Part shown: in pieces, positions 1 to 64,000 of the stretch
How positions within the stretch are numbered: the first letter of the stretch is position 1
Layout of the letters: each line of letters begins with the position of its first letter
Source: Planctomycetaceae bacterium
GTDB lineage: Bacteria > Planctomycetota > Planctomycetia > Planctomycetales > Planctomycetaceae
Length of the DNA: 64,000 bases
Assembly (NCBI GenBank): GCA_024742875.1
Contig: JANSXP010000003.1
Location: 1-64,000 of the forward strand
Direction: 5' to 3'
Notes under the pieces: generated by a model
What the model was told of the DNA's origin: nothing
Databases searched by the model: none
Seen by the model: the letters and a program-made list of their open reading frames with translations, nothing else
Position numbers and translations under genes: made by a program

Positions 1-71
1 ATGGTCTCCGCATCGCGAAGCTTCTTCACAATCTGCTCCGCTGAATGACGCTTTCGTCGTTTCGTTGACAT
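1..71 (-). CDS. IS3-family transposase OrfA, N-terminal fragment (runs off left edge)
   Basis: Only the first 23 or so codons lie inside the window. The start codon is the reverse complement of 69-71, preceded by a good AGGAG ribosome site. The peptide begins MSTKRRKRHSAEQIVKKL, the typical start of the small helix-turn-helix OrfA protein of IS3-family elements (basic N-terminus, then a S/T-x-EQIV-x-KL helix). OrfA binds the element's ends and is normally fused to the DDE transposase by frameshifting. Completeness, OrfB and the frameshift site are outside the window. Confidence 0.75.
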   Translation of the reverse strand, partial: MSTKRRKRHSAEQIVKKLRDAET

Positions 72-110
72 CGAATCTCCTTGCCTATCTCGGCTCCGAG
101 ACTCTCATAA

Positions 111-140
111 CTGCTGGACCAATTCAACAATGGCAGACCA
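111..140. repeat. Candidate terminal inverted repeat of the IS3-type element
   Basis: Read on the minus strand, this stretch begins TGGTCTGCCATTGTTG, about 70 bases upstream of the transposase start. IS3-family ends usually start with TG and finish with CA at such a distance. The other end is outside the window, so neither the repeat nor a target duplication can be confirmed. Confidence 0.4.
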
Positions 141-215
141 CTTTGATTTGCCCGCGTGCTCTGTCTTCTAAAGGCCTAAAGGCCGGGAAGCCCCACGGGT
201 TGTTGTCCTAGACTC

Positions 216-243
216 AACCAAACAACCCCAACGTTGTTTGGTT
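216..243. other. Perfect 11-bp stem-loop
   Basis: AACCAAACAAC (216-226) and GTTGTTTGGTT (233-243) are exact reverse complements around a 6-base loop. No T-run follows on either strand, so it is not a textbook terminator. It lies between the presumed IS end and the next gene and could be an old terminator or an outward-transcription block. Confidence 0.6.
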
Positions 244-365
244 TCCGCAAATGTCCTCCCTAAAACCATGGAGCAGCTCTCAAATAGCTCGTTGTGCTGA
301 GTTTCAACGAATAAGGAGCGTCAGCAAGCCAATTCAATTCCAGTCTCTGTCGTAGGAGCATTCGA

Positions 366-1028
366 ATGGAACGAAATGAACCAGGAGGCTGCCTCTTCGC
401 CATTCTCAGCCTCTTGCGGACAAGAATCGAGCCAGGTGAATCGGACAACGAAGCACCGTTGCCATACCGACGGAATCAGTTTTTCATCACAGACTCTGAG
501 AAGTCATTCTTCCGTGTTCTTAAGTCCGAAGCGCCTGACGGGTTCCTTATCACACTAAAACCCAGACTCGGAGATCTCCTGTTCGTGCCACGTGGGACAC
601 AGCATTCGCACCGGCACCGCAACCGCATAAATCAAAAGCATGTTGATTTTCTGATCGTGAACGAAGGAACCCTCGAACCTGTCCTCGCGATCGAGCTCGA
701 CGATCGAAGCCACGAGCGAGCAGACCGAAAAACCAGAGATGCGTTCGTGGATGACGCGTTTAATGCTGCTGGTGTGCCGCTTCTGCGCGTGCAAGCCGCC
801 CGGACATACTCTCCAACATTAATCCGGGATAAGATTCGCCCAATTCTGGAGCGCCGACCGGAGAATGAACCCGCAGCTTCTCCGGCAAGTGGAAAAGAGC
901 CCCCGCTCTGCCCTCAATGCGGCGACGAGATGGTGAAACGAAAGTCGAGGAAGCCCGCAAGGAAAACACGGGCCTTTTGGGGGTGCTCGAACTATCCTCA
1001 CTGCAAGGGAATCCGACCGCTTGGTTAA
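366..1028 (+). CDS. DUF2726 domain protein with C-terminal topoisomerase-type zinc ribbon
   Basis: A 220-aa protein. Residues about 35-165 match the DUF2726 pattern: an S-EKSFFRVLK start, then HVDFLIVN, then an ELDDRSH motif (restriction-endonuclease-like fold, E/D plus H), then LLRV. Residues about 180-218 form a zinc ribbon, CPQCG...CSNYPHC, of the kind found at the C-terminus of topoisomerase I. DUF2726 proteins are suspected nucleases or DNA-binding proteins; no activity is shown here. The ATG at 366 is preceded by AGGAG at about 354-358. The gene follows an IS element and precedes an orphan ParA-like gene, so this edge may have been acquired. The family call is firm; function is unknown. 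Confidence 0.85.
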   Translation: MERNEPGGCLFAILSLLRTRIEPGESDNEAPLPYRRNQFFITDSEKSFFRVLKSEAPDGFLITLKPRLGDLLFVPRGTQHSHRHRNRINQKHVDFLIVNEGTLEPVLAIELDDRSHERADRKTRDAFVDDAFNAAGVPLLRVQAARTYSPTLIRDKIRPILERRPENEPAASPASGKEPPLCPQCGDEMVKRKSRKPARKTRAFWGCSNYPHCKGIRPLG

Positions 1029-1383
1029 GCGAGTCACCATCTTTCCCGCGACTGAATGCAGGATTGGATACCACGGAGCAAGTGGCGCTCTCTGGAGAGA
1101 GCTAGGCACTGACCGGCACTACACTGCGCAGCAATTGGTAGATTGAGTCAGCGATAGTGTCTTTGCATCCTGACAACGACCAAGAGGTTGGCTGGAGTGG
1201 GGTTTTACGTACGGGCTCTTCCAGGGATTTCGGCGACTAGGGTTCCTAAGACTCGCGTTTCGAATGAAACATTCGTCATATTCTGCGACAGCCGCAGGCG
1301 GCATTGCTCAGGTGTCATCTCAACTGTAGCCTTGCGAACGCAACCAGCAGAGCCGGGTCGGTTCAGCGTTGAGAAGCAGAAGA
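1029..1383. other. Intergenic region with no supported gene
   Basis: 355 bases between the DUF2726 and ParA-like genes. Short reading frames occur on both strands, but none has a recognisable motif or convincing ribosome site. A GAGAAG stretch at 1371-1376 probably serves as the ribosome site for the next gene. I saw no clear promoter or terminator. Confidence 0.5.
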
Positions 1384-2310
1384 ATGCACGTTGTCTCTAT
1401 CTACACCAACAAAGGCGGTGATGGGAAATCAACAGTCACCGTCGGATTGGCTGAGTATCTCAGTGGAAACCGCGATCGAAACGTCCTTGTCATAGATCTC
1501 GACGCTCAGGCGTCTGCCACTTCTGCCATCCTGGGTCGCGGCGCAAAACGAGCGGCGGCCAAGAGTGGGAAAACATCGCTGGCGTTAATGAGGGAGCTGA
1601 TCGAAACCAAAGTGCCCCTCAGGAATCTTGAGCGATTCATCACCTGTCGACCTGCCGCCAGCGGACGTTCGGGCTCTGCACTGGGCGAAATCAGCGTCAT
1701 GCTGCCCACAGGTCCCGACATTGACGAAATCGAAGACATGCTGAACAAGATGAGGCATGCCAAGCTGTTTCAAAGGTATCTGAAGCCAGCATTGAAAAAG
1801 CAGGGCTTCGACTACGTGCTGATCGACCTGCCGTCCAATGTACGACCAAAACGCGACAAGATCTGCATGAATGCGCTGGTGATGAGCGACTTCGCGCTCG
1901 TGCCTGTCAAAGCGACGGAGATGTCACTGGATGGCATGGAGACAACATTCAAGAACATTGAATGGGCCCAGAAAGCGTCGCGGCAGCGGACTCCCGCCAC
2001 ACTGGGCTTTCTGCTGAATGCCACCGACAGACGATTCAAGCAGTTTAAGGCCACGTTTCCGCCGATTCTGGATCAGTCAAAGGACGGAAACCTGCCGCCT
2101 GTACTGGATGTCGTCTGGCCGCATTCGGCCGCTTTTCAGAATGCCACCGCTCATAATGAGGATGTTTCCACTCTGACAGAGAAGTTTGGCGCTGCCCATA
2201 AGCAGGCGCGGCTCACGACGATTGAGTTTGAACGGCTGTGCAATGGATTTGATCCCGAACAGCAGCCGAAGGACGTCATGCGGGCACTCGAACGGATCGA
2301 CGTGATTTGA
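1384..2310 (+). CDS. ParA/MinD-like ATPase (orphan)
   Basis: A 308-aa protein of the deviant Walker-A (SIMIBI) ATPase family. It has MHVVSIYTNKGGDGKST at the N-terminus (P-loop, residues about 10-16), VLVIDLDAQASAT (Walker A', about 35-47), and YVLIDLPSN (Walker B, about 143-151). ParA proteins form ATP-dependent dimers that position plasmids, chromosomes or protein complexes. The usual P-loop is KGGVGKT or KGGVGKS; here the variable position is Asp. The ATG at 1384 is preferred to the TTG at 1369 because the first strand of the fold starts there. No parB or parS-like gene is adjacent, so it may partition a protein complex or belong to an acquired segment. Confidence 0.88.
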   Translation: MHVVSIYTNKGGDGKSTVTVGLAEYLSGNRDRNVLVIDLDAQASATSAILGRGAKRAAAKSGKTSLALMRELIETKVPLRNLERFITCRPAASGRSGSALGEISVMLPTGPDIDEIEDMLNKMRHAKLFQRYLKPALKKQGFDYVLIDLPSNVRPKRDKICMNALVMSDFALVPVKATEMSLDGMETTFKNIEWAQKASRQRTPATLGFLLNATDRRFKQFKATFPPILDQSKDGNLPPVLDVVWPHSAAFQNATAHNEDVSTLTEKFGAAHKQARLTTIEFERLCNGFDPEQQPKDVMRALERIDVI

Positions 2311-2389
2311 CGCGGGTCATGTGCTCGGCAGTGTATCATCACGTGTGAGGCAAGAAGCGAATCCCACTTGCAAAACAGGAGCACAGCGA

Positions 2390-2809
2390 ATGCATTTTTC
2401 TGCAGAGGCGCGGACGCCGGAGGGGGATGAGAATACGTGTTCCGTGTGCGGGGCGCAGGTGCGGCTGGAGCCGAGTCGGCCGCCGGGGGATGCGGTGTGT
2501 CCGCAGTGTGGGGCGTTGATGTGGTTTCCCAAAATCACAGAACTCACTGACACCGCGATCGAGACCGCCGATCAACTGGCAGAGGCCGGAGCCTTTATTG
2601 AAGCCGCGGAAGATGGACAGGTGACCGCGATGCGGTTTGTCGGCCCCATGTACAACGACGCGGCCGTCCGACAACTGGGACAGATGACCGGGCTGGCGCC
2701 CATCGATATTCGTGAGACGGACATCACAGAAATAGGCGCCACGCGGCTGCGCGTACTGATGCCAAACACTCGTGTGATTCACGGGAAACGTCCGGGCGAC
2801 GACTCCTGA
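2390..2809 (+). CDS. Small zinc-ribbon protein with leucine-rich-repeat-like tail
   Basis: A 139-aa protein. The start is the ATG at 2390, preceded by AGGAG at about 2376-2380; an in-frame GTG at 2321 would add 23 unlikely residues. Residues about 17-45 carry CSVCGAQVRLEPSRPPGD...CPQCG, a two-knuckle zinc ribbon typical of planctomycete regulatory or membrane proteins. The C-terminal half (AVRQLGQMTGLAPIDIRETDITEIGATRLRVLMP, split here for reading) resembles the single leucine-rich repeats planctomycetes often carry. There is no membrane segment or signal peptide, so it is probably cytoplasmic. Function is unknown. Confidence 0.7.
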   Translation: MHFSAEARTPEGDENTCSVCGAQVRLEPSRPPGDAVCPQCGALMWFPKITELTDTAIETADQLAEAGAFIEAAEDGQVTAMRFVGPMYNDAAVRQLGQMTGLAPIDIRETDITEIGATRLRVLMPNTRVIHGKRPGDDS

Positions 2810-3104
2810 GAAAATGGCCCAGGCCAGCTGCTGCACTCGATTTTGGGGACGCCAATGGAGCGAGCGGCCTGGGCCGCAGTTTTTGGGTGAACAGCGTTCG
2901 AAATGCGTCGTTGAAGGAGCGTGTCGTTGGGCCCTGCAGACGGATGCCATCGTTGCAGGGGCCCAAAGTCGTGACGACTTCCGCTACGGTGGGGATGGAA
3001 CCCACGGGCGACTGGACGCAGAATCCTGCTGCCAGTTGACTTGCGGACGGTGAGTATGGTCCGATTCCCTCTCGCAACCAAACTTCCAGGCGAGGGCGAG
3101 GGGC
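2810..3104. other. Intergenic region with an imperfect hairpin
   Basis: No convincing gene on either strand. A GGGCCCTGCA / TGCAGGGGCCC inverted repeat spans about 2929-2964, with one extra G in the right arm and a 15-base loop. It has no T-run. It could attenuate or end transcription of the upstream zinc-ribbon gene; this is inference. Confidence 0.4.
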
Positions 3105-3947
3105 ATGGCGACATCGGCGAATTCCGTTCCGGCGACGGCAAATTGTGTTTCCCATGATCCAGCCAGGGCGACGGCTTTGACGGCTTCGGCCAGACCAAAG
3201 TCCAGCGCGGTCCGCGTGCTGACGGCGGTGGCGGCGGACTGTTATCGCTGGGGATATCTGCTGGCGATGTACACAGGTCTGCGAGCGATTTTCAACCGGC
3301 TCACTGACACCCTCCGCCGTCGGTCGATCGGCGATCCAGCCCTGTCAGCAGGACGGCTGGACGGCCTGTGCGTGCCGTTTCCTGCAGACGCGTTCGCGTC
3401 TGACCTGGTGATCCGCGTCCACACACGTTCGATCGCCCTGCCGGGCGTGCGGGCAGGGATGATCTCGGTGGCCGCGTGTCTGACGTCTGTCACCGGGGCG
3501 ACCCGCCTGAGCTGGCGACACCGTCTGCTGCGGTGGACGAGTCACTTTGGCTGTGGCGATGTGGAGATTGCGTTTTACGAAAGCGACCAGGCCGTCACCC
3601 TCTACGGCTTTCGCAACATCATCGCTGGCAACAGTCGTCGGCTAAGGATGCGGCTGCCAGCAACCGCGGTGCCCGATGACCCGCACACCAGCGCTCTTGT
3701 GATCGCCGCCATCGTGCAACGGCTGACAGACGGTGGACAGCGTGTCAGGCTGGCCAGTCCGGCCGAATGCGTGAGTTTGGCGGTCAATGATCGCCTGCTG
3801 CCCGCTCATCGGCGCGGTCGCGCTCAGACTTCTTTGCGGCGACGTTACCGTGAACTGTGGCGCCGCACAGCCGCCCTGAACCCCGATGCCGCGGCAGCTG
3901 TCAATGTTTGTCAAACAGCCGTGTCTGACGTGACTCGACTCAAGTGA
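3105..3947 (+). CDS. Hypothetical protein, Arg-rich, upstream of endonuclease V
   Basis: A 280-aa reading frame with no family I recognise. The ATG at 3105 follows a purine-rich GCGAGGGGC stretch, and an in-frame stop at 3051-3053 rules out much extension. The protein is rich in Arg and Ala and has no signal peptide, clear membrane helix or cysteine cluster. The middle (about 85-190) alternates hydrophobic strands as a globular domain would, for example DVEIAFYESDQAVTLYGF. It ends 11 bases before the endonuclease V start, which suggests co-transcription. Several antisense frames overlap its 5' half, so coding status is moderately uncertain. Confidence 0.5.
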   Translation: MATSANSVPATANCVSHDPARATALTASARPKSSAVRVLTAVAADCYRWGYLLAMYTGLRAIFNRLTDTLRRRSIGDPALSAGRLDGLCVPFPADAFASDLVIRVHTRSIALPGVRAGMISVAACLTSVTGATRLSWRHRLLRWTSHFGCGDVEIAFYESDQAVTLYGFRNIIAGNSRRLRMRLPATAVPDDPHTSALVIAAIVQRLTDGGQRVRLASPAECVSLAVNDRLLPAHRRGRAQTSLRRRYRELWRRTAALNPDAAAAVNVCQTAVSDVTRLK

Positions 3948-3958
3948 GAAATCCATTC

Positions 3959-4474
3959 ATGCTGACGGCCCTTGATGTGCAGTACACTCACGGCGGTGAC
4001 GGAGCCGCCCATGCGGCGGCTGTGGTCTTTGACAGCTGGGACAGCCAAGCGTCTGCGGCGGAATACACGAGCGTACAGTCACCCGTGACCGATTATGAGC
4101 CTGGCAAATTCTTTCAGCGCGAGCTGCAGCCGCTGTTGCAGGTGATCAGCAAAATCCGTGAGCCTGTTGAAACCATTATTATTGACGGCTACTGCCATCT
4201 TTCCACAGACGGCGCCCCGGGACTGGGCGCGTGGCTGGCCGAATCCCTGCCAGAACCTGTCCCCATCGTGGGTGTGGCCAAAAATCCGTATCGCGGTTCT
4301 GCTCACGCCATCAGCGTACGACGATCCGACAGCAAACGGCCGCTGTATGTCACGGCCATTGGCATGGATCTGCAGACAGCGGCTGATTGTGTGGCCGGCA
4401 TGGCGGGCGCGTTTCGGATTCCGACGATGCTGAAGCGTGTCGACACACTGGCTCGGGAGAGCGCGGCACCGTAA
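3959..4474 (+). CDS. Short-form endonuclease V-like protein
   Basis: A 171-aa protein. Recognisable endonuclease V blocks in order: LTALDVQY (first catalytic Asp), YEPGKFFQRELQPLL (the conserved Y...RE block with the catalytic Glu), IIIDGYCHL (second catalytic Asp), VGVAKNPY, and a C-terminal VTAIGMDLQTAADCV block. Endonuclease V cuts near deoxyinosine in DNA, or inosine in RNA, and starts repair of deaminated adenine. The protein is about 50 residues shorter than E. coli Nfi and lacks its N-terminal part and C-terminal His, like a divergent short subfamily. The ATG at 3959 has a GAGA ribosome site; a GTG at 3944 is an alternative that would overlap the previous stop. Confidence 0.8.
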   Translation: MLTALDVQYTHGGDGAAHAAAVVFDSWDSQASAAEYTSVQSPVTDYEPGKFFQRELQPLLQVISKIREPVETIIIDGYCHLSTDGAPGLGAWLAESLPEPVPIVGVAKNPYRGSAHAISVRRSDSKRPLYVTAIGMDLQTAADCVAGMAGAFRIPTMLKRVDTLARESAAP

Positions 4475-4534
4475 GGCGACCAACACCGCAACTCAGGCAG
4501 AACGTGGCCAGTCAGACCACACATGACGGAGGCG

Positions 4535-7500
4535 TTACTTTGAGACCCGCATCAGGAACTCACGAATGACCTGAATGTTGATCGCAAAGGAGGCTCCTTC
4601 AATGGGCGCCTTGGAAGCCACCATTCCCGCAACATTGCCGTTCGCATCAAATACCGGACCACCACTGTTGCCCGGATTCACGGCGGCCGATATTTGAATC
4701 GTGTCAACGCCGTCCACTTTTCGGGAGGCGCTGCTGACGATGCCGGTCGTCATGGTGTACTCCAGAATTTCCGCACCGGCTCCCGGATGGCCAATCACGG
4801 TCACAGCCGCTCCCGTGGCCATATCGCCGTCGCCGCGAAAATGGACGGGCGAGACAGGAGAGTTCAACTCCAGCTTCAACAGGGCAATATCCAAATCGTA
4901 GTCGGCATTCAATACAGTCGCCTGACGACGAACGATCTGCTTCGTATTGCGTGGATCAGCATACTGCACCATGACGTCAGCGCCGCTTTCGACCACGTGG
5001 GCGCACGTTACGAGATAGCCCTTCGGACCCACCACGAACCCCGTGCCGGTTCCCTCAGGCGTTTGCACAATCACTACGCTCGGCATGAAGGCTTCACCGA
5101 TTCTCTCCGGTTTCAAACCTCGCGTGATCGGGCCTTCTCTTAAAGACGTCAATTCGTCACGAGGCACCGTTACGAATTGCGGCACCTGCGGAAGTACGGG
5201 CTCCCGCTGTTGCGCAGCGGCAAATTCCGACGCGTCGGTCCGCAGTCCAATTTCCTGCAGATAGGGGCCGGACACCGCGTCGCTGCGAACCAGCAGCATT
5301 GACTGTCCGCCATCTGAGAACAGCACGTCGGTCATGGGATCTCCGGCAAGTCCATCGGTCGTGGCCAGCAGACGGTTGTCCTGCCGCTCACCCGTGTCGG
5401 CATCAAACACGCCGACAGAATTTTGATTGATGGCCACATACAGCGGCAACAGCGGATGAAAGGCGCCCCTCCGAGTGCCCGCCACATCCTGTGTCGCATA
5501 CGTCACCTGTGGCTGGGCGGACGTGCGGGCAGGAAAACCGATCAGGCTGCGGGAATGAGGCGGAGAGCCAACATGTGAGAGGTACACCACCCGGTCTTCG
5601 GCCGCCGTCACCCGGATGCCCCTGCCGTTGCCACCTGCTTCTTCCACGACCTCCAGCAGTCGTGGTCGACGACCGGACACGTCCCATGTCAGCAACATAT
5701 CAATGCCGCCGTACTTTGGCGTCGCGATCAGACGCCAGTCGGGATTGACGTGAAAATTGGTGCCGGTGCGAAAAAGGTCGCTGTAGCCCGTCCATAGAAA
5801 TCGGCCTTCGCCCGCATACTCGGCCCAGTTGCCAATGATCGCAGTGGCAGCCACCTCGCCGGAGTCCTCGTCAATTCGAAGCACGCGAAAGCGGGGCAGC
5901 TCGATGCCAGATTTCACACACAGACAGCACGTATGTTGCCCGGGGTGAACGGCCAGATCAGTGATCTCCTGAATCTCAATCGGCGACTCACTCAAATTGA
6001 CCGAACGCTTCACCTGCAGGGTGCGCGCATCCAGGACTTCCAGCACCGCGGGGCTTTGTGCGACCGCGATGTACTCCCCCGCTCGCTCATCAATGAACGT
6101 ATAGCGGCGCGGCAGCTCGCGCGTCCTGGAATCTTTAAGGGTGCGACCAATGACCACCAGTCGATCCCCCTGCAAAATCAGTGACCTGCGTTCACCACGA
6201 CCGTGAACCACCTGAACAGCGTCGTTCTGCAAAGCCAGACGGGGAAACTGATTCAAACGCGACAGGTCACCATCCACACTGTCGGCCAGCTGGCGAGAAA
6301 TCACCTCCAGCCTGAGTCGCTCAAATCGCGGGGCGCCATTTTCTGTCACACGCAGTTTGAATTCATGTGTACCGACGTCCGCCGCTGCTGGCTGCCAGGT
6401 AAGCTGGCCCGACTCATGGTGGAGTGCCGACTCTGCGTCCGCCACTTCGATTCCAACAGCATTGTTCGGCGGAATCTTCCAGGCAAATTTCTGACCGGCC
6501 ACAATGTATTTGGGCCAGGCACGGAACAGATCGTCTGACGACCGGGTGGCAGATGGCTCGACAGACGCGGCGTTCAGCGATGCGTTGTTCAGCGACGCGC
6601 TGTCGTCCCCCGCCGGTTGCTGCTTTGATTCGACCGCCTCGGCATTTGGCAGCACGGGGTCGCTCGCCTGTTTCTGCGTCTGTTCCAGCAGAGTCTTCAG
6701 TGACGCATTGGAGCGTGGTGCCGGCACGGCCTGAAACGCATCGGTGCGGGCGTGCAGGATGGCTCCGTTTGTCAGATTCTGCACGAACAGGTGCAAAACA
6801 TCGTCTCGGGTGACGGCAATATTGTGATCGAGCAGGTAGTCCCGTCGCCGGTAGACACGCTGGGCAAGACATGAAAACTGGCTGCCGGATTCGGGCAGCA
6901 CGACGCGACGCGGTGCCCAGTTCATCTGCGTCATGGACGCGTCTACGCGATGGGGCGTAATCAGGTCCTGATCCATCGCGTAAGCCAGCTTTTGCGACAC
7001 ATCACCCATCAAAATATCGCCCATATCTTCTCGGATCACTCGAATGGGGTTGCCGCCGAAGACCTGATTGTCGCCAAACCACAGGCTTCCGGGATAGAGC
7101 TGATAGGTGTAGGGCGTTTGAGAAATGCCGCCGGCATACAGACGTTCCGGCTTGCCGTCCACAAACGTCTTCCACGGGAAAAATCCCATACCGCCGGATG
7201 GGCTCAGATTAAAGGAGCCTTGTGTCTTGGCCAGTCGCCCGTCGTAACTGACGCACGCGAGCGCGTGTCCGCCAATCTCTTTGTGTCGATCACGAGCCAC
7301 ATCCACAAAATACGTGGTGCCACCGTAACTGCGACTATCAGGAACATGACAGGTCACCAGCAGTTCACCGGCAAAGTTGTCAGCCTGAGCGGCCGACAGA
7401 TGCACAATGTATTTTTTGCCGACCATCAGTTCGTTGGTCTGTTTCCAGCCGGACGAAATGGAAAACACACTGATGGTCCCCTCGCCATAATTGGCCACAA

Positions 7501-8482
7501 AGACCTGATCACCACGACACAGCACACTGCGAGGAGACTCCGTCGACATCGTCGCCGTCACGGATTCCGTTTCGAGGTCGTACACACTCACCATGTGAGT
7601 CGACTGATGCGTGATCACCAGAAATCGGCGATCTTCGGTCAGCGCCATCGATGTCGCGGGCTCGTCCAGCAACAGGGACTCAAACACCGCATGAGTGGAT
7701 CGATCGTAAACGGGGGCTGGCGGCCGTCGTGGTGGTGTTTCAGTTGCCATCTGACGATCGCCTGGCAGAGACGAGCCGGCGACAGGTTTCGTGTTTGGGC
7801 CCGTTTTCGACCTTGTGCCGGGGACTGCCCCGGGCCTGGCCGCGGTGGCAGCGTTTTCGCCCTGAACGGGTCCCGGTTTTGGTGCACTGCCGGGCGGTTT
7901 GCCGGGCCGCAGACGTGGTGTTGATGGCCTGCCATTGTTTGGTCGAGGGGAGGGCTTAGGCGATACCGGTGGAATCACGTCAACCGGTGGGTTGGCGGGC
8001 ACCGCAGCGGGCTGAACGGCAGCATCCGTGTCCGCCACAACATCGCCAGGTGGATCCTCGACATTGTCGACATTCATCAGATAGCCCACACCAAAAGCGA
8101 GGCCGATCACTGCCATGCCAGCCACGGCGATCAGAGCGCCCTGCACCCGCAGCGCCAGCGCGGAGGGTCCCGCGACCGGATCATTCCCTGACGGTGCCTG
8201 CGCTGCCCCATCACGTGCCGCCAACAAAGACGATTTGCGCCGGGTGGCCCCACCTGTCCTGCGTCTGTTCGGTGACGGTCCCGATTTTTTTCGCGGCGGC
8301 GGCAGTGAGGGCGACTCTTCAACGTCGAACGAGTCCAGGTCTTCCGCGAAGTCCTCGGAATACTCTTCGATTACCGGCACTGGTGTGACGCCATCGCAGC
8401 GGCGACAGCGGACCATTTTTCCCGCAGCAGAATCAGGAACCTGAAACTCGGCGCCGCAGGACGAACATTCCACAGGAATCAT
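4535..8482 (-). CDS. Membrane-anchored zinc-ribbon / beta-propeller / trypsin-like serine protease
   Basis: About 1315 aa. In order: an N-terminal zinc ribbon (VECSSCGAEF...VRCRRC, residues about 5-30); an acidic, Pro-rich linker; one membrane helix near 105-135 (LIAVAGMAVIGLAFGVGYLM); a long Pro/Gly-rich spacer; two propeller-like blocks (about 260-600 and 750-1080) around a cadherin/Ig-like domain; and a trypsin-like domain (about 1110-1315) with TCAHVV, DYDLDIALLKL and NPGNSGGPV carrying the His, Asp and Ser of a DegP-like triad. No PDZ domain follows. Start chosen at 8482 because the zinc ribbon begins there; ATGs at 8509 and 8530 are alternatives. It is last in a co-directional set with a Ser/Thr kinase, so it may be an envelope sensor or protease; substrates are unknown. 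Confidence 0.85.
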   Translation of the reverse strand: MIPVECSSCGAEFQVPDSAAGKMVRCRRCDGVTPVPVIEEYSEDFAEDLDSFDVEESPSLPPPRKKSGPSPNRRRTGGATRRKSSLLAARDGAAQAPSGNDPVAGPSALALRVQGALIAVAGMAVIGLAFGVGYLMNVDNVEDPPGDVVADTDAAVQPAAVPANPPVDVIPPVSPKPSPRPNNGRPSTPRLRPGKPPGSAPKPGPVQGENAATAARPGAVPGTRSKTGPNTKPVAGSSLPGDRQMATETPPRRPPAPVYDRSTHAVFESLLLDEPATSMALTEDRRFLVITHQSTHMVSVYDLETESVTATMSTESPRSVLCRGDQVFVANYGEGTISVFSISSGWKQTNELMVGKKYIVHLSAAQADNFAGELLVTCHVPDSRSYGGTTYFVDVARDRHKEIGGHALACVSYDGRLAKTQGSFNLSPSGGMGFFPWKTFVDGKPERLYAGGISQTPYTYQLYPGSLWFGDNQVFGGNPIRVIREDMGDILMGDVSQKLAYAMDQDLITPHRVDASMTQMNWAPRRVVLPESGSQFSCLAQRVYRRRDYLLDHNIAVTRDDVLHLFVQNLTNGAILHARTDAFQAVPAPRSNASLKTLLEQTQKQASDPVLPNAEAVESKQQPAGDDSASLNNASLNAASVEPSATRSSDDLFRAWPKYIVAGQKFAWKIPPNNAVGIEVADAESALHHESGQLTWQPAAADVGTHEFKLRVTENGAPRFERLRLEVISRQLADSVDGDLSRLNQFPRLALQNDAVQVVHGRGERRSLILQGDRLVVIGRTLKDSRTRELPRRYTFIDERAGEYIAVAQSPAVLEVLDARTLQVKRSVNLSESPIEIQEITDLAVHPGQHTCCLCVKSGIELPRFRVLRIDEDSGEVAATAIIGNWAEYAGEGRFLWTGYSDLFRTGTNFHVNPDWRLIATPKYGGIDMLLTWDVSGRRPRLLEVVEEAGGNGRGIRVTAAEDRVVYLSHVGSPPHSRSLIGFPARTSAQPQVTYATQDVAGTRRGAFHPLLPLYVAINQNSVGVFDADTGERQDNRLLATTDGLAGDPMTDVLFSDGGQSMLLVRSDAVSGPYLQEIGLRTDASEFAAAQQREPVLPQVPQFVTVPRDELTSLREGPITRGLKPERIGEAFMPSVVIVQTPEGTGTGFVVGPKGYLVTCAHVVESGADVMVQYADPRNTKQIVRRQATVLNADYDLDIALLKLELNSPVSPVHFRGDGDMATGAAVTVIGHPGAGAEILEYTMTTGIVSSASRKVDGVDTIQISAAVNPGNSGGPVFDANGNVAGMVASKAPIEGASFAINIQVIREFLMRVSK

Positions 8483-8547
8483 TGACCGGCCATCCCATCG
8501 GAAAAGCATGTTGGAAACAACAGGGTCCATTGTGACGGCTGACGACG

Positions 8548-9912
8548 CTAATCACGAGTCCCATTCTCCAATCCGATGGCCACCAGTGATTTCGTGGTAC
8601 GAAAATACAGTCGGCCGCCGGAAATGGCGGGCGTGGCCAGGCAGGGTTCGCCAAGGCGGTTTTTGGCCAGCAGCTGAAACTCGGGGCCAGCGGCCACCAC
8701 ATAGACGGTTCCGTCTTCTGCCGTGCAGTAGATGCGACCGTTGGAGGCGACCAGTGATGCCACCATGTAGGCGCCGCTGTCGATGCGTTCTTCGTAAACC
8801 TTCTCGCCAGTGACCGCGTGAAAACATCGCAGCACACCGTTGGTATTGCCCAGATACAAATAGTCTCCCACCACCACCGGAGTCGACATGTAGGCGCCGC
8901 CGCGTTCAGTTCGCCAGATCAGCCCGGCCGCTTCCGGGTCGGCCGCTTCGCTGATATTACCCGTCGCATCCGTCCGCAGAACGATGATGGGCGATTTGGC
9001 ACCGTGCGCACTGGTGACATAGATGCGGTCGTCAATGATGAACGGCGTCGGCACGGGGTTGTCACCGCCGCCTTTGATTCGCCAGATTTCCTGACCGGTT
9101 GGCAGGTCGTAAGACACCACCCATGGCCAGCCATTCACGACGACCTGCGCGGCTCCATCACGTTCAAAAACAAAGGGCGTGCTCCAGTTGCGTTCGCAGT
9201 CGTCCTGCCGAGACGTTCTCCAGAGTTCTTCGCCGTCTTCCATCCGACAGCAAACGAGATAGGGGTTGGTCGGATCATCACAGACCAAAACGATCCGGCC
9301 GTCGTGCACGGCCGGCGAACTGCCGTAACCCCAGCCAATGCCATATTTGCTGATATCCACCACGCCAAAATCTCGTTTCCACAGCAGGGTGCCCTCCAGG
9401 TCATAGCAGTACAGACCTTCGGAGCCAAAGAACGCCACCACGCGATCGCCGGACACCGTCACCGTGGTATTGGCGTGCGTGGCCTTGGTGTGTCGAGTGG
9501 CTTTGGGCGCCCCGCGATGCGCTTCCTGAGACCACAGCTGTCGACCGGTCCGACGGTCGAAACAAAGCACACGCCACGACTGGGGGCCTTCGTTCTCGGC
9601 CGCCTTGATGTTGCCGCCGCGGCCAATTTGCAGTGCGGCTTCGCCCTCGGCAGGCACGGCGGTAGCCACGAAGATTCGATCACCCACAACGACTGGACAG
9701 GAATGGCCCAGACCGGGCACGTCGGCTTTCCAGAGGACTGACGCGTCGCTTTCCGTGAGGTCCCAGTGGTCAGGCAAAGCCGGGCCATCGACCACACCCA
9801 CCGCCGACGCCCCTCGAAACGAGGGCCAGTCCTGCGCGTGAAGGCCGCGTGGACAAAGCGAGACGCTGCAGGTGGCGACTGCCGCCATGACGGTGAGACA
9901 CGTCGATTTCAT
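8548..9912 (-). CDS. Secreted PQQ-type beta-propeller protein (BamB-like)
   Basis: A 454-aa protein with a signal peptide (MKSTCLTVMAAVATCSVSLC, cleavage near GLHAQ) followed by DWPSFRG, the usual start of planctomycete PQQ-propeller proteins. Repeated blades carry W-x-x-x and GxxLW motifs, for example TGRQLWSQEA, GTLLWKRDFG, GEELWRTS, GQEIWRI and LIWRTERGG. Such eight-bladed propellers act as scaffolds or, in PQQ dehydrogenases, as enzymes; no dehydrogenase Asp-Glu-Asn set is evident, so a scaffold role is likelier. Its start overlaps the stop of the FG-GAP gene by four bases (ATGA), indicating translational coupling. Confidence 0.9.
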   Translation of the reverse strand: MKSTCLTVMAAVATCSVSLCPRGLHAQDWPSFRGASAVGVVDGPALPDHWDLTESDASVLWKADVPGLGHSCPVVVGDRIFVATAVPAEGEAALQIGRGGNIKAAENEGPQSWRVLCFDRRTGRQLWSQEAHRGAPKATRHTKATHANTTVTVSGDRVVAFFGSEGLYCYDLEGTLLWKRDFGVVDISKYGIGWGYGSSPAVHDGRIVLVCDDPTNPYLVCCRMEDGEELWRTSRQDDCERNWSTPFVFERDGAAQVVVNGWPWVVSYDLPTGQEIWRIKGGGDNPVPTPFIIDDRIYVTSAHGAKSPIIVLRTDATGNISEAADPEAAGLIWRTERGGAYMSTPVVVGDYLYLGNTNGVLRCFHAVTGEKVYEERIDSGAYMVASLVASNGRIYCTAEDGTVYVVAAGPEFQLLAKNRLGEPCLATPAISGGRLYFRTTKSLVAIGLENGTRD

Positions 9913-11036
9913 GGTCGACCTTTTTCTGCGGGCAGGTTAAGGAAGAAACGATTGGGCTGATCGGAATTGGCCACGGCCGCGTCGACATATCCATCGCCAT
10001 TCAGATCCGTCAGACACAGACCGTACGTCATGGACTGCGGATCACCGAACTCGACCTGACGGTACCCGCCGCCCGTGCTCAAATGAGCAATGTTGGGCTG
10101 ACCAGCGTTGCCGCACACGATATCCGGTCGACCATCCTGATTGAGGTCGGCGACGGCCAGGCAGTACGTGCGTCCCTGCGGATTCGCCAGCCGCTTCTCC
10201 TCACGGACACCGCCGGCCCCATCTCCAAAACAGATCACATTGGCTGCCGCGATGTTGCCCACCACCCAGTCCATCTGACCATCGCCGTCGAAGTCGGCCA
10301 CCGCCACAGCACGCGACGAAAGCACACCTCCAAACGGCACGGCAGTGTGGAACTGGCGTTCGCCGCGGCCCAGCATGATGGTGTTGGGCTGAGCGTCACG
10401 ATTGGCCAGAATCAGATCCTGATGGCCGTCGCCATTCAGATCGGCCACCGCCACATCAATGGTGGAATCATCGGGGGTGCCGAACATGACCGACGCCCCA
10501 AACCGACCGTCCCCCTCGTTGAAGAAAATCTGATTCACGCGACCACGACACGTGAGCAGAAGATCAACGTGCCCATCACTGTCCACGTCAGCTGTGGTGA
10601 TACTGCGAACACTGCTCGGCTGGCCCACCTGACCGAACCGTTCGAAGTGGCCGCGACCGTCGTTCTTAAACACCAGACACGGCGCGGTGTCATTGCCCAC
10701 AGCAATGTCCAGATCTCCGTCACCATCCAGATCGGCCAGTTCGCACGCATAGCTGGTACAAAGATCCACTCCAAGCGGTCGCGCCACGGTCATCCGTCCA
10801 CCGTGGTTGAACAACAGCATGTTCTGCTGCGGCCAGTGACGTCCGTTGGCCACCACCAGATCGCTGTCCCCATCGCCGTCGAGGTCGCCTGCACGCACGG
10901 ACGCCGACAATCGTGACTCGGTCCCCAGCAGAAAGCGACTGCTGCTCGCCAGGCGACGCTGGGCCCACGCTGGGTCGCCGGCAAAGACCAACAGCATCAG
11001 CACGGCCGCCAAACGGTGGCAGGAAGAATGAATCAC
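9909..11036 (-). CDS. Secreted FG-GAP/VCBS repeat protein
   Basis: A 375-aa exported protein. It consists almost wholly of about seven FG-GAP/VCBS repeats, each with a calcium-binding D-x-D/N-x-D-G-x-x-D loop: DLDGDGDSDLVV, DLDGDGDLDIAV, DVDSDGHVDLLL, DLNGDGHQDLIL, DFDGDGQMDWVV, DLNQDGRPDIVC and DLNGDGYVDAAV. These fold as an integrin-alpha-like propeller and mediate binding. Start set at GTG 11036 because a GGGAG site precedes it and a signal peptide (HRLAAVLMLLVFAGDPAWAQ) follows directly; a longer frame to 11204 would run through the upstream gene. Four-base overlap with the PQQ-propeller gene downstream. Confidence 0.88.
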   Translation of the reverse strand: MIHSSCHRLAAVLMLLVFAGDPAWAQRRLASSSRFLLGTESRLSASVRAGDLDGDGDSDLVVANGRHWPQQNMLLFNHGGRMTVARPLGVDLCTSYACELADLDGDGDLDIAVGNDTAPCLVFKNDGRGHFERFGQVGQPSSVRSITTADVDSDGHVDLLLTCRGRVNQIFFNEGDGRFGASVMFGTPDDSTIDVAVADLNGDGHQDLILANRDAQPNTIMLGRGERQFHTAVPFGGVLSSRAVAVADFDGDGQMDWVVGNIAAANVICFGDGAGGVREEKRLANPQGRTYCLAVADLNQDGRPDIVCGNAGQPNIAHLSTGGGYRQVEFGDPQSMTYGLCLTDLNGDGYVDAAVANSDQPNRFFLNLPAEKGRP

Positions 11037-11049
11037 ACCACGTCTCCCA

Positions 11050-11916
11050 TCAGGAACGACTGTCAAGCCACGACAACTCCGGAAGATTCGCGCGGCGGCG
11101 CGCTGCTGTGCTGCCCAGCAGCAGCGTCCGGGCGAGGGCATGCATCCAGTTTTTGCGTGCTGTGGGCAGCATGCCGCCAAAACGGATCGTCTCATCCGCG
11201 ACAAACTCGATCGTCGGCGAAGGCTGCGATCGATTGCGGGTGCTGCGTCGAATGGGCAGATGCAGCTTCACGGATTTCATCTGTCGCGGATCAAATCGTC
11301 GCTTCCAGCGGACAAACCCCACACCTGTGGCCACGTATGACTCAAACTCATCGATCACCAGATCCACGCGACCAATCAGACTCATCACGGCACCGGAAAT
11401 CAGGGCCACACCGATGATCACAAAGGGCGTGAGAAACAGACACAAAAACAGGGTCGCCCCCAGCCCCATCGGCCCGCCGTTCATTTTGGGCCGTCCCTGG
11501 TCCATCTCCGGGGCTGGAAACCAATCGGGCAATGGTCCCACCAGGTTGGTGTACAGCCCGGCGATCGCAACGGAAAGAAACACGGAAACGATGCCGTTCC
11601 AGAACAACGCGATGGCCGTACACGCGACGAATCCCCCCAGAGATCGGGCCGAAGCAGTCGCCGTGACGGTCGTACCGGAATGGGTTTCGATTGTGCAGCC
11701 GGATGGCGGCACATCGACCAGGTCATCCACGTCCACATCGTTGTCCGTCAGCTCGGACAGTCGCACCAGGGCGCCGCATTGCGGACACAGCGCCACGCCC
11801 TCTTTGATGTTGATGTCTTTCGCACCAATCGGTGCGTCACATTCCGGACAGCGCTGCACAGACGGGCCCTTCTTATCCTGACCAAAACGGAACCCCGAGA
11901 ATCGGGGCCGCCGCAT
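11050..11916 (-). CDS. Zinc-ribbon protein with two membrane segments
   Basis: About 288 aa. Residues about 22-50 hold CPECDAPIGAKD...CPQCG, a zinc ribbon. Two hydrophobic stretches follow: about 95-130 (FVACTAIALFWNGIVSVFLS, then VAIAGLYTNLV) and about 150-185 (ATLFLCLFLTPFVIIGVALI). The C-terminal part is cytoplasm-like, with a bacterial PH-like pattern (VDLVIDEFESYVATGVGF, then KRRFDPRQMKSVKL). Starts at ATG 11916; a TTG at 11943 is an alternative. It begins 40 bases after the kinase stop and ends 13 bases before the FG-GAP start, so it sits inside one transcription unit. Function unknown. Confidence 0.75.
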   Translation of the reverse strand: MRRPRFSGFRFGQDKKGPSVQRCPECDAPIGAKDINIKEGVALCPQCGALVRLSELTDNDVDVDDLVDVPPSGCTIETHSGTTVTATASARSLGGFVACTAIALFWNGIVSVFLSVAIAGLYTNLVGPLPDWFPAPEMDQGRPKMNGGPMGLGATLFLCLFLTPFVIIGVALISGAVMSLIGRVDLVIDEFESYVATGVGFVRWKRRFDPRQMKSVKLHLPIRRSTRNRSQPSPTIEFVADETIRFGGMLPTARKNWMHALARTLLLGSTAARRRANLPELSWLDSRS

Positions 11917-11956
11917 TCTGGCCCGCCGGCAGGTCACAAGCAATCGTGCGCCGGAA

Positions 11957-14644
11957 TTACCGCAGCTGGTACCTGTTGTCCCCGGCCCGGCGAAAGATCT
12001 TTCGTCCCGTCCCGGGAATCTTCACACTCTGCAGCAGCGAGGTGGTCCGCTCTCCCCCCGCCTTGATGGCAGGATGCGTGACGTCCGGTTTTTCTTTGAT
12101 CGTTGCCCGGACAAAATACAGTTCCAGACCGTCGTCGGCTTCTCTGGTGACCACCCCGGGGCAGTACCACAGCGATTCCGGCGTCACACTGAACATGATC
12201 TCCACACTGCCGTCTTTGGCTTCATAAACGGCGAGGATTTTCACCTGATCCAGTTCGTAGTGCCGTGGCACCACTGAGCGACCAGCCACTCCTTCTTCCG
12301 CCGAGCCTGGTCCACCAGTCGCCGCGATCACCGTCTGCTGCTGTTCCGCCGCAGCGGCGTCCGCATCGGTCGTTCCGTGCTCATCTTTCCAGAGCAAAGT
12401 CACCACGGCGAATCTGGCTCCGCGCTTTGAGGCGTCCACCATGGATTCTATGCGTCCTGCAAACCGGGTGTGCCCGGGATCCCAGAAGCCGCGGTAGTAC
12501 AGAATGGTCTCTGTGCCACTGCTCACGTCCACGCGGCCCTGTGTGGCAGACTCCATCGACTGCATGCCCTCCACGTCAAACGGAAACAGGTTTCCGGTGC
12601 TGACCGAGCCACCGTCGTTCAGGCCGCGCACCGCCACATCGAGAGTCGCTTGAAACTGACGCCCATTGTCTCCGGTCAATGCCGCATTGGTGGCCAGACG
12701 AATCTCAGCATCGAGCGGGTCACCCTCGTACCCCGAGAAAACGCGTTCTTCGGCCACACGAATTTTTCCGTTTGCAATCTTCTTCAGCTGCACGACCAGA
12801 TGGCCCACTTTGAGACCGCTGACGCTCCAGTCGTGCTCCATCCGGTCAGCGCCTCGGGAGGTCGAAGACTGATATCCCACGCGCAGTGAGGGGCGGACTT
12901 GACTGGTGAGCTCGCCCGCCTTCGGCCCGTTCGCCAGAAGCTCAACCTTGCCGGAATGCCACGGCCTGTTCATGGGCACACGGGCTTTGACAGGAGCGAG
13001 GTCCTGGACGGTGACCGACTGGCTGGATGCGTCCATCACGAGCAGCCGGCCGGGAACAGCGCGACTGTCAAATCGATACCGATCGCCACGCAGTTCCAGC
13101 AGTCCGTCCTCAACCGCGAACGGAACACCCAGAAAACGACACTCTGTGCGGCCGTCCGTATATTCATAGTAGAAATCGCGACGACCATCCTGCGACACCA
13201 CCTGCCCTTTGTCGGACAGCTTCCCGTCCACGGGCACCGACAGTCCAGTCGCCATGCCATCCATCCCGCGTTTGGGGTTGAGCACGGCGATCCGGCAGCT
13301 GCCAAAATCACACACGGCCGCGGACTGCCCTCCCAGAACTTCCGCCGGCACGCCATACAGGGTGACGTTCACACCATCACCGCGCTGCACAATTTTCGTC
13401 TGCGGGCCCCGGATGCGGGCCAGTTTGTCGGCAACAGACTCAGTCAGCAGAGTGACCATTGCCAGCACGGTCGCCGCCACGGCCACCAGCAGTGCGCCGA
13501 TTCGCAATAGCGGAGAACGTCGGCTCAACATGGTCGGCTGAGGCGAATGGGTGGGCTCCTGAATGGCTTGCAGCGCCGCAATCACCTCGCCGTGGCTTTG
13601 AAAACGATCTGACGGATCCCTTGCCATCATGCGCTGAATCACATCTTCCACGGAACCGGGGATCTCCGGCCGAATATCGGCCACCGGTACGGGTCGATCT
13701 TCCCTGTGACTTCTGAGCTTCTGCATCACGGTCCCATCAAATGGAGGGCGACCGGTCAGCAGAAAATAGAACGTCGCGCCCAGGCTGTAGACATCACTGC
13801 GAACATCGGCCGTTCGTGCGTCGTGCGCCTGCTCGGGAGAAATGAAATCAGGTGTTCCCATCACGGTGCCGGCAGATGTCAGGTCGCTGCGACTGCCCGT
13901 TACTGTGGAATCCGGGACAGACTCAGGAGCCAGCCCCGCCAGACCAAAATCCAGAATCTTCACGACTCCCTCAGCCGTCACCATCAGGTTGTGCGGCTTA
14001 ATGTCCCGGTGGACCATCCCCTGCTGCGCAGCGTGCTCAAAACCCGTGGCCGCCTGACGAATGTAATCGCAGGCGGCGTGCACCGACAGCGGCCCGTCAC
14101 GTTTGACAACTTCCGCCAGGTCCACGCCCTCCACGTACTCCATCACCAGAAAATGCGTCTGATCGGCCTGTTCCGCATCAAAGGCCGTCACAATATGGGG
14201 GTGACTCAAACTCGCCGCCGTCTTCACCTCACGCTGAAAGCGGTGGATGACTTCCGGCCGCGATGACCATTCTTCGTTGATCACCTTCAGGGCCACCGTG
14301 CGATCCATCATGCGATGACGTGCCCGAAAAACGCGTCCCATGCCGCCTGTGCCGACCAGTTGCTCGACGTTGTACCGAGGATGATGCTGCAGTGACTCGG
14401 GCACGCTCGATGGATCTGCTGATCGAGCCACCGCGCGGCCTTCTTCGTCGGTCAGTTGTGTGCGATCTTTCAAATCAGCCAGCAAATCCGCAAAAGTGTC
14501 GGCCGAGGACAAACTCAGCATCGTGTCACAGCACTGCTGACAATCAGTCACATGCTGCTCCACATGCTCGGCACGCTCACCTGGCAATTGACCGAGTGCA
14601 AAGGCGGTCAGGTCACGGTCACTGGGATGGTCTGGCTGCGACAT
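11957..14644 (-). CDS. Transmembrane Ser/Thr protein kinase with anti-sigma-like zinc finger
   Basis: An 895-aa protein. Residues about 1-50 resemble a zf-HC2 anti-sigma zinc finger (FALGQLPGERAEHVEQHV, then TDCQQCC). The kinase domain (about 93-360) is complete: GTGGMGRVFRA, ALKVI with the ATP-binding Lys, HRDIKPHNLM (catalytic Asp, near 211), DFGLAG (near 231), GTPDFISPEQ and DVYSLGATFYFLLTGRPPF. A membrane helix follows near 380-405 (IGALLVAVAATVLAMVTLL), then about 480 extracytoplasmic residues of no recognised family. Hanks-type kinases of this plan are abundant in planctomycetes. The ATG at 14644 has an ACGGA site; longer starts add a peptide lacking domain features. First gene of the 4.5-14.6 kb set, so it may govern the downstream envelope proteins; no target is known. 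Confidence 0.93.
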   Translation of the reverse strand: MSQPDHPSDRDLTAFALGQLPGERAEHVEQHVTDCQQCCDTMLSLSSADTFADLLADLKDRTQLTDEEGRAVARSADPSSVPESLQHHPRYNVEQLVGTGGMGRVFRARHRMMDRTVALKVINEEWSSRPEVIHRFQREVKTAASLSHPHIVTAFDAEQADQTHFLVMEYVEGVDLAEVVKRDGPLSVHAACDYIRQAATGFEHAAQQGMVHRDIKPHNLMVTAEGVVKILDFGLAGLAPESVPDSTVTGSRSDLTSAGTVMGTPDFISPEQAHDARTADVRSDVYSLGATFYFLLTGRPPFDGTVMQKLRSHREDRPVPVADIRPEIPGSVEDVIQRMMARDPSDRFQSHGEVIAALQAIQEPTHSPQPTMLSRRSPLLRIGALLVAVAATVLAMVTLLTESVADKLARIRGPQTKIVQRGDGVNVTLYGVPAEVLGGQSAAVCDFGSCRIAVLNPKRGMDGMATGLSVPVDGKLSDKGQVVSQDGRRDFYYEYTDGRTECRFLGVPFAVEDGLLELRGDRYRFDSRAVPGRLLVMDASSQSVTVQDLAPVKARVPMNRPWHSGKVELLANGPKAGELTSQVRPSLRVGYQSSTSRGADRMEHDWSVSGLKVGHLVVQLKKIANGKIRVAEERVFSGYEGDPLDAEIRLATNAALTGDNGRQFQATLDVAVRGLNDGGSVSTGNLFPFDVEGMQSMESATQGRVDVSSGTETILYYRGFWDPGHTRFAGRIESMVDASKRGARFAVVTLLWKDEHGTTDADAAAAEQQQTVIAATGGPGSAEEGVAGRSVVPRHYELDQVKILAVYEAKDGSVEIMFSVTPESLWYCPGVVTREADDGLELYFVRATIKEKPDVTHPAIKAGGERTTSLLQSVKIPGTGRKIFRRAGDNRYQLR

Positions 14645-14865
14645 GATGTTCCGTTTGATGATAACATGTGTTGTTGACATGCGTTGCCCCGCAGGGACAG
14701 AACGGCCGAACGCAGAAACCGGATCTGTGGATGCGAAAGCACGGCAGATCCCGCAGCGTGGCGGCAATCAGAAAGGAGACTCATCAGGCAATTCTTTCAG
14801 ACACCTCCGAAAAAACTCCCCCATCGAACCGCCTGCCCGCACACAACCACCTGCCAGATAAGCAC

Positions 14866-16779
14866 TTAACAGGTTTCAGAAAAAGCGTTCGCCAGGTGCG
14901 CGACGCCATTGGTTGCCAGCCAGTCGTGCTGCTGTACGGCATCCACAGTGGCTCGACGGACGGCGGCAGCCGCCAGCCAGTTTTGCGTCAGGGAGGCTCC
15001 ATCGGCAGGAAAACGAACACCCAATAGATCGGTCTGTGTGGCAACTGCCGACTCGACCAGACGACACAGCACGGCCGCCGCAGTGGGGCGCAACTGACGA
15101 TTCAGCCGGGCGGCATCCTGCACGGCACCATCCACTGCACCGGTGGGAACTGCATGGCGACCTCCCAGAACAATGGCCTGCAGCCATCGCGCCAAAATGT
15201 CATCGTGGCCCACATCATCCGACTGGTCAGCGACCGCATCGATCGACACGGGAGACCGTTCAGCACTCGTCAGGCAGCCTCGCTCCACGAGATCCAGACC
15301 AACGTCGGCATGAAACAGCAGGGAGTCCAAAAACCGCAGCTGTGGTCCCTCGCCTGTTTCTGCGGGTGGCCCGATAGCAAGCAGCGACGCACAGCCAGCC
15401 TGGGAAAAGTTCATCCGCACCACACAGCGGACCCGCAGACCGGGCGCACGGGCCAGCATGCTGACGTTTTCCCGAAACGACACACCATCCCGATCGATCG
15501 AAATGCCCAGTCGCAGCACACGGCCGTCTGCGGTGCTCACAATCAGGTCCGACTCCGCGCAGCCCAGCACCTCCACCTCCAGAAACAGCAAATCCGATCC
15601 GGCCGGCCGTTCCACCTCCGGCAGTCGCTGAGCGGCAAACGCCGCCTCAATCTGGTCCTCACGGGGTCGGGCGAAGGCGGCCCGAATTGGGGGAGCCTCC
15701 CAGCCCGTGCCCTCGATGGCCACAGCCCGGGCCGATTCAGCGCCGCCCAGTCGACCATCGCGGGACCGCGTGGCTTTGGAGATCAACAGCGAACCGCGAC
15801 TAAGTTCCTGATGTGGCAGCGCCAGTCCGGCCACTGAAACACCTGACCGCCACGCCTGAGGAATTCGGCTCGCGTCTCCTGGCTGGACATCGCTCACGGT
15901 GCACAGGCCACCCCCATCATCCATCATCCAGGTCACCACACCACTGTACCCGCTGCGAGTCAGAACCGGTTCGCAGCACAGTCCGTGCAGCTTCAAACTG
16001 TTCACTGGATGATAACGGCGACGTGCGGTGCCCACCCAGGTGTCCGCCACAGCAGATGACGTTGCTGCCTGCTGCGACAGCCAGTGCGTGACTTCCAGAG
16101 CCTCCTGCACATCGGCAACCGCCTGGGCTGAATCAAACGCCTCTGAGTCCGCGCGAACGGCACGAATGTTGGTCATGATCCGCAGCGCGGCGGCCGCCAG
16201 CCGATGCAGACCTTCGCTGCGGCACTCGTGGATGGAACGCAGCAACCGAGACTGCAGCACGGTTCCGGCGGCACGCAGTCCGGCCGACAGAAGGCCGGAC
16301 TGCACCCGACGCATGCCGGCAACCGCCTGACGCTGGCCCGCCGACAGATACTGTACGGACACTGACGGGTCGTCTGTGGAGACCGAATCGCCACCTGCAG
16401 AATCATCCGCAGCCTCCCCAACAGGCCCCTCGCCTGTGAGACTGACACCCGATGACTGTGCGGTCTGGTCGACGCCATTATCGTCAGTGTGTTCGGCATC
16501 CGTGGCCGCAATTTCCAGCACGCTCAGAACAGCCAGGACGTGAAAACAGCGCGGAGCCAGCAGACACGTACAGGCCACATCGTCCACAGAAGAAATCACA
16601 TGCGACAACAGCTGCACCGTCTCGCCTCCGGCCTGCACCGCCCACACATCGCCATCGGCCGTCCATTCCCAGGACCGGGCCACCTCGGGACTTTTGTCCA
16701 GTTTCTTCTGCAGCCGTGACGGGGCAGAAGCGGCCATGTCCGCGAGCACGCCGGGAAAAATCACGGAGCGGGGTGTCAT
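14866..16779 (-). CDS. SWIM zinc-finger protein (YehQ-like) of the MoxR/VWA operon
   Basis: A 637-aa protein. Near residue 68 is a SWIM motif, CTCLLAPRCFH (CxC...CxH), a zinc-binding motif linked to DNA or protein binding. The rest is helical and long, without other recognised domains. SWIM proteins of about this size accompany MoxR ATPases and VWA proteins, as E. coli YehQ does. The ATG at 16777-16779 overlaps the TGA of the DUF5682-VWA gene (ATGA), showing translational coupling; an ATG at 16800 is possible but lies inside the upstream gene. It is the last gene of the operon. The motif is certain; the YehQ relationship rests on gene order and size. Confidence 0.85.
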   Translation of the reverse strand: MTPRSVIFPGVLADMAASAPSRLQKKLDKSPEVARSWEWTADGDVWAVQAGGETVQLLSHVISSVDDVACTCLLAPRCFHVLAVLSVLEIAATDAEHTDDNGVDQTAQSSGVSLTGEGPVGEAADDSAGGDSVSTDDPSVSVQYLSAGQRQAVAGMRRVQSGLLSAGLRAAGTVLQSRLLRSIHECRSEGLHRLAAAALRIMTNIRAVRADSEAFDSAQAVADVQEALEVTHWLSQQAATSSAVADTWVGTARRRYHPVNSLKLHGLCCEPVLTRSGYSGVVTWMMDDGGGLCTVSDVQPGDASRIPQAWRSGVSVAGLALPHQELSRGSLLISKATRSRDGRLGGAESARAVAIEGTGWEAPPIRAAFARPREDQIEAAFAAQRLPEVERPAGSDLLFLEVEVLGCAESDLIVSTADGRVLRLGISIDRDGVSFRENVSMLARAPGLRVRCVVRMNFSQAGCASLLAIGPPAETGEGPQLRFLDSLLFHADVGLDLVERGCLTSAERSPVSIDAVADQSDDVGHDDILARWLQAIVLGGRHAVPTGAVDGAVQDAARLNRQLRPTAAAVLCRLVESAVATQTDLLGVRFPADGASLTQNWLAAAAVRRATVDAVQQHDWLATNGVAHLANAFSETC

Positions 16780-19700
16780 CGGATCTGCTCTCCCACCCAC
16801 CGAGCCAGCTCGGACGGACTGAGCGCGGCGACCGGCATGCCGCAGGCGACGACCTGTCGGGCAATCCCCGTTTGGTAGCGCGGCTTGCCCGCATCATCCA
16901 GCGCGGCCAGCCCCAGCGCCTTCACACCAGAGTCTGTGAGCTGCCTAATCTCGGACAGCAGTTGCGGTATCGGTCCGCCCTCTTCAAAGTCGGTGATCAG
17001 CAGCACAATGGTCCGCGAAGGCACCCGGACTTTTTCCCTGGCGGCCCGCACCCCACGCCAGATGAATGTCCCACCGCCCACCTGCACTTCCATCAGCATC
17101 TCCAGCGGGTCATCGACAGTCCCGGTAAAGTCCATGACCTCGGTGCTGAAAGCCAGAAAGCTGACGCTCAACGCCGGCAGTCCGGAAAAGATGGCGGCGG
17201 TCAGCGCACTGAAAATCACGGACGGCTCCATCGACCCGCTCACATCCACGACATAGATAATGTGCCAGTCCATGCTCTTTTTGGCGGGCGCTTTGAAAAA
17301 GAAGTCTTCGGCCGCCAGTCGCAGTTGTCCCAGGTCATCACGCCTTGCTGTTTTGAGATTGGCCATGATCGTGCGCCGCATGTCCAGTCTCGGAGCAGGG
17401 CGGCGAGTCGGCCGCGGCGTGGTCAGACCAGTCAGCGCCGGTGCCATGCGGGTGGCCAGTTCTTTGGACAGCGCAGCCGTAATTCGCCGGGCAATACGGC
17501 GGAGCTTTTCCGTCTGAGATCCCGGCAGACCGCCACGAAGAGACAGCACCTGCTCCAGCAGTTCCACGGAGGGACGCAGACTGTCTTCGTTCATGACGGT
17601 CAGGGCAGCACCGCGTCCCTGTTCAATCGCTTCCCCCAGCACTTCTTCGCGTACATGCTCACCAAACAACTGTTCCAGATCTTCCGCCCACTCCCGCACA
17701 CTGGGGTACGATGCCTGGTCACCACCACCATCACCGCCGATATCGCCGCGACTGCCTTCGCCGCGACCGGAGCCATACAGCTCGTCCAGCGCTCGGGCGG
17801 CCGCACGGGCGGTGGGGCACTGGGAATCGGTTCGCTGACCAAGAATCAGCCGCCAGCGGTCGGTCATGGTCAGCTGCGCCCGTTCATCGGCCACTCGCCG
17901 AAGTGATTCTCTGTTGCCATCACCCGCTGGAGTCTCCACATCACCAGAGAGCACAAAGTCGGGCAGCAGTGCGGCCAGCTGCCGCCGCGCCGCTTCGTCT
18001 GCGCGAAACCACACCTGCTGCCGTTCCGGGTCATCTGCTGGCAGCGCTCGACCGGACGCAGGATCAGCGGGCTGCTGCCGTTCGATTTGCTGCAGCAGTG
18101 ACCGGCGCGCAATCACGCTCATCACATCAAATCCTTTGCGCAGCGCTGGCAGCCGCTGCAGAAATTCGTCGTCCGCACAGGCCCGCAGACGATCGTCAAT
18201 ACCCTCGAGGCAGGCCAGGTCCGCCTGAATGCGCGGTTGCGCGACAAACACGCTCGCCTGCAGACGCAGGGTCAGCTGACGTCGGGCGTCTGGTGTTGTG
18301 GCCGCATCCAGCCAGCTGCCTGTTTCGGTGGCAAAATCGGAAACGGAAATCTGCGACAACAACAGCAGCGAGGCCGCACCGGCCCCCTGCATTGTGGGGC
18401 TGCCTTCGCGCCACAACTGCCGCAGGGTCCACAGCAACCGTCCGGAGTCCACAGTGGACAATCCGTCATCCTGCTGCTGAAACCACAGCACCAGGTCCAG
18501 CACGGCCGCCACATCGCTCGGTTCTTCAGAACCGGACAGCCCTTCCAGTCGGGCGATCGCGGCCTGCAGCAGTCCGGCGGAAGACAGTCCCTGCGGGACA
18601 TCAAACGGCTGGCAGTAGCGAGGCTTAACGGCATCATCCGAAGACGGCAGGCCGGGAAAATGGCCGGACGTGACGCGATCCACAAACGACATGGCGTTCG
18701 TCAGTTCGCCCAGTCCGGCGGTGTCGGCAAATGGGCCCACGATCCAGTCCAGACCCATCGCGACAATATCGCCCAGACCGCAGGCCGCCGCCTGATACAG
18801 CGCGTCCAGCTGTGCCCGCCCCCATTCGAAGACGTCAGTCGTGAAATGCTGACGCAGCACACCCAGGGCCACCTGACGCAGCGTGGCCCCTCGGACAGAC
18901 GACAGGGAAATCATGGCGGCCGTGCCGTGCTCCCACTTCACCGTCCAGGTTGTCGTCAGACTTTCCCGATCACCCGCACTGCCATCCTCTCCAGGACTCG
19001 CGTAGGGAATCTGACAGACCAACAACTGCTGAAAGACGACTTCCCGCGCTCGATCCAGTGCACTGCGGAGCGGATCCAGACGCATTCTCTTATCCTGCCC
19101 CAGCGTCGCGGCGCCGGGCAGATTCAGATCGGCCAGCACCTGTTCCACGTGGGGGGCCAAACCGCAGCGCGGAACATCATCGGGCAACTCTCCTGTGCGA
19201 TCACCAATGAGCACAGCCGCCATCGCTTTGGCCACAGCCCGACCGGCGCCATACAGCTGCCCCTGAGTGAGACACAGCTGCAGCGCTTCCACCAATTCCT
19301 GCCTGCCGGGCGAGGGCAGCCGCCGCACCCGCGATAAGTCGCGACTGACGCGAACCACTTCCTGCGCATCGGCCGCGTTCATTGGATGCCCACCCGCCCG
19401 CAGTTCACGACACACACCCACCACCAGATCTACCAGCGCGTGATCGATGGCCTCCGGCGAGTCGGCCTCCCACGAACGCTGATGCCACATCGGATCACGC
19501 AGTCCGGCCGGATAGCCAGACCGCTCATCCAGCTGCTCAAACGCATAGGGAATCAGCGCCGTGGCGATCTCGACATTCTTATCGACTGTCCGCTCCGGCG
19601 GCGGCGTCCAGTGCACCGGCTGCGGCAGTAAAGCGGACGCATGATAAGACCCCACGATGGCCACGCAGCGGCTGTCGGCATGCTCGGCAATGTGCTCTCG

Positions 19701-20318
19701 CATGCAGGCTTCGCGGCGACGATCGTACTCACCGGGCTCACTGTCGTTCCACCGCAGCGCCCAGCCAAACAGCAGCGCCGCGCGACGCAGTCGTTCGGGG
19801 GATTCCGTGATGCTGCGTGCTTCGATCCACTGGTCCCACAGCTGTCCGGAATCCTGCGTCTGCGTACGGCGAAGCAGACTTTTGAGCAGACCACGCGGCA
19901 CGCCCATCTGCCGTGCGAAGCCTGGTTCTCGCACAGCGATCGGCAGATCGATGGCGTGCACCGGGACGTTGTGCTGCGTGGCCCAGCGAATGGCGGCCAG
20001 CTCCGGAGAAAAATCGGCAAACGGATAAAAACACAGATCGGCCCCGTCGTTCCGACAGCCTGCCAGCGCGACGGGCGCCTGCGTGTCGGCATGCCCCAGC
20101 CAGCCAATCCACGGTTCCAGCTCAGCGGGCAGTTCCAGCAGAATCTTTTCCGGCGCAGCGTCAGCGAGCAACTGCGGCACGGCCCGTGACAGCGCCGCCG
20201 AATGATGGCGCACACCGATCAGTACCGGTTGCGTGCAGCTGGCCAGCTGATCAGGCACGGAGACATCAAATTCGCTGTCGATGTCGACGTCCACCTGTTT
20301 GGCGGTGCTGCCGTTCAT
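16776..20318 (-). CDS. DUF5682-VWA fusion protein (YehM + YehP-like)
   Basis: An 1180-aa protein. The first half (from TQPVLIGVRHHSAALSRAV to about residue 700) matches DUF5682, with the conserved GVRHHS block and a GSYHASAL block near 195-235. The C-terminal 180 residues form a von Willebrand A domain with an intact metal site: DVSGSM (about 1015), GGGTFIWRG and ITDFEEGG, giving the DxSxS, Thr and Asp ligands. In E. coli these are two proteins, YehM and YehP, whose summed length is close to this one. VWA partners usually regulate or recruit clients for MoxR ATPases. The start has a GGGGG purine site; only 11 bases separate it from the MoxR stop. Confidence 0.9.
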   Translation of the reverse strand: MNGSTAKQVDVDIDSEFDVSVPDQLASCTQPVLIGVRHHSAALSRAVPQLLADAAPEKILLELPAELEPWIGWLGHADTQAPVALAGCRNDGADLCFYPFADFSPELAAIRWATQHNVPVHAIDLPIAVREPGFARQMGVPRGLLKSLLRRTQTQDSGQLWDQWIEARSITESPERLRRAALLFGWALRWNDSEPGEYDRRREACMREHIAEHADSRCVAIVGSYHASALLPQPVHWTPPPERTVDKNVEIATALIPYAFEQLDERSGYPAGLRDPMWHQRSWEADSPEAIDHALVDLVVGVCRELRAGGHPMNAADAQEVVRVSRDLSRVRRLPSPGRQELVEALQLCLTQGQLYGAGRAVAKAMAAVLIGDRTGELPDDVPRCGLAPHVEQVLADLNLPGAATLGQDKRMRLDPLRSALDRAREVVFQQLLVCQIPYASPGEDGSAGDRESLTTTWTVKWEHGTAAMISLSSVRGATLRQVALGVLRQHFTTDVFEWGRAQLDALYQAAACGLGDIVAMGLDWIVGPFADTAGLGELTNAMSFVDRVTSGHFPGLPSSDDAVKPRYCQPFDVPQGLSSAGLLQAAIARLEGLSGSEEPSDVAAVLDLVLWFQQQDDGLSTVDSGRLLWTLRQLWREGSPTMQGAGAASLLLLSQISVSDFATETGSWLDAATTPDARRQLTLRLQASVFVAQPRIQADLACLEGIDDRLRACADDEFLQRLPALRKGFDVMSVIARRSLLQQIERQQPADPASGRALPADDPERQQVWFRADEAARRQLAALLPDFVLSGDVETPAGDGNRESLRRVADERAQLTMTDRWRLILGQRTDSQCPTARAAARALDELYGSGRGEGSRGDIGGDGGGDQASYPSVREWAEDLEQLFGEHVREEVLGEAIEQGRGAALTVMNEDSLRPSVELLEQVLSLRGGLPGSQTEKLRRIARRITAALSKELATRMAPALTGLTTPRPTRRPAPRLDMRRTIMANLKTARRDDLGQLRLAAEDFFFKAPAKKSMDWHIIYVVDVSGSMEPSVIFSALTAAIFSGLPALSVSFLAFSTEVMDFTGTVDDPLEMLMEVQVGGGTFIWRGVRAAREKVRVPSRTIVLLITDFEEGGPIPQLLSEIRQLTDSGVKALGLAALDDAGKPRYQTGIARQVVACGMPVAALSPSELARWVGEQIR

Positions 20319-20329
20319 CGCCGATCCCC

Positions 20330-21562
20330 CTATTTTTCTTCCAGTTCACGCCGCAGTTCGTGCAGTCGCTTCCAGGAATGCGTGCCGTCTTTGGCGCGGC
20401 GTTTCACGGCCCCATCCCAGTAGGCCAAAAGGCGCCCGCGATCCTGCGCGTCGTCTTTCATCACGACCCCCAGCAGCTGCCCGGGCAGATAACCCAGGGG
20501 ATCGCGCTGAGACGGGAAGTAGGCCGCCTGTCGGCCAATGGCGGCCGCAATGGCAACCGCTTCCGCCGTGCTCATGACGGTGCCCGGTTTTTCAACCGAC
20601 CAGCCCTCCACCGTGCGGCCTTCCCGAAGATCGCGAAACGCGGTGACCAGCACTTCCAGCAGACCATCGTCCACTGGAGTGGACACCCCGGATTCTGCCA
20701 GCAGCGCCGTGGACTGCCGTTTGACCAGTTCCACTTCCCGCTGATGCTCGCTGATGGGCGCGATCACCTCAAAGTTGAATCGTCGCTTCAGGGCGGCCGA
20801 CATTTCCGACACGCCTTTGTCACGCAGATTGGCGGTGGCAATGATGTTGAACCCCGGAGCGGCAAACACACTGCCGGAATCATCGGACAGTTCGGGAATC
20901 ATCAGCCGCCGCTCCGACAGCAGTGAGATGAGCGAATCCTGAACCTCCGGCAGACAGCGGGTCACTTCTTCGATCCGCACGATCCGCCCCGCCTGCATGC
21001 CAATCATCAGCGGCGAGGGCACAAGCGCTGACTCATCCGGTCCGCTGGCCAGCAGCTGTGAGTAATTCCAGGAGTAACGAAAATGGTTTTCTGTCGACCC
21101 GGCGGTCCCCTGAATGGTCAGTCCACTCGTGCCGGAGATCGCCGCGCCCAGCAGTTCTGACAGCATACTCTTGGCCGTGCCGGGCTCTCCCACCAGCAGC
21201 AGTCCCCGTTCGCCGGCAAGCGTCACGACACAGCGTTCGACAATGGCTCGCTCACCGACAAACTTCTCGGCAATTTCCAGCATGGCAGGGCCATCGGTCT
21301 TCGCCCCTTTCGGCAGCTTCAGTTTCTCTTTTCCGCTGCCACAGATGAAGGTCACGACAGCGGCGGGAGACAGCCGCCAGCCGGCGGGGCGGGGCGCCTC
21401 ATCGTACGCCGACAGAAACTCCAGTTCCGCCGCGTACACGTCTTCGGCCGGAGGCGACTGGCGATGACCGCGAGGAGCCGCCTCAGACGAAGGGGCGCTC
21501 CTCGCGGATGCCGGAGTCGATTTTGCGGCCTTCTTTTTGGCCGCTTTTTTTTTCTTTGCCAT
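20330..21562 (-). CDS. MoxR-type AAA+ ATPase (YehL-like)
   Basis: A 410-aa protein. A Lys/Ala-rich N-terminus of about 40 residues precedes the AAA+ core. Walker A is GEPGTAKS (about 125-132); the Walker B region reads RIVRIEEVTRCLPEVQDSL, with Glu where MoxR proteins usually have Asp-Glu; sensor 1 is FNIIATANLRD and the arginine-finger region is AALKRRF. MoxR ATPases form hexameric rings that remodel or mature partner proteins together with a VWA protein. Start at ATG 21562, with a GAGAG site just upstream. It sits between the giant paralogues and the DUF5682-VWA gene, so those are its probable partners. Confidence 0.92.
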   Translation of the reverse strand: MAKKKKAAKKKAAKSTPASARSAPSSEAAPRGHRQSPPAEDVYAAELEFLSAYDEAPRPAGWRLSPAAVVTFICGSGKEKLKLPKGAKTDGPAMLEIAEKFVGERAIVERCVVTLAGERGLLLVGEPGTAKSMLSELLGAAISGTSGLTIQGTAGSTENHFRYSWNYSQLLASGPDESALVPSPLMIGMQAGRIVRIEEVTRCLPEVQDSLISLLSERRLMIPELSDDSGSVFAAPGFNIIATANLRDKGVSEMSAALKRRFNFEVIAPISEHQREVELVKRQSTALLAESGVSTPVDDGLLEVLVTAFRDLREGRTVEGWSVEKPGTVMSTAEAVAIAAAIGRQAAYFPSQRDPLGYLPGQLLGVVMKDDAQDRGRLLAYWDGAVKRRAKDGTHSWKRLHELRRELEEK

Positions 21563-21636
21563 AACGTCTCTCACTCGATCCGCACGCTGCGGACAATTCA
21601 TACGGCTACGTTTCGACGCCTCGTCCGATTGCCTCG

Positions 21637-24600
21637 TCAGACTTCCTCGTAGCGCGGCGCCTCTCCGTCCCGGACACGCTGCCAGGCCCGTTCAAATAAC
21701 AGATGAACGGGCTCGTGCGGCACGATCCGTTCCAGCAACGGCGACGCAGGCCCGCGAGCCCGCCCCTCCAGGTCGTACAAAGGCAGCTTCCACGATTCCA
21801 GCGGCAGATGTGGCGCCTTGAGGGCCTCCCAGCCGCCTGGCAAAAACACCTTACGACCAGCCCGCGCCCGCCTGGCTTCCAGCACACACTCTTTTTCGAT
21901 CAGCTCACCGGCCGCTTTTTTGATACGTGCAGCCGTCCAGCCGTTCCACAATTTGACCAGCCTGTCCGTGGGATTGTGCAGCGCGAGCAGCTGCAGGTAG
22001 TAAACCGCCGCATCTTCACTGACGGTCAGCTGTTTGACCACAGCTGCCACCAGTTTGGGGCAGGCATGCAGGGGGTTGGATTCGTACTGCCCGTCGGGCA
22101 CTGGTGTTTTGACAATGCGTTCGCACAGTTTCCTGAACCCGGTGGACCGCACCAGGCTGATCGTTTCAATCAGCGACACATCCTCATCATCGCCACCGGT
22201 CGTGGCCTGCAGAATTTCGCTGACCGTCTGGTAGTCTTTCGTCTTTTTCAGTTTGCCCGGACTGACGAATCGGATGACCCGCCACGAATTGACCAGGGCC
22301 GTCACGCCGGCCCGCTGCCCCATCATCTGACCATTCAGCGTTTTGGTTTTTCCAAGTGTGGCCTGCACGGCCGCTTCGGCCGCTTTTTGCGGTTCTTTCT
22401 CGTCGTACCAGTAGCCGTCGTGCGTTTCGACCATCAGATTCGGGTTGTCCAGCGCGGCCAGTAAAGCATCCCGCACGGCCGGCATTTTGGCTCGCGACGG
22501 ATGACCGACCGGCAGCCCTGACGAAATCAAACACACGCTCAGCACAGCCGCCTTCAGCTCGTTGGTCGAGATTCCCTCACCGTTGCTGGCCTTCAGGTTG
22601 TTATTGCGGGCCTCAAATTCAAATGACACCTGTGGCGAAAAGATGGCCGCCTCGTGCGGTTTGTTGATCGCAACAAACATCTTTTTGGCGTCCACTCCGT
22701 AAGAGTAGCCATCGGACAGTTCGTCCATCAGTTCCATCGGCAGATCGAGGCGGTCGGGCTTCAGCTTCCGCCACGCGGCTTTCAGCCGTTCTCCCACGGC
22801 CGCGTGATCATCCCACAACTGCTCCGCCGGCCCATCCAGCATGGCGGCCACCAGACCTTCGCGTGTCTGCACAGACAGGGCGTCCAGCGACGATTTGGCC
22901 GCGGACAGCGGTTTGGTTTTCAATTTGAGCGCAGTCCGCAAATGCGCGGGCATGAAGTTGGCCGTGCGGGAGGTCATGTTGGGATAGCCAAGCCAGATCA
23001 GCGCCACTTCGGAAAGCGACAGCCCCATATCGCCCGCCAGCCCCTCCAGAAAACCGACATCCGGTAATTTTCGCTCTCGCTGGCCGCAGACGCTCAGATA
23101 GCTGCGGACCTGCGCCGCCGACCAGCCGTTCGTCAGCCCCCGACCGTCTTTCGCCACCGCATCCGCGAAAGGTTCAAACGAGGCAGTGGTATACTCGGCC
23201 ACCCAGTAACCGTAGTACTCTTTGCCAATCAGAAAGCGACTGTTCGTGCCTTTGTGGGCCAGCATAGTCAAACGCAGATCGATGTCTTTGCCGTTTTCGT
23301 CCTGTGGTATCGTGAACGGCGGATCTCCACTGAACCGGCAGGAGTAAAAGCGAAATTTGCCTGGCAGTTCCAGCAGGCCGCTGGCCGCGACCGCCTCGGC
23401 AAATTCGTGCCAGCTGCGATCCTGGTTGTCTTCGTGTATCCAGTTCAGGTACCACAGCTTGCGGGAAAAACAATCCACGCAGAAACGCAGCAGTTGCAGG
23501 GAGGCCATCGGAACAGGAGCCCCATCCGTTTTTCCGGCAAAGTACTTCACGGCCTCGGCCATCCCCTCAAAGATGCCCGCCCCGCGCGACTGCACGTGAG
23601 TGGCAAACACACGCAGCGTGGATTCGATGGTGGCATCAGCCCCGGTGGCCACTGTCCTGACCTTCTTTTCCACCGTGCGGGGGTCGCGATTTTTCTGCAG
23701 TCGCTCCAGCCGACGCTGCAGCCGACCGTGACGAATCACGGCCGATCGCAGCCCCACAAACAGTCGATCGTTTTTCAGTTTGGGCAGCAGCTTACGAATG
23801 GCAGCATCCAGCTGCGGAAAGTCGGTGCCTTCGGCTGGCAGACCGGTGCTGTTATCCCAGGCCTGGTAGTCAGCCGCTTCAGCAGCCACCAGCGGCTTCA
23901 GATCCTTATCCCTGAGTTTTCGCAGTTTCCGGGACGTCGCGACGTCGCGGACTTTGAGAAAATGCAGGAACTCATCATTGAACGCCAGTGCCTGCCCGAT
24001 TCCCGTGGGCCGTGGACAAATCACAAACTGCGCGTCAGGGTCCATCACAATCAGGTTGTCGGCGCGGTCCCGTCCATAGGTACTTTTCTGAACAACCGGC
24101 AGCTGCCTGTCAGTCCCCGGCTGATCCAGCATACCGACGAACATCAGCGGCTGGGCAGAATCGATCGACGCACCATCAATGCGTTCGGCTTCCACCCGAC
24201 CGTCCTGGTACTGACGACAGCGAAACCCGTGCGTGCCGTCTTTGACGCCCAGCGGCGAATCAGCAATCACTTCCCCATAGTGATACAGCCGCTGCTGATG
24301 CAGCTGCAGTTTAGCGCCGTCAGCGATGTAGTCCTCAAAGAAAGCGGGCATCGATTTACGGCCCGTCCTGCCGCTGGCCGGATCCAGCTGCCGCATGGCG
24401 ACACCGTCTGACTCGTTCCAGGCGATGCGAAAATAATTCTCGCCGTCACCAAACCAGCGATCCATGCTGTAGCCTTCCAGCACAGACGCGTCTCCGGCAT
24501 GCACCACTTTGCCCCCAAAGAACGTGCCGCCATCCGGCATGTCGACAGTTGCGCCCTCCAGTTTCGCTTCGCCATACAGCCACGCACTGACCGATTTTTT

Positions 24601-26520
24601 GGGTTCGTGATTCCAGAAGCGTCGCCCTTTGGATGAACCTTTTGCCTCAACCAACAGCGCGCCATCAAGGTAGTGCAGGCCGACCACTTTTTCGCCCGCG
24701 TCGATCTTCACCTCGATTTCTTCAACAATCTGCTCGCCGCGAATCACCACAGCCGTCATTCCATCACAGACGATCGCGTACGGAAAAGAACCGTAGACGG
24801 AAACCGACAGGTTTTTCCTGCGGTCGAGCTTTGTCGTAAACGGCGACGTTAGCCGATCCACCACCGCTTCCAGCTGCGGCCATCCATACTCATCAAACAA
24901 ACCGGCGTTGAGCGTGTGCGTCAGCGAGGGCAGGGTGTGGCTTTTGGCCAGCAGCTTCAGGCTTTCGGGAAACTCTTCAAACGTCGCCAGCGTTGTTTTC
25001 TTCTCGAGGATGTGCAGCACATCGTTGGTGGCCGGCAGACCGTAACACGCTGTTTCAGAAATCTGCTGATTCAACCAGTCACGCCGGGCCTCCCACAGAC
25101 TCTTCTTACCCCGGGCGGCTTTCTCAAAGGTGGCGGACCCCGCTACGCCTTCCACAGCCGCCAGCAGGGCGGTGCGAAGACGCTCATTTGCGGACAGAAA
25201 GACGGGATCGCGCGGCCGGCCAGTGGCTTTGCCGTCTTCCACCGCTTTGGCCCACTCAGACAGATCGAGGGTCAGCTCGGGCGGTGGATCAACCAGTGGC
25301 ACGCCCAGCTCCAGCGCCAGATCAACAAAGTCCACATCGCCTTCAATTCGCGACCCCCAGCGGGACTGGCGATAGATTTCCAGCGGCACCCGCTGCTGCT
25401 TCATCACTTCGGCCGCTGCCTGGAGGACGTCGTACAGTCGCTGCGTCGGACGCGTGTGCAGTTTGATGATCCGAGATATCCACGCCGCCGCACCGCCGGT
25501 GGGGCCATCGGCTGCATCCGCTTCTTTCTCCCACACAAATGACAGCACGCCCCACTTGTGCAGATAGTCCAGCCACGGCCAGATGTCCTTGTGCTGCCAG
25601 GCAGAACGCTGAGGAATCATGTTCAGCAGCCGACCTGTGGCTGCGGGATTGACCTTCACCAGTTCCGTCACATATTTGTCAGCCGCCTTCCAGAATCCCA
25701 TCGAGGCGCGGCTGATGGCGGGGGACTCCAGAATCTCGGCCAGCACGCTCTGGATCTCCTGCTGCACGTCCAGACCGGCCGCCTTCACCAGCGACGCCAG
25801 GTCCTTACACATGGCCGTCCAGGGAGGCAATCCGCCCATTGTGCGGCGGACACTCAAATCCCGCATGAACTGCCACGCCTCTTCGCCTGGATACTTCGTC
25901 TGCAGTTCTTTGCCGTACTCTGTTAGCGCCTTGGCGCTCACGCAGCCGGCCAGGGCGAACTCCAGAAACGCATCCCGTCGAACCTGCTCATCAATCTTCA
26001 GTCCGTGGACATTCTCCGCTTCCCGCGCCTTGCCGAAAGCCCGTGAGGCATACGTTGCATTGCCCGCCACAATGTAGTCGCGTCCGACCTGCTCCCAGAA
26101 TGACGGCAGAAAATGGGCCACGCTGGCGCCCAGCCGATCGGCGATTTCACTGAAAGCCTCGTAGGCATGCCCCGGTTTTGATTTGGCCCGACGGGACTCT
26201 TTACGAAACTCCTTCACCAGTTCCAGTGCGAACTTTGCGTGTTGAGGATCGTTGATCAGCGCCCACTCCGGAAAGCCAATCGCCTGCCGCGTGCGTTTGG
26301 CCACGCCAGGCGTGACTTCGGGTTGCGCAAAACCCAGATAGTCCATCGTGAGATCTTCGCCGGCCGCCAGGTTGTCGGCGCACAACCGCACCACGGGCGT
26401 GTCCAGGGCCGGGTGAGTAAAACAACGCGCGCTGACTTCATCCACCGCGTCGACGGATTTGGGTTTGGCTTTGACAGGCACCAAAGCGCCGGCTTCCAGG
26501 TATTGATCCACACTGGCCAT
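21637..26520 (-). CDS. Giant operon protein B (1627 aa), paralogue of the upstream gene
   Basis: A 1627-aa soluble protein; start at ATG 26520 (MASVDQYLEAGALVPVKAKP), aligned with the paralogue's start and with GGA upstream. Conserved blocks: GFPEWALINDP, AHFLPSFWEQVGR, RDAFLEFALAGCVS (helical N-terminal third); a central beta-rich segment (about 610-800) with repeated GDG and DGGTF turns; and a C-terminal wHTH-like block, LWNGWTAARIKKAAGEL, then ARAGRKVFLPGGWEALK. No catalytic motif, membrane helix or signal peptide is visible. Similar very large proteins, often annotated simply as DNA-binding, occur in actinobacteria beside MoxR, DUF5682 and SWIM genes, from memory. It may be a scaffold or MoxR client. 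Function unknown. Confidence 0.85.
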   Translation of the reverse strand: MASVDQYLEAGALVPVKAKPKSVDAVDEVSARCFTHPALDTPVVRLCADNLAAGEDLTMDYLGFAQPEVTPGVAKRTRQAIGFPEWALINDPQHAKFALELVKEFRKESRRAKSKPGHAYEAFSEIADRLGASVAHFLPSFWEQVGRDYIVAGNATYASRAFGKAREAENVHGLKIDEQVRRDAFLEFALAGCVSAKALTEYGKELQTKYPGEEAWQFMRDLSVRRTMGGLPPWTAMCKDLASLVKAAGLDVQQEIQSVLAEILESPAISRASMGFWKAADKYVTELVKVNPAATGRLLNMIPQRSAWQHKDIWPWLDYLHKWGVLSFVWEKEADAADGPTGGAAAWISRIIKLHTRPTQRLYDVLQAAAEVMKQQRVPLEIYRQSRWGSRIEGDVDFVDLALELGVPLVDPPPELTLDLSEWAKAVEDGKATGRPRDPVFLSANERLRTALLAAVEGVAGSATFEKAARGKKSLWEARRDWLNQQISETACYGLPATNDVLHILEKKTTLATFEEFPESLKLLAKSHTLPSLTHTLNAGLFDEYGWPQLEAVVDRLTSPFTTKLDRRKNLSVSVYGSFPYAIVCDGMTAVVIRGEQIVEEIEVKIDAGEKVVGLHYLDGALLVEAKGSSKGRRFWNHEPKKSVSAWLYGEAKLEGATVDMPDGGTFFGGKVVHAGDASVLEGYSMDRWFGDGENYFRIAWNESDGVAMRQLDPASGRTGRKSMPAFFEDYIADGAKLQLHQQRLYHYGEVIADSPLGVKDGTHGFRCRQYQDGRVEAERIDGASIDSAQPLMFVGMLDQPGTDRQLPVVQKSTYGRDRADNLIVMDPDAQFVICPRPTGIGQALAFNDEFLHFLKVRDVATSRKLRKLRDKDLKPLVAAEAADYQAWDNSTGLPAEGTDFPQLDAAIRKLLPKLKNDRLFVGLRSAVIRHGRLQRRLERLQKNRDPRTVEKKVRTVATGADATIESTLRVFATHVQSRGAGIFEGMAEAVKYFAGKTDGAPVPMASLQLLRFCVDCFSRKLWYLNWIHEDNQDRSWHEFAEAVAASGLLELPGKFRFYSCRFSGDPPFTIPQDENGKDIDLRLTMLAHKGTNSRFLIGKEYYGYWVAEYTTASFEPFADAVAKDGRGLTNGWSAAQVRSYLSVCGQRERKLPDVGFLEGLAGDMGLSLSEVALIWLGYPNMTSRTANFMPAHLRTALKLKTKPLSAAKSSLDALSVQTREGLVAAMLDGPAEQLWDDHAAVGERLKAAWRKLKPDRLDLPMELMDELSDGYSYGVDAKKMFVAINKPHEAAIFSPQVSFEFEARNNNLKASNGEGISTNELKAAVLSVCLISSGLPVGHPSRAKMPAVRDALLAALDNPNLMVETHDGYWYDEKEPQKAAEAAVQATLGKTKTLNGQMMGQRAGVTALVNSWRVIRFVSPGKLKKTKDYQTVSEILQATTGGDDEDVSLIETISLVRSTGFRKLCERIVKTPVPDGQYESNPLHACPKLVAAVVKQLTVSEDAAVYYLQLLALHNPTDRLVKLWNGWTAARIKKAAGELIEKECVLEARRARAGRKVFLPGGWEALKAPHLPLESWKLPLYDLEGRARGPASPLLERIVPHEPVHLLFERAWQRVRDGEAPRYEEV

Positions 26521-26551
26521 AAGTTCATCCGGTTCTGCAGGTTGCTGTCTG

Positions 26552-29500
26552 CTATGATTCCTGGTTGACTGATTCATACTGCGGTGCATCGTCCGACTGC
26601 ACACGGTCCCACGCCCGAGCGAACAGCAGGTGCAGCGGCTCCAGCGGCAGTATGAGACTCAGTGGAGGGGCGGCTCGGCCATAATGATCCCGCGTCATGC
26701 CAAACAAGGGCATCTTCCAGGTTTCGATAGGCGGCAGCGGTGACTTCAACGCCTCCCAGCCGCCGGGTAAGAACACGCTGCGGCCCGCGCGGGACCGTTT
26801 GGCGGCAATCACCAGATCGGCCGACACCAGTTCTTTGGCGATCGCTTTGACCTGCGCGGTTGACCAGCCATTCCACAGCTTCACATTTTGATCGGTGGGA
26901 TCCGGCAAACTGAGAATCTGCAGATAATAGGCGGCGGCGGCCTCGCTCAGCTTCAGCTTCCTGGCCACGGATTTCACCAGAGTGGCGGCGGCCAGCAGCG
27001 GACTGGCTTCGTAACTCCCTTCAGGCACGGGCGTTTTGCCAACCCGCTTTTTCAGCTCGCCAAACGGCTTGCTGCGAACGATCTCCACGGCATTCAGTCC
27101 GGACAGGGAACCTTCGGCCACTTCCGGAGAATCAAAGAATGTGCCGACCTGATTTCTGAGTTTCTCAAGCTGCCGCGCGGTCTTCAGTTTGGCCGGTCGA
27201 AATCGCAGCGTCACTGATGTCCCCTGCACTTCGCCCATGCCAATGCCATCATCAAACAGGGACGTATCACCGTACTGATTCTGCTGCACCTGTGTGGGCT
27301 TGCCAAAAGCGGTTTGCATCTGCTGCAGCACTTTTTTGTCAGAGCCGGTCAGATAGATGTTCACCACCGTAAAGATCAGGTTCCCGTTTCTGAGTGCCTG
27401 CAGAGACGCGTCGATCAGAGAGACCACCTGCTCCCGCGCCGGGTCGCCGACCGGCAGACGATAAAACAGCAGTGCGGCGGCGGACACGGCAGCCTGAAGC
27501 ACATTCTCCGAGAACACTTCGCAGTCTTCCGGCTCAGTTTTGACTTCAAATTCTCCGTAGTCACCGACGTGCAGTGTGTACTTCACGCTGTCGTCAAACA
27601 GCATGTGGTGGTGTGGGTCCACGAGCGCCTGCAGGAAGGGCCCCATTTCCAGCCCCCAGGGACACGACGCGCTGATCTCCTGCTGCAGCTTTTCGGATAT
27701 CTCCAGGCGCCCCGGCTTCAGAGCCTGCCACGTTTCTTCGAATCGCTGCGCTGCCGCCTGGTGGTTGTTCCAGAGATCGTCCGGATTCTGCAGCAATGCG
27801 AGGGTGAACTGCTCGACGAGTTCGTCCTCAAAGGTGTCCGCCTGCTCTCGCGCCGCCTTCAAATCTTTTACCCGCAGCTTGTGGCGATTGCGGACCTCTT
27901 TGCTGACCCACTCCGTGTGCCACACATTACGCCCCGGACAGCCCAGCCACAGGTTCAGTACCTGGGCGGGGGGCAGTTCAGTGGTTTCGCTCAGTTCCTG
28001 CACGAGTTCCGGCGCAGGCAGCATGGCCGACGGGCCCCCCGATCCGTCGGCCGACTGGCTGGCTGCAGCAATCAGCGCGTGCAGTACGCTCGCCTGTTCG
28101 GTGGGCACAGAGTACGTGTAGCCATCCTCATCGTACTCAGCCGCTTTGATGTCATGAAATTTTCCGTCCGGCGCGTACTCCAGTACGTGAAAAATGGTCG
28201 ACCAGGAACGATGAACCAGATACCGATTTTTTCGATGCGTGTAGACGCCCAGCAGAGCCGGGACTTCGCCGTCGTCTTCGTCGTATTCTTCGTCGTCGTC
28301 GGCAGGGATCACGCTCAGCAGCGGACAGGTTGTGCCTGCATCCACACCATACGAACGGAAACGACCGGGCAGTTCAGCAAATGGCAGTTCACTCCACGCC
28401 TGCAGAAACGGCATCCAGCTGACCTTAAAGCGGCCGGATGACAGCCGGGTCCACAAATCGGCGGGGGTGAGGCTCAACAGAGAGCTGAGAATGTCACGCA
28501 GGGACCCGGGAAGTTCGGGATCATCCGTTTTGCCGGCGAAAAAGGCGGCGGCCTCTGCCATGTGAGCAAACAGGGCCCCCTGAGAGTCGGAGACTCCCCA
28601 AACGCTGAACGAGGACAGCACCTCTTCCGCCAGACGTTCGGCCGCTGAACTGACAGGCGAAACGACGGCCTTGCGGGGATCCCGCTGCGACACCAGTTTG
28701 TCGATGGTCAACTGCTGTTCCGCCGCGAACCGCACGACACCCCGCAGGCCCTGCAGCAGGCGCTGTGACTGCAGCTTCGGCAACAGGTCGCGAATCGCCC
28801 CATCCAGCAGCGGATAGCCGCCGTCTTCCTCCGGTCGCCCCTTTTGATCCCAGTTGCTCAGGTCCTGCAGTGCGGCGTCCAGCAAAGCGCGAGCCTGTTT
28901 CTGCGTGACTTTGCGAAGCACCCGCGAAGAAGGCACGTCGCGCGTGCTGACCAGATGCAGAAAATCGGCGCTGAGCGAGGCCGCCTGACCTCGGGCAAAC
29001 TGTTGTCCGGCCGCCCACCGTCCCACTTTGTGTTGTCCCGCCACATCCCAGACTTCACGATCCTCATCGACCGGCAGAAAGGCTTTGCGACCAGGCTGCT
29101 GCAGCAGTCCCCGGAAGTCGGGCCTCCCGTCCCCCCGATACTCCAGACTCCGCCCATCAATACCTTCGTATTGTGCATTGAGTTCTTCCGTCGCGTTTTT
29201 TCGATATCGAGCGCGGAAACCCACTTTGCCATTTCGACTTCCCAGCGGTGACCCATCAACGAGATCGCCATACGAGGCAAAAGAGCAGCTGTCGATCAGG
29301 AGTTTCCATGCGGACGTGATGTATTCATCGAGCCAGCCTGGCACACAAACCCGCCCGCGTTTCCCCGTGGCCGGATCAACTTCGCGAAACTCACGCTCGT
29401 AGTCGGCATTGCTCCAGCCGGACGTCCAGAAGCGTCCGTCCTCTTCCAGAATCTGATCATCGATTTCCAGATCCAGCAGGGACTTCCGACCACAATGGAC

Positions 29501-31552
29501 GGTGCCGCTCCCGACAAACGTACCACCGGCAGGCAAGTCGAAAGACAGACCGCTGCAATTCATGTCACCCGACCACCAGCCCTTTGATTTTGCTGCCGGC
29601 TGAGAGTGCCACCACGCTGTAGTTTCATGATTCTTTTCAGCCCAGACCACCAGATCACCGTCGAGATAGGCGAGCGACTCCAGACTGTGACCTTTGGGAA
29701 GCTTCAGCTCCGATTCCAGCACAATCTCATCGCCACGCAAAACCACTACGGTCTGACGATCGGTGACGATCAGATAGGGGAAATGACCGGAAATCAGCGG
29801 GCGTTGCGGATGGCCGGATTTATCCGTGGTGGTTAGACGTTCAACGACCGCCTCCAGCGCGGGCCAGCCGTATTCATCAATGAGCCCCGCCTGCAGGGTC
29901 CGCGTCAGCGCGGGCACCACATCCATCCCCGACAACTTCCGGTAAGCCTCGGGAAACTCCTGAAAGGTGGTAGCTGTGGTGCACACTTTGAGGCGCCCTA
30001 AAGACTCATCCTGCGAGAGCAGGGTGCCACTCGTCGCTTCGTTCAGCCAGTTGAGCAGACACTGCCGTCGCGCTTCGGTCAGCCCGGCTTTCCCTGCGGC
30101 ATGCCGCTGAAACTGAGCCGACCCGAAACTGCTGGCAACCGCTGCCTGCAGTGCGGCGGTAAAGCGTTCGTCGGCCGCCAGAAAGCTCAGGTCTCTCAGC
30201 CGCCCGGGGCGTGGCTGTCCGGTGTCCGTTTCATCGTCGAAGTCTTCATCGTCATCTCCCGCAAGACCATCGCGGCACCAGTCTTCCAGGTCGATGGAAA
30301 TCGTGTGACCGGCCGGCGGGCCGGCCAGCCTGACCCTGAGCGAGAGGGCCAGATCCACCAGATCGGCATCCACTTCCACTTCGTCGCCCCAGCTTTGTGG
30401 TCGGTACAGATCAAGCCTCGCACGGTCTTTGCGCAATCGGGGGGCCATTCGCTCCAGCAGGTCGTAGGCCATCTGCAAAGATCGCCAGGTCGACCGCAGT
30501 CCGCGAGTGTACCAGGCCGCCGCGCCGCCTTTGGGTGCCGCCGCTGGATCCACGTCTTTGCTCCACGCATTTTCCAGCACGCCCCAGTCATCGAGCAGCT
30601 GACACCACTCGTAAAACTCGGATGCCCGCCACGACGTGGTCTTGGGAATCAGATTCAGCAGCACTCCGGCCACGTGAGGATTTCGCTGTGCCAACGGAGC
30701 CACCACGTCGGTCGCGGCACTCCAGAACTTCAGCGACGCCCGATTGATCGACGGCGCGTCGATCATCTCCTGCAGCACCGATTCCAGTTCGGCCTCCACA
30801 TCCAGATCCGCCTGTTTGATCAATCGGGCCATGTCCTTCAGCATGGCATTCCAGGGGGGCATGCCGCCGAGCACGCGGCGGACGCACAGCTCGCGGAAAA
30901 ACTGCCAGGCATCCGGCGGATCATGTCGCTGCGACAGCTCTTTGCCATACTCCGTCAGCACTTTGATGCTCACACAGCCGGCCAGGGCAAATTCCAGAAA
31001 CGCGTCGCGGCGAACATCCTCATCAATCTCCAGTCCGTGGACTTTCTCTGCTTCCCGCGCTTTGCTGAACGCGCGAGAGCCATACGTGGTGTTGCCCAGC
31101 TGGATGAATTCGCGGCCCACCTGTTCCCAGAACGACGGCAGGAAGTGGGCCACACTTTTTCCCAGCCGTTTGGCGATCACATCAAATCCTTCCTGAGCGT
31201 GCCCCGGTTTGGGTTTGGCCCGATTCACCTCACGACGAAACTCCTTGACCAGTTCCAGCGCATACCGCGCATGATCAGGGTCGTTAATGAGAGCCCACTC
31301 CGGAAATCCGAGCGCGCGGCGCTGGCGTCGGGCAACCGGACCTGCGACGTCGGGCGACACGAAGCCCAGAAACTCCATGGTCAGATCGTCACCAGCCGCC
31401 AGATTGTCGGACGACAGTTTGATGACAGGATGCTCCAGCGCAGCGTGCTGATAGCTGCGGGCACTGACGACGTCGACGACCACATCGCCGCGAAGCTTCC
31501 CTTTTGCCGGTAACAGCGCACCGGCTCGGAGCAGCTGATCAGAAGTCGCCAT
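26552..31552 (-). CDS. Giant operon protein A (1666 aa), paralogue of the downstream gene
   Basis: A 1666-aa soluble protein starting at ATG 31552 (MATSDQLLRAGALLPAKGKL) with GGAG nine bases upstream. It aligns with the next gene from end to end: GFPEWALINDP, AHFLPSFWEQVGR, FLEFALAGCVS near the N-terminus; a central beta-rich region with LPAGGTFVGSG; and LWNGWSTAQVKAIAKEL then RAGRSVFLPGGWEALK at the C-terminus. Extra acidic stretches (about 440-455, DDDEDFDDETD, and near 1110) are absent from the paralogue. The two genes are 31 bases apart and clearly arose by tandem duplication. No active site is recognisable; the C-terminal block resembles a winged helix. Confidence 0.85.
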   Translation of the reverse strand: MATSDQLLRAGALLPAKGKLRGDVVVDVVSARSYQHAALEHPVIKLSSDNLAAGDDLTMEFLGFVSPDVAGPVARRQRRALGFPEWALINDPDHARYALELVKEFRREVNRAKPKPGHAQEGFDVIAKRLGKSVAHFLPSFWEQVGREFIQLGNTTYGSRAFSKAREAEKVHGLEIDEDVRRDAFLEFALAGCVSIKVLTEYGKELSQRHDPPDAWQFFRELCVRRVLGGMPPWNAMLKDMARLIKQADLDVEAELESVLQEMIDAPSINRASLKFWSAATDVVAPLAQRNPHVAGVLLNLIPKTTSWRASEFYEWCQLLDDWGVLENAWSKDVDPAAAPKGGAAAWYTRGLRSTWRSLQMAYDLLERMAPRLRKDRARLDLYRPQSWGDEVEVDADLVDLALSLRVRLAGPPAGHTISIDLEDWCRDGLAGDDDEDFDDETDTGQPRPGRLRDLSFLAADERFTAALQAAVASSFGSAQFQRHAAGKAGLTEARRQCLLNWLNEATSGTLLSQDESLGRLKVCTTATTFQEFPEAYRKLSGMDVVPALTRTLQAGLIDEYGWPALEAVVERLTTTDKSGHPQRPLISGHFPYLIVTDRQTVVVLRGDEIVLESELKLPKGHSLESLAYLDGDLVVWAEKNHETTAWWHSQPAAKSKGWWSGDMNCSGLSFDLPAGGTFVGSGTVHCGRKSLLDLEIDDQILEEDGRFWTSGWSNADYEREFREVDPATGKRGRVCVPGWLDEYITSAWKLLIDSCSFASYGDLVDGSPLGSRNGKVGFRARYRKNATEELNAQYEGIDGRSLEYRGDGRPDFRGLLQQPGRKAFLPVDEDREVWDVAGQHKVGRWAAGQQFARGQAASLSADFLHLVSTRDVPSSRVLRKVTQKQARALLDAALQDLSNWDQKGRPEEDGGYPLLDGAIRDLLPKLQSQRLLQGLRGVVRFAAEQQLTIDKLVSQRDPRKAVVSPVSSAAERLAEEVLSSFSVWGVSDSQGALFAHMAEAAAFFAGKTDDPELPGSLRDILSSLLSLTPADLWTRLSSGRFKVSWMPFLQAWSELPFAELPGRFRSYGVDAGTTCPLLSVIPADDDEEYDEDDGEVPALLGVYTHRKNRYLVHRSWSTIFHVLEYAPDGKFHDIKAAEYDEDGYTYSVPTEQASVLHALIAAASQSADGSGGPSAMLPAPELVQELSETTELPPAQVLNLWLGCPGRNVWHTEWVSKEVRNRHKLRVKDLKAAREQADTFEDELVEQFTLALLQNPDDLWNNHQAAAQRFEETWQALKPGRLEISEKLQQEISASCPWGLEMGPFLQALVDPHHHMLFDDSVKYTLHVGDYGEFEVKTEPEDCEVFSENVLQAAVSAAALLFYRLPVGDPAREQVVSLIDASLQALRNGNLIFTVVNIYLTGSDKKVLQQMQTAFGKPTQVQQNQYGDTSLFDDGIGMGEVQGTSVTLRFRPAKLKTARQLEKLRNQVGTFFDSPEVAEGSLSGLNAVEIVRSKPFGELKKRVGKTPVPEGSYEASPLLAAATLVKSVARKLKLSEAAAAYYLQILSLPDPTDQNVKLWNGWSTAQVKAIAKELVSADLVIAAKRSRAGRSVFLPGGWEALKSPLPPIETWKMPLFGMTRDHYGRAAPPLSLILPLEPLHLLFARAWDRVQSDDAPQYESVNQES

Positions 31553-31607
31553 ATTAATTCTCCTGCTGACAGATTTGTGGGGCGAAAGAAGGACTGCCAG
31601 CGCAGGA

Positions 31608-32519
31608 CTACTCGTCGTCTTGTTTTTCCACCACACGCTTTGCGTAGATGGCCGCCGCCATCCTCACACCTTCAGAAAAGGCGACGGCCCCCACATCTTT
31701 GACGGGCAGCGTCTTGTCTCGTTCGTCAGCAAAGATGAGATCGGCTGTGTACGTCTCCTCTTCCGGGTACTCAGCCCCCACCCAGAATCGCGCCTCCACC
31801 AGCGTGCCGGCTTCCCACACAGGGCAGCAGGCGTAGCCGCCGCTCACCTTGTACCCCAGTCGCCGACACAGTCCCAGGGCATGTGTCAGCATCTCGAACT
31901 TCCCACCGGAGTACTCCTCAATGGATGTGGTCTCCTGTTGTTCGGGGGTTGGTTTCCACGTCTGGCGAAACAACTGATCCAGCTGCTGCTCGAAGCCCAG
32001 TTCCACCGTCAATTCACGAAAGTCATCCAGTTCTTCCAGCAGGATAGGATGCGGAATCGCGACCGTGTCCGTTTTGATCCACTGGGTTTCACCGTCCAGA
32101 TCGATGATGCCCACCCCCTTTTTCTCGTGCACCTCACGCAGGAACCCCGCCTCCTCCTGAACCAGCCTGTCTTTCTTTACGGCACACACAACGGCGTTAA
32201 ACAGCCGATCCTTCCATGCCGGATCCGGCCAGACGGCCGCCAGCACTTTGCGGGGCAACGGCAGCGACCGCAGCATCCACATTTCGGTGGTTTCCAGACA
32301 CTGCCGCTGATGCTCGACCAGCCAGTCTTTCAGAGCGATCAGCTGCTGCGAAGGCTCAGAATCCTTCAGCCATTTGGGGACCGAAGCCAGTTGTTTGCCT
32401 TTGGGATTGCGACACACCAGCTTGCCGTCGGCGAGGGCCACAGCGTAGTCCCTGTCTGCGTCAATCCACTTCAGACCATCGTCGACCGGTGCCTGTTCGG
32501 CTGCCGCTTTTTTTGCCAT
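31608..32519 (-). CDS. Stand-alone DUF4132 domain protein (YehI/MolR C-terminal-like)
   Basis: A 303-aa protein; ATG 32519 with an AAGGCG site. The middle and C-terminus show DUF4132 blocks: DPAWKDRLFNAVVCAV, GFLREVHEKKGVGIIDLDG, VAIPHPILLEELDDFREL, FEMLTHALGLCRRLGYKV, and a final block with ARFWVGAEYPEEETYTADL and SEGVRMAAAIYAKRVV. In E. coli this domain is part of the much larger YehI and MolR proteins, often with a WGR domain; here it stands alone as the first gene of the operon. No enzymatic role is established for the family. Fifty-five bases separate it from giant protein A. Confidence 0.85.
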   Translation of the reverse strand: MAKKAAAEQAPVDDGLKWIDADRDYAVALADGKLVCRNPKGKQLASVPKWLKDSEPSQQLIALKDWLVEHQRQCLETTEMWMLRSLPLPRKVLAAVWPDPAWKDRLFNAVVCAVKKDRLVQEEAGFLREVHEKKGVGIIDLDGETQWIKTDTVAIPHPILLEELDDFRELTVELGFEQQLDQLFRQTWKPTPEQQETTSIEEYSGGKFEMLTHALGLCRRLGYKVSGGYACCPVWEAGTLVEARFWVGAEYPEEETYTADLIFADERDKTLPVKDVGAVAFSEGVRMAAAIYAKRVVEKQDDE

Positions 32520-32889
32520 GGTGTTCGCCTTCGCTGTCTGTGATCCGGCCGCGCTGGGACTGTTCCAGGGGGGGCCGCGCGGAGCCCCCCGACCTCTCCT
32601 GATTCTGTCGCTGAAGCCCGCCGCGTGCAAGCCAGCAAAGGGCGGCGCGCGTGGCGGGGCCGCCTGGTATCACAGACACCTGTGTGTTGCTGCATCCTGA
32701 CCAGCAAACACGGCATTTCGTGCGGCGATGCGATGTGTTTGCTGCAGTCGTGGCAAGCCATGATTGACAGAGACTGCCATTGTTTCCCCATAATACAAAT
32801 GACGTGTGTGCCCCCACAGGCAACGAATCCTCTGAGGTGCCTCACGATCAAAGACACGGTATACGCGATCACCCGGGCGAAGGCAGGTT
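32520..32889. other. Divergent intergenic region with a G/C hairpin
   Basis: 370 bases between the DUF4132 operon (leftward) and a membrane-protein gene (rightward), so it must hold promoters for both. A G-run at 32568-32574 pairs with a C-run at 32585-32590, forming a strong hairpin in the leader of the leftward operon, about 50 bases from its start codon. No T-run follows. I could not assign promoter boxes with confidence. Confidence 0.5.
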
Positions 32890-34395
32890 ATGAAGTATCG
32901 AGTGAAAGAAGGTCAGAAGACAACGCCCGAGGTGTCTGCGCAAAAGGTGCTGAGCCTGTTCAAGAAGGGCTTCATCTCTGAGTCCGCACTGGTGCTCGAC
33001 CCCAAAGGCAAGTCCATCACAGTGGGCGAATTCGTCCGCCGTATGGACGAACAGATTGCCTCAACGCTTCACGTCACCGAATCGGCCGAGCTGCCGGCCA
33101 TCCCGGGAACAGCGACTGAGGATGAGGAAGACCTGGTGGAACTGCAGATCGCCGATCCACAGCCAAGGGCCTCAGCCGACACGCCGCAGGATGCGGCCCC
33201 GCAGGATGCGGCCCCGCCAGGCGGGGCCCTGCAGTCTCCTCTTCCACCACCCGTCCCCGTGGTCGACGTATTCGCCCAGGCGCAGCAAAACGTTTATCAG
33301 CCGGCCCCACCGCCCGGCACGGCCGCGGCACCGCCCGCCGCGGCACCCCGCCAGGCAAGCAGTCCCGCCGCCCAGCCGCCTGCGACGTTTCCGCCCCCTC
33401 TTGCGGGAAGCAATCCGCAAACTGCCGCACCAGACGCCGCGGCTTTGAATACACGTCCGCCGCGATCCCGGCTTCGCAAGATGCCGCCCGTCGCCCAGCG
33501 CTGCGCATTTCCTGGCTCGATGCTGGGGGCATTGACGCGTTTTATCGAGCACAAATCCCGCCGCGGTCCCATTGGACCACGCATCGCCATGAACGGCTTT
33601 GCTGAAGGATTGCTGTACTGCATCTCGTTTGCCTGCATTGCCGTGGTCACACTGCACCAGACGTTTGGCGGTCGACAGGACAGTAGCGTGGAGTCGTTCC
33701 TGAGTGTGATGCTGACATTGTCTGTGCTGGCAGCGCTGCTGGTGGCCCTGCATTTTGTCAACACGCGACTGATCCAGACACAGCCCCGATTCTTTCAGCT
33801 GGAATACCGCGTACTCGATCGCATTTTCATGCAGGCCTTCCTGATTGTGCAGACGTTTCTGATCGTCGGTATCGCTCTGGGAATTGCGTTGTATCTGTAT
33901 CAGACTCTGACCTCCGGACGAGGGCTGGGGCAACCGAGCGCGGGCATCAGCGGCAACATCACGAAGCTCATTTACGCAGTGGCGATTGTGGGCGTCTTTT
34001 ACCGGGGCAGCTCTTTAGAAAGTCTTGGGCTGCGTCAGGATGACAGTGCCACACCCACCGAGACGTTTCTGGCGTGCCTGATGGCGGGCCTGCGGATGCC
34101 GATGACCATGTCCGGCTGGCTGCATTTACTGGGTGTGATCTGCCTGACGCTGAATGCCGTGTATGCTCTTTACCTGGCGTTCGCCAAAACCGGCTGGTCG
34201 TCCTGGGCGTTCAGCCTGATGCCTTTGGCAATCCTGGGGCTGGTCTGGCCATTGCTAACCACCGTACTGGCGATGGTGGGTGGCACCGTCGTGGAAATTC
34301 TTCGCGCCATTTTGTCCATCGAACGCAGCGTCATCGCCACCTACGGAGAACCTGCTCTGCCCGTCGCTGAGCCGGACAATCCATTCGATGGCTAG
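32890..34395 (+). CDS. Multi-pass membrane protein with GYF-like N-terminal domain
   Basis: A 501-aa protein. Residues about 1-60 (MKYRVKEGQKTTPEVSAQKV, continuing to SALVLDPKGKSITVGEFV) resemble the GYF_2-type domain planctomycetes often place before membrane regions. A Pro/Ala-rich linker (about 95-200) follows. Five or six membrane helices come after it: about 236-258, 276-298, 316-345, 358-375, 412-440 and 443-475. The linker includes a short repeat (PQDAAPQDAAPPG). The ATG has an AAGGCAGG purine site. It converges on the DUF6653 gene with a four-base overlap of coding ends. No transport or enzymatic motif was seen. Confidence 0.8.
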   Translation: MKYRVKEGQKTTPEVSAQKVLSLFKKGFISESALVLDPKGKSITVGEFVRRMDEQIASTLHVTESAELPAIPGTATEDEEDLVELQIADPQPRASADTPQDAAPQDAAPPGGALQSPLPPPVPVVDVFAQAQQNVYQPAPPPGTAAAPPAAAPRQASSPAAQPPATFPPPLAGSNPQTAAPDAAALNTRPPRSRLRKMPPVAQRCAFPGSMLGALTRFIEHKSRRGPIGPRIAMNGFAEGLLYCISFACIAVVTLHQTFGGRQDSSVESFLSVMLTLSVLAALLVALHFVNTRLIQTQPRFFQLEYRVLDRIFMQAFLIVQTFLIVGIALGIALYLYQTLTSGRGLGQPSAGISGNITKLIYAVAIVGVFYRGSSLESLGLRQDDSATPTETFLACLMAGLRMPMTMSGWLHLLGVICLTLNAVYALYLAFAKTGWSSWAFSLMPLAILGLVWPLLTTVLAMVGGTVVEILRAILSIERSVIATYGEPALPVAEPDNPFDG

Positions 34396-34991
34396 TCAGC
34401 CCCGTCCGCCTCAGACGGCCCATCTGACGAACCCTCCAGGGTTGGGCCGTACTCCCAGCTTTGGAATTCGGCACACTCGTGCTTCATGTCTTCGTACAGC
34501 CAGACCATGCGATCCAGAAACCATGTCTTGCTGATTATTGTTACCAGTGTGCCTCCCGCAGCCCAGGACAGCGAATACGCCATGGTGCCCCACACAGCCG
34601 CAAAGAAACCGAGTCCTGCCAGGCACTTTGTCACGTTCAGCACGGCACTGCGATGAATGTCGGGCAAAGGGCGGCGGTTTCTCTGCAGATAGATGCGTTC
34701 GCCAAAGACAGCCTTTGACGCCCAGTGGCGGGTCGAACGCGGGCGCGGAAACAGGCGAGGATTGAGCCAGATCCACAGCACGGCGATGCCGATCGGGATG
34801 ACGGCCGCACCGCCCAGTACACGACGACTCCAGATGGCGGCCAGCAGCAAAGGCAGCGCTGAGTAGCGGGTGTAAACACTCCACGGGTTGCAGTGTCGCA
34901 GCCACACATCATCGTTGAGTCCAAACGCATCGGCCATCCGCTGCTCGAGAGTGGGACGCTGATCGGGTGGTGTGGGACGTGGCAATAGCAT
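34392..34991 (-). CDS. DUF6653 family membrane protein
   Basis: A 199-aa protein; ATG 34991 (MLLPRPTPPDQRPTLEQRM). The block RMADAFGLNDDVWLRHCNPW, then SVYTRYSALPLLLAAIWSR, is characteristic of DUF6653 as I remember it. Three or four hydrophobic segments: LPLLLAAIWS, VLGGAAVIPIGIAVLWIWLN, LAGLGFFAAVWGTMAYSLSW and TLVTIISKTWF. No catalytic motif. The 42 codons upstream of 34991 lack a ribosome site and look non-coding. The gene ends opposite the convergent membrane-protein gene. Function unknown. Confidence 0.8.
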   Translation of the reverse strand: MLLPRPTPPDQRPTLEQRMADAFGLNDDVWLRHCNPWSVYTRYSALPLLLAAIWSRRVLGGAAVIPIGIAVLWIWLNPRLFPRPRSTRHWASKAVFGERIYLQRNRRPLPDIHRSAVLNVTKCLAGLGFFAAVWGTMAYSLSWAAGGTLVTIISKTWFLDRMVWLYEDMKHECAEFQSWEYGPTLEGSSDGPSEADGAD

Positions 34992-35180
34992 GGCAGCATC
35001 GAGAAAGACAGATGAAGGGCGACAAGCGCATTGTCGCACGATGCGGCGGATCGACCAGGGGCCAAATGAGCAATCGGACCGGGCGGGGCACCGGAAAACG
35101 TGTAAGACGCAGGGCATCCGGGGCGTCGTTCCACTCCAGCCCTGTCAACACCGCAGCAGTCGGATACCATGCCACCAGTA

Positions 35181-35198
35181 AGACAGACCGGTCTGCCT
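35181..35198. promoter_or_regulatory. Palindromic operator upstream of the TetR gene
   Basis: AGACAGACCGGTCTGCCT is a near-perfect palindrome (core CAGACCGGTCTG) lying 10 bases before the tetR-family start codon. A closely matching site lies upstream of the hydrolase gene at 35843-35860. TetR-family proteins usually bind such sites to repress their own and a neighbouring promoter. Binding is inferred from the match and position. Confidence 0.8.
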
Positions 35199-35208
35199 GG
35201 AGATCTTC

Positions 35209-35790
35209 ATGAAAAAACGCACCGCCCGTTCCCCGGCTCGCCCGTCAGCCCGTCAGCGGATCCTCGACACCGCCGACCGCCTGTTTTACGCCGAAGGGCT
35301 GCGTGCGGTGGGCATCGACCGCATTATCGCCGAAGCCGAAGTGGCCAAGATGACGCTGTACAACCACTTCAAATCCAAAGACGAACTGATCACCGCCGTG
35401 CTGCAGCAGCGGGAAGCGGACGTCGTGGCGCTGTTCGAAAAAAACATCGACAGGCACGAACGCCTGGGCAAAGACCGACTGGAAGCCTTCTTTCTGGCGC
35501 TGCGTGACTGGTTTCGCAGTCGTGGGTACCGGGGCTGCTCCTTCATCAACGCCACCGTGGAACTGGCCGACCAGACCCATCCCGGATCGATGTTTGCACA
35601 GGCTCACAAACGACGTTTTTTTGACATGGTCAGTCAGATCGTGGTCGAATCACGCGGTGAGCAGGCCGAACGACTCGTCCCGGCAATCTGCCTGATCGTG
35701 GAAGGCGCCATCATTCGCTCGGTGATGGGGGACCGGGCCAAAGCGGCAGACACCGCGTGGGAAGCTGTTTCCAGACTGCTGCCAAAATAA
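35209..35790 (+). CDS. TetR-family transcriptional regulator
   Basis: A 193-aa protein. The N-terminal TetR DNA-binding domain is complete: [20 protein letters not shown] then [19 protein letters not shown] (helix-turn-helix, about residues 15-55) and KSKDEL. The C-terminal half (about 70-190) is the helical ligand-binding and dimer domain, with [14 protein letters not shown] resembling regulators of the family with a TetR_C_6/C_33-type ligand domain. An operator-like palindrome lies 10 bases upstream, and a second copy precedes the hydrolase gene 110 bases downstream. The protein probably represses both until an unknown ligand binds. Confidence 0.92.
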
Positions 35791-35842
35791 ATTTTCCGTT
35801 TGCTGTAAGGACACTGGCGTCTGGTCGGTCACACCAACAACT

Positions 35843-35860
35843 AGACAGACCTGTCTGTTT
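35843..35860. promoter_or_regulatory. Second copy of the TetR operator, upstream of the hydrolase
   Basis: AGACAGACCTGTCTGTTT matches the tetR operator at 13 or more positions, sharing AGACAGACC-GTCTG, and is itself nearly palindromic. It lies about 40 bases before the hydrolase start, between the regulator and the hydrolase. The regulator probably controls the hydrolase promoter from here. Confidence 0.78.
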
Positions 35861-35900
35861 ACAACAAATTGAACTCCCACGTCACACGAAGGAAATTGCC

Positions 35901-36890
35901 ATGAAATCTCTCACTTCTCTGTTTTTTGCTGCCATTCTGAACCTGACCGCACTGCCCGCCATCGCCACAGACGGCACCTGCCATCCGCTAAACAGGGTCA
36001 CATCAGCACCCGCCAGGCCCGCCACTGGCGTGCAGCACAGAACAGTCAGGATTGACGGTCTGGACATTTTTTATCGTGAAGCCGGCCCCCAGGACGCACC
36101 CACCGTGTTGCTGCTGCACGGCTTTCCCACCAGTTCCCACATGTTCCGTCACCTGATTCCTCAGTTGGCCACCCGCTACCACGTCGTGGCCCCCGACTAC
36201 CCGGGGTTTGGATACAGCTCTGCCCCTCCCGTGACCAGATTTGAGTACACATTCGACAACCTGGCCCGCGTTATGGACAAGTTCGTCGATCGTGTTGGCC
36301 TGCAGACCTACTCGCTGTATCTGATGGATTACGGTGCCCCTGTCGGCTACCGACTCGCCGTGCAGCATCCGGAGAAGGTCGAAAGTCTGATCATCCAGAA
36401 CGGCAATGCGTATGACGAAGGACTGGATAACGACTTCTGGAAGCCCATCAAAAAATACTGGCAGGATCGCACCCCGGAAAACGGCGACCCGTTGAGAGAA
36501 TTCCTCAAGCTCGATGCCACAAAGTGGCAGTACACCCACGGCGTCCGTGACGTTGCCAATATCAGCCCGGATACATGGGGACACGTGCAGCCGCTGCTGG
36601 ATCGCCCCGGCAATCAGGAAATTCAACTGGCCCTGTTTTACAGCTACGGCAGCAATCCGCCCCTGTATCCTCAGTGGCAGGCCTGGTTGCGAAAGCAGCA
36701 GCCACCCACGCTCATCGTCTGGGGAAAAAACGATGCCATCTTCCCTGCCGCCGGCGCTTATCCGTATCGACGGGATCTGAAGAACGTCGAATTTCATCTG
36801 CTGGACACGGGACACTTTGCCCTGGAAGAAGACGGCGATCTGATCGGCCATCTGATGATTGACTTCCTGGACCGACACACGAGTCGATAG
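35901..36890 (+). CDS. Secreted alpha/beta hydrolase with Asp nucleophile (dehalogenase/epoxide-hydrolase-like)
   Basis: A 329-aa protein with a signal peptide ([20 protein letters not shown], cut near AIATDG). Alpha/beta hydrolase motifs: [10 protein letters not shown] (oxyanion region), [17 protein letters not shown] (nucleophile elbow, with Asp where esterases have Ser), [10 protein letters not shown] (acid) and [10 protein letters not shown] (catalytic His). An Asp nucleophile is the mark of haloalkane/fluoroacetate dehalogenases and epoxide hydrolases, although many uncharacterised proteins with the MDYGAPVG elbow exist. ATG 35901 with AAGGAA upstream. Probably periplasmic and controlled by the TetR protein through the operator 40 bases upstream. 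Followed by a hairpin terminator. Confidence 0.9.
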
Positions 36891-36909
36891 ACGAGTGCTG
36901 TGGCCCGCC

Positions 36910-36952
36910 GGGAGGTTCGAAGGTCCGTCCGCTTCGAACCTCCCATTTGTTT
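36910..36952 (+). terminator. Stem-loop terminator after the hydrolase gene
   Basis: GGGAGGTTCGAAG (36910-36922) pairs perfectly with CTTCGAACCTCCC (36932-36944), a 13-bp stem with a 9-base loop, followed by a short T-rich run (ATTTGTTT). It lies 20 bases after the hydrolase stop. Confidence 0.7.
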
Positions 36953-37022
36953 CGCCCGTGCCAGCCTCCGTACCAGTTCAATTGCCATTTCCTTCACTCT
37001 CCGCAGCATCAGGAATGAGACC

Positions 37023-37622
37023 ATGAACCAGCGTCCCGCCAGCGACATCGCTTTCACCACTTCTGTTAAACAGATCCAGACTGAAAAAGGGTCCCGCGAA
37101 ACCTACGCCCGCATGGCGAAACTGGCAGACTGGAAGACCCGTGTCGACGGGCAGCTGCGAGACTTTCTGCAGTCACTCGACATGTTCTATCTGGGAACGG
37201 CCAACGCATCCGGCCAGCCCTATATTCAGTATCGCGGTGGCCCGGCAGGCTTCCTGAAAGTGCTGGACGACCACACGCTCGCCTTTGCAGATTTCGGCGG
37301 CAACCGACAGTACATCACACTGGGCAACCTGGCCGAAAACCCCAGGGCCTTTCTGTTTCTGATGGACTACGAAAATCGACGTCGCATCAAGGTTTGGGGG
37401 ACAGCCGAGGTCATCAACAACGATCCGGATCTTCTGGCCGGACTGCACGAGCCCGAATATCCCGCCCCACCTGAACGGGTCATCGTATTTCGCATCGAGG
37501 CCTGGGATGTGAACTGCCCACAGCACATCCATCCCCGCGTCAAAGTGGCCGACGTCACCCCCGAACTGGAACGACTGCGAAGTCGAATTGCCGAACTGGA
37601 ACAGCAGTTGGCCGATCGGTAA
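37023..37622 (+). CDS. Pyridoxamine 5'-phosphate oxidase-fold flavoprotein
   Basis: A 199-aa protein. It begins SDIAFTTSVKQIQTEKGSRE, the conserved opening of this PPOX subfamily, and has DMFYLGTANASGQPYIQYRG (flavin-binding strand block, about 57-76), then FADFGGNRQYITLGNL, FLFLMDYENRRRIKVWGTAEV and CPQHI. The C-terminal helix (ELERLRSRIAELEQQL) is a short coiled coil. Members bind FMN or F420 and reduce small molecules; substrate unknown. ATG 37023 with an AGGAATGAG site. The hydrolase terminator just upstream suggests separate transcription. Confidence 0.9.
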   Translation: MNQRPASDIAFTTSVKQIQTEKGSRETYARMAKLADWKTRVDGQLRDFLQSLDMFYLGTANASGQPYIQYRGGPAGFLKVLDDHTLAFADFGGNRQYITLGNLAENPRAFLFLMDYENRRRIKVWGTAEVINNDPDLLAGLHEPEYPAPPERVIVFRIEAWDVNCPQHIHPRVKVADVTPELERLRSRIAELEQQLADR

Positions 37623-37674
37623 TGGGCGCAGCAGAGCAAGAGCAGGGGCAGGGGCACGAACCCACGTGCGGCGT

Positions 37675-38205
37675 TCACGCCCGCTGTTCGCTCCGCAAAC
37701 GCCATCCCGGCAGGGCGGCAGGGTTCCACGGATCAAACTCTGTCAGCACGAATGGCTGCTGGAGAAACCGCGCGGCGACCTGAAGGGCGGCCGCCGTGTC
37801 GCCTGCCTGTGAAGCGGATGCTGATGTGGGGTCACTCAATAACGTCTGTGCGCGGGTCGCATGACGCTCGGCCCCCGTGCGACTGCCTTCCAGCACTTTG
37901 ACTCCCGCAGCGGCGAGTTTTATGAGGCCCTTGATGGTGTCCGCGGCGGGCCCGCGACGCCCGAGTGAAATCCAGTGGTGTTCCCACGCTTCATGGGCCT
38001 CCCAGTAATAGCCGGCGTCAAACAGTCGCCGGCCATCTTCGTAGTGGGCATCCGCGTGCGAGGAAGACGAAGCGTGGCCCGCCTGTTCCTGTTCGGTCTG
38101 CGTGCTCGCCATATGACCGTCCGCATCAGACACCGGATGCGGTGACTGGCCTGGGACGTAGGTGTAGGGTGGCAGGCTAAACCGTTGTTTCACGTCGTTC
38201 ACCAC
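37675..38205 (-). CDS. DUF309 family protein
   Basis: A 176-aa protein. Residues about 50-105 carry the DUF309 signature: DGRRLFDAGYYWEAHEAWEH, with the conserved H and E residues (FxxGxYWEAHExWE), then GLIKLAAAGVKVLEG. The family is a small helical bundle of unknown function. Residues 10-30 (SLPPYTYVPGQSPHPVSDAD) are shared by planctomycete members, which supports the start at 38205. It overlaps the upstream small zinc-protein gene by 29 bases, so the two are probably co-transcribed. Confidence 0.88.
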   Translation of the reverse strand: MVNDVKQRFSLPPYTYVPGQSPHPVSDADGHMASTQTEQEQAGHASSSSHADAHYEDGRRLFDAGYYWEAHEAWEHHWISLGRRGPAADTIKGLIKLAAAGVKVLEGSRTGAERHATRAQTLLSDPTSASASQAGDTAAALQVAARFLQQPFVLTEFDPWNPAALPGWRLRSEQRA

Positions 38206-38392
38206 TGTTTTTTTGGCTGGTCCGGCTGCGTCGCAGAAACGGAATCCACGGTCGCGTCTTCACACGAAAGCAGTGCGGGCACTGATAAACGCGTAACCCC
38301 AGCAGCATCAACAAGCGATCCCGAAAGAACAGCTTGCGAAAAGGCATGGGCGTCAAACGCCGATTGCAGGGGCGACAATGATAAAACTTCAT
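38177..38392 (-). CDS. Small double-knuckle zinc-binding protein
   Basis: A 71-aa basic protein: FYHCRPCNRRLTPMPFRKLF, a hydrophobic linker (RLLMLLGLRVY), then QCPHCFRVKTRPWIP. Two CxxC pairs imply one zinc site. Such short proteins with a YQCPHC-F block occur in planctomycetes; no function is known. The ATG at 38392 is chosen; a GTG at 38440 would add 16 residues. It overlaps the DUF309 gene by 29 bases. Confidence 0.6.
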   Translation of the reverse strand: MKFYHCRPCNRRLTPMPFRKLFFRDRLLMLLGLRVYQCPHCFRVKTRPWIPFLRRSRTSQKNSGERRETTV

Positions 38393-38618
38393 GACGGGGA
38401 CCAGATGGTGAACATCCCAATCGGAAGTGCGGGGTTTCACCTCTCAATCCGCCGATGGTAATCAGATGCTCTCTGCTAAGGCGAACACAAAGCCGCCCCA
38501 GAACAGGGAAAAACCTGCAAACTCAGGCGACAAGCCGCCTGTGCGGCTCCAATCGGGTTGTGTGGCCGTTTTTCCCGTTCAGAATGCCAAAGTCACGCGG
38601 CCGGCTTTAGCCAATCGG

Positions 38619-40172
38619 CTACTGATCGGGACGCCGCAGGGGCCACCGCTGCACACCATGGCGGTCCGCCCAGCGGCGCCACGTCGCCTGCAGCTGCTTC
38701 GCAACCTGCGGGCGGTCTGCCGCCAGATCGTGTGTCTCAAACGGGTCCGCCTCCAGATTGTAAAGCTCCCAGGGTTTCTGATGCAGGGCGACCAGTTTCC
38801 ACCGCCCCTGTCGGATAGCGCGGTTGCCCTCGTGTTCCCAGCACAACAGACGTTCCGTGGCTGGTGCATCCCCGCCAGCCAGCAGAGCGTGAAAACTCAG
38901 GCCATCCAGAGGGTCCAGCTGGTGCTGGCCAAATGTCGTCGGGTACGCCACATCGGCGAGTGCCAGACACGTGGGCATGATGTCCATGATGTGAACCGGA
39001 TGATGGACGAGCCGCCCGGCGTCGGAAATGCCAACCGGCCACCGGATGACCAGTGGTGTCAAAATGCCGCCTTCGTGCTCCTGCCGTTTGGCTTTTCGAT
39101 AGGGCGTGTTACTCACGTTGTACCAGTGTCCATAGGCCGCATTGCTGTCGCGAGTGCCGATCACCGCCCCGGGCGTTTTGTTGAATCCCGTCGAACAACC
39201 GCCGTTGTCCGACAGGAACATGATCACCGTATTGTCAGCCAGTCGCTCTTCCTGCAGGACCTGCAGCAGGCGTCCGACGTTCTGGTCGAGGCGATCGACC
39301 TGCGCCGCGTAGACCTCCATTCGCCGAGCGGCCTGCCGTTGATCGACAGTCGCCCAGTCGGGAGTGGCCGGCGGTGACAAACGACTGCCGGCCGGGACGA
39401 TCCCCAACTGCTTCTGCCGCTGAAACCTAGCTGCGCGAACCGCCTGATAGCCCTGATCATAAACTCCGCGGTAGCGGTCAATGTCTTCCTCCCGCGCCTG
39501 CAGGGGAAAATGGGGAGCGATGAATGGCAGATAGAAAAAGAACGGCCGACTGTGATCGCAGTTCTGCAGGTATTCGATGGCGAAATCGGTAAATCCGTCG
39601 GTCGAATACCAGTCCTCGTCTGGCTCTTCTCGCCGCCCATTGCGAAACACGGGCCTGTCGTAAAAGGGGGACGGGTAAAAGTACAGACCGCCACCTTTGG
39701 GCGTACCGTAGAATTGCTGAAAGCCGCGACGATCCGGCCAGTCCTCCCGTTTGTCCCCCACGTGCCACTTGCCGGACATCGCCGTTTGGTAACCGTGCTG
39801 TCCCAGCAGTTCGGCGATGGTGACGGTGTCACGACTGAGGGCCTGCTGATACTCCGGCCAGGGCGATCGGGTGGTGTTCATGTGGCCCAGCCCCGCGTCC
39901 CATTGATACTGACCGGTCAGCAGCGCTGCACGGGACGGACAGCAGCGCGACGTGTTGTAGCAGTGAGTCATCAGCAGACCGTCGCCTGCCATGCGATCCA
40001 GATGAGGCGTGCGAATCTCACTGCCCAGGCATCCCAGATCCGAGTACCCCATGTCGTCCGCCAGAATCACAATGATGTTTGGCCGTTTGTCGACGGCAGC
40101 CGGTGCATTGGCCGCTGCGCCGCCGGGCAGCGCCATCGAGAGTGAAAACAGGGCGATCAAAGTCACAGCCAT
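38619..40172 (-). CDS. Secreted formylglycine-dependent sulfatase
   Basis: A 517-aa protein with a signal peptide (AVTLIALFSLSMALPGGAAA) and the alkaline-phosphatase-fold sulfatase plan. PNIIVILADDMGYSDLGCLG supplies the metal-binding Asp pair; RCCPSRAALLTG holds the CxPSR motif whose Cys becomes formylglycine; GKWHVG and later FLSDNGG and DIMPT are family blocks. It resembles arylsulfatase A/B-type enzymes, which planctomycetes use on algal sulfated polysaccharides. ATG 40172 is chosen; a GTG at 40178 is an alternative. Substrate cannot be told from sequence. No maturase is nearby. Confidence 0.93.
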   Translation of the reverse strand: MAVTLIALFSLSMALPGGAAANAPAAVDKRPNIIVILADDMGYSDLGCLGSEIRTPHLDRMAGDGLLMTHCYNTSRCCPSRAALLTGQYQWDAGLGHMNTTRSPWPEYQQALSRDTVTIAELLGQHGYQTAMSGKWHVGDKREDWPDRRGFQQFYGTPKGGGLYFYPSPFYDRPVFRNGRREEPDEDWYSTDGFTDFAIEYLQNCDHSRPFFFYLPFIAPHFPLQAREEDIDRYRGVYDQGYQAVRAARFQRQKQLGIVPAGSRLSPPATPDWATVDQRQAARRMEVYAAQVDRLDQNVGRLLQVLQEERLADNTVIMFLSDNGGCSTGFNKTPGAVIGTRDSNAAYGHWYNVSNTPYRKAKRQEHEGGILTPLVIRWPVGISDAGRLVHHPVHIMDIMPTCLALADVAYPTTFGQHQLDPLDGLSFHALLAGGDAPATERLLCWEHEGNRAIRQGRWKLVALHQKPWELYNLEADPFETHDLAADRPQVAKQLQATWRRWADRHGVQRWPLRRPDQ

Positions 40173-40596
40173 AAGCACTACCGTTTGGGGGGCGACTCTG
40201 TCGAGGAGAGGCCATCGACGACAGACGGTCGGGTCGCACCATCAGGTTGTGGTGCAGAATGAAAGCGGGTTTCCGGAGACAGATCTTGTGCTTTTCTGCC
40301 GCCAAATCCAGCGCTGCTGCCAATCTCGGTCCGCCAATCATCGGCCTGCGGCGAAAGAAGCCTGGGACGTCGTCCGCTGCCCGCTGATCCGCGTATTTTT
40401 CTGTAACAGCAGGTGCCAGGCTGAGGTGGTAAACAGACGACGATCCATGCGGACGCGAAAAAACGCTCGCTCTGTGCCTGAACATGTAACGATTATTCCG
40501 AACGGGCGAGTTGCGCCGGCTGCGACGATGCCGCTAAGGCATGCATCACCCAATCAACGATGACAATCGAACAGTTCCGCGAATCTGTCACGATAA
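40173..40596. other. Divergent intergenic region with no supported gene
   Basis: 424 bases between the sulfatase (leftward) and the exporter operon (rightward). It should hold both promoters. I saw no repeat, hairpin or small gene I would defend. Confidence 0.5.
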
Positions 40597-43500
40597 GTGC
40601 CACCGGCCTTTGTTAGAGACGTCGTCTTGGCCTGCTACTGCCGCAACAATCTGTGGGTCGCCCTCGCCGCGCTGGGTTCGTCCAGCGTGTGCCTGCTGCT
40701 GGCTGGCTGCAGCCAGACCGAACACAGGCTGCAGGCCGACCACGACGCCTATTGCGCCATCGCTGAACGCAACCTCGATCCCCGCTGGGCGGCCGACCGT
40801 GTCAATATCGATCAGGACCCCCGCAGTCGATACTTCGACCCGTACAACCCGGACTGCTCGCCGATGCCACAGGACGACCCGGCGTCGCAAAGCTACATGC
40901 AGTGTGTGGATGGCATGGAAGGCTGGCCATACTGGCGGGAAAACGGCATTCGAGGTGACCTTGAGAATCCGTCATGGCGAAACCGACTCGGTGAATACTC
41001 ACAGATGACACCCGACGGCGCCGTGCAGCTGGATGTGGATTCTGCTCTGCGACTGGCCTACGTTCACTCTCCGCTACATCAGCAGCAACTGGAGACGCTG
41101 TACCTGTCTTCGCTGGATGTCACCGGTGAGCGGTTTCGCCTGGACACACAGTTCTTTGCGGGCGTGGGCAAAGGGTGGACACACAACGGCGGCCTGCTGC
41201 CTGCCGGCATCATTTTTAACCCCGGGCTGAACGACTATCAGCAGGTCCGGCCAGTCAATCGACCAGAATCTAACCGACTGACCGTTGGTGGTGACGCGCA
41301 GCTGAGTCGCCGGTTTGCCACAGCCGGTGAAGTGCTGGTCGGCTTCGCCAACTCATTCGTGTTTGAATTCACAGGTGGCGATGTCAACTTAGCCAGTTCG
41401 CTGGCTAACTTCTCCTTCATTCAGCCGCTGCTCCGCGGTGCCGGACGTGACATTGCTCTGGAGCAGCTGACTCAGGCGGAACGGCTGCTGCTGGCCAACC
41501 TCCGTGCATACGGTCAGTTTCGTCAGGGGCTCTACACACAGGTTGTCATTGGCGAACTGGGTGTCACCGGTCCACAGCGCGGCTTCACCAGCACGTCGCT
41601 GCAGTCCTTTTCCGGCTTCGGCGGAGTGAACGGCTACCTGGGGCTGTTGCAGCAGGCACAGCAGATTCGCAACACCGAAGACAACCTGCGGCTGCAGCTG
41701 CGAACCCGCGATCGCCTGGAAGCTCTTTACAACAACGACCTGATCGACATTGTCCAGCTCGATCAGTTCCGTCAGAACATTGAAGTCACACGCGCCACAC
41801 TGCTTGACCAGACCAATGCGCTCAAGCTTTCGATCGATAACTTCAAAGTCGACACGCTGGGTTTGCCGTCCGACCTGCCCGTTGAAGTGGATGAGGGTCT
41901 GGTGAATCAGTTTCAGCTGATCCCCCGCGAGTCCGGCCCCGTGCTGCGTTCTTTGCTGGATCTGCAGCAGCGGATTGGCGACATCGGTGAACTGACAGAC
42001 CTGACAGCAAGAATTTCGCGACTGGAACAGAAACTGGTGCAGTTACCGGCCGAAGACGCGGACTCCGCCGCGCTGACGCTGGATCGTCTGCTGGGACTGG
42101 TGGAAACGGTCGGGCGAAGACTGGACGACCTTCCCGACGAAGTGGACACAATGCGGCGCCTGCAGCCGGGGTACCTGAACAGTCTGCAGGGTCGTGATCG
42201 CGAAGCCCTTTCCCTCGTGCTGTCACGTGTGGAAATGTCTCACGAGCAGCTGCAGCAGCAGTTTGAAGCGGCTCCGGCACTACTGGAAGGGCTGCTGGAA
42301 AACCTGCCGAACGACAATCTGCCGCAGACACTGGCCGCCGGCCAGCAGCAATTCGGCGAACTGCTCGCGCTCAGTCGCGGCATTGTCCTGCTGCAGTGGG
42401 TCGCGCGGGACATGACGGGCGAACCGGAAGCGGTTGTCAAATCAGCAAGAGAGCTGATTGCCCCCGTGCAGCAGCTGTTTGCCGCTGCCGAAAAAGATGT
42501 GGCGGCCATGGAAGAATCCGTCGCACTGCGACAGCAGGGTATGACAGAAGAGCAGATCGAAGCGTTTGCCCTGGATCGCCGCAAGCTGCGCCAGCGACTG
42601 GATGATCTGGCCCGTGGAGAAATCAGCCTGGCCTCCAGTCTGCAGGATCTGCAGCAAATCGAAGGGCAGCTCAATTCCGCCCCGGCTCCGCAGACCGTTC
42701 GTGACATGACCGGCTGGATTCAGTCGTATCTGCAGGTTGTCGAACGTCTGTCTCTGGTGCCCGCCCAGGCTCGTCTGGAAACCATCACGGTCGGAGGGAT
42801 TGAACTGGACGAGCAAACGGCATTTGAAGTGGCTCTGCAGAATCGCCTGGACTTCATGAACGGCCGGGCGGCTCTGGTCGACAGCTGGCGGGCCATTCAG
42901 GTGGCCGCCGATGCCCTGCAGTCCAACCTGACCATTACCGGCAGCGGCGAAGTGGGCACGGGCCGCAACAACCCGGTTGACTTTCGAGCAGCCACCAGCA
43001 GCCTGACCCTGGGTCTGGAATTTGACGCACCGCTGGCTCGACTGCTCGAACGCAACGGCTATCGGGAAGCTCTGATCACCTACCAGCGCGACCGCCGCGC
43101 CCTAATTCAGTCCCGCGACTCCCTGCAGCGGGGGCTGCGGGCTTTGCTGCGAACACTGCAGCAGCGGCGACTGCAGCTGGAGATTCAGCGCCGCGCTGTG
43201 GCCATCGCCCTGCGACGAGTGGACCAGACACAGCTGTCCCTGCTGACACCGCCACCGCAGGGGCAGCCCGGCGTGCGTCCGCAGATTAATCCCACGACCG
43301 CAATCAACCTGCTGGGCGCTCAAAGCTCACTGCAGACATCCCAGAACAGCTTCCTCGCCGCCTGGCTGAATTACTATGCGGCACGCGTCCGCCTGTATCG
43401 CGAACTGGGCGTGATGCAACTGGACGACAATGGAAAGTGGATCCAGGAAACGGCCCCGTTTTCGCAGCAGCCACCAACCGTCGATCCACTGCCCGTGCTG

Positions 43501-43842
43501 CCACCGGCGGTGCCCATTGATCTGGGGGCCGAACAGACAGGACCGACCGGACCGGCAGACTCAATGCGCGGTCCCCACTTTTTTGCCTCCGGCTCACTCA
43601 AAGACGGCCAGACAGGCCCACTGGTCACCACGGCGAGCGAATCGGTCGCGCAGATCACGCCGATACGACCTGATACACTGAAGTCCCTGCGCTCGCCCCC
43701 ATCTTCCTCTACCATGGGAGCTCAGGTTTCCGGACCGGGAGCCGCTGATGCTGCAGAATCACGTCGCGCTGTGCGACGCCGCAGGAAGCAGCGGAAAATT
43801 GAAAAACTCAGAAACGAGCTGCGGGAACTGCAACGCGGGTAA
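40597..43842 (+). CDS. Oversized TolC-type outer-membrane factor, probable lipoprotein
   Basis: 1081 aa from GTG 40597. A hydrophobic leader ends in a lipobox (LLLAGC, Cys near residue 38), suggesting lipid anchoring. The OEP/TolC fold appears as two repeats: the first (about 148-430) starts VQLDVDSALRLAYVHSPL and the second (about 730-960) starts GIELDEQTAFEVALQNRLDF. Between them lie roughly 295 extra residues of predicted amphipathic helix rich in Leu, Gln, Glu and Arg. TolC proteins are usually 430-550 aa, so this is about twice normal size. The C-terminus is basic (RRAVRRRRKQRKIEKLRNEL). First gene of the exporter set; it would form the outer-membrane channel. The GTG lacks a strong ribosome site, so the start is tentative. 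Confidence 0.88.
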   Translation: MPPAFVRDVVLACYCRNNLWVALAALGSSSVCLLLAGCSQTEHRLQADHDAYCAIAERNLDPRWAADRVNIDQDPRSRYFDPYNPDCSPMPQDDPASQSYMQCVDGMEGWPYWRENGIRGDLENPSWRNRLGEYSQMTPDGAVQLDVDSALRLAYVHSPLHQQQLETLYLSSLDVTGERFRLDTQFFAGVGKGWTHNGGLLPAGIIFNPGLNDYQQVRPVNRPESNRLTVGGDAQLSRRFATAGEVLVGFANSFVFEFTGGDVNLASSLANFSFIQPLLRGAGRDIALEQLTQAERLLLANLRAYGQFRQGLYTQVVIGELGVTGPQRGFTSTSLQSFSGFGGVNGYLGLLQQAQQIRNTEDNLRLQLRTRDRLEALYNNDLIDIVQLDQFRQNIEVTRATLLDQTNALKLSIDNFKVDTLGLPSDLPVEVDEGLVNQFQLIPRESGPVLRSLLDLQQRIGDIGELTDLTARISRLEQKLVQLPAEDADSAALTLDRLLGLVETVGRRLDDLPDEVDTMRRLQPGYLNSLQGRDREALSLVLSRVEMSHEQLQQQFEAAPALLEGLLENLPNDNLPQTLAAGQQQFGELLALSRGIVLLQWVARDMTGEPEAVVKSARELIAPVQQLFAAAEKDVAAMEESVALRQQGMTEEQIEAFALDRRKLRQRLDDLARGEISLASSLQDLQQIEGQLNSAPAPQTVRDMTGWIQSYLQVVERLSLVPAQARLETITVGGIELDEQTAFEVALQNRLDFMNGRAALVDSWRAIQVAADALQSNLTITGSGEVGTGRNNPVDFRAATSSLTLGLEFDAPLARLLERNGYREALITYQRDRRALIQSRDSLQRGLRALLRTLQQRRLQLEIQRRAVAIALRRVDQTQLSLLTPPPQGQPGVRPQINPTTAINLLGAQSSLQTSQNSFLAAWLNYYAARVRLYRELGVMQLDDNGKWIQETAPFSQQPPTVDPLPVLPPAVPIDLGAEQTGPTGPADSMRGPHFFASGSLKDGQTGPLVTTASESVAQITPIRPDTLKSLRSPPSSSTMGAQVSGPGAADAAESRRAVRRRRKQRKIEKLRNELRELQRG

Positions 43843-43987
43843 AGGACCAGCGAAGCGATTGTCACGGTGAAGTCTCAGCCGGCCGGTCGACCGACCTCAG
43901 TCCCTCGCAGTCCGTTGCTGCCCGTGTTCACATATCACATTCCGGCCCTGTGTGTCGCACGCATCGCGGGCCGTCCCGTCCGTCGTC

Positions 43988-44035
43988 GCACATAATTTGC
44001 CCCGTAGATAATTTTCCCCGCACATAACTGTCCCC
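43988..44035. repeat. Three tandem 16-bp repeats before the first adaptor gene
   Basis: GCACATAATTTGCCCC, GTAGATAATTTTCCCC and GCACATAACTGTCCCC run head to tail, with a fourth partial GCACA, ending 6 bases before the adaptor start codon. The A/T cores and C-runs recur at exact 16-base spacing. They could be binding sites for a regulator or simply a recent slippage product. Confidence 0.75.
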
Positions 44036-44046
44036 GCACACCTGCC

Positions 44047-45504
44047 ATGTCCGCCTCCACCCCCAATCAGGAATTCTCGTCCCGATCCGATGGTTCGGCC
44101 GTCCGACTGGCCATGTTCCTGGGCATCCTGGCAATCATTGCGGTGGTCGCCGCCGTGATCTGGATGCGGGACACAGAAGAAACAAAAACCAGCATGCTCA
44201 CGCACCGCATCAGCCGCGGACGGCTGGTGGTTTCAGTCACAGAGCAGGGGACGCTGGAGAGTTCCAACAACACCGAAATCAAATGCCTCGTCCGCGGATT
44301 CAGCACAGTCACCTATGTCGTGCCGACAGGAACTGTGGTCGAGGCAGGCCAGGAGCTGGTTCGCCTGGACACCAAAGTGATTGAAGAGCAGTACAGCCTC
44401 ACCAAGACCAACACCTACATCGCGCAGGCCACACTTGCAGAAACAAAAGCCAATGTGGAGAAGGCCCGCATCGCCATCGAAGCCTATGAGAAAGGTCGCT
44501 TCCGCTCTCAGTTGCAGACTCTGGAAAAAGACCTCGCGGCCCACAAACGCAACCTCCGCACGGCCCGCCGCATGCGAGAACGATCAGAAACTCTCTTTCG
44601 TCAGGGTTATGTGACCGAACTGGAGGTGGAAAGTAATGCGTTTACCGTCACCCAGGCGGAACTGGAACTGAAGGTCAAAGAAACGGAAATCAGCGCGTTG
44701 AAGGAATTCACGCGGCAGATGGAAATGGAAACGCTCAATGGCAACCTGACGGCCAGCAAATCCAAACTGGCGGCCGACGAAGCCGGACTCGCCATGGAAG
44801 TCAAACGCCGCGATCGGGCCGAGCAGGAACTGCAGGACTGCATTATTCGGGCGGAGAAAAGCGGGCTGGTGATCTACCCGTCAGCCGCATCATGGAAGTC
44901 GACTCCGGACATTGCGGAAGGCGCGACCGTTCGCAAAGACCAGGTCCTGTTGCTGATGCCCGACCTGAGCCAGATGCAGGTCAAAGTTGGCATTCACGAG
45001 TCCGTGGTGGAACGCGTGCAGGCCGGCAGCCGCGCGATCGTGACGCTTCCCGACCGCACGCTGGAAGCGCGCGTGTCCAAAGTGGCCACGGTAACGCGCC
45101 CCGCCGGATGGTGGACGGGCAATGTGGTCAAGTACGACACGATTATTGAGCTGCCTGAAGAAAGCGGACTGAAACCCGGCATGAGCGCTGAGGTGGAAGT
45201 CATCATGGCCGTGCACGAGGATGTGCTGACGATGCCGGTGGCCGCTGTGGTGGAAACCGAAGAAGGCGACTTCTGCTGGGTACAGACAGACAAAGGGCCC
45301 ACACGGCGGATCCTGGAACTGGGTGACAGCAACGATGTGTTTGTGGAAGTGAAGGCCGGTCTGAATGAAGGGGAAGACGTCGTGCTGAACCCCGTCGCGC
45401 TGATTGAGCAGGCTCGGGAGGACGCCCTCACGACGCTCGAAGCAGATCGCAGTGCTGCCAGTGATGCCCTCGACGGCAGCGACCAGCAGGAGACGACGCT
45501 GTGA
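44047..45504 (+). CDS. HlyD/MacA-type periplasmic adaptor 1
   Basis: A 485-aa protein. One N-terminal membrane helix (about 20-38, LAMFLGILAIIAVVAAVIW), then a biotinyl-lipoyl-like half (VSVTEQGTLESSNNTEIKC), a long coiled-coil hairpin (about 105-240; EKDLAAHKRNLRTARRMRER), the second lipoyl half (IIRAEKSGLVIYP), and a beta-barrel domain with MQVKVGIHESVVERVQAGSR and LKPGMSAEVEVIM. It joins the inner-membrane ABC permease to the TolC-type channel. Its last four bases (GTGA) overlap the next adaptor. Preceded by 16-bp tandem repeats. Confidence 0.92.
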   Translation: MSASTPNQEFSSRSDGSAVRLAMFLGILAIIAVVAAVIWMRDTEETKTSMLTHRISRGRLVVSVTEQGTLESSNNTEIKCLVRGFSTVTYVVPTGTVVEAGQELVRLDTKVIEEQYSLTKTNTYIAQATLAETKANVEKARIAIEAYEKGRFRSQLQTLEKDLAAHKRNLRTARRMRERSETLFRQGYVTELEVESNAFTVTQAELELKVKETEISALKEFTRQMEMETLNGNLTASKSKLAADEAGLAMEVKRRDRAEQELQDCIIRAEKSGLVIYPSAASWKSTPDIAEGATVRKDQVLLLMPDLSQMQVKVGIHESVVERVQAGSRAIVTLPDRTLEARVSKVATVTRPAGWWTGNVVKYDTIIELPEESGLKPGMSAEVEVIMAVHEDVLTMPVAAVVETEEGDFCWVQTDKGPTRRILELGDSNDVFVEVKAGLNEGEDVVLNPVALIEQAREDALTTLEADRSAASDALDGSDQQETTL

Positions 45505-46889
45505 AAAAGGTCGTCGGCACCCTCACTGTCCTGCTGCTCACAGCGGCCGTCGTCGGCCTCGCCCTGCTGCCGGAATCAGACGCCGATCAGACGTTCCGCG
45601 GAGGCCCCACACACACAGCGCGGCGACAGCAGGTCACCGTCAGCGTGATGGAGCAGGGCACGCTGGAAAGTTCCAGCAACGTGGAAATCAAATGCCGTGT
45701 CCGTGGCGACAACACCATCACTTCGGTGGTGGAAAGCGGGGCGATTGTGGAGCCCGGCGATGTGCTCGTCACGCTGGAGACTCTGGCGATTGACGAAGAA
45801 ATCAGCGAGCGGACCAAGTTCTACCACCTGTCCGAATCACAGGCGGCCCGCTCAGCGGCGGATGTGGCCCGCGCGAAACTCGCCATCCGGGAATATGAAG
45901 AGGGACGGTTCGTGAAGGAACTGGCCGATCTGCAGAAACAGCTGGCTGTGGCGGAGTCTCGACTGCTGAACGCCCGCAACCGACTCAAGCACTCCGAAAT
46001 GATGCAGCGCAGCGAATACGCCAGTGATCTGGAAGTGGAAGAGCGGAACTTTGCTGTGGACCAGGCGGAACTCAACGTCAACCTGGTAAAAACACAAATC
46101 GACGTGCTGGAAAACTTCACCAAGAAGGAAGAGGTGGTGCGGCTCAAAGGCGAACTGGCCGTCGCCGAGGCCACCCACGAAGCGGACGTGGAACGCGCCC
46201 TGGCGGACAAAAAGCGGCTGGAACGCGCCCGCGAAGAACTGCAGTACTGCACAATCGCCGCCCAGTCAGCCGGCCTGGTGATTTATCCCAACTCGGAAGA
46301 ATGGAAAGACGCGCCCGACGTGGAAGAGGGGGCCACCGTCCACAAAGATCAGATTTTGCTGCTGATGCCGGACCTGGATCAGATGCAGGTGAAGGTGGGC
46401 ATTCACGAATCCATGATCGACCGCATCGCACCCGGCATGAAAGCTGTGGTCACACTCAACAAAACGGTGATGGAAGGCGAAGTCAGTTTTGTGGCCTCGG
46501 TGGCCAAACCCGCCGGCTGGTGGACGGGAAATGTGGTGAAGTACGACGTGATCGTCAGCCTGCCACAAACAGACGGATTGAAACCCGGCATGAGTGTGGA
46601 GGTGGAAATACTGATGGCCACTCATAATGACGTCGTGGCTGTGCCGGCCGCAGCCGTGATGGAGACGGCAGACGGCTTTGCCTGCTGGGTGACAGACGGC
46701 GTGACGGCCACACGACGCGAAGTCACTCTGGGCGACAGCAACGACATGCTGATTGTCGTCACCGAGGGAATTTCTGCCGGCGAAGACGTGGTCCTCGACC
46801 CTCTTGCCAATGTGCCCGCCGCGCAGCAGGAGGCCGCTCGCATCATGCAGGATGCCGCCAGTCAGGGCCCCAGTCTGATTGATCTTTAA
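45501..46889 (+). CDS. HlyD/MacA-type periplasmic adaptor 2
   Basis: A 462-aa paralogue of the adjacent adaptors. N-terminal hydrophobic segment (LTVLLLTAAVVGLALL), lipoyl halves (VSVMEQGTLESSSNVEIKC and CTIAAQSAGLVIYP), a coiled-coil hairpin (about 90-230), and a barrel domain with MQVKVGIHESMIDRIAPGMK, WWTGNVVKYDVIVSLP and LKPGMSVEVEIL. It starts at a GTG overlapping the previous stop (GTGA), so it is translationally coupled. No distinguishing motif separates its job from adaptors 1 and 3; the three may mix in one hexamer or serve different conditions. Confidence 0.9.
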   Translation: MKKVVGTLTVLLLTAAVVGLALLPESDADQTFRGGPTHTARRQQVTVSVMEQGTLESSSNVEIKCRVRGDNTITSVVESGAIVEPGDVLVTLETLAIDEEISERTKFYHLSESQAARSAADVARAKLAIREYEEGRFVKELADLQKQLAVAESRLLNARNRLKHSEMMQRSEYASDLEVEERNFAVDQAELNVNLVKTQIDVLENFTKKEEVVRLKGELAVAEATHEADVERALADKKRLERAREELQYCTIAAQSAGLVIYPNSEEWKDAPDVEEGATVHKDQILLLMPDLDQMQVKVGIHESMIDRIAPGMKAVVTLNKTVMEGEVSFVASVAKPAGWWTGNVVKYDVIVSLPQTDGLKPGMSVEVEILMATHNDVVAVPAAAVMETADGFACWVTDGVTATRREVTLGDSNDMLIVVTEGISAGEDVVLDPLANVPAAQQEAARIMQDAASQGPSLIDL

Positions 46890-46919
46890 GTTTCCCCTTC
46901 GTGCCAGGCGATCTGTAAC

Positions 46920-48368
46920 GTGTCGGAACGACCAGCCCAGCCCAAGCTTCCTCAAGCGCCATCCGGCGCTGCACTGCGACGTGGCCTCGCCGTCGCCGGA
47001 GTGATGACGCTGGCCTGCGCGGCCGCCATGCTCGCCCGCAGTTTTTCCACCGAACCACCCCGCGTGCAGCTCACCCATCGCATCACCCGCGGAGACCTGG
47101 TCGTCACAGTGAGCGAGCAGGGGATGCTGGAAAGCGAAAACAATCTGGAGATCAAATCGAAAGTTCGCGGCAGGAACGCCGTGCTGTGGATCATCGAAAG
47201 CGGTTCGTTTGTGGAGCAGGGCGACGAACTGGTACGTCTGGACGCGCTGAGTATTCAGGAGCAAATCGACGAACGGACGAAATTTGCCAACTGGTCCCAG
47301 TCGGCCGCCGATGGCTCTGCGGCGCGCGTGGCGCGGGCTGAGATCGCGGTGTCGGAATATGAAGAAGGTCGCTACCGCACGCAGGTCCTGTCGCTGGAGA
47401 AAGAGCTGGCCGTGGCCGAGGCATCCTTGCGGAACGCGACCGACCGTCTGCAGCACGTGAAGACCATGGCACAAAGCGGATACATCGGTGATCTGGAGGT
47501 GGAGGAATCAGAATTTGCCGTTGAGCAGCAGCGTCTCAACCTGGAGCTGAAACGCACCGAGCTGGACGTGCTTCGCAACTTCACTCACAAAGAGCAGATG
47601 CAGACGCTCAAAGGCAACCTGCAGTCTGTGACGGCGCAGCACAAAGCCAACGAAGAACGGGCGACGGCCGATGCGTCGCGTCGCGATCGGGCGGTCGAGG
47701 AACTCGATTACTGCGTGATTCGTGCGGAACAAAGCGGACTGGTCATTCATCCCAATGCGGCCAAATGGGAGTCGGGCCCCATCGCGGAAGGCACCAATGT
47801 TCACAAGGACCAGCTGCTGCTGCTGATGCCCGACCTGCAGACCATGCAGGTCAAAGTCGGGGTCCACGAAGACACGGTGAAACGCGTGAAACCCGGCCAG
47901 AATGCAATGGTGGCGATGGCGGAAGGCACGCTCACCGGGACAGTCACCGAAGTGGCCTCCATTACAAAGCCGGCCGGCTGGTGGACGGGCAATCAGGTGC
48001 GCTACGACACTCAGATATCGCTGCCCCCTCAGCCATGGCTGCGGCCCGGCATGAGTGCCGAGGTCGAAATCACGGTCGCCACCCACACCGACGTGCTGTT
48101 GATTCCCGTTGCCGCGGTCATCGAAACTGACAAAGCAGCATTCTGCTGGGTGCAGACATCAGACGGCCCACAGCGGCGACAGATCACACTGGGAGACACC
48201 GACGACGTCTATGCGATTGTGACCGCCGGACTGGAAGAAGGCGACCCGGTGCTGCTGAACGTGAGCGCCTACGAGCGGCCCACCGGCGACTCCAACCCCA
48301 GCGAGCCATCGCCAACGGAGGATGCCGCCCCCTCCTCTGATCGTGACAAGGGTGAGGCAGCAGATTGA
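46920..48368 (+). CDS. HlyD/MacA-type periplasmic adaptor 3
   Basis: A 482-aa paralogue. GTG start 30 bases after adaptor 2, with AGGCGA upstream. Membrane segment about 23-42 (LAVAGVMTLACAAAMLARSF), lipoyl halves (VTVSEQGMLESENNLEIKS and CVIRAEQSGLVIHP), a coiled-coil hairpin (about 110-240), and barrel blocks MQVKVGVHEDTVKRVKPG and WLRPGMSAEVEITV. The C-terminal tail is Pro/Ser/Glu-rich and the stop overlaps the permease TTG start (TTGA). In sequence order it is the adaptor nearest the permease. Confidence 0.9.
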   Translation: MSERPAQPKLPQAPSGAALRRGLAVAGVMTLACAAAMLARSFSTEPPRVQLTHRITRGDLVVTVSEQGMLESENNLEIKSKVRGRNAVLWIIESGSFVEQGDELVRLDALSIQEQIDERTKFANWSQSAADGSAARVARAEIAVSEYEEGRYRTQVLSLEKELAVAEASLRNATDRLQHVKTMAQSGYIGDLEVEESEFAVEQQRLNLELKRTELDVLRNFTHKEQMQTLKGNLQSVTAQHKANEERATADASRRDRAVEELDYCVIRAEQSGLVIHPNAAKWESGPIAEGTNVHKDQLLLLMPDLQTMQVKVGVHEDTVKRVKPGQNAMVAMAEGTLTGTVTEVASITKPAGWWTGNQVRYDTQISLPPQPWLRPGMSAEVEITVATHTDVLLIPVAAVIETDKAAFCWVQTSDGPQRRQITLGDTDDVYAIVTAGLEEGDPVLLNVSAYERPTGDSNPSEPSPTEDAAPSSDRDKGEAAD

Positions 48369-49687
48369 TTTTTCAGTTCTTTCAGACCGTCGTCCTGGGC
48401 ATCAAAAGCCTGATGGTGCAAAAGCTCCGCGCGGGGCTGGCCGCACTGGGAATCTTCATTGGCACGGCCACCGTGATCTGGCTGGTCGCGATGGGAGAAG
48501 GTGTCAGCTTTCGTGCCCAGCAGCAGATTCTGGAACTGGGCGCCAGGAATATTATCGTCCGCACCAAGCAGCCCAACGAGGGTGAGCAGGACGCGGCGAA
48601 CCGGGTGAAGACCTACGGCCTGCTGCGAGCCGACTATCGACGAATCGTGGAGAACATTCCCAACATCAGCCGCGCCATTCCCATGCGGGAACTGCGATTC
48701 GAACTGCGGCTGGGTGATCGCACGGCAGACGCCAAACTGGTGGGCTGCGTGGAGGATTATCTGGCACTCAACCGCCTGGAAATGGCCCGCGGTCGCTGGC
48801 TGTCATCGCGGGATCGTGGCAAAAAAGTAGTGGTCCTCGCCAGCGATACGGCGCGGAGGCTGTTCCCCTTTGAAAATCCGATCGGTCGCACCATCTGGGT
48901 GGGCGCCGAGTTTTACACGGTGATCGGCCAGACGCGTGATCGCACGGCGTCGGCCGCGATTGGCGGCAGCCTGGACTCCCGTGACTACAACCTGGACGCT
49001 TATATTCCGCTGAAAACCCTGCGTCAGCGAGTGGGTGATCTGGTAATGAAACGCGTGGGAGGCGGTCAGGGCTTCAACTTCATTGGTGAAGATGTGGAGC
49101 TCAGTCAGATCACGGTGGAAGTGGAGAACATCGAGGAAGTCGATGAAACGGCGCAGATCATCGAAACCCTGCTCAAAAAATATCACGAGAAGGAAGACTA
49201 TGCCGTGGTTGTACCGCGTGAACTGCTGCGACAGGCAGAACGCACGCGGACAATGTTCAACGTGCTGCTGGTCGTCATCGCCGGCATCTCTCTGCTGGTG
49301 GGCGGCATTGGCATCATGAACATCATGCTGGCCACCGTGACGGAACGTACGCGGGAGATTGGCATCCGTCGCGCCCTGGGCGCCACACGGACCGACATCA
49401 TCAGCCAGTTTCTGATTGAAACCGTCGTGCTCACGGCCAGTGGCGGTCTTCTGGGCGTGCTGTTTGGTCTGTCTGTGGGGCCGATTTTTGAAACACTGAA
49501 ACGCGCCGTGCTGACATTTTCCCCCGAGTCACTGCCGCCCATCGTGCAGACGCTGGAACCTCGTATTGCTCCCTGGTCTGTCGTGCTGTCACTGGCCATT
49601 TCTCTGGGGGTCGGCGTCCTGTTTGGCGTCTATCCCGCTCGCAAGGCCGCGTTTCTGGATCCTATTGAAGCGCTGCGTCACGAATAA
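48365..49687 (+). CDS. MacB/FtsX-type ABC transporter permease
   Basis: A 440-aa protein. The plan is that of stand-alone MacB permeases: one N-terminal membrane helix (about 15-45), a periplasmic MacB-PCD domain (about 50-260, with IIVRTKQPN and LNRLEMARGRWL), then three C-terminal helices of the FtsX domain (about 295-325, 350-380, 400-430) with GGIGIMNIMLATVTERTREI and GIRRALGATRTDI. These systems use ATP to drive mechanotransmission across the periplasm rather than membrane translocation. It starts at TTG 48365, overlapping the adaptor 3 stop (TTGA), and lies 16 bases before the ATPase gene. Confidence 0.92.
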   Translation: MIFQFFQTVVLGIKSLMVQKLRAGLAALGIFIGTATVIWLVAMGEGVSFRAQQQILELGARNIIVRTKQPNEGEQDAANRVKTYGLLRADYRRIVENIPNISRAIPMRELRFELRLGDRTADAKLVGCVEDYLALNRLEMARGRWLSSRDRGKKVVVLASDTARRLFPFENPIGRTIWVGAEFYTVIGQTRDRTASAAIGGSLDSRDYNLDAYIPLKTLRQRVGDLVMKRVGGGQGFNFIGEDVELSQITVEVENIEEVDETAQIIETLLKKYHEKEDYAVVVPRELLRQAERTRTMFNVLLVVIAGISLLVGGIGIMNIMLATVTERTREIGIRRALGATRTDIISQFLIETVVLTASGGLLGVLFGLSVGPIFETLKRAVLTFSPESLPPIVQTLEPRIAPWSVVLSLAISLGVGVLFGVYPARKAAFLDPIEALRHE

Positions 49688-49703
49688 CGTCAGGGGCCCG
49701 TCT

Positions 49704-50399
49704 GTGTCTGTTGAAGACCAAATCGCATTTCGCGTCGAAGACCTCTGCAGAAGCTATTTTCTGAAAGGGGAAACGGTCCACGCGCTCAAGGGCGTTTCGT
49801 TTGATGTGCTGGCCGGGGAATACATCGCCATCATGGGCCCCTCCGGATCGGGCAAGAGCACGCTGCTGAATGTGCTGGGCTGTCTGGACCGTCCCACCAG
49901 CGGCCGCTACATCCTGGCGGGCGACGATGTGGCCACTTTGAACGACTACCAGCTGTCCCGCATTCGCGGACAGCGCATCGGCTTTGTGTTTCAGTCGTAC
50001 AATTTGCTGCAGCAGTTAAACGTGCTGGAAAACATCAAAGTTCCGCTGCAGTATCAGGGACTGGTGGGCAGTGAAGCCGACGTACTGTGCCAGCATCTGG
50101 CCGAACGCGTGGGCCTGGGCAATCGTCTGTATCACCGCCCCACCGAACTGTCTGGCGGTCAGCAGCAGCGCGTGGCGATTGCCCGCAGCCTGGTCAACGA
50201 TCCCTACTTCATCCTGGCCGACGAAGCCACTGGCAACCTCGACTCCAAAACCACAGACGAAGTGCTGGACCTGTTTGAGACGCTGAACAACGATGGCAAG
50301 ACCATCATCATGATTACGCATGAGGACGAGGTGGCCGCCCGCTCTAAACGTGTGATCCGCCTGCGGGACGGACTCATTGAGTCAGACACGCGGAACTGA
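49704..50399 (+). CDS. MacB/LolD-type ABC transporter ATPase
   Basis: A 231-aa protein with all nucleotide-binding motifs: Walker A GPSGSGKST, Q-loop VFQSYNLL, signature LSGGQQQR, Walker B ILADEATGNLD and the H-switch MITHED. SYFLKGETVHALKGVSFDVL is the usual MacB/LolD opening. It powers the permease encoded 16 bases upstream. GTG 49704 with AGGGG upstream is the start; longer in-frame starts lie inside the permease gene. Last gene of the exporter operon, ending 22 bases from the convergent DUF1501 gene. Confidence 0.95.
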   Translation: MSVEDQIAFRVEDLCRSYFLKGETVHALKGVSFDVLAGEYIAIMGPSGSGKSTLLNVLGCLDRPTSGRYILAGDDVATLNDYQLSRIRGQRIGFVFQSYNLLQQLNVLENIKVPLQYQGLVGSEADVLCQHLAERVGLGNRLYHRPTELSGGQQQRVAIARSLVNDPYFILADEATGNLDSKTTDEVLDLFETLNNDGKTIIMITHEDEVAARSKRVIRLRDGLIESDTRN

Positions 50400-50421
50400 C
50401 TGTCGTGGCCAGCGACGCTGA

Positions 50422-51924
<1,503 letters not shown>

Positions 51925-51968
51925 CAGTGGGCTTTCCCTTTGTTACGCGAAGACAGCAGGACGGGCGG

Positions 51969-54731
51969 CTAGGGCAGAAAGGCAAACTCATTGCTGTTGA
52001 TCAGTGCGCGACACACCAGCGACAGATCGAACGTCTGTGCCAGTTCCACACACTGTGTTCGTTCTGACTCATCCGGCAGGCGACACAGCAGAATGCGAAA
52101 ACACTCATCCACAGCCGCCGACGGATCGTCCCCAGCGGCCTGGCGAGCGCGCTGGGCGATGCGACCTGACTGATCCATCACGAAATCGCTGTTCATCAGA
52201 TTGAGCGCCTGCAGGGGTGTGGTGGAAACCGGGCGACGGGCACGCACCTGACCGCAGTCAGGAAAATCAAAGGCGGTAAACATGCGATCATCCACGCGAC
52301 GCATGCGTTCCTGGTACAGCATCCGCCGCCAGGTGGACGGGCCGAAGTTGTCAACCACCTGCCATTGAGCGTAGGTCTTCTTTTCATTGTGAATGCGGTA
52401 ACTGCGACCGCCGATGGTCGTGTCCAGACAGCCGGAGGCCTGCAGAATGGAATCACGAATCACCTCCGCTTCCACTCGCTTAGGGGGGAAACGCCACAGC
52501 AGGGCGGATGAGGCATCGGCCACCAGACCGCGTTCGACGGGCGCACTGGACTGCCGAAACGCGCGAGACATCACGAGCAGTCGAATGGTGTCCTTCATCG
52601 ACCAGGCATCGCCCGCGCGAAAAGTGGGCGTGATCAGTTCGGCGGCCAGCCAGTCCAGCAGCTGCGGATGAGTGGGCAGCGCGCCCGCTTTGCCAAAGTC
52701 GCTGGTCGTGGTCACCAGCCCCTGACCAAACACATGGTGCCAGAGACGATTGGCCATCACTCGTGCCGTGAGCGGATTGTCAGCACTGGAAATCCAGCGG
52801 GCAAACTGCAGGCGGCGGCGAGCGCCGGACGTCTGTGACGTCAGCCCCAGTTCTCCCTCCAGAATGGCAGGGCCTGCGGGAACCGCTTCGTCACGTGGGT
52901 TCTCCGGACTGCCCCGATGCAGCACGCGGGCCATGCCGGCTTTTCCAAACCGCCCCACAAAGCTGCGTCGTGGTCCCTCTTCGCTCAGCGCGGCAATCGC
53001 AGCAGCGATAGCCTGCAGATGGGTTTTGCGGTCCGCATGTTTCTCGGCCAGCTTGCGATTCACGTACCACGTGCCCACCCACGGCTTCCATTCGCCATCG
53101 TCATCCGGCACGTCCATGTCGAATTCGTAGCGGGGCAGAAAGGGCTTCTTACTCAGATAGTCGGTGTCATAAAAGTACTCACGATTGCTGCTCATTCGCA
53201 GGCGATCGATGGACACAGCCGAGGGGAACGTCAGTTCCACCCAGGCTCTGTCTTTGGACTCTTTGCCAAACTGAGCCCGCCAGGTCATCGTGCCAAACTC
53301 GCCGTCCTGCAAACGCTCAATGGGGAAGCGGCCATCCACTCCCAGTTCGGGAAAGCCGGTCAGCTGCGTGCCGAAGTCGGCCGCCGCCAGATTTTGACGC
53401 CGGTCCGCCGGTCCGAAGATCTCCAGTTCATCCAGCCCCACATTCGGCATCTTGAAGCGAATCCGCACCGCCGTGGTGGTGACCGGAGCAAAGTGCAGCT
53501 CCCGGTAGGCGCCCCAGTTTTCTTCCCAGCCGCCCATCTGTTTGAGCTGCTGGCGATGGCTGGCGATTTCCGCCCAGATGGCGTCACCCCGCTGTCGGCG
53601 AGGATGCTCTTTCGAGAACTCCGGAAAGCGGCTGCCAAACTCCACGTCGTCAAAGACGCCCGTCATGGCGTAGTAATCCTGAATGGTGACAGGATCAAAC
53701 TTGTGGTTATGACAGCGGGCGCAGCCCATGGTCAGTCCCATCACTGACGCTCCCACGGTTTGAATCACTTCATCCATGCGATCCGCCCGCGCCTGACGAA
53801 TGGCGGACGGCTCGCGGCCAACCGTGGCGGCCGGCACATGCGGACCAGCCACCAAAAAGCCGGTCGCCTCGCCGGAGCCCAGAGAGTCGCCCGCAATCTG
53901 CTCCTGCAGAAATCGGTCGTAGGGTTTGTCTTCATTGAACGCGCGAACCACATAGTCCCGGTAGATCCACGCATTTTTGCGATACAGATTGGCTTCCGAG
54001 CCGTTGGTCTCCGCCCAGCGAATCACGTCCAGCCAGTGCTGCGCCCAGCGTTCGCCAAAGTGGGGCGACGCCAGCAGTCGTTCGACCAGCTCGCTGTATG
54101 CGGCATCGGCATCCTGTTCGCTGGCTGTGACGAACGCGTCAGTCTGTGCGGGGGTGGGCGCGAGCCCGGTCAGCACAATTGAGGCGCGACGAATCAGCGT
54201 GCGGGCGTCGGCCGTTTCCGAAAACGTGAGTCCCCGTGCGTTCAGCTGCTGCTGCAAAAAGGCGTCAACAGGGTGAGAGACAGCGGACTGCGGCACCTTC
54301 GGGCGATCGACCGGCTGAAAGGCCCAGTGATCTGACGTGATTTCGTCCACGGCATCCATCTGACCGGGCCACTCGGCGCCCTGCCGAATCCACTCGGTCA
54401 GCAGAGCAATGTGTTCGGGAGGCAGTTTGTCCTGCTCGGGCGGCATCGCCATATCCGGATCGACATGGTTGATCACTTCCACGAGGTAACTTTTGTCCGG
54501 CTCGCCGGGAACCACAGCCGGCTGACCCGAGTCGCCACCACGCAGCAGACGCGGGCGAAAATCCAGTCGCAGGCCGGACTCCTGCTCGTCGGCCCCGTGA
54601 CAATACCAGCAGTTCTCTTCCAGAATCGGCGCGATGTCCCGTTCGAAGTCGATGTCCTCACCCTGTGCGGGCGACCACACCACACTGACCACGCAACCGA
54701 TGATCAAAACCTTCCACGAAAACTGCACCAT
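51969..54731 (-). CDS. PSCyt1-DUF1549-DUF1553 protein with inserted carbohydrate-binding-like domain
   Basis: A 920-aa secreted protein: signal peptide (VLIIGCVVSVVWSPAQGE), then a planctomycete cytochrome C-type domain with the heme motif CWYCH (about residue 42) and a C-terminal Met-rich loop (DPDMAMPPEQDKLP). DUF1549 follows (about 150-370; FGERWAQHWLDVIRWAET, GCARCHNHKFDPVTI) and DUF1553 closes (about 660-915; ANRLWHHVFGQGLVTTTSDF, LMNSDFVMDQSGRIAQRA). Between them, about residues 395-560, sits an F5/8 (discoidin)-like beta-sandwich stretch with WVELTFPSAVSIDRLRMS. ATG 54731 with AAAGG. Pairs with the DUF1501 gene; role unknown. Confidence 0.92.
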   Translation of the reverse strand: MVQFSWKVLIIGCVVSVVWSPAQGEDIDFERDIAPILEENCWYCHGADEQESGLRLDFRPRLLRGGDSGQPAVVPGEPDKSYLVEVINHVDPDMAMPPEQDKLPPEHIALLTEWIRQGAEWPGQMDAVDEITSDHWAFQPVDRPKVPQSAVSHPVDAFLQQQLNARGLTFSETADARTLIRRASIVLTGLAPTPAQTDAFVTASEQDADAAYSELVERLLASPHFGERWAQHWLDVIRWAETNGSEANLYRKNAWIYRDYVVRAFNEDKPYDRFLQEQIAGDSLGSGEATGFLVAGPHVPAATVGREPSAIRQARADRMDEVIQTVGASVMGLTMGCARCHNHKFDPVTIQDYYAMTGVFDDVEFGSRFPEFSKEHPRRQRGDAIWAEIASHRQQLKQMGGWEENWGAYRELHFAPVTTTAVRIRFKMPNVGLDELEIFGPADRRQNLAAADFGTQLTGFPELGVDGRFPIERLQDGEFGTMTWRAQFGKESKDRAWVELTFPSAVSIDRLRMSSNREYFYDTDYLSKKPFLPRYEFDMDVPDDDGEWKPWVGTWYVNRKLAEKHADRKTHLQAIAAAIAALSEEGPRRSFVGRFGKAGMARVLHRGSPENPRDEAVPAGPAILEGELGLTSQTSGARRRLQFARWISSADNPLTARVMANRLWHHVFGQGLVTTTSDFGKAGALPTHPQLLDWLAAELITPTFRAGDAWSMKDTIRLLVMSRAFRQSSAPVERGLVADASSALLWRFPPKRVEAEVIRDSILQASGCLDTTIGGRSYRIHNEKKTYAQWQVVDNFGPSTWRRMLYQERMRRVDDRMFTAFDFPDCGQVRARRPVSTTPLQALNLMNSDFVMDQSGRIAQRARQAAGDDPSAAVDECFRILLCRLPDESERTQCVELAQTFDLSLVCRALINSNEFAFLP

Positions 54732-54992
54732 CGACCTTTGCCCGTTTTTCTGCCGAGAATTTAATTGTCATACAATAACATGATTGGCGGCTGTCCGTCA
54801 AAAGCTTCCCGGAGCGTTTTGCGCGAACAGGAAAAACGGTCGGCGCGGCGGCGACTCAAACAGCGGCAACCGCAGAAGCCGCCGGAACTTCGCGGACTGA
54901 ACTCACCGGCACAGGCCCACCGGGCCGAAGCGGAGCAATTCCGCGCAGCCAAATCGGCAGGCCGTTTTCCGCCTGGAAACAGGAGGGCAGGG

Positions 54993-56606
54993 CTACCGCT
55001 GCAGCGCGGCCTTCCAGCCAGCGTCATGCTGCTCGATCAGCTGCCGCACCAGTTCAGGATGCTCAGCGGCAATGTTGATCGTTTCCGTGGGATCGGACTG
55101 ATGGTCAAACAGTTCCACGTACAAGGGGTTTGCCGACGCATCTCGTCGGTCACGCCAGATCACAATGCGATAGCGATCCGTCCGCATCGTGTACCCCATC
55201 AGGTGCTGCTCAAACAGTTCGCGATTCCATTTGGCTCCCTGCTGCTGCTGGATGCGGGCTTCGACCTGACTAATCAGCGGCCCGAACCAGGTCTCCCGCA
55301 TGCCCTGTGAAAGCGGATTCGCCGCCCACTCCCGCAGCGCCGGGTTGGGATACTGGCTGAACGCGGCCGTCTTCCACGGCTGATCCGGATCGTCCAGCAA
55401 CGGGGCAAAACTATGTCCTTCCAGATGAGCGGGCAGTGGTACGCCGGCCAGTTCACACAGGGTCGGATAGATGTCGACCAGTTCCACGAGCGCATCGGAC
55501 CGACGGCCGGAAGCCTGCATGCCGGGCGCATGAATGATCAGCGGCACGCGGGTGGCAATCTCATAGTTGGTGGCCTTGCCCCACACACCCATGTCGCCCA
55601 GGTGCCAGCCGTGATCGCCCCAGACCACGATGATGGTGTTGTCCAGCACGCCCTGCTGCTGCAGCGCGTCGATCATCAGCCCCAGCTGCGCATCGATGTA
55701 GCTGACACACGCCAGATAGGCGTGCATTAACGTGCGCGCCAGTTTTGGCTCAATGGGCCCCGACTTGGGAATGCCCACACGCGTCCGCAGCTCAAACGAG
55801 GCATGCAGCCCCATCGCAGCGCCGTCTTGAGGCGTGGTGGTCTGCAGCGACAGCGGAATTTCGGCCGGATCGTACAGGTCCCAGTATTTGGCTGGAGCCG
55901 TCCAGTTCAGATGAGGCTTCTTAAATCCCAGTGCCAGAAAGAAGGGCTGATTGGGTTCATCCCTGACCAGTTTTTTCAGTGTGGCGATGGCCCGCTGCGT
56001 TTCATAGCCATCCGGATAGGCGTGATCGGGCACATCGGCTTTCTCAAAGGCAGGCCCGCTCCCCAGCCCCCGCCGCGCGGCCTCACCGTATTTGGCGATC
56101 ATCCGCTGCATGTTGTCAGCCTTCAGCTGATTGTTTTCTGCCAGCGCGTAGCCGCCTTTGGGACGCGGTATGTCTTTGAGCCATTTGACCGGCTGCCTGT
56201 TCCAGGAGCGTCCTTCGTCTGTGTCGCCCTGGTGAAAAATCTTGCCGCAGTAAAACGCATTGTAGCCGTGCGCGATGAAATGCTCCGGCAGCGTCACGAT
56301 GTCAGGCTGCAGTTCCCGCAGTGAGACGTAGTTATGAAACAAGCCCGTGGACTCCGGCCGGGCGCCCGTCATCAAACTGGCCCGAGACGGTCGACAGATG
56401 GCCTGCTGGCAATAGGCACGTTCAAACAGCAATCCTTTTCCGGCCAGTTGATCGAGATGAGGAGAGACGGCGATCCTGGATCCGTAGCAGCCCAGTTCCG
56501 GCCGCAGATCATCGACCGCCACAAACAGGATGTTGGGCCTGTCAGCCGCAGACACCACACCGGTCAGCAACGCACAGAGTGTCAGAATTCGAATGGTGGC
56601 GAACAC
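54993..56606 (-). CDS. Secreted sulfatase (iduronate-2-sulfatase-like)
   Basis: A 537-aa protein. GTG 56606 with GGAG upstream, directly followed by a signal peptide (FATIRILTLCALLTGVVSAA); a frame to 56660 is longer but has no signal-like start. PNILFVAVDDLRPELGCYG gives the metal Asp pair in the VDDLRPELGCYG form of iduronate-2-sulfatase-like enzymes. AICRPSRASLMTGARP is the formylglycine motif; GKIFHQGDTDEGRSW, FFLALGFKKPHLNW and VWGDHGWHLGDMGVWGK are further family blocks. Likely acts on sulfated polysaccharides; substrate unknown. Confidence 0.93.
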   Translation of the reverse strand: MFATIRILTLCALLTGVVSAADRPNILFVAVDDLRPELGCYGSRIAVSPHLDQLAGKGLLFERAYCQQAICRPSRASLMTGARPESTGLFHNYVSLRELQPDIVTLPEHFIAHGYNAFYCGKIFHQGDTDEGRSWNRQPVKWLKDIPRPKGGYALAENNQLKADNMQRMIAKYGEAARRGLGSGPAFEKADVPDHAYPDGYETQRAIATLKKLVRDEPNQPFFLALGFKKPHLNWTAPAKYWDLYDPAEIPLSLQTTTPQDGAAMGLHASFELRTRVGIPKSGPIEPKLARTLMHAYLACVSYIDAQLGLMIDALQQQGVLDNTIIVVWGDHGWHLGDMGVWGKATNYEIATRVPLIIHAPGMQASGRRSDALVELVDIYPTLCELAGVPLPAHLEGHSFAPLLDDPDQPWKTAAFSQYPNPALREWAANPLSQGMRETWFGPLISQVEARIQQQQGAKWNRELFEQHLMGYTMRTDRYRIVIWRDRRDASANPLYVELFDHQSDPTETINIAAEHPELVRQLIEQHDAGWKAALQR

Positions 56607-56950
56607 AGTTTCTCCGGTGTTGAAAGCACAATTAGAAACGGGCAACAACAAACAGGACACACGTATGGAAGGCCGGCCGGCACATCAGCCATCAGTGTTC
56701 CTGACGGCACACGACGCCGGCGACCGACTTTCTATTTCAGAAAATTGCTCGCACCGTGGCCTTCACGTCCACCCGGATACGGCTGCCCGGACACAGCTGC
56801 CTTACTGATCAGGCGGCTTCCAGCATCGCGCATCAGGCAGCACCAGGCAGCACCAGGCAGCACCAGGCAGCACGATCAGAGCAGGTCATCCCGGAATTGG
56901 CAAATGAGTCGCGCCATGATACGGGCGTAAACAGAAGCGATCCTGGCTGA
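56607..56950. other. Intergenic region between sulfatase and aroA
   Basis: 344 bases with no supported gene. It contains a four-copy 10-bp tandem repeat (described separately). Two short plus-strand frames have no ribosome site or family motif. I saw no clear terminator for aroA. Confidence 0.5.
56834..56873. repeat. Four tandem copies of a 10-bp unit
   Basis: CAGGCAGCAC repeats four times in a row, exact, in the aroA-sulfatase gap. Such a short perfect array is prone to slippage and should vary in copy number between strains. No function is evident. Confidence 0.85.
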
Positions 56951-58234
56951 TTAACGGCCGCACAGTAACCGCAGGTCCTCAAAAAACCGGGGATAGGTTT
57001 TGGCCGTGCAGCCGGGATCCAAAATCCGAATGCCGGCCGCTTTGAGCCCCAGCAGGGCAAAACTCATGGCCATCCGATGATCGTCGTACGTATGTATTTC
57101 GGCCGGCTGAGGGGTTCCCGGGTGAATCGTCAGGCCGTCATCAAACTCGTCGGCCGCAATTCCTGCGCGACGCAGCTCCGTCACCACGGCAGACACGCGA
57201 TCTGTTTCCTTGTGACGCATGTGCTCCACACTGCGGATGCGGGTCGGACCGTCAGCAAACACGGCCACCGTGGACAGGGTCTGGGCCGTATCACTGATGG
57301 CGTTCATATCAATGTCGATGCCTCGGAGCGGTCGACCGGTCACCGTGACGCTGTCGGCGTGCCACTGCACTTCACACCCCATCTGCTCCAGGGCAGTGGC
57401 AAACTCCACGTCGCCCTGCAGCGCGCCTTTGGTGAGGCCCTCAATGGTGACGGAGCCTCCCGTGACGGCCGCCACCCCCATGAAGTAGCTCGCCGCCGAA
57501 GCGTCGGGTTCCACGTCGTAGGTGCGCGGAACATAAGGCTGCGACGGCAGACAAAAGGTGGCTGCGTCCGGACGCTCCACCGACACGCCGAAGTCGGCCA
57601 TCATTCGCAGTGTCATGTCCACATACGGCACAGAGACCAGTTCCCCATCCACCGTGAGTGTCACGGGACTGGTGGCACAGGGGGCAGACATCAAAAGAGC
57701 GCTGAGAAACTGGCTGGAAATGTTGCCGCGAATACCGGCCTGCCCGCCGGCCAGTGGCTGCCCCGGTTCGACGACAACGGGCGGGCAGCCAGTCGCGGGA
57801 TCTTCGCACGCCACCGTCGCGCCCAGGGTCGCCAGGCAGTCGGTCAGATCAGCGATCGGCCGCTGCCGCATGCGCGCAATGCCATCCAGCCGGTAGCGGC
57901 CGGTTCCCAGACTGCACAGTGCCGTGAGAAACCGAATGCTGGTGCCACTGTTTTCCAGCCACAGTTCGGCGTCGGACGCTGGAACCTGTCCGCCGCAGCC
58001 GTCGACTTCACACACTCCCGTGTGGGTGTCATGAGCAACGCCGATTCCCAGCCGATTGAGACTCTCGATCATCACCCGTGTGTCCGTGCTTTCCAGCACG
58101 CCGGTCAGCTTTGAGTGGCCGTCCGCCAGCGCCGCCAGAATCAACGCGCGGTTCGTAATGCTCTTGGATCCGGGGGGACGCACACGTCCGCTGACAGGAC
58201 CGGGAACGGGCGTGATCTCTTGATACTCAGACAT
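56951..58234 (-). CDS. aroA: 3-phosphoshikimate 1-carboxyvinyltransferase (EPSP synthase)
   Basis: A 427-aa protein with the full class I EPSP synthase plan. [20 protein letters not shown] carries the shikimate-binding Lys and Arg; [14 protein letters not shown] is the phosphate and glyphosate-site loop, with Gly-Thr followed by Ser-Ile-Arg where class I enzymes have TAMR; later blocks are [38 protein letters not shown] and [12 protein letters not shown]. The enzyme joins PEP to shikimate-3-phosphate, the sixth step of the chorismate pathway, in the cytoplasm. No other aro gene is adjacent. No ribosome site is evident at ATG 58234. Confidence 0.96.
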
Positions 58235-58525
58235 AAGCGTTGGCAGGGCAGCGGGTTACGTAATGACCCATGCAAGGTAAATGGGGACCGGACGTGGCGA
58301 ACAGACAACGGCCCACTTTTGGGGAAAACGGCGGAATTCCCGCAAAGTGCAATCCTGTGAAAAGAGTGTGTTTCTCTGGGTCGGCACCATTGATAACTTT
58401 TGCGGACGGCCCAGACTGGGTCCACTGCGGGCTTTAGAGAAGCCTCAATTTCTCCTCAATCCTGCCCCGTGAGGGTCACGCTTGAGGGAATCGTTCTGTT
58501 AAACAACAAGTGGGAGGGGGTCCCA

Positions 58526-59623
58526 ATGAAAAAAGCATCGCTTGTCTGCCTTGCAGCATCGCTGCTGCTCGCGCTGTCTGCCGCTCAGACGGACGCGGGA
58601 TTGTTTCGCCTGCTGCACGGATCACACGGCAGCTATGGCTCATCCGGCAGCTATGGCTCATCCGGCAGTTCCGGTTCATCGGGCAGCTACAGTTCCTATG
58701 GAAGCTCGCACTCGTCCGGCTCCGCCGCCAGCAGCGGATCGTATGGCAGCGGTTCTTACACGTCGATCGGCGTCTATGGCCCGGCCGCCCGCTCATCCAA
58801 TGGATCCTCCTACGGCTCGTACGGCAGCACGCGTTCTGCGGGCAGTTACGGCAGCGACGGGGCGCGGCGCAGCAGTTCTACAGGAAGCTATGGCAGCTAC
58901 GGTTCCACGGGCGCGTCGTCGGGCAGCCGAGTGAGCTACAGCTACGGATCCTCCCACACGGCTTCCAGCGGATCGTCTTACGGCACCGCGTACAGCGCTT
59001 CCAGCGGCACCTACAGCAGCCACGGATCCTCGGGCAGTTCAGGGGGCCTGACACGTCGTGAACAGCGCATCCTGAATCGCGCGGCACGACGGACGGCCTC
59101 CCATGGCTCCAGCGGTTCGCTGGGAACAACGGGATCAACAGGCAGTGCTTCCAGTGGTGGTGCCTCCACGGGTTCCACCGGGTCAACGGCCTCCTATGGC
59201 TCCGTCCTGAGTTCCTCTTACGGCAGCGGCTATCAGGCATCAAGCGTGTCCTACGGCAGCGCGGGATATCGTACGTCGGCTGTGACAGCACCGCGCACCG
59301 AAATGCGTGGCCCTGGTCTGGCCCGACTGGAACCTGTAGTCGCACCGCCGGCCCCTGCCGCACAGGCGTATGCCTATGTTGTGGTGCAGTTGCCGGAAGA
59401 TGCCGTGCTGTATCTGGGCGGCAATCGCACCCACGAGACCGGTGGCGTTCGCAAGTTCAAAATCCCGGTCACTGACGCCAGCGTGCAGTACGCGTACGAC
59501 ATCAAGGCCGAACTGGTCCGCGGTGGTCAGACGTATGTCGCGGCGACAACGGAGCAACTGAGAGCCGGAGAAACCGTCAGCGTGAAAGTCAACGATGTGG
59601 CGGTCGCCGTCGCCAATCGATAA
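58526..59623 (+). CDS. Secreted Gly/Ser-rich protein with TIGR03000 domain (1)
   Basis: A 365-aa protein. Signal peptide (KKASLVCLAASLLLALSAAQ), then about 230 residues of low-complexity GSYGS, SSGS and STGS repeats, then a compact C-terminal domain (about 290-362): AYVVVQLPEDAVLYLGGNRT, FKIPVTDASVQYAYDIKAEL and AGETVSVKV, matching the planctomycete TIGR03000 domain. The repeats are encoded with varied codons, so the DNA is less repetitive than the protein. Probably a surface or envelope component; function unknown. ATG 58526 has a strong GGGAGGGGG site. Followed by a hairpin terminator and a paralogous gene. Confidence 0.88.
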   Translation: MKKASLVCLAASLLLALSAAQTDAGLFRLLHGSHGSYGSSGSYGSSGSSGSSGSYSSYGSSHSSGSAASSGSYGSGSYTSIGVYGPAARSSNGSSYGSYGSTRSAGSYGSDGARRSSSTGSYGSYGSTGASSGSRVSYSYGSSHTASSGSSYGTAYSASSGTYSSHGSSGSSGGLTRREQRILNRAARRTASHGSSGSLGTTGSTGSASSGGASTGSTGSTASYGSVLSSSYGSGYQASSVSYGSAGYRTSAVTAPRTEMRGPGLARLEPVVAPPAPAAQAYAYVVVQLPEDAVLYLGGNRTHETGGVRKFKIPVTDASVQYAYDIKAELVRGGQTYVAATTEQLRAGETVSVKVNDVAVAVANR

Positions 59624-59646
59624 CCGCCTGATGATTCTCTGTGTGA

Positions 59647-59667
59647 CACAGGCGGCTGACGCCTGTG
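59647..59667. other. 8-bp stem-loop after the first Gly/Ser gene
   Basis: CACAGGCG and CGCCTGTG flank a 5-base loop, 24 bases after the stop. It precedes a proper terminator and may stabilise the mRNA 3' end. Confidence 0.5.
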
Positions 59668-59683
59668 CCATTCGACCAGCTGA

Positions 59684-59708
59684 GGGGGCCTGAACGGGCC
59701 CCCTTTTT
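59684..59708 (+). terminator. Intrinsic terminator after the first Gly/Ser gene
   Basis: GGGGGCC (59684-59690) pairs with GGCCCCC (59697-59703) around a 6-base loop, followed directly by TTTTT. Textbook form. Confidence 0.88.
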
Positions 59709-60088
59709 CATGCGCCCAACTGGCTTATTGCCCAACTCAGACGCACATCGAGGTCTTCCCCTGTGAGCCACTCCCGATGTGACCTCGTCACCGCGGCGGG
59801 CTCAGCCACACGGCGACCGCCGGCCAGCATGACCGTCCCGCATCATCGGCCCAGCCTGGGGACTGCCCAACCTCAAGGCTGGGTGGGTGCCTGGCTGCCG
59901 AACGGACGTCCGGGGCATCCCCAGCGGTCACCTGTACGGATGTCGCCACCTCGACCACCCTGCGAGAATTTCGCAGATTACTCATTGTCCGCAACTTGAC
60001 CAGATCGGGATCGTCCAACTATCGTCCGTTCTGCCAGAACCTCAGCGGCATTTTGCGCAATGGCATCGGTCAACTACGGAGAATTGTT
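59709..60088. other. Intergenic region before the second Gly/Ser gene
   Basis: 380 bases without a gene. It carries a TGCGA-GAATT-TCGCA inverted repeat at 59961-59975, just upstream of the candidate promoter, which could be an operator. Confidence 0.45.
59996..60025 (+). promoter_or_regulatory. Candidate sigma-70-type promoter for the second Gly/Ser gene
   Basis: TTGACC (59996-60001) and TATCGT (60020-60025) are separated by 18 bases and lie about 64 bases before the start codon. Spacing and boxes fit a housekeeping promoter; nothing else supports it. Confidence 0.45.
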
Positions 60089-60874
60089 ATGAAAAAAGCT
60101 CTTCAGACAGGAGCAGTTCTTGCCCTCGCAATCGCCATTTGTGCGACGGCGGAGGCTGGTCGTCGCAGCCACGGTTCCAGCGGCTCCTACGGCTCTTCGG
60201 GATCCAGCGGCGGCTCCTCAGGCGGAAAGCCTGGATCAGGCATTGGAAACGGAAGCTACGGCTCCAGCGGCGGAAGTGCTTCCAGTGGTGGCAGCGCATC
60301 CAGTGGAAAGAAACGCAAACGCAGCGCATCCAGTGGCAGCTATGGATCAACGGGTAGCGCATCAAGTGGTGGCAGCGCCTCCAGCGGTAGCTACAAATCC
60401 ACGGGCAGCGCTTCCAGCGGCGGAGATGCTTCCAGCGGTGGCTCTTCCGGCAAACGCACGCGTCGCGCTCGTCGCTCGCGCGGCTCCAGCGGCAGCTATG
60501 GATCAACGGGCAGCACAGGTTCAACCGGCTCAACGGGCAGCACGGGCAGCTCATATGGCTCACACGGCGTAGCCCACTCACAGCCCGCACAGGCGGCCGC
60601 TCCTGCGTATGCCGGACACGCCTATCTGGTTCTTAACGTGCCCAAAGATGCCAGCGTCATGCTGGACGGGCGATCGGTGGCTGGCAACGGCACCACCCGC
60701 AAATACCGCATCCCGGTGGGATCCACGGAGAAACTGTACACCTACCCGGTAACAGTCATTTACAAAGAGGCCGGTCGCGTGCGTACCGCCAGCTACAACA
60801 AGACGATTGCCGCAGGTCGCATGACGGTTGTCAACACGCAGCCAGCCGCGCCAACCCAACTCGCAGCTCGCTAA
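60089..60874 (+). CDS. Secreted Gly/Ser-rich protein with TIGR03000 domain (2)
   Basis: A 261-aa protein. Signal peptide (KKALQTGAVLALAIAICATA), about 155 residues of GSSGSYGS, SASSGG and STGS repeats interrupted by two basic patches (KKRKRSASS and KRTRRARRSRG), then a C-terminal TIGR03000-type domain (about 180-255): AYLVLNVPKDASVMLDGRSV, YRIPVGSTEKLYTYPVTVIY and MTVVNT. Smaller relative of the preceding gene with the same plan. ATG 60089 has GGAG upstream. The two proteins probably share a role at the cell surface. Confidence 0.87.
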   Translation: MKKALQTGAVLALAIAICATAEAGRRSHGSSGSYGSSGSSGGSSGGKPGSGIGNGSYGSSGGSASSGGSASSGKKRKRSASSGSYGSTGSASSGGSASSGSYKSTGSASSGGDASSGGSSGKRTRRARRSRGSSGSYGSTGSTGSTGSTGSTGSSYGSHGVAHSQPAQAAAPAYAGHAYLVLNVPKDASVMLDGRSVAGNGTTRKYRIPVGSTEKLYTYPVTVIYKEAGRVRTASYNKTIAAGRMTVVNTQPAAPTQLAAR

Positions 60875-60940
60875 GCGGGCGGAAGTCGGTGCAACAACGC
60901 GAAATTGGTTGCGTTGCTGTCAGGCAGGTCGAAAAATGGA

Positions 60941-60975
60941 CGGTCGGGATGCATGGCATCCCGACCGTTTTTTTT
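60941..60975 (+). terminator. Strong intrinsic terminator after the second Gly/Ser gene
   Basis: CGGTCGGGATGC and GCATCCCGACCG form a perfect 12-bp stem around a 3-base loop, followed by eight T residues. The next gene starts only 39 bases later. Confidence 0.95.
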
Positions 60976-61014
60976 GTTGTCTTCCCGCCTCGCAGCCCCG
61001 TCTGAGCGGCCCCT

Positions 61015-61731
61015 ATGCCGACCTTCCGCAGCCGTCTGAAATCCCTCGGGTTTGTCGCGCTGAATGCGTGGCTCGTGTTTCACGTTTTTGCCATCTTCAT
61101 CGCGCCCGCCGGTATGCCGCCCGCTTCACCGCTGCTGGTCGACGCTTCGCGTCTGGCACGTCCATACAACGACGCCCTGTTTCTGTATCACGGCTATCAT
61201 TATTTTGCACCGGACCCGGGAGCCAGCACACTGGTTTCCTGGCGCGTCGATCGGCCGGGCGCCCTGCCGGTGCGGGGCCGGTTTCCTGATCGCGCGATCT
61301 GGCCCCGCCTGCGATACCATCGCTACTTCATGCTGGCCGACAATCTGGGCGGATTTCCAGACCAGATGCAGGCCAACGTCTTTACGGCGTATGCGCGGTA
61401 CTTCGCCGCGCTCCACGGCAGCTCCACGATCAGCCTCGATCTGCTGCGGCATCACCCTTCGTCCATCATTCGCATGCAGGCCGGCGGGCAGCTGTCGGAC
61501 GAAGAGACGTTTGAGACCGAGCCACTGGGCGAATGGGATTTCACACCGCCCCAGGACGCGCCGGCAGCATTCGATGGACTGCTGGCCCCGCCAGCTGATG
61601 AAACATCAGCCGATGAACCGTCGGCCGGTCAACCATCGGCCGGTCAACCCGCCACAGCGTGGCGGTCTGCAGAATCCCCGTCTGAGCACAGCAGTCCGGT
61701 CGCCCTCCAACCTGTGGCGGTCGAGCAATGA
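61015..61731 (+). CDS. Membrane-anchored hypothetical protein, HTTM partner
   Basis: A 238-aa protein. One N-terminal hydrophobic helix (GFVALNAWLVFHVFAIFIAP, about 12-31), then a conserved soluble part with PYNDALFLYHGYHYFAPDPG, ASTLVSWRVDRPG, PDRAIWPRLRYHRYFMLADN and NVFTAYARYFAALHG. The C-terminal 60 residues are acidic and Pro-rich, with a short repeat (SAGQPSAGQPA). Proteins with this YHYFAPDPG block commonly precede HTTM genes in planctomycetes, as here with a four-base ATGA overlap. No enzymatic motif. The start lies just after a strong terminator, so a promoter must sit very close or termination must leak. Confidence 0.8.
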   Translation: MPTFRSRLKSLGFVALNAWLVFHVFAIFIAPAGMPPASPLLVDASRLARPYNDALFLYHGYHYFAPDPGASTLVSWRVDRPGALPVRGRFPDRAIWPRLRYHRYFMLADNLGGFPDQMQANVFTAYARYFAALHGSSTISLDLLRHHPSSIIRMQAGGQLSDEETFETEPLGEWDFTPPQDAPAAFDGLLAPPADETSADEPSAGQPSAGQPATAWRSAESPSEHSSPVALQPVAVEQ

Positions 61732-63329
61732 CACAGGACACCCCTGCCGGCATCAATTCCGCCTCTCGTCTGCGCACGGCGTACCAGGCCTGGCACAACT
61801 TTTGGTTTCGTCCGGCCGACACCCTCACACTGGGCATCATGCGACTGCTGACCGGCGGTATGCTGGTCTACAACCTGCTGGTGTGGAGTCTGGACCTGCA
61901 GGCGTTTTTCGGCAGCAACGGTCTGCAGCCTGCCGAGGTCATCAAAAAGTTTCACGGGACCGGCCGCGGTTACAGCTTTCTGTTCTATGTGACTGATGAG
62001 TGGCTGGCGACCGTGCACTGGACGTGCGTAGCCATTGCCGTCATGTTCTGCCTGGGAATCGGCACGCGGGTGACAGCCATCCTCGCGTGGGCCATTACGA
62101 TTTCGTACTCACAGCGCGTCCCGGTGGCCAACTTCGGTCTGGATCAGATTCTCGGTCTGCTGTGCATGTATCTGGCGATTGGTCCCTCGGGAGACTCCCT
62201 GTCGGTTGATGCGTGGCTGCGTCATCGCCGCGTGCCTCTGCTGCCGCGGCCCCCAAAAGCGTCCGCGCAGATGACGCTGCGGTTGATTCAGATCCACGTA
62301 TGCGTGATCTACTTCTGGGCGGGCTTTGCCAAACTCAAAGGCGATTCGTGGTGGACGGGCGAAGCAATGTGGCAGGTGCTCGCCAATCAGGAATATCAGA
62401 CAATGGATCTGACGTGGATGGCGTCGGTCCCGTGGCTCCCTTACCTGATCGCGCATATTACCGTCGCGTGGGAAGTGTTCTTCTGCGTTCTGATATGGGT
62501 GCCCGCACTGCGTCCGCTGATGCTGCTGATGGGCACACTCATGCATGTGGGCATCGGCGCCTTCATGGGCATGTGGACGTTCGGGCTGATCATGACGTTC
62601 GCGTATTTCTCTTTCAGTGCCCCCGAAAAATGGCGCCGCTGGATGCATCGCTCGCCCGGCCGGGCCACCGCTTTGGAAAACTCGTTACGTGACGTGACGA
62701 CATTAACTCCTGCGTCTGCAGCCGGCACCTCAGCGACAGCCGCGTCTGCCGCTGTTATGTCAGCGGCACCAGCCTCCCACCCTGTCACGCCTCAGCCTGT
62801 GTCACCTGATCGTGCGTGCGAAGTGGTTGCCCCGCTGCCAACGCCAGCACGGGCGTCCGTACTGATCGTGTCTGTTGACGCCGAAGAACGGCATTCGCTG
62901 CGGCGTTATCTGCGCGACCATGACATCCCCTGTCGGGCCACCATGAGCGCGGAACTTGCTCTGACGCTGATCCTGCAGGAGCGACCTGCCATCATTCTGC
63001 TGTCGGGCACGCGATTAACGGGAACGCAGATCCAGCAGATGGTCGGCGATCTGCTGGATGGCACAGACTCGCCGATCATAGCCATGACGACCGAGCGACA
63101 GCAGAGTCGCCTGACAGCCATGAAAGCTAACGTCACATTCCTGAAATATCCCGTGTCTTTACGAGAGATCCGACAGGCACTGACCGACGCCGTGTTTGGC
63201 GCTGTGGTCGCAGCGCCAAACACTGAGTATTCGCAAACGACCGCAACGAAATCCCTCGCTGTCGAATCCCTGCCAGCGGCGACCTCCGCCTCCAACGATT
63301 CTGACCACCCCACACGAACCGAATCATGA
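61728..63329 (+). CDS. HTTM membrane protein fused to a degenerate receiver domain
   Basis: A 533-aa protein. Residues about 20-300 form the HTTM (vitamin-K carboxylase-like) membrane domain with several helices: LTLGIMRLLTGGMLVYNLLV, AIAVMFCLGIGTRVTAILAW, ILGLLCMYLAIGPSGDSLSV, and GFAKLKGDSWWTGEAMWQVL. A Ala/Pro/Thr-rich linker (about 320-370) follows. Residues about 380-490 have response-regulator topology (VLIVSVDAEERHSLRRYL, IILLSGTRL, PIIAMTT, FLKYPVS), but the phosphate-accepting Asp is Ser, and one of the acidic pair is missing. Whether it carboxylates anything is unknown. ATGA overlaps at both ends couple it to its neighbours. Confidence 0.85.
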   Translation: MTQDTPAGINSASRLRTAYQAWHNFWFRPADTLTLGIMRLLTGGMLVYNLLVWSLDLQAFFGSNGLQPAEVIKKFHGTGRGYSFLFYVTDEWLATVHWTCVAIAVMFCLGIGTRVTAILAWAITISYSQRVPVANFGLDQILGLLCMYLAIGPSGDSLSVDAWLRHRRVPLLPRPPKASAQMTLRLIQIHVCVIYFWAGFAKLKGDSWWTGEAMWQVLANQEYQTMDLTWMASVPWLPYLIAHITVAWEVFFCVLIWVPALRPLMLLMGTLMHVGIGAFMGMWTFGLIMTFAYFSFSAPEKWRRWMHRSPGRATALENSLRDVTTLTPASAAGTSATAASAAVMSAAPASHPVTPQPVSPDRACEVVAPLPTPARASVLIVSVDAEERHSLRRYLRDHDIPCRATMSAELALTLILQERPAIILLSGTRLTGTQIQQMVGDLLDGTDSPIIAMTTERQQSRLTAMKANVTFLKYPVSLREIRQALTDAVFGAVVAAPNTEYSQTTATKSLAVESLPAATSASNDSDHPTRTES

Positions 63330-64000
63330 ACTGCACGCACGCCATTTTTCGACTCGCTCCACTGCTGCTGATCGCCTGCGTGATCGGCTGCTCGGCCAGC
63401 ACGGACTCGCCGCAGGTCACGCTCGAAAAGGCGCACATTCAAAAAGAGCGTGGCAACTTTGAAGAGGCCATCCCGCTGTACGATGCCGCCATCACACTGC
63501 TGCCCGAAAGCACGGATGCGTACTACAGCCGGGGCGACTGCTATCGACAGCTGGGTCTGTTCGATCAGGCGGTAGCAGACTTTGACGACTGTCTGCAGCT
63601 CGATCCACAGTCACACGGAGCCCGCAACGACAAGGGGATTTGCCTTGCCGAGTCAGGGCAGTTTGCCGCGGCCGTCGGCGTGTTCACCGAAGTGATCCGT
63701 CAGGATCCGGCCGACGCTCAGGCGTATCGCAACCGCGCGCTGAGTCTTTATCATCAGCAGCAGTTTGAAGCCGCGATCGCGGACTACGATCAGTCACTTC
63801 AGCGAAACGCTGATGATCCGGAAACGTGGTTTCAGAAGGGCAACGCCGTGCGGGCACTCAGCCGCCTGCCGGAAGCGGTCGAGTGCTACACAGAAGCCAT
63901 CAACCGTGCCCCAAACTTCGCTTACGCCTGGATGAACCGCGGGGTGGCCCGCTACCAGCTGGGCGAACGTAAAGAAGGTTTGGCAGAACTGGCCCATGCC
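63326..64000 (+). CDS. TPR-repeat lipoprotein, partial (runs off right edge)
   Basis: At least 225 aa; the C-terminus lies outside the window. ATG 63326 overlaps the HTTM stop (ATGA). A lipoprotein signal (LAPLLLIACVIGC, lipidated Cys at residue 22) leads into tandem tetratricopeptide repeats of 34 residues: HIQKERGNFEEAIPLYDAAI, YYSRGDCYRQLGLFDQAVAD, NDKGICLAESGQFAAAVGVF, YRNRALSLYHQQQFEAAIAD, and FQKGNAVRALSRLPEAVECY, then AWMNRGVARYQLGERKEGLA. TPRs are protein-binding scaffolds. Probably anchored in the envelope near its coupled membrane partners. Confidence 0.92.
   Translation, partial: MNCTHAIFRLAPLLLIACVIGCSASTDSPQVTLEKAHIQKERGNFEEAIPLYDAAITLLPESTDAYYSRGDCYRQLGLFDQAVADFDDCLQLDPQSHGARNDKGICLAESGQFAAAVGVFTEVIRQDPADAQAYRNRALSLYHQQQFEAAIADYDQSLQRNADDPETWFQKGNAVRALSRLPEAVECYTEAINRAPNFAYAWMNRGVARYQLGERKEGLAELAHA

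Follow-up and report, generated by a model that had tools for sequence, protein, structure and literature searches.

A giant-protein cassette in a Planctomycetaceae genome related in part by sequence to the Escherichia coli yeh region

Introduction

MoxR AAA+ ATPases act together with VWA-domain proteins in several described systems. NorQD works as a MoxR-VWA chaperone for cofactor or metal insertion, and twisting or stretching of its VWA protein has been proposed (PMC13036017). Kaur et al. (2020) described MoxR-vWA ternary conflict systems, including a beta-propeller class; SWIM, DUF5682, DUF4132, WGR, MolR, and YehL are absent from the main text of that study (PMC7159879). E. coli K-12 has two MoxR ATPases, one of which is YehL (PMC3893208). 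We found no literature account of what the partners of YehL do, and our literature search returned no paper text naming DUF5682, DUF5691, or PF18934. At least two of yehI, yehM, yehP, and yehQ are named together in five papers, of which, judging from titles and the opening of the abstracts, one announces a genome and four seem to concern other subjects. Here, we analyze a 64,000-nucleotide stretch of a Planctomycetaceae genome (the window), in which homologues of yeh proteins stand next to two giant proteins.

Results

A six-gene operon with two giant paralogues

All six open reading frames are present on the minus strand at positions 14866-32519, in the order DUF4132, giant A, giant B, MoxR, DUF5682-VWA fusion, and SWIM (Table 1). 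With the start codons chosen for the analysis, the intergenic gaps are 55, 31, 74, 11, and -25 bases, confirming the six-gene operon of the original prediction, which had described gaps of 11-74 bases or an overlap. The small DUF4132 protein starts at the ATG at 32519; a longer TTG frame reaches 32630. The proposed identities of the parts also hold: Pfam recognizes AAA_5, DUF5682 with VWA_CoxE, and DUF4132, and the SWIM protein, which has no Pfam match up to E 0.1, was identified by its CxCx5CxH motif and a YehQ profile. The two proteins of 1600+ aa are indeed full-length paralogues.

The motifs of an ATPase-VWA machine, previously reported as intact, are present, with a Walker B motif that reads EE instead of DE in the window MoxR and in at least 54 of 66 relatives. 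The P-loop GxPGTAKS, which conforms to the GxxxTAKS variant, occurs in all 66 cassette MoxR ORFs. The MIDAS motif is DVSGS in the window fusion and DxSGS in 51/51 fusions longer than 1050 aa. The VWA_CoxE domain occupies residues 954-1175 of the fusion; it thus forms the C-terminal end, and no propeller follows. CxCx5CxH is invariant in the six aligned relatives of the SWIM protein, and the SWIM motif was found in 48 of 49 cassette relatives.

Table 1. Genes of the operon and predicted regions within their products
Feature	Position	Strand	Basis
Small DUF4132 protein	31608..32519	-	PF13569, E 5.7e-29 (Pfam)
Giant A, 1666 aa from Met29 of the listed ORF	26552..31552	-	40% identity to giant B
Giant B, 1627 aa from Met29 of the listed ORF	21637..26520	-	Full-length paralogue of giant A
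MoxR AAA+ ATPase (YehL type)	20330..21562	-	AAA_5, E 1.1e-33 (Pfam); P-loop GEPGTAKS
DUF5682-VWA fusion (YehM + YehP), 1180 aa	16776..20318	-	PF18934, E 4e-137; PF05762, E 3e-54
SWIM-type protein (YehQ-like)	14866..16800	-	Overlaps fusion gene; C77xC79x5C85xH87
Putative N-terminal Tiki/ChaN-like domain of DUF5682	19599..20231	-	R37 H38, E62, D124, R202, M206, G223, H226
Giant B, predicted TPR/Get4-like helical solenoid, residues 120-361	25522..26247	-	AlphaFold and VIA
Giant B, predicted beta-propeller-like region, about residues 600-863	24016..24807	-	Strand-rich AlphaFold model; provisional
Giant B, winged-helix-like C-terminal segment, residues 1513-1647	21664..22068	-	Weak MarR match

Relation to the yeh region

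Judged by sequence, four of the window parts are homologues of yeh proteins, DUF4132 and SWIM by profile comparison alone, in line with the kinship originally proposed. The window MoxR is 46% identical to YehL, the MoxR subfamily compared, over 379 aa (BLAST, E 1e-103), and the fusion matches both YehM (25.6%, E 2e-21) and YehP (34%, E 1e-54). Profile comparison linked the SWIM protein to YehQ (hhalign, 96.8% over 257 columns) and the small DUF4132 protein to the C-terminal third of YehI (96.1%); the corresponding plain BLAST searches were not significant (E 1.2 and E 0.16, respectively).

Full-length YehI has no counterpart in the window, homology being confined to its C-terminal DUF4132 part. 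The giants have no sequence similarity to YehI (profile comparison, 0.5% or less), and neither BLAST nor profile comparison supports the idea that they are diverged YehI proteins. Contrary to the original prediction, the giants are not a mere supplement to the yeh parts list: the DUF4132-giant pair occupies the slot of YehI, because the cassette pairs DUF4132 with a giant and one relative is a natural DUF4132-giant fusion protein.

A conserved cassette in three phyla

By sequence, the giants are members of an unnamed family that is widespread in Actinomycetota, Myxococcota, and Planctomycetota; a collection holding a single genome per species, for 84,980 species, contains 433 stretches that match it. 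We surveyed the neighborhoods of the 79 best giant loci, dropping three with partial giants and counting neighbors at loci with enough flank. DUF4132 adjoined the giant at 66/69 loci, and MoxR, DUF5682, and SWIM were found at 64/69, 51/57, and 47/53, respectively; parts were missing or rearranged at nine loci (L103, L105, L121, L123, L125, L130, L134, L136, and L172). These neighborhoods point to a conserved cassette, DUF4132-giant-MoxR-DUF5682/VWA-SWIM, common to the three phyla. The predicted giant-MoxR/VWA linkage proved true, and giants standing mostly without MoxR/VWA neighbors was not the outcome. Co-occurrence was 8/8 (P 3.8e-9), a count that includes a 186-residue fragment match on another contig (genome G100) and becomes 7/7 without it. 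In a sample of one phylum, the partner types YehI/WGR, DUF5691/HEAT, and DUF4132+giant were never mixed at one locus.

The two giants of the window stem from a local duplication, of an age that the tree does not settle. Among the best 79 loci, two adjacent full-length giants occur only at L102, which rules out the tandem pair as unique to the window; another genome (G021) has two giants on separate contigs. The giant is absent from 7/7 congeneric genomes, and so is the plus-strand neighbor at 32890-34395; therefore, no empty insertion site could be read. Plasmid records carrying the giant number 11 (Streptomyces 8, Embleya 2, and Nonomuraea 1), several of them chromosome-sized and 4/11 predicted mobilizable, and DUF5682-VWA is found on 40 plasmid records, some chromosome-sized.

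Predicted structure of the giants

The giants have no family match in Pfam, NCBIfam, or PADLOC, and sequence searches against the PDB returned only matches at E 0.79 and worse, on which grounds we rejected their being a known enzyme. Searching 60 giant C-terminal halves against Pfam gave 13 families with one member each. The AlphaFold models of the two halves of giant B, with mean pLDDT of 90.9 and 89.3, suggest a helical solenoid together with a region resembling a propeller and a winged-helix-like end. The solenoid span comprises the residues to which at least a fifth of the VIA rows align, and the best of these rows, Get4 (Z 12.8; rmsd 3.3 over 145 aligned residues, confined to model positions 97-244), lies just below the caution line of about 13 for helical repeats. 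Foldseek matched the propeller-like region to BamB (E 3.4e-4), BBS1, TLE1, WDR5, and RbBP5, at rmsd of about 9-12 and low TM-scores. The N-terminal half gave three Foldseek rows at E <=0.001, with the ULK1C supercomplex and Raptor at rmsd >20, and the C-terminal half gave no PDB fold at that threshold and a best VIA Z of 6.0. The winged-helix-like segment, which is one of the most conserved parts of the family, resembles MarR weakly (Z 5.6, rmsd 4.8, 87 aligned). A scaffold role for the giants would fit the predicted solenoid and propeller-like shape.

A putative hydrolase domain in DUF5682

Examining DUF5682 revealed a hydrolase-superfamily motif order that is new in this analysis. RH, E, D, RxxxM, and GxxH are invariant in 93/93 aligned rows, some of which repeat one locus, after 11 of 104 rows were dropped as too gappy; a regular expression for both His motifs matched 46/59 cassette ORFs, truncated ones included. 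The order H, E, RxxxM, GxxH is common to DUF5682 and the Tiki/TraB/EreA/ChaN superfamily, whereas DUF5682 is longer, is here fused to VWA, and has an H-E spacing of 24 rather than 26-28.

Profile comparison with hhalign gave 72.0% for ChaN and 7.2% for TraB, and 48.6% and 14.1% with trimmed alignments, probabilities that are moderate to low; reversed controls reached <=0.2% and six unrelated families <=1.1%. With trimmed alignments, the ChaN score was 40.0 (shuffled maximum 22.7) and the TraB score 32.1 (shuffled maximum 21.9), and 0/200 shuffles scored as high in either case. Erythromycin esterases were not above chance (4/200 shuffles as high). The ChaN alignment is limited to the first 102 columns and the TraB alignment to 71 columns surrounding the latter half of the motif, so that neither spans all motifs. 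Sub-threshold Pfam matches among 40 DUF5682 members included ChaN in three (best 0.029), TraB in one (0.011), and erythromycin esterase in one (0.083), and 12 unrelated families matched one member each, some better (from 0.0061). No sequence relative of DUF5682 with a solved structure was found; ChaN is described by Pfam as haem-binding. Overall, we infer that the N-terminal domain of DUF5682 is a peptidase- or esterase-like hydrolase of the Tiki/TraB/EreA/ChaN superfamily, a membership that does not in itself prove catalysis.

Discussion

The best explanation, to which we assign a probability of about 0.5, is a variant YehL-type MoxR-VWA module that would control the putative DUF5682 hydrolase through exchangeable adaptors. 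This reading is supported by the homology of four parts to yeh, the retention of the cassette over three phyla, the natural DUF4132-giant fusion, the unmixed partner types, the conserved DUF5682 motifs with their ChaN and TraB profile matches, and the conserved MIDAS and P-loop motifs. A MoxR hexamer would grip the VWA domain and, driven by ATP, would twist the VWA protein or stretch it, in the manner proposed for NorQ/NorD, and this distortion would open, load, or release the attached hydrolase. The DUF4132-giant pair may be the adaptor or sensor through which the target is recruited, a job that YehI/WGR or DUF5691/HEAT proteins would do in other lineages, and the SWIM protein may bind a further partner, perhaps nucleic acid. 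A little less probably, the yeh core of nearly all E. coli is an overlooked, ATP-gated Tiki-superfamily hydrolase with an exchangeable targeting part.

An unlikely alternative is a metal-insertion chaperone akin to NorQD/CoxDE, in which a metalloenzyme would be opened by MoxR-VWA, with DUF5682 and the giant as target-binding components and not as enzymes. NorQD operates in this manner (PMC13036017), NorQ/NorD and CoxD/CoxE have a MoxR with a VWA partner and a VWA_CoxE domain as in the window, where Pfam places the VWA in the CoxE family, and MolR has been considered, alongside DUF4132 and WGR proteins, a possible molybdate regulator (PMC8533742). However, unlike these systems, the cassette parts include no metalloenzyme, in a scan of the loci for cassette parts only that leaves room for nearby or distant clients, and the hydrolase-type residues of DUF5682 are strictly conserved.

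We are similarly doubtful of a conflict system resembling the MoxR-vWA ternary classes, with DUF5682 as the effector and the giant as an infection sensor. The beta-propeller class likewise combines MoxR, vWA, a large TPR/propeller third protein, and the GxxxTAKS P-loop (PMC7159879); the giant would be such a third protein by prediction only, with poor propeller geometry. The presence of the cassette in phyla with multicellular forms, the absence of the giant from congeneric genomes, and the plasmid records of giant and DUF5682-VWA also favor this view. Nevertheless, the window VWA differs from that class (PMC7159879) in its C-terminal position with no propeller behind, and the bpMoxR model scores below its own cut-off on the window MoxR. 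The E. coli yehL-yehQ stretch is present in 5162/5426 genomes (95%), which speaks against a typical defense island. Searching the six operon proteins against PADLOC 2.0 gave a single match, to "REase_II" at E 0.03, which we judged to be chance, and no defense model. PADLOC matched two of the eight flanking ORFs scanned, one encoding a kinase (PD-T4-6, E 1.5e-86) and the other a protein with a trypsin domain (RT-Protease_XI, E 3.6e-23); we judged both matches generic because they run along the catalytic domain alone. No giant relatives were found in phages, and 30 stretches on viral contigs fit a giant pattern but none was a relative, leading us to reject a phage origin. The stress or defense role first suggested thus gained no direct support from PADLOC, phage and viral contigs, or E. 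coli prevalence.

Least probable is a nucleic-acid maintenance complex that would attach to damaged DNA or RNA through its SWIM, WGR, and winged-helix parts, since the cassette parts include no nuclease, helicase, or ligase and the winged-helix match is weak, although the SWIM motif is conserved, WGR occurs in 2/3 YehI-type MoxR neighbors scanned, the giant is labeled "DNA-binding protein" in a Streptomyces atratus plasmid record, and Deinococcus radiodurans DUF4132 and WGR genes, whose role the authors leave open, rise upon DdrO depletion (PMC8533742).

If the hydrolase-controlling module is real, it would add a further MoxR-VWA class to the metal inserters and the four ternary conflict systems already described. 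The named residues of the predicted hydrolase make DUF5682-VWA a testable enzyme in E. coli, specificity may lie in the partner sets that are exchanged, and the giant family deserves a name.

The S. atratus plasmid NZ_CP109382 likewise carries DUF4132, giant, AAA, and DUF5682 genes, followed by a hypothetical protein where the SWIM protein would be expected, but has one giant where the window has two. The E. coli yehI-yehL-yehM-yehP-yehQ region has MoxR, DUF5682, VWA_CoxE, SWIM, and DUF4132 in the same order as the window. YehM and YehP are separate proteins in E. coli, whereas DUF5682 and VWA are fused in the window, and YehI, of 1210 aa with a C-terminal DUF4132, contrasts with the small DUF4132 protein and giant found here instead.

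A conserved cassette around the giant proteins

The six-gene minus-strand operon of the original prediction was borne out (see table), with intergenic gaps of 55, 31, 74, 11 and -25 bases, in operon order and for the start codons chosen. Its two giants, A and B, are 40% identical over their full length, and neither matched a family in Pfam, NCBIfam or PADLOC. The ORFs downstream of the SWIM gene are possibly co-transcribed with it.

Features of the window and its genome (G000)
Feature	Position	Strand	Remark
Six-gene operon	14866-32519	minus	In order: small DUF4132 protein, giant A, giant B, MoxR, DUF5682-VWA fusion, SWIM protein
936 aa kinase	start 98 bases past SWIM gene	minus	First of a run of further ORFs, same strand as and downstream of SWIM gene
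297 aa ORF, FG-GAP protein, PQQ/propeller protein, 1331 aa trypsin-domain protein	within 4535-14767 (the run)	minus	Follow the kinase in this order
501 aa ORF	32890-34395	plus	Absent in 7/7 congeneric genomes; no match in Pfam, NCBIfam or PADLOC; may be a non-gene
Outer-membrane efflux (OEP) protein, then two HlyD-like proteins	40597-48368	plus	HlyD-like scores slightly below Pfam cut-off
DUF4132-DUF7737 protein (L092)	C152:108747-109286		Outside window, non-giant type
DUF4132-DUF7737 protein (L096)	C157:5416-5952		Outside window, non-giant type

The proposed association of the giants with a MoxR/VWA machine was upheld by a neighborhood survey. Among 392 genomes of the phylum, DUF5682 occurs in 38 and a giant-profile match in 8, all within the 38; seven of these matches are convincing, and that in G100 is a fragment located elsewhere. 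In G137 and G243, DUF5682 and giant lie on separate contigs, and MoxR adjoins the giant. We then counted neighbors at 79 query-biased loci, obtained from the best 80 of 433 related stretches in named genomes (Actinomycetota, 48 of 82 tree rows; three partial-giant loci left out). Where enough flank was available, DUF4132 lay directly upstream of the giant at 66/69 loci (lacking at L103, L130 and L172) and MoxR directly downstream at 64/69 (lacking at L105, L125, L130 and L136); DUF5682 was present at 51/57 and SWIM at 47/53, both being absent from L121, L125, L130, L134 and L136. A Streptomyces atratus plasmid record carries, consecutively, DUF4132, giant, AAA, DUF5682 and a hypothetical protein.

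In L123, also counted among the misses, all parts are present but MoxR, fusion and SWIM occupy the opposite strand, and in L082 (G379) the two halves are convergent; the cassette thus looks like two sub-modules, DUF4132-giant and MoxR-DUF5682VWA-SWIM. A single protein of G162 joins DUF4132 (17-300) and giant (321-1936). One Actinokineospora globicatena strain has two complementary giant loci, L125 with DUF4132 but without the MoxR core and L172 with the core but without DUF4132. Lujinxingiaceae bin152 holds, besides the complete convergent cassette L123, a solitary giant (L130) with no cassette gene within 10 kb on each side.

Across the phylum DUF5682 loci fetched (partner-profile threshold >35 bits; DUF5691, SWIM and WGR-DUF4132 assigned by separate scans, the first two by Pfam), partners fall into three types, giant, YehI and DUF5691, and no locus mixed the giant with either other type; the two types seen at L063 belong to two adjoining loci. 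The stretch examined contained no partner at L040, L042, L047, L058, L064, L086, L088, L100 and L101; the sole partner was a SWIM protein at L044 and L062, and a SWIM protein of the giant type at L065 and L085. At L036, L054, L055 and similar loci, DUF5691/HEAT and SWIM proteins lie upstream of MoxR-DUF5682-VWA, and form a second exchangeable partner set.

Giant B was modelled with AlphaFold in two pieces, residues 29-905 (mean pLDDT 90.9) and 880-1655 (89.3); the models suggest a solenoid, a strand-rich propeller-like region and a winged-helix-like end. The predicted solenoid, in the first half, resembles Get4 and TPR proteins, with Z up to 12.8, slightly below the caution line for helical repeats; residues ~600-863 are predicted to be rich in strands, and Foldseek listed many beta-propellers for them, but at an rmsd near 10; the C-terminal end is weakly winged-helix-like in the model (Z 5.6) and, with residues 69-300, best conserved.

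A predicted hydrolase and its possible control by ATP

The DUF5682 alignment (93 rows, some from the same locus; 11 of 104 were too gappy and left out) contains invariant R, H, E, D, R, M, G and H in 93/93 rows, the second R being followed by E in 92 and D in one. In alignments that each span part of the domain, the DUF5682 consensus pairs its GVRHHS, E and DLP with GENHDS, E and NIP of ChaN, and its RExxM...GSYH with RNxxM...GVGH of TraB. With hhalign, DUF5682 reached 72% against ChaN, 7% against TraB and 0.7% against erythromycin esterase, compared with at most 1.1% for six unrelated families; the known pairs TraB-ChaN, ChaN-esterase and TraB-esterase gave 81%, 93% and 0.4%. Scores for ChaN (40.0) and TraB (32.1) exceeded the maxima of 200 column shuffles (22.7 and 21.9), and that for the esterase (22.6) was equalled or exceeded in 4/200; shuffling also breaks secondary-structure order, and reversed alignments gave <=0.2%. 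Sub-threshold Pfam matches among 40 members included ChaN three times and TraB and esterase once each, alongside 12 unrelated families, once each and similarly strong. No sequence relative was found in PDB. Together, the invariant residues and the ChaN/TraB profile support lead us to predict a Tiki-type hydrolase in DUF5682, whose activity we infer; the superfamily's His/Glu chemistry is set out in PMC6254334.

The P-loop GxPGTAKS is present in 66/66 cassette MoxR ORFs, MIDAS in 51/51 fusions >1050 aa and the SWIM motif in 48/49 cassette relatives. In NorQD, the pore of MoxR takes up a finger of the VWA protein, which is proposed to be twisted and stretched as ATP is hydrolysed (PMC13036017). 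Given the putative hydrolase ahead of the VWA domain, the simplest scheme would be that ATP controls the hydrolase or its substrate.

Possible roles and relation to known systems

A conflict (defense-like) role would fit the absence of the giant from 7/7 congeneric genomes, the presence of some copies on plasmids, and phyla and a P-loop variant similar to those of the systems in Kaur et al. (PMC7159879). However, yehL-yehQ is found in 5162/5426 E. coli genomes, no PADLOC defense model matched the operon proteins, and the phages and viral contigs searched revealed no phage link. The yeh system is at least partly dispensable: 184 isolates of an ST131 sublineage carry a disrupted DUF4132 region (PMC9334617). 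A DNA-damage role would fit the D. radiodurans DUF4132 and WGR genes, up on DdrO depletion in PMC8533742. Nothing follows for the role from a yehK/yehL intergenic change, one among five in one adapted K-12 strain (PMC6881287).

The E. coli K-12 region reads yehF (WGR), yehH (pseudogene), yehI, yehK, yehL, yehM, yehP, yehQ. The claimed match to its parts list stood by BLAST for MoxR (46% to YehL) and the fusion (YehM, E 2e-21, then YehP, E 1e-54). BLAST found no significant similarity between the SWIM protein and YehQ or between the small DUF4132 protein and YehI, but profiles paired the former with YehQ (96.8% over 257 columns) and the latter with the C-terminal third of YehI (96.1% over 268 columns); the giants reached <=0.5% against YehI by profiles. 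YehI also matches yehF and yehH pieces, which suggests that the K-12 region formerly had two tandem YehI-type genes and that partner doubling would not be unique to the window.
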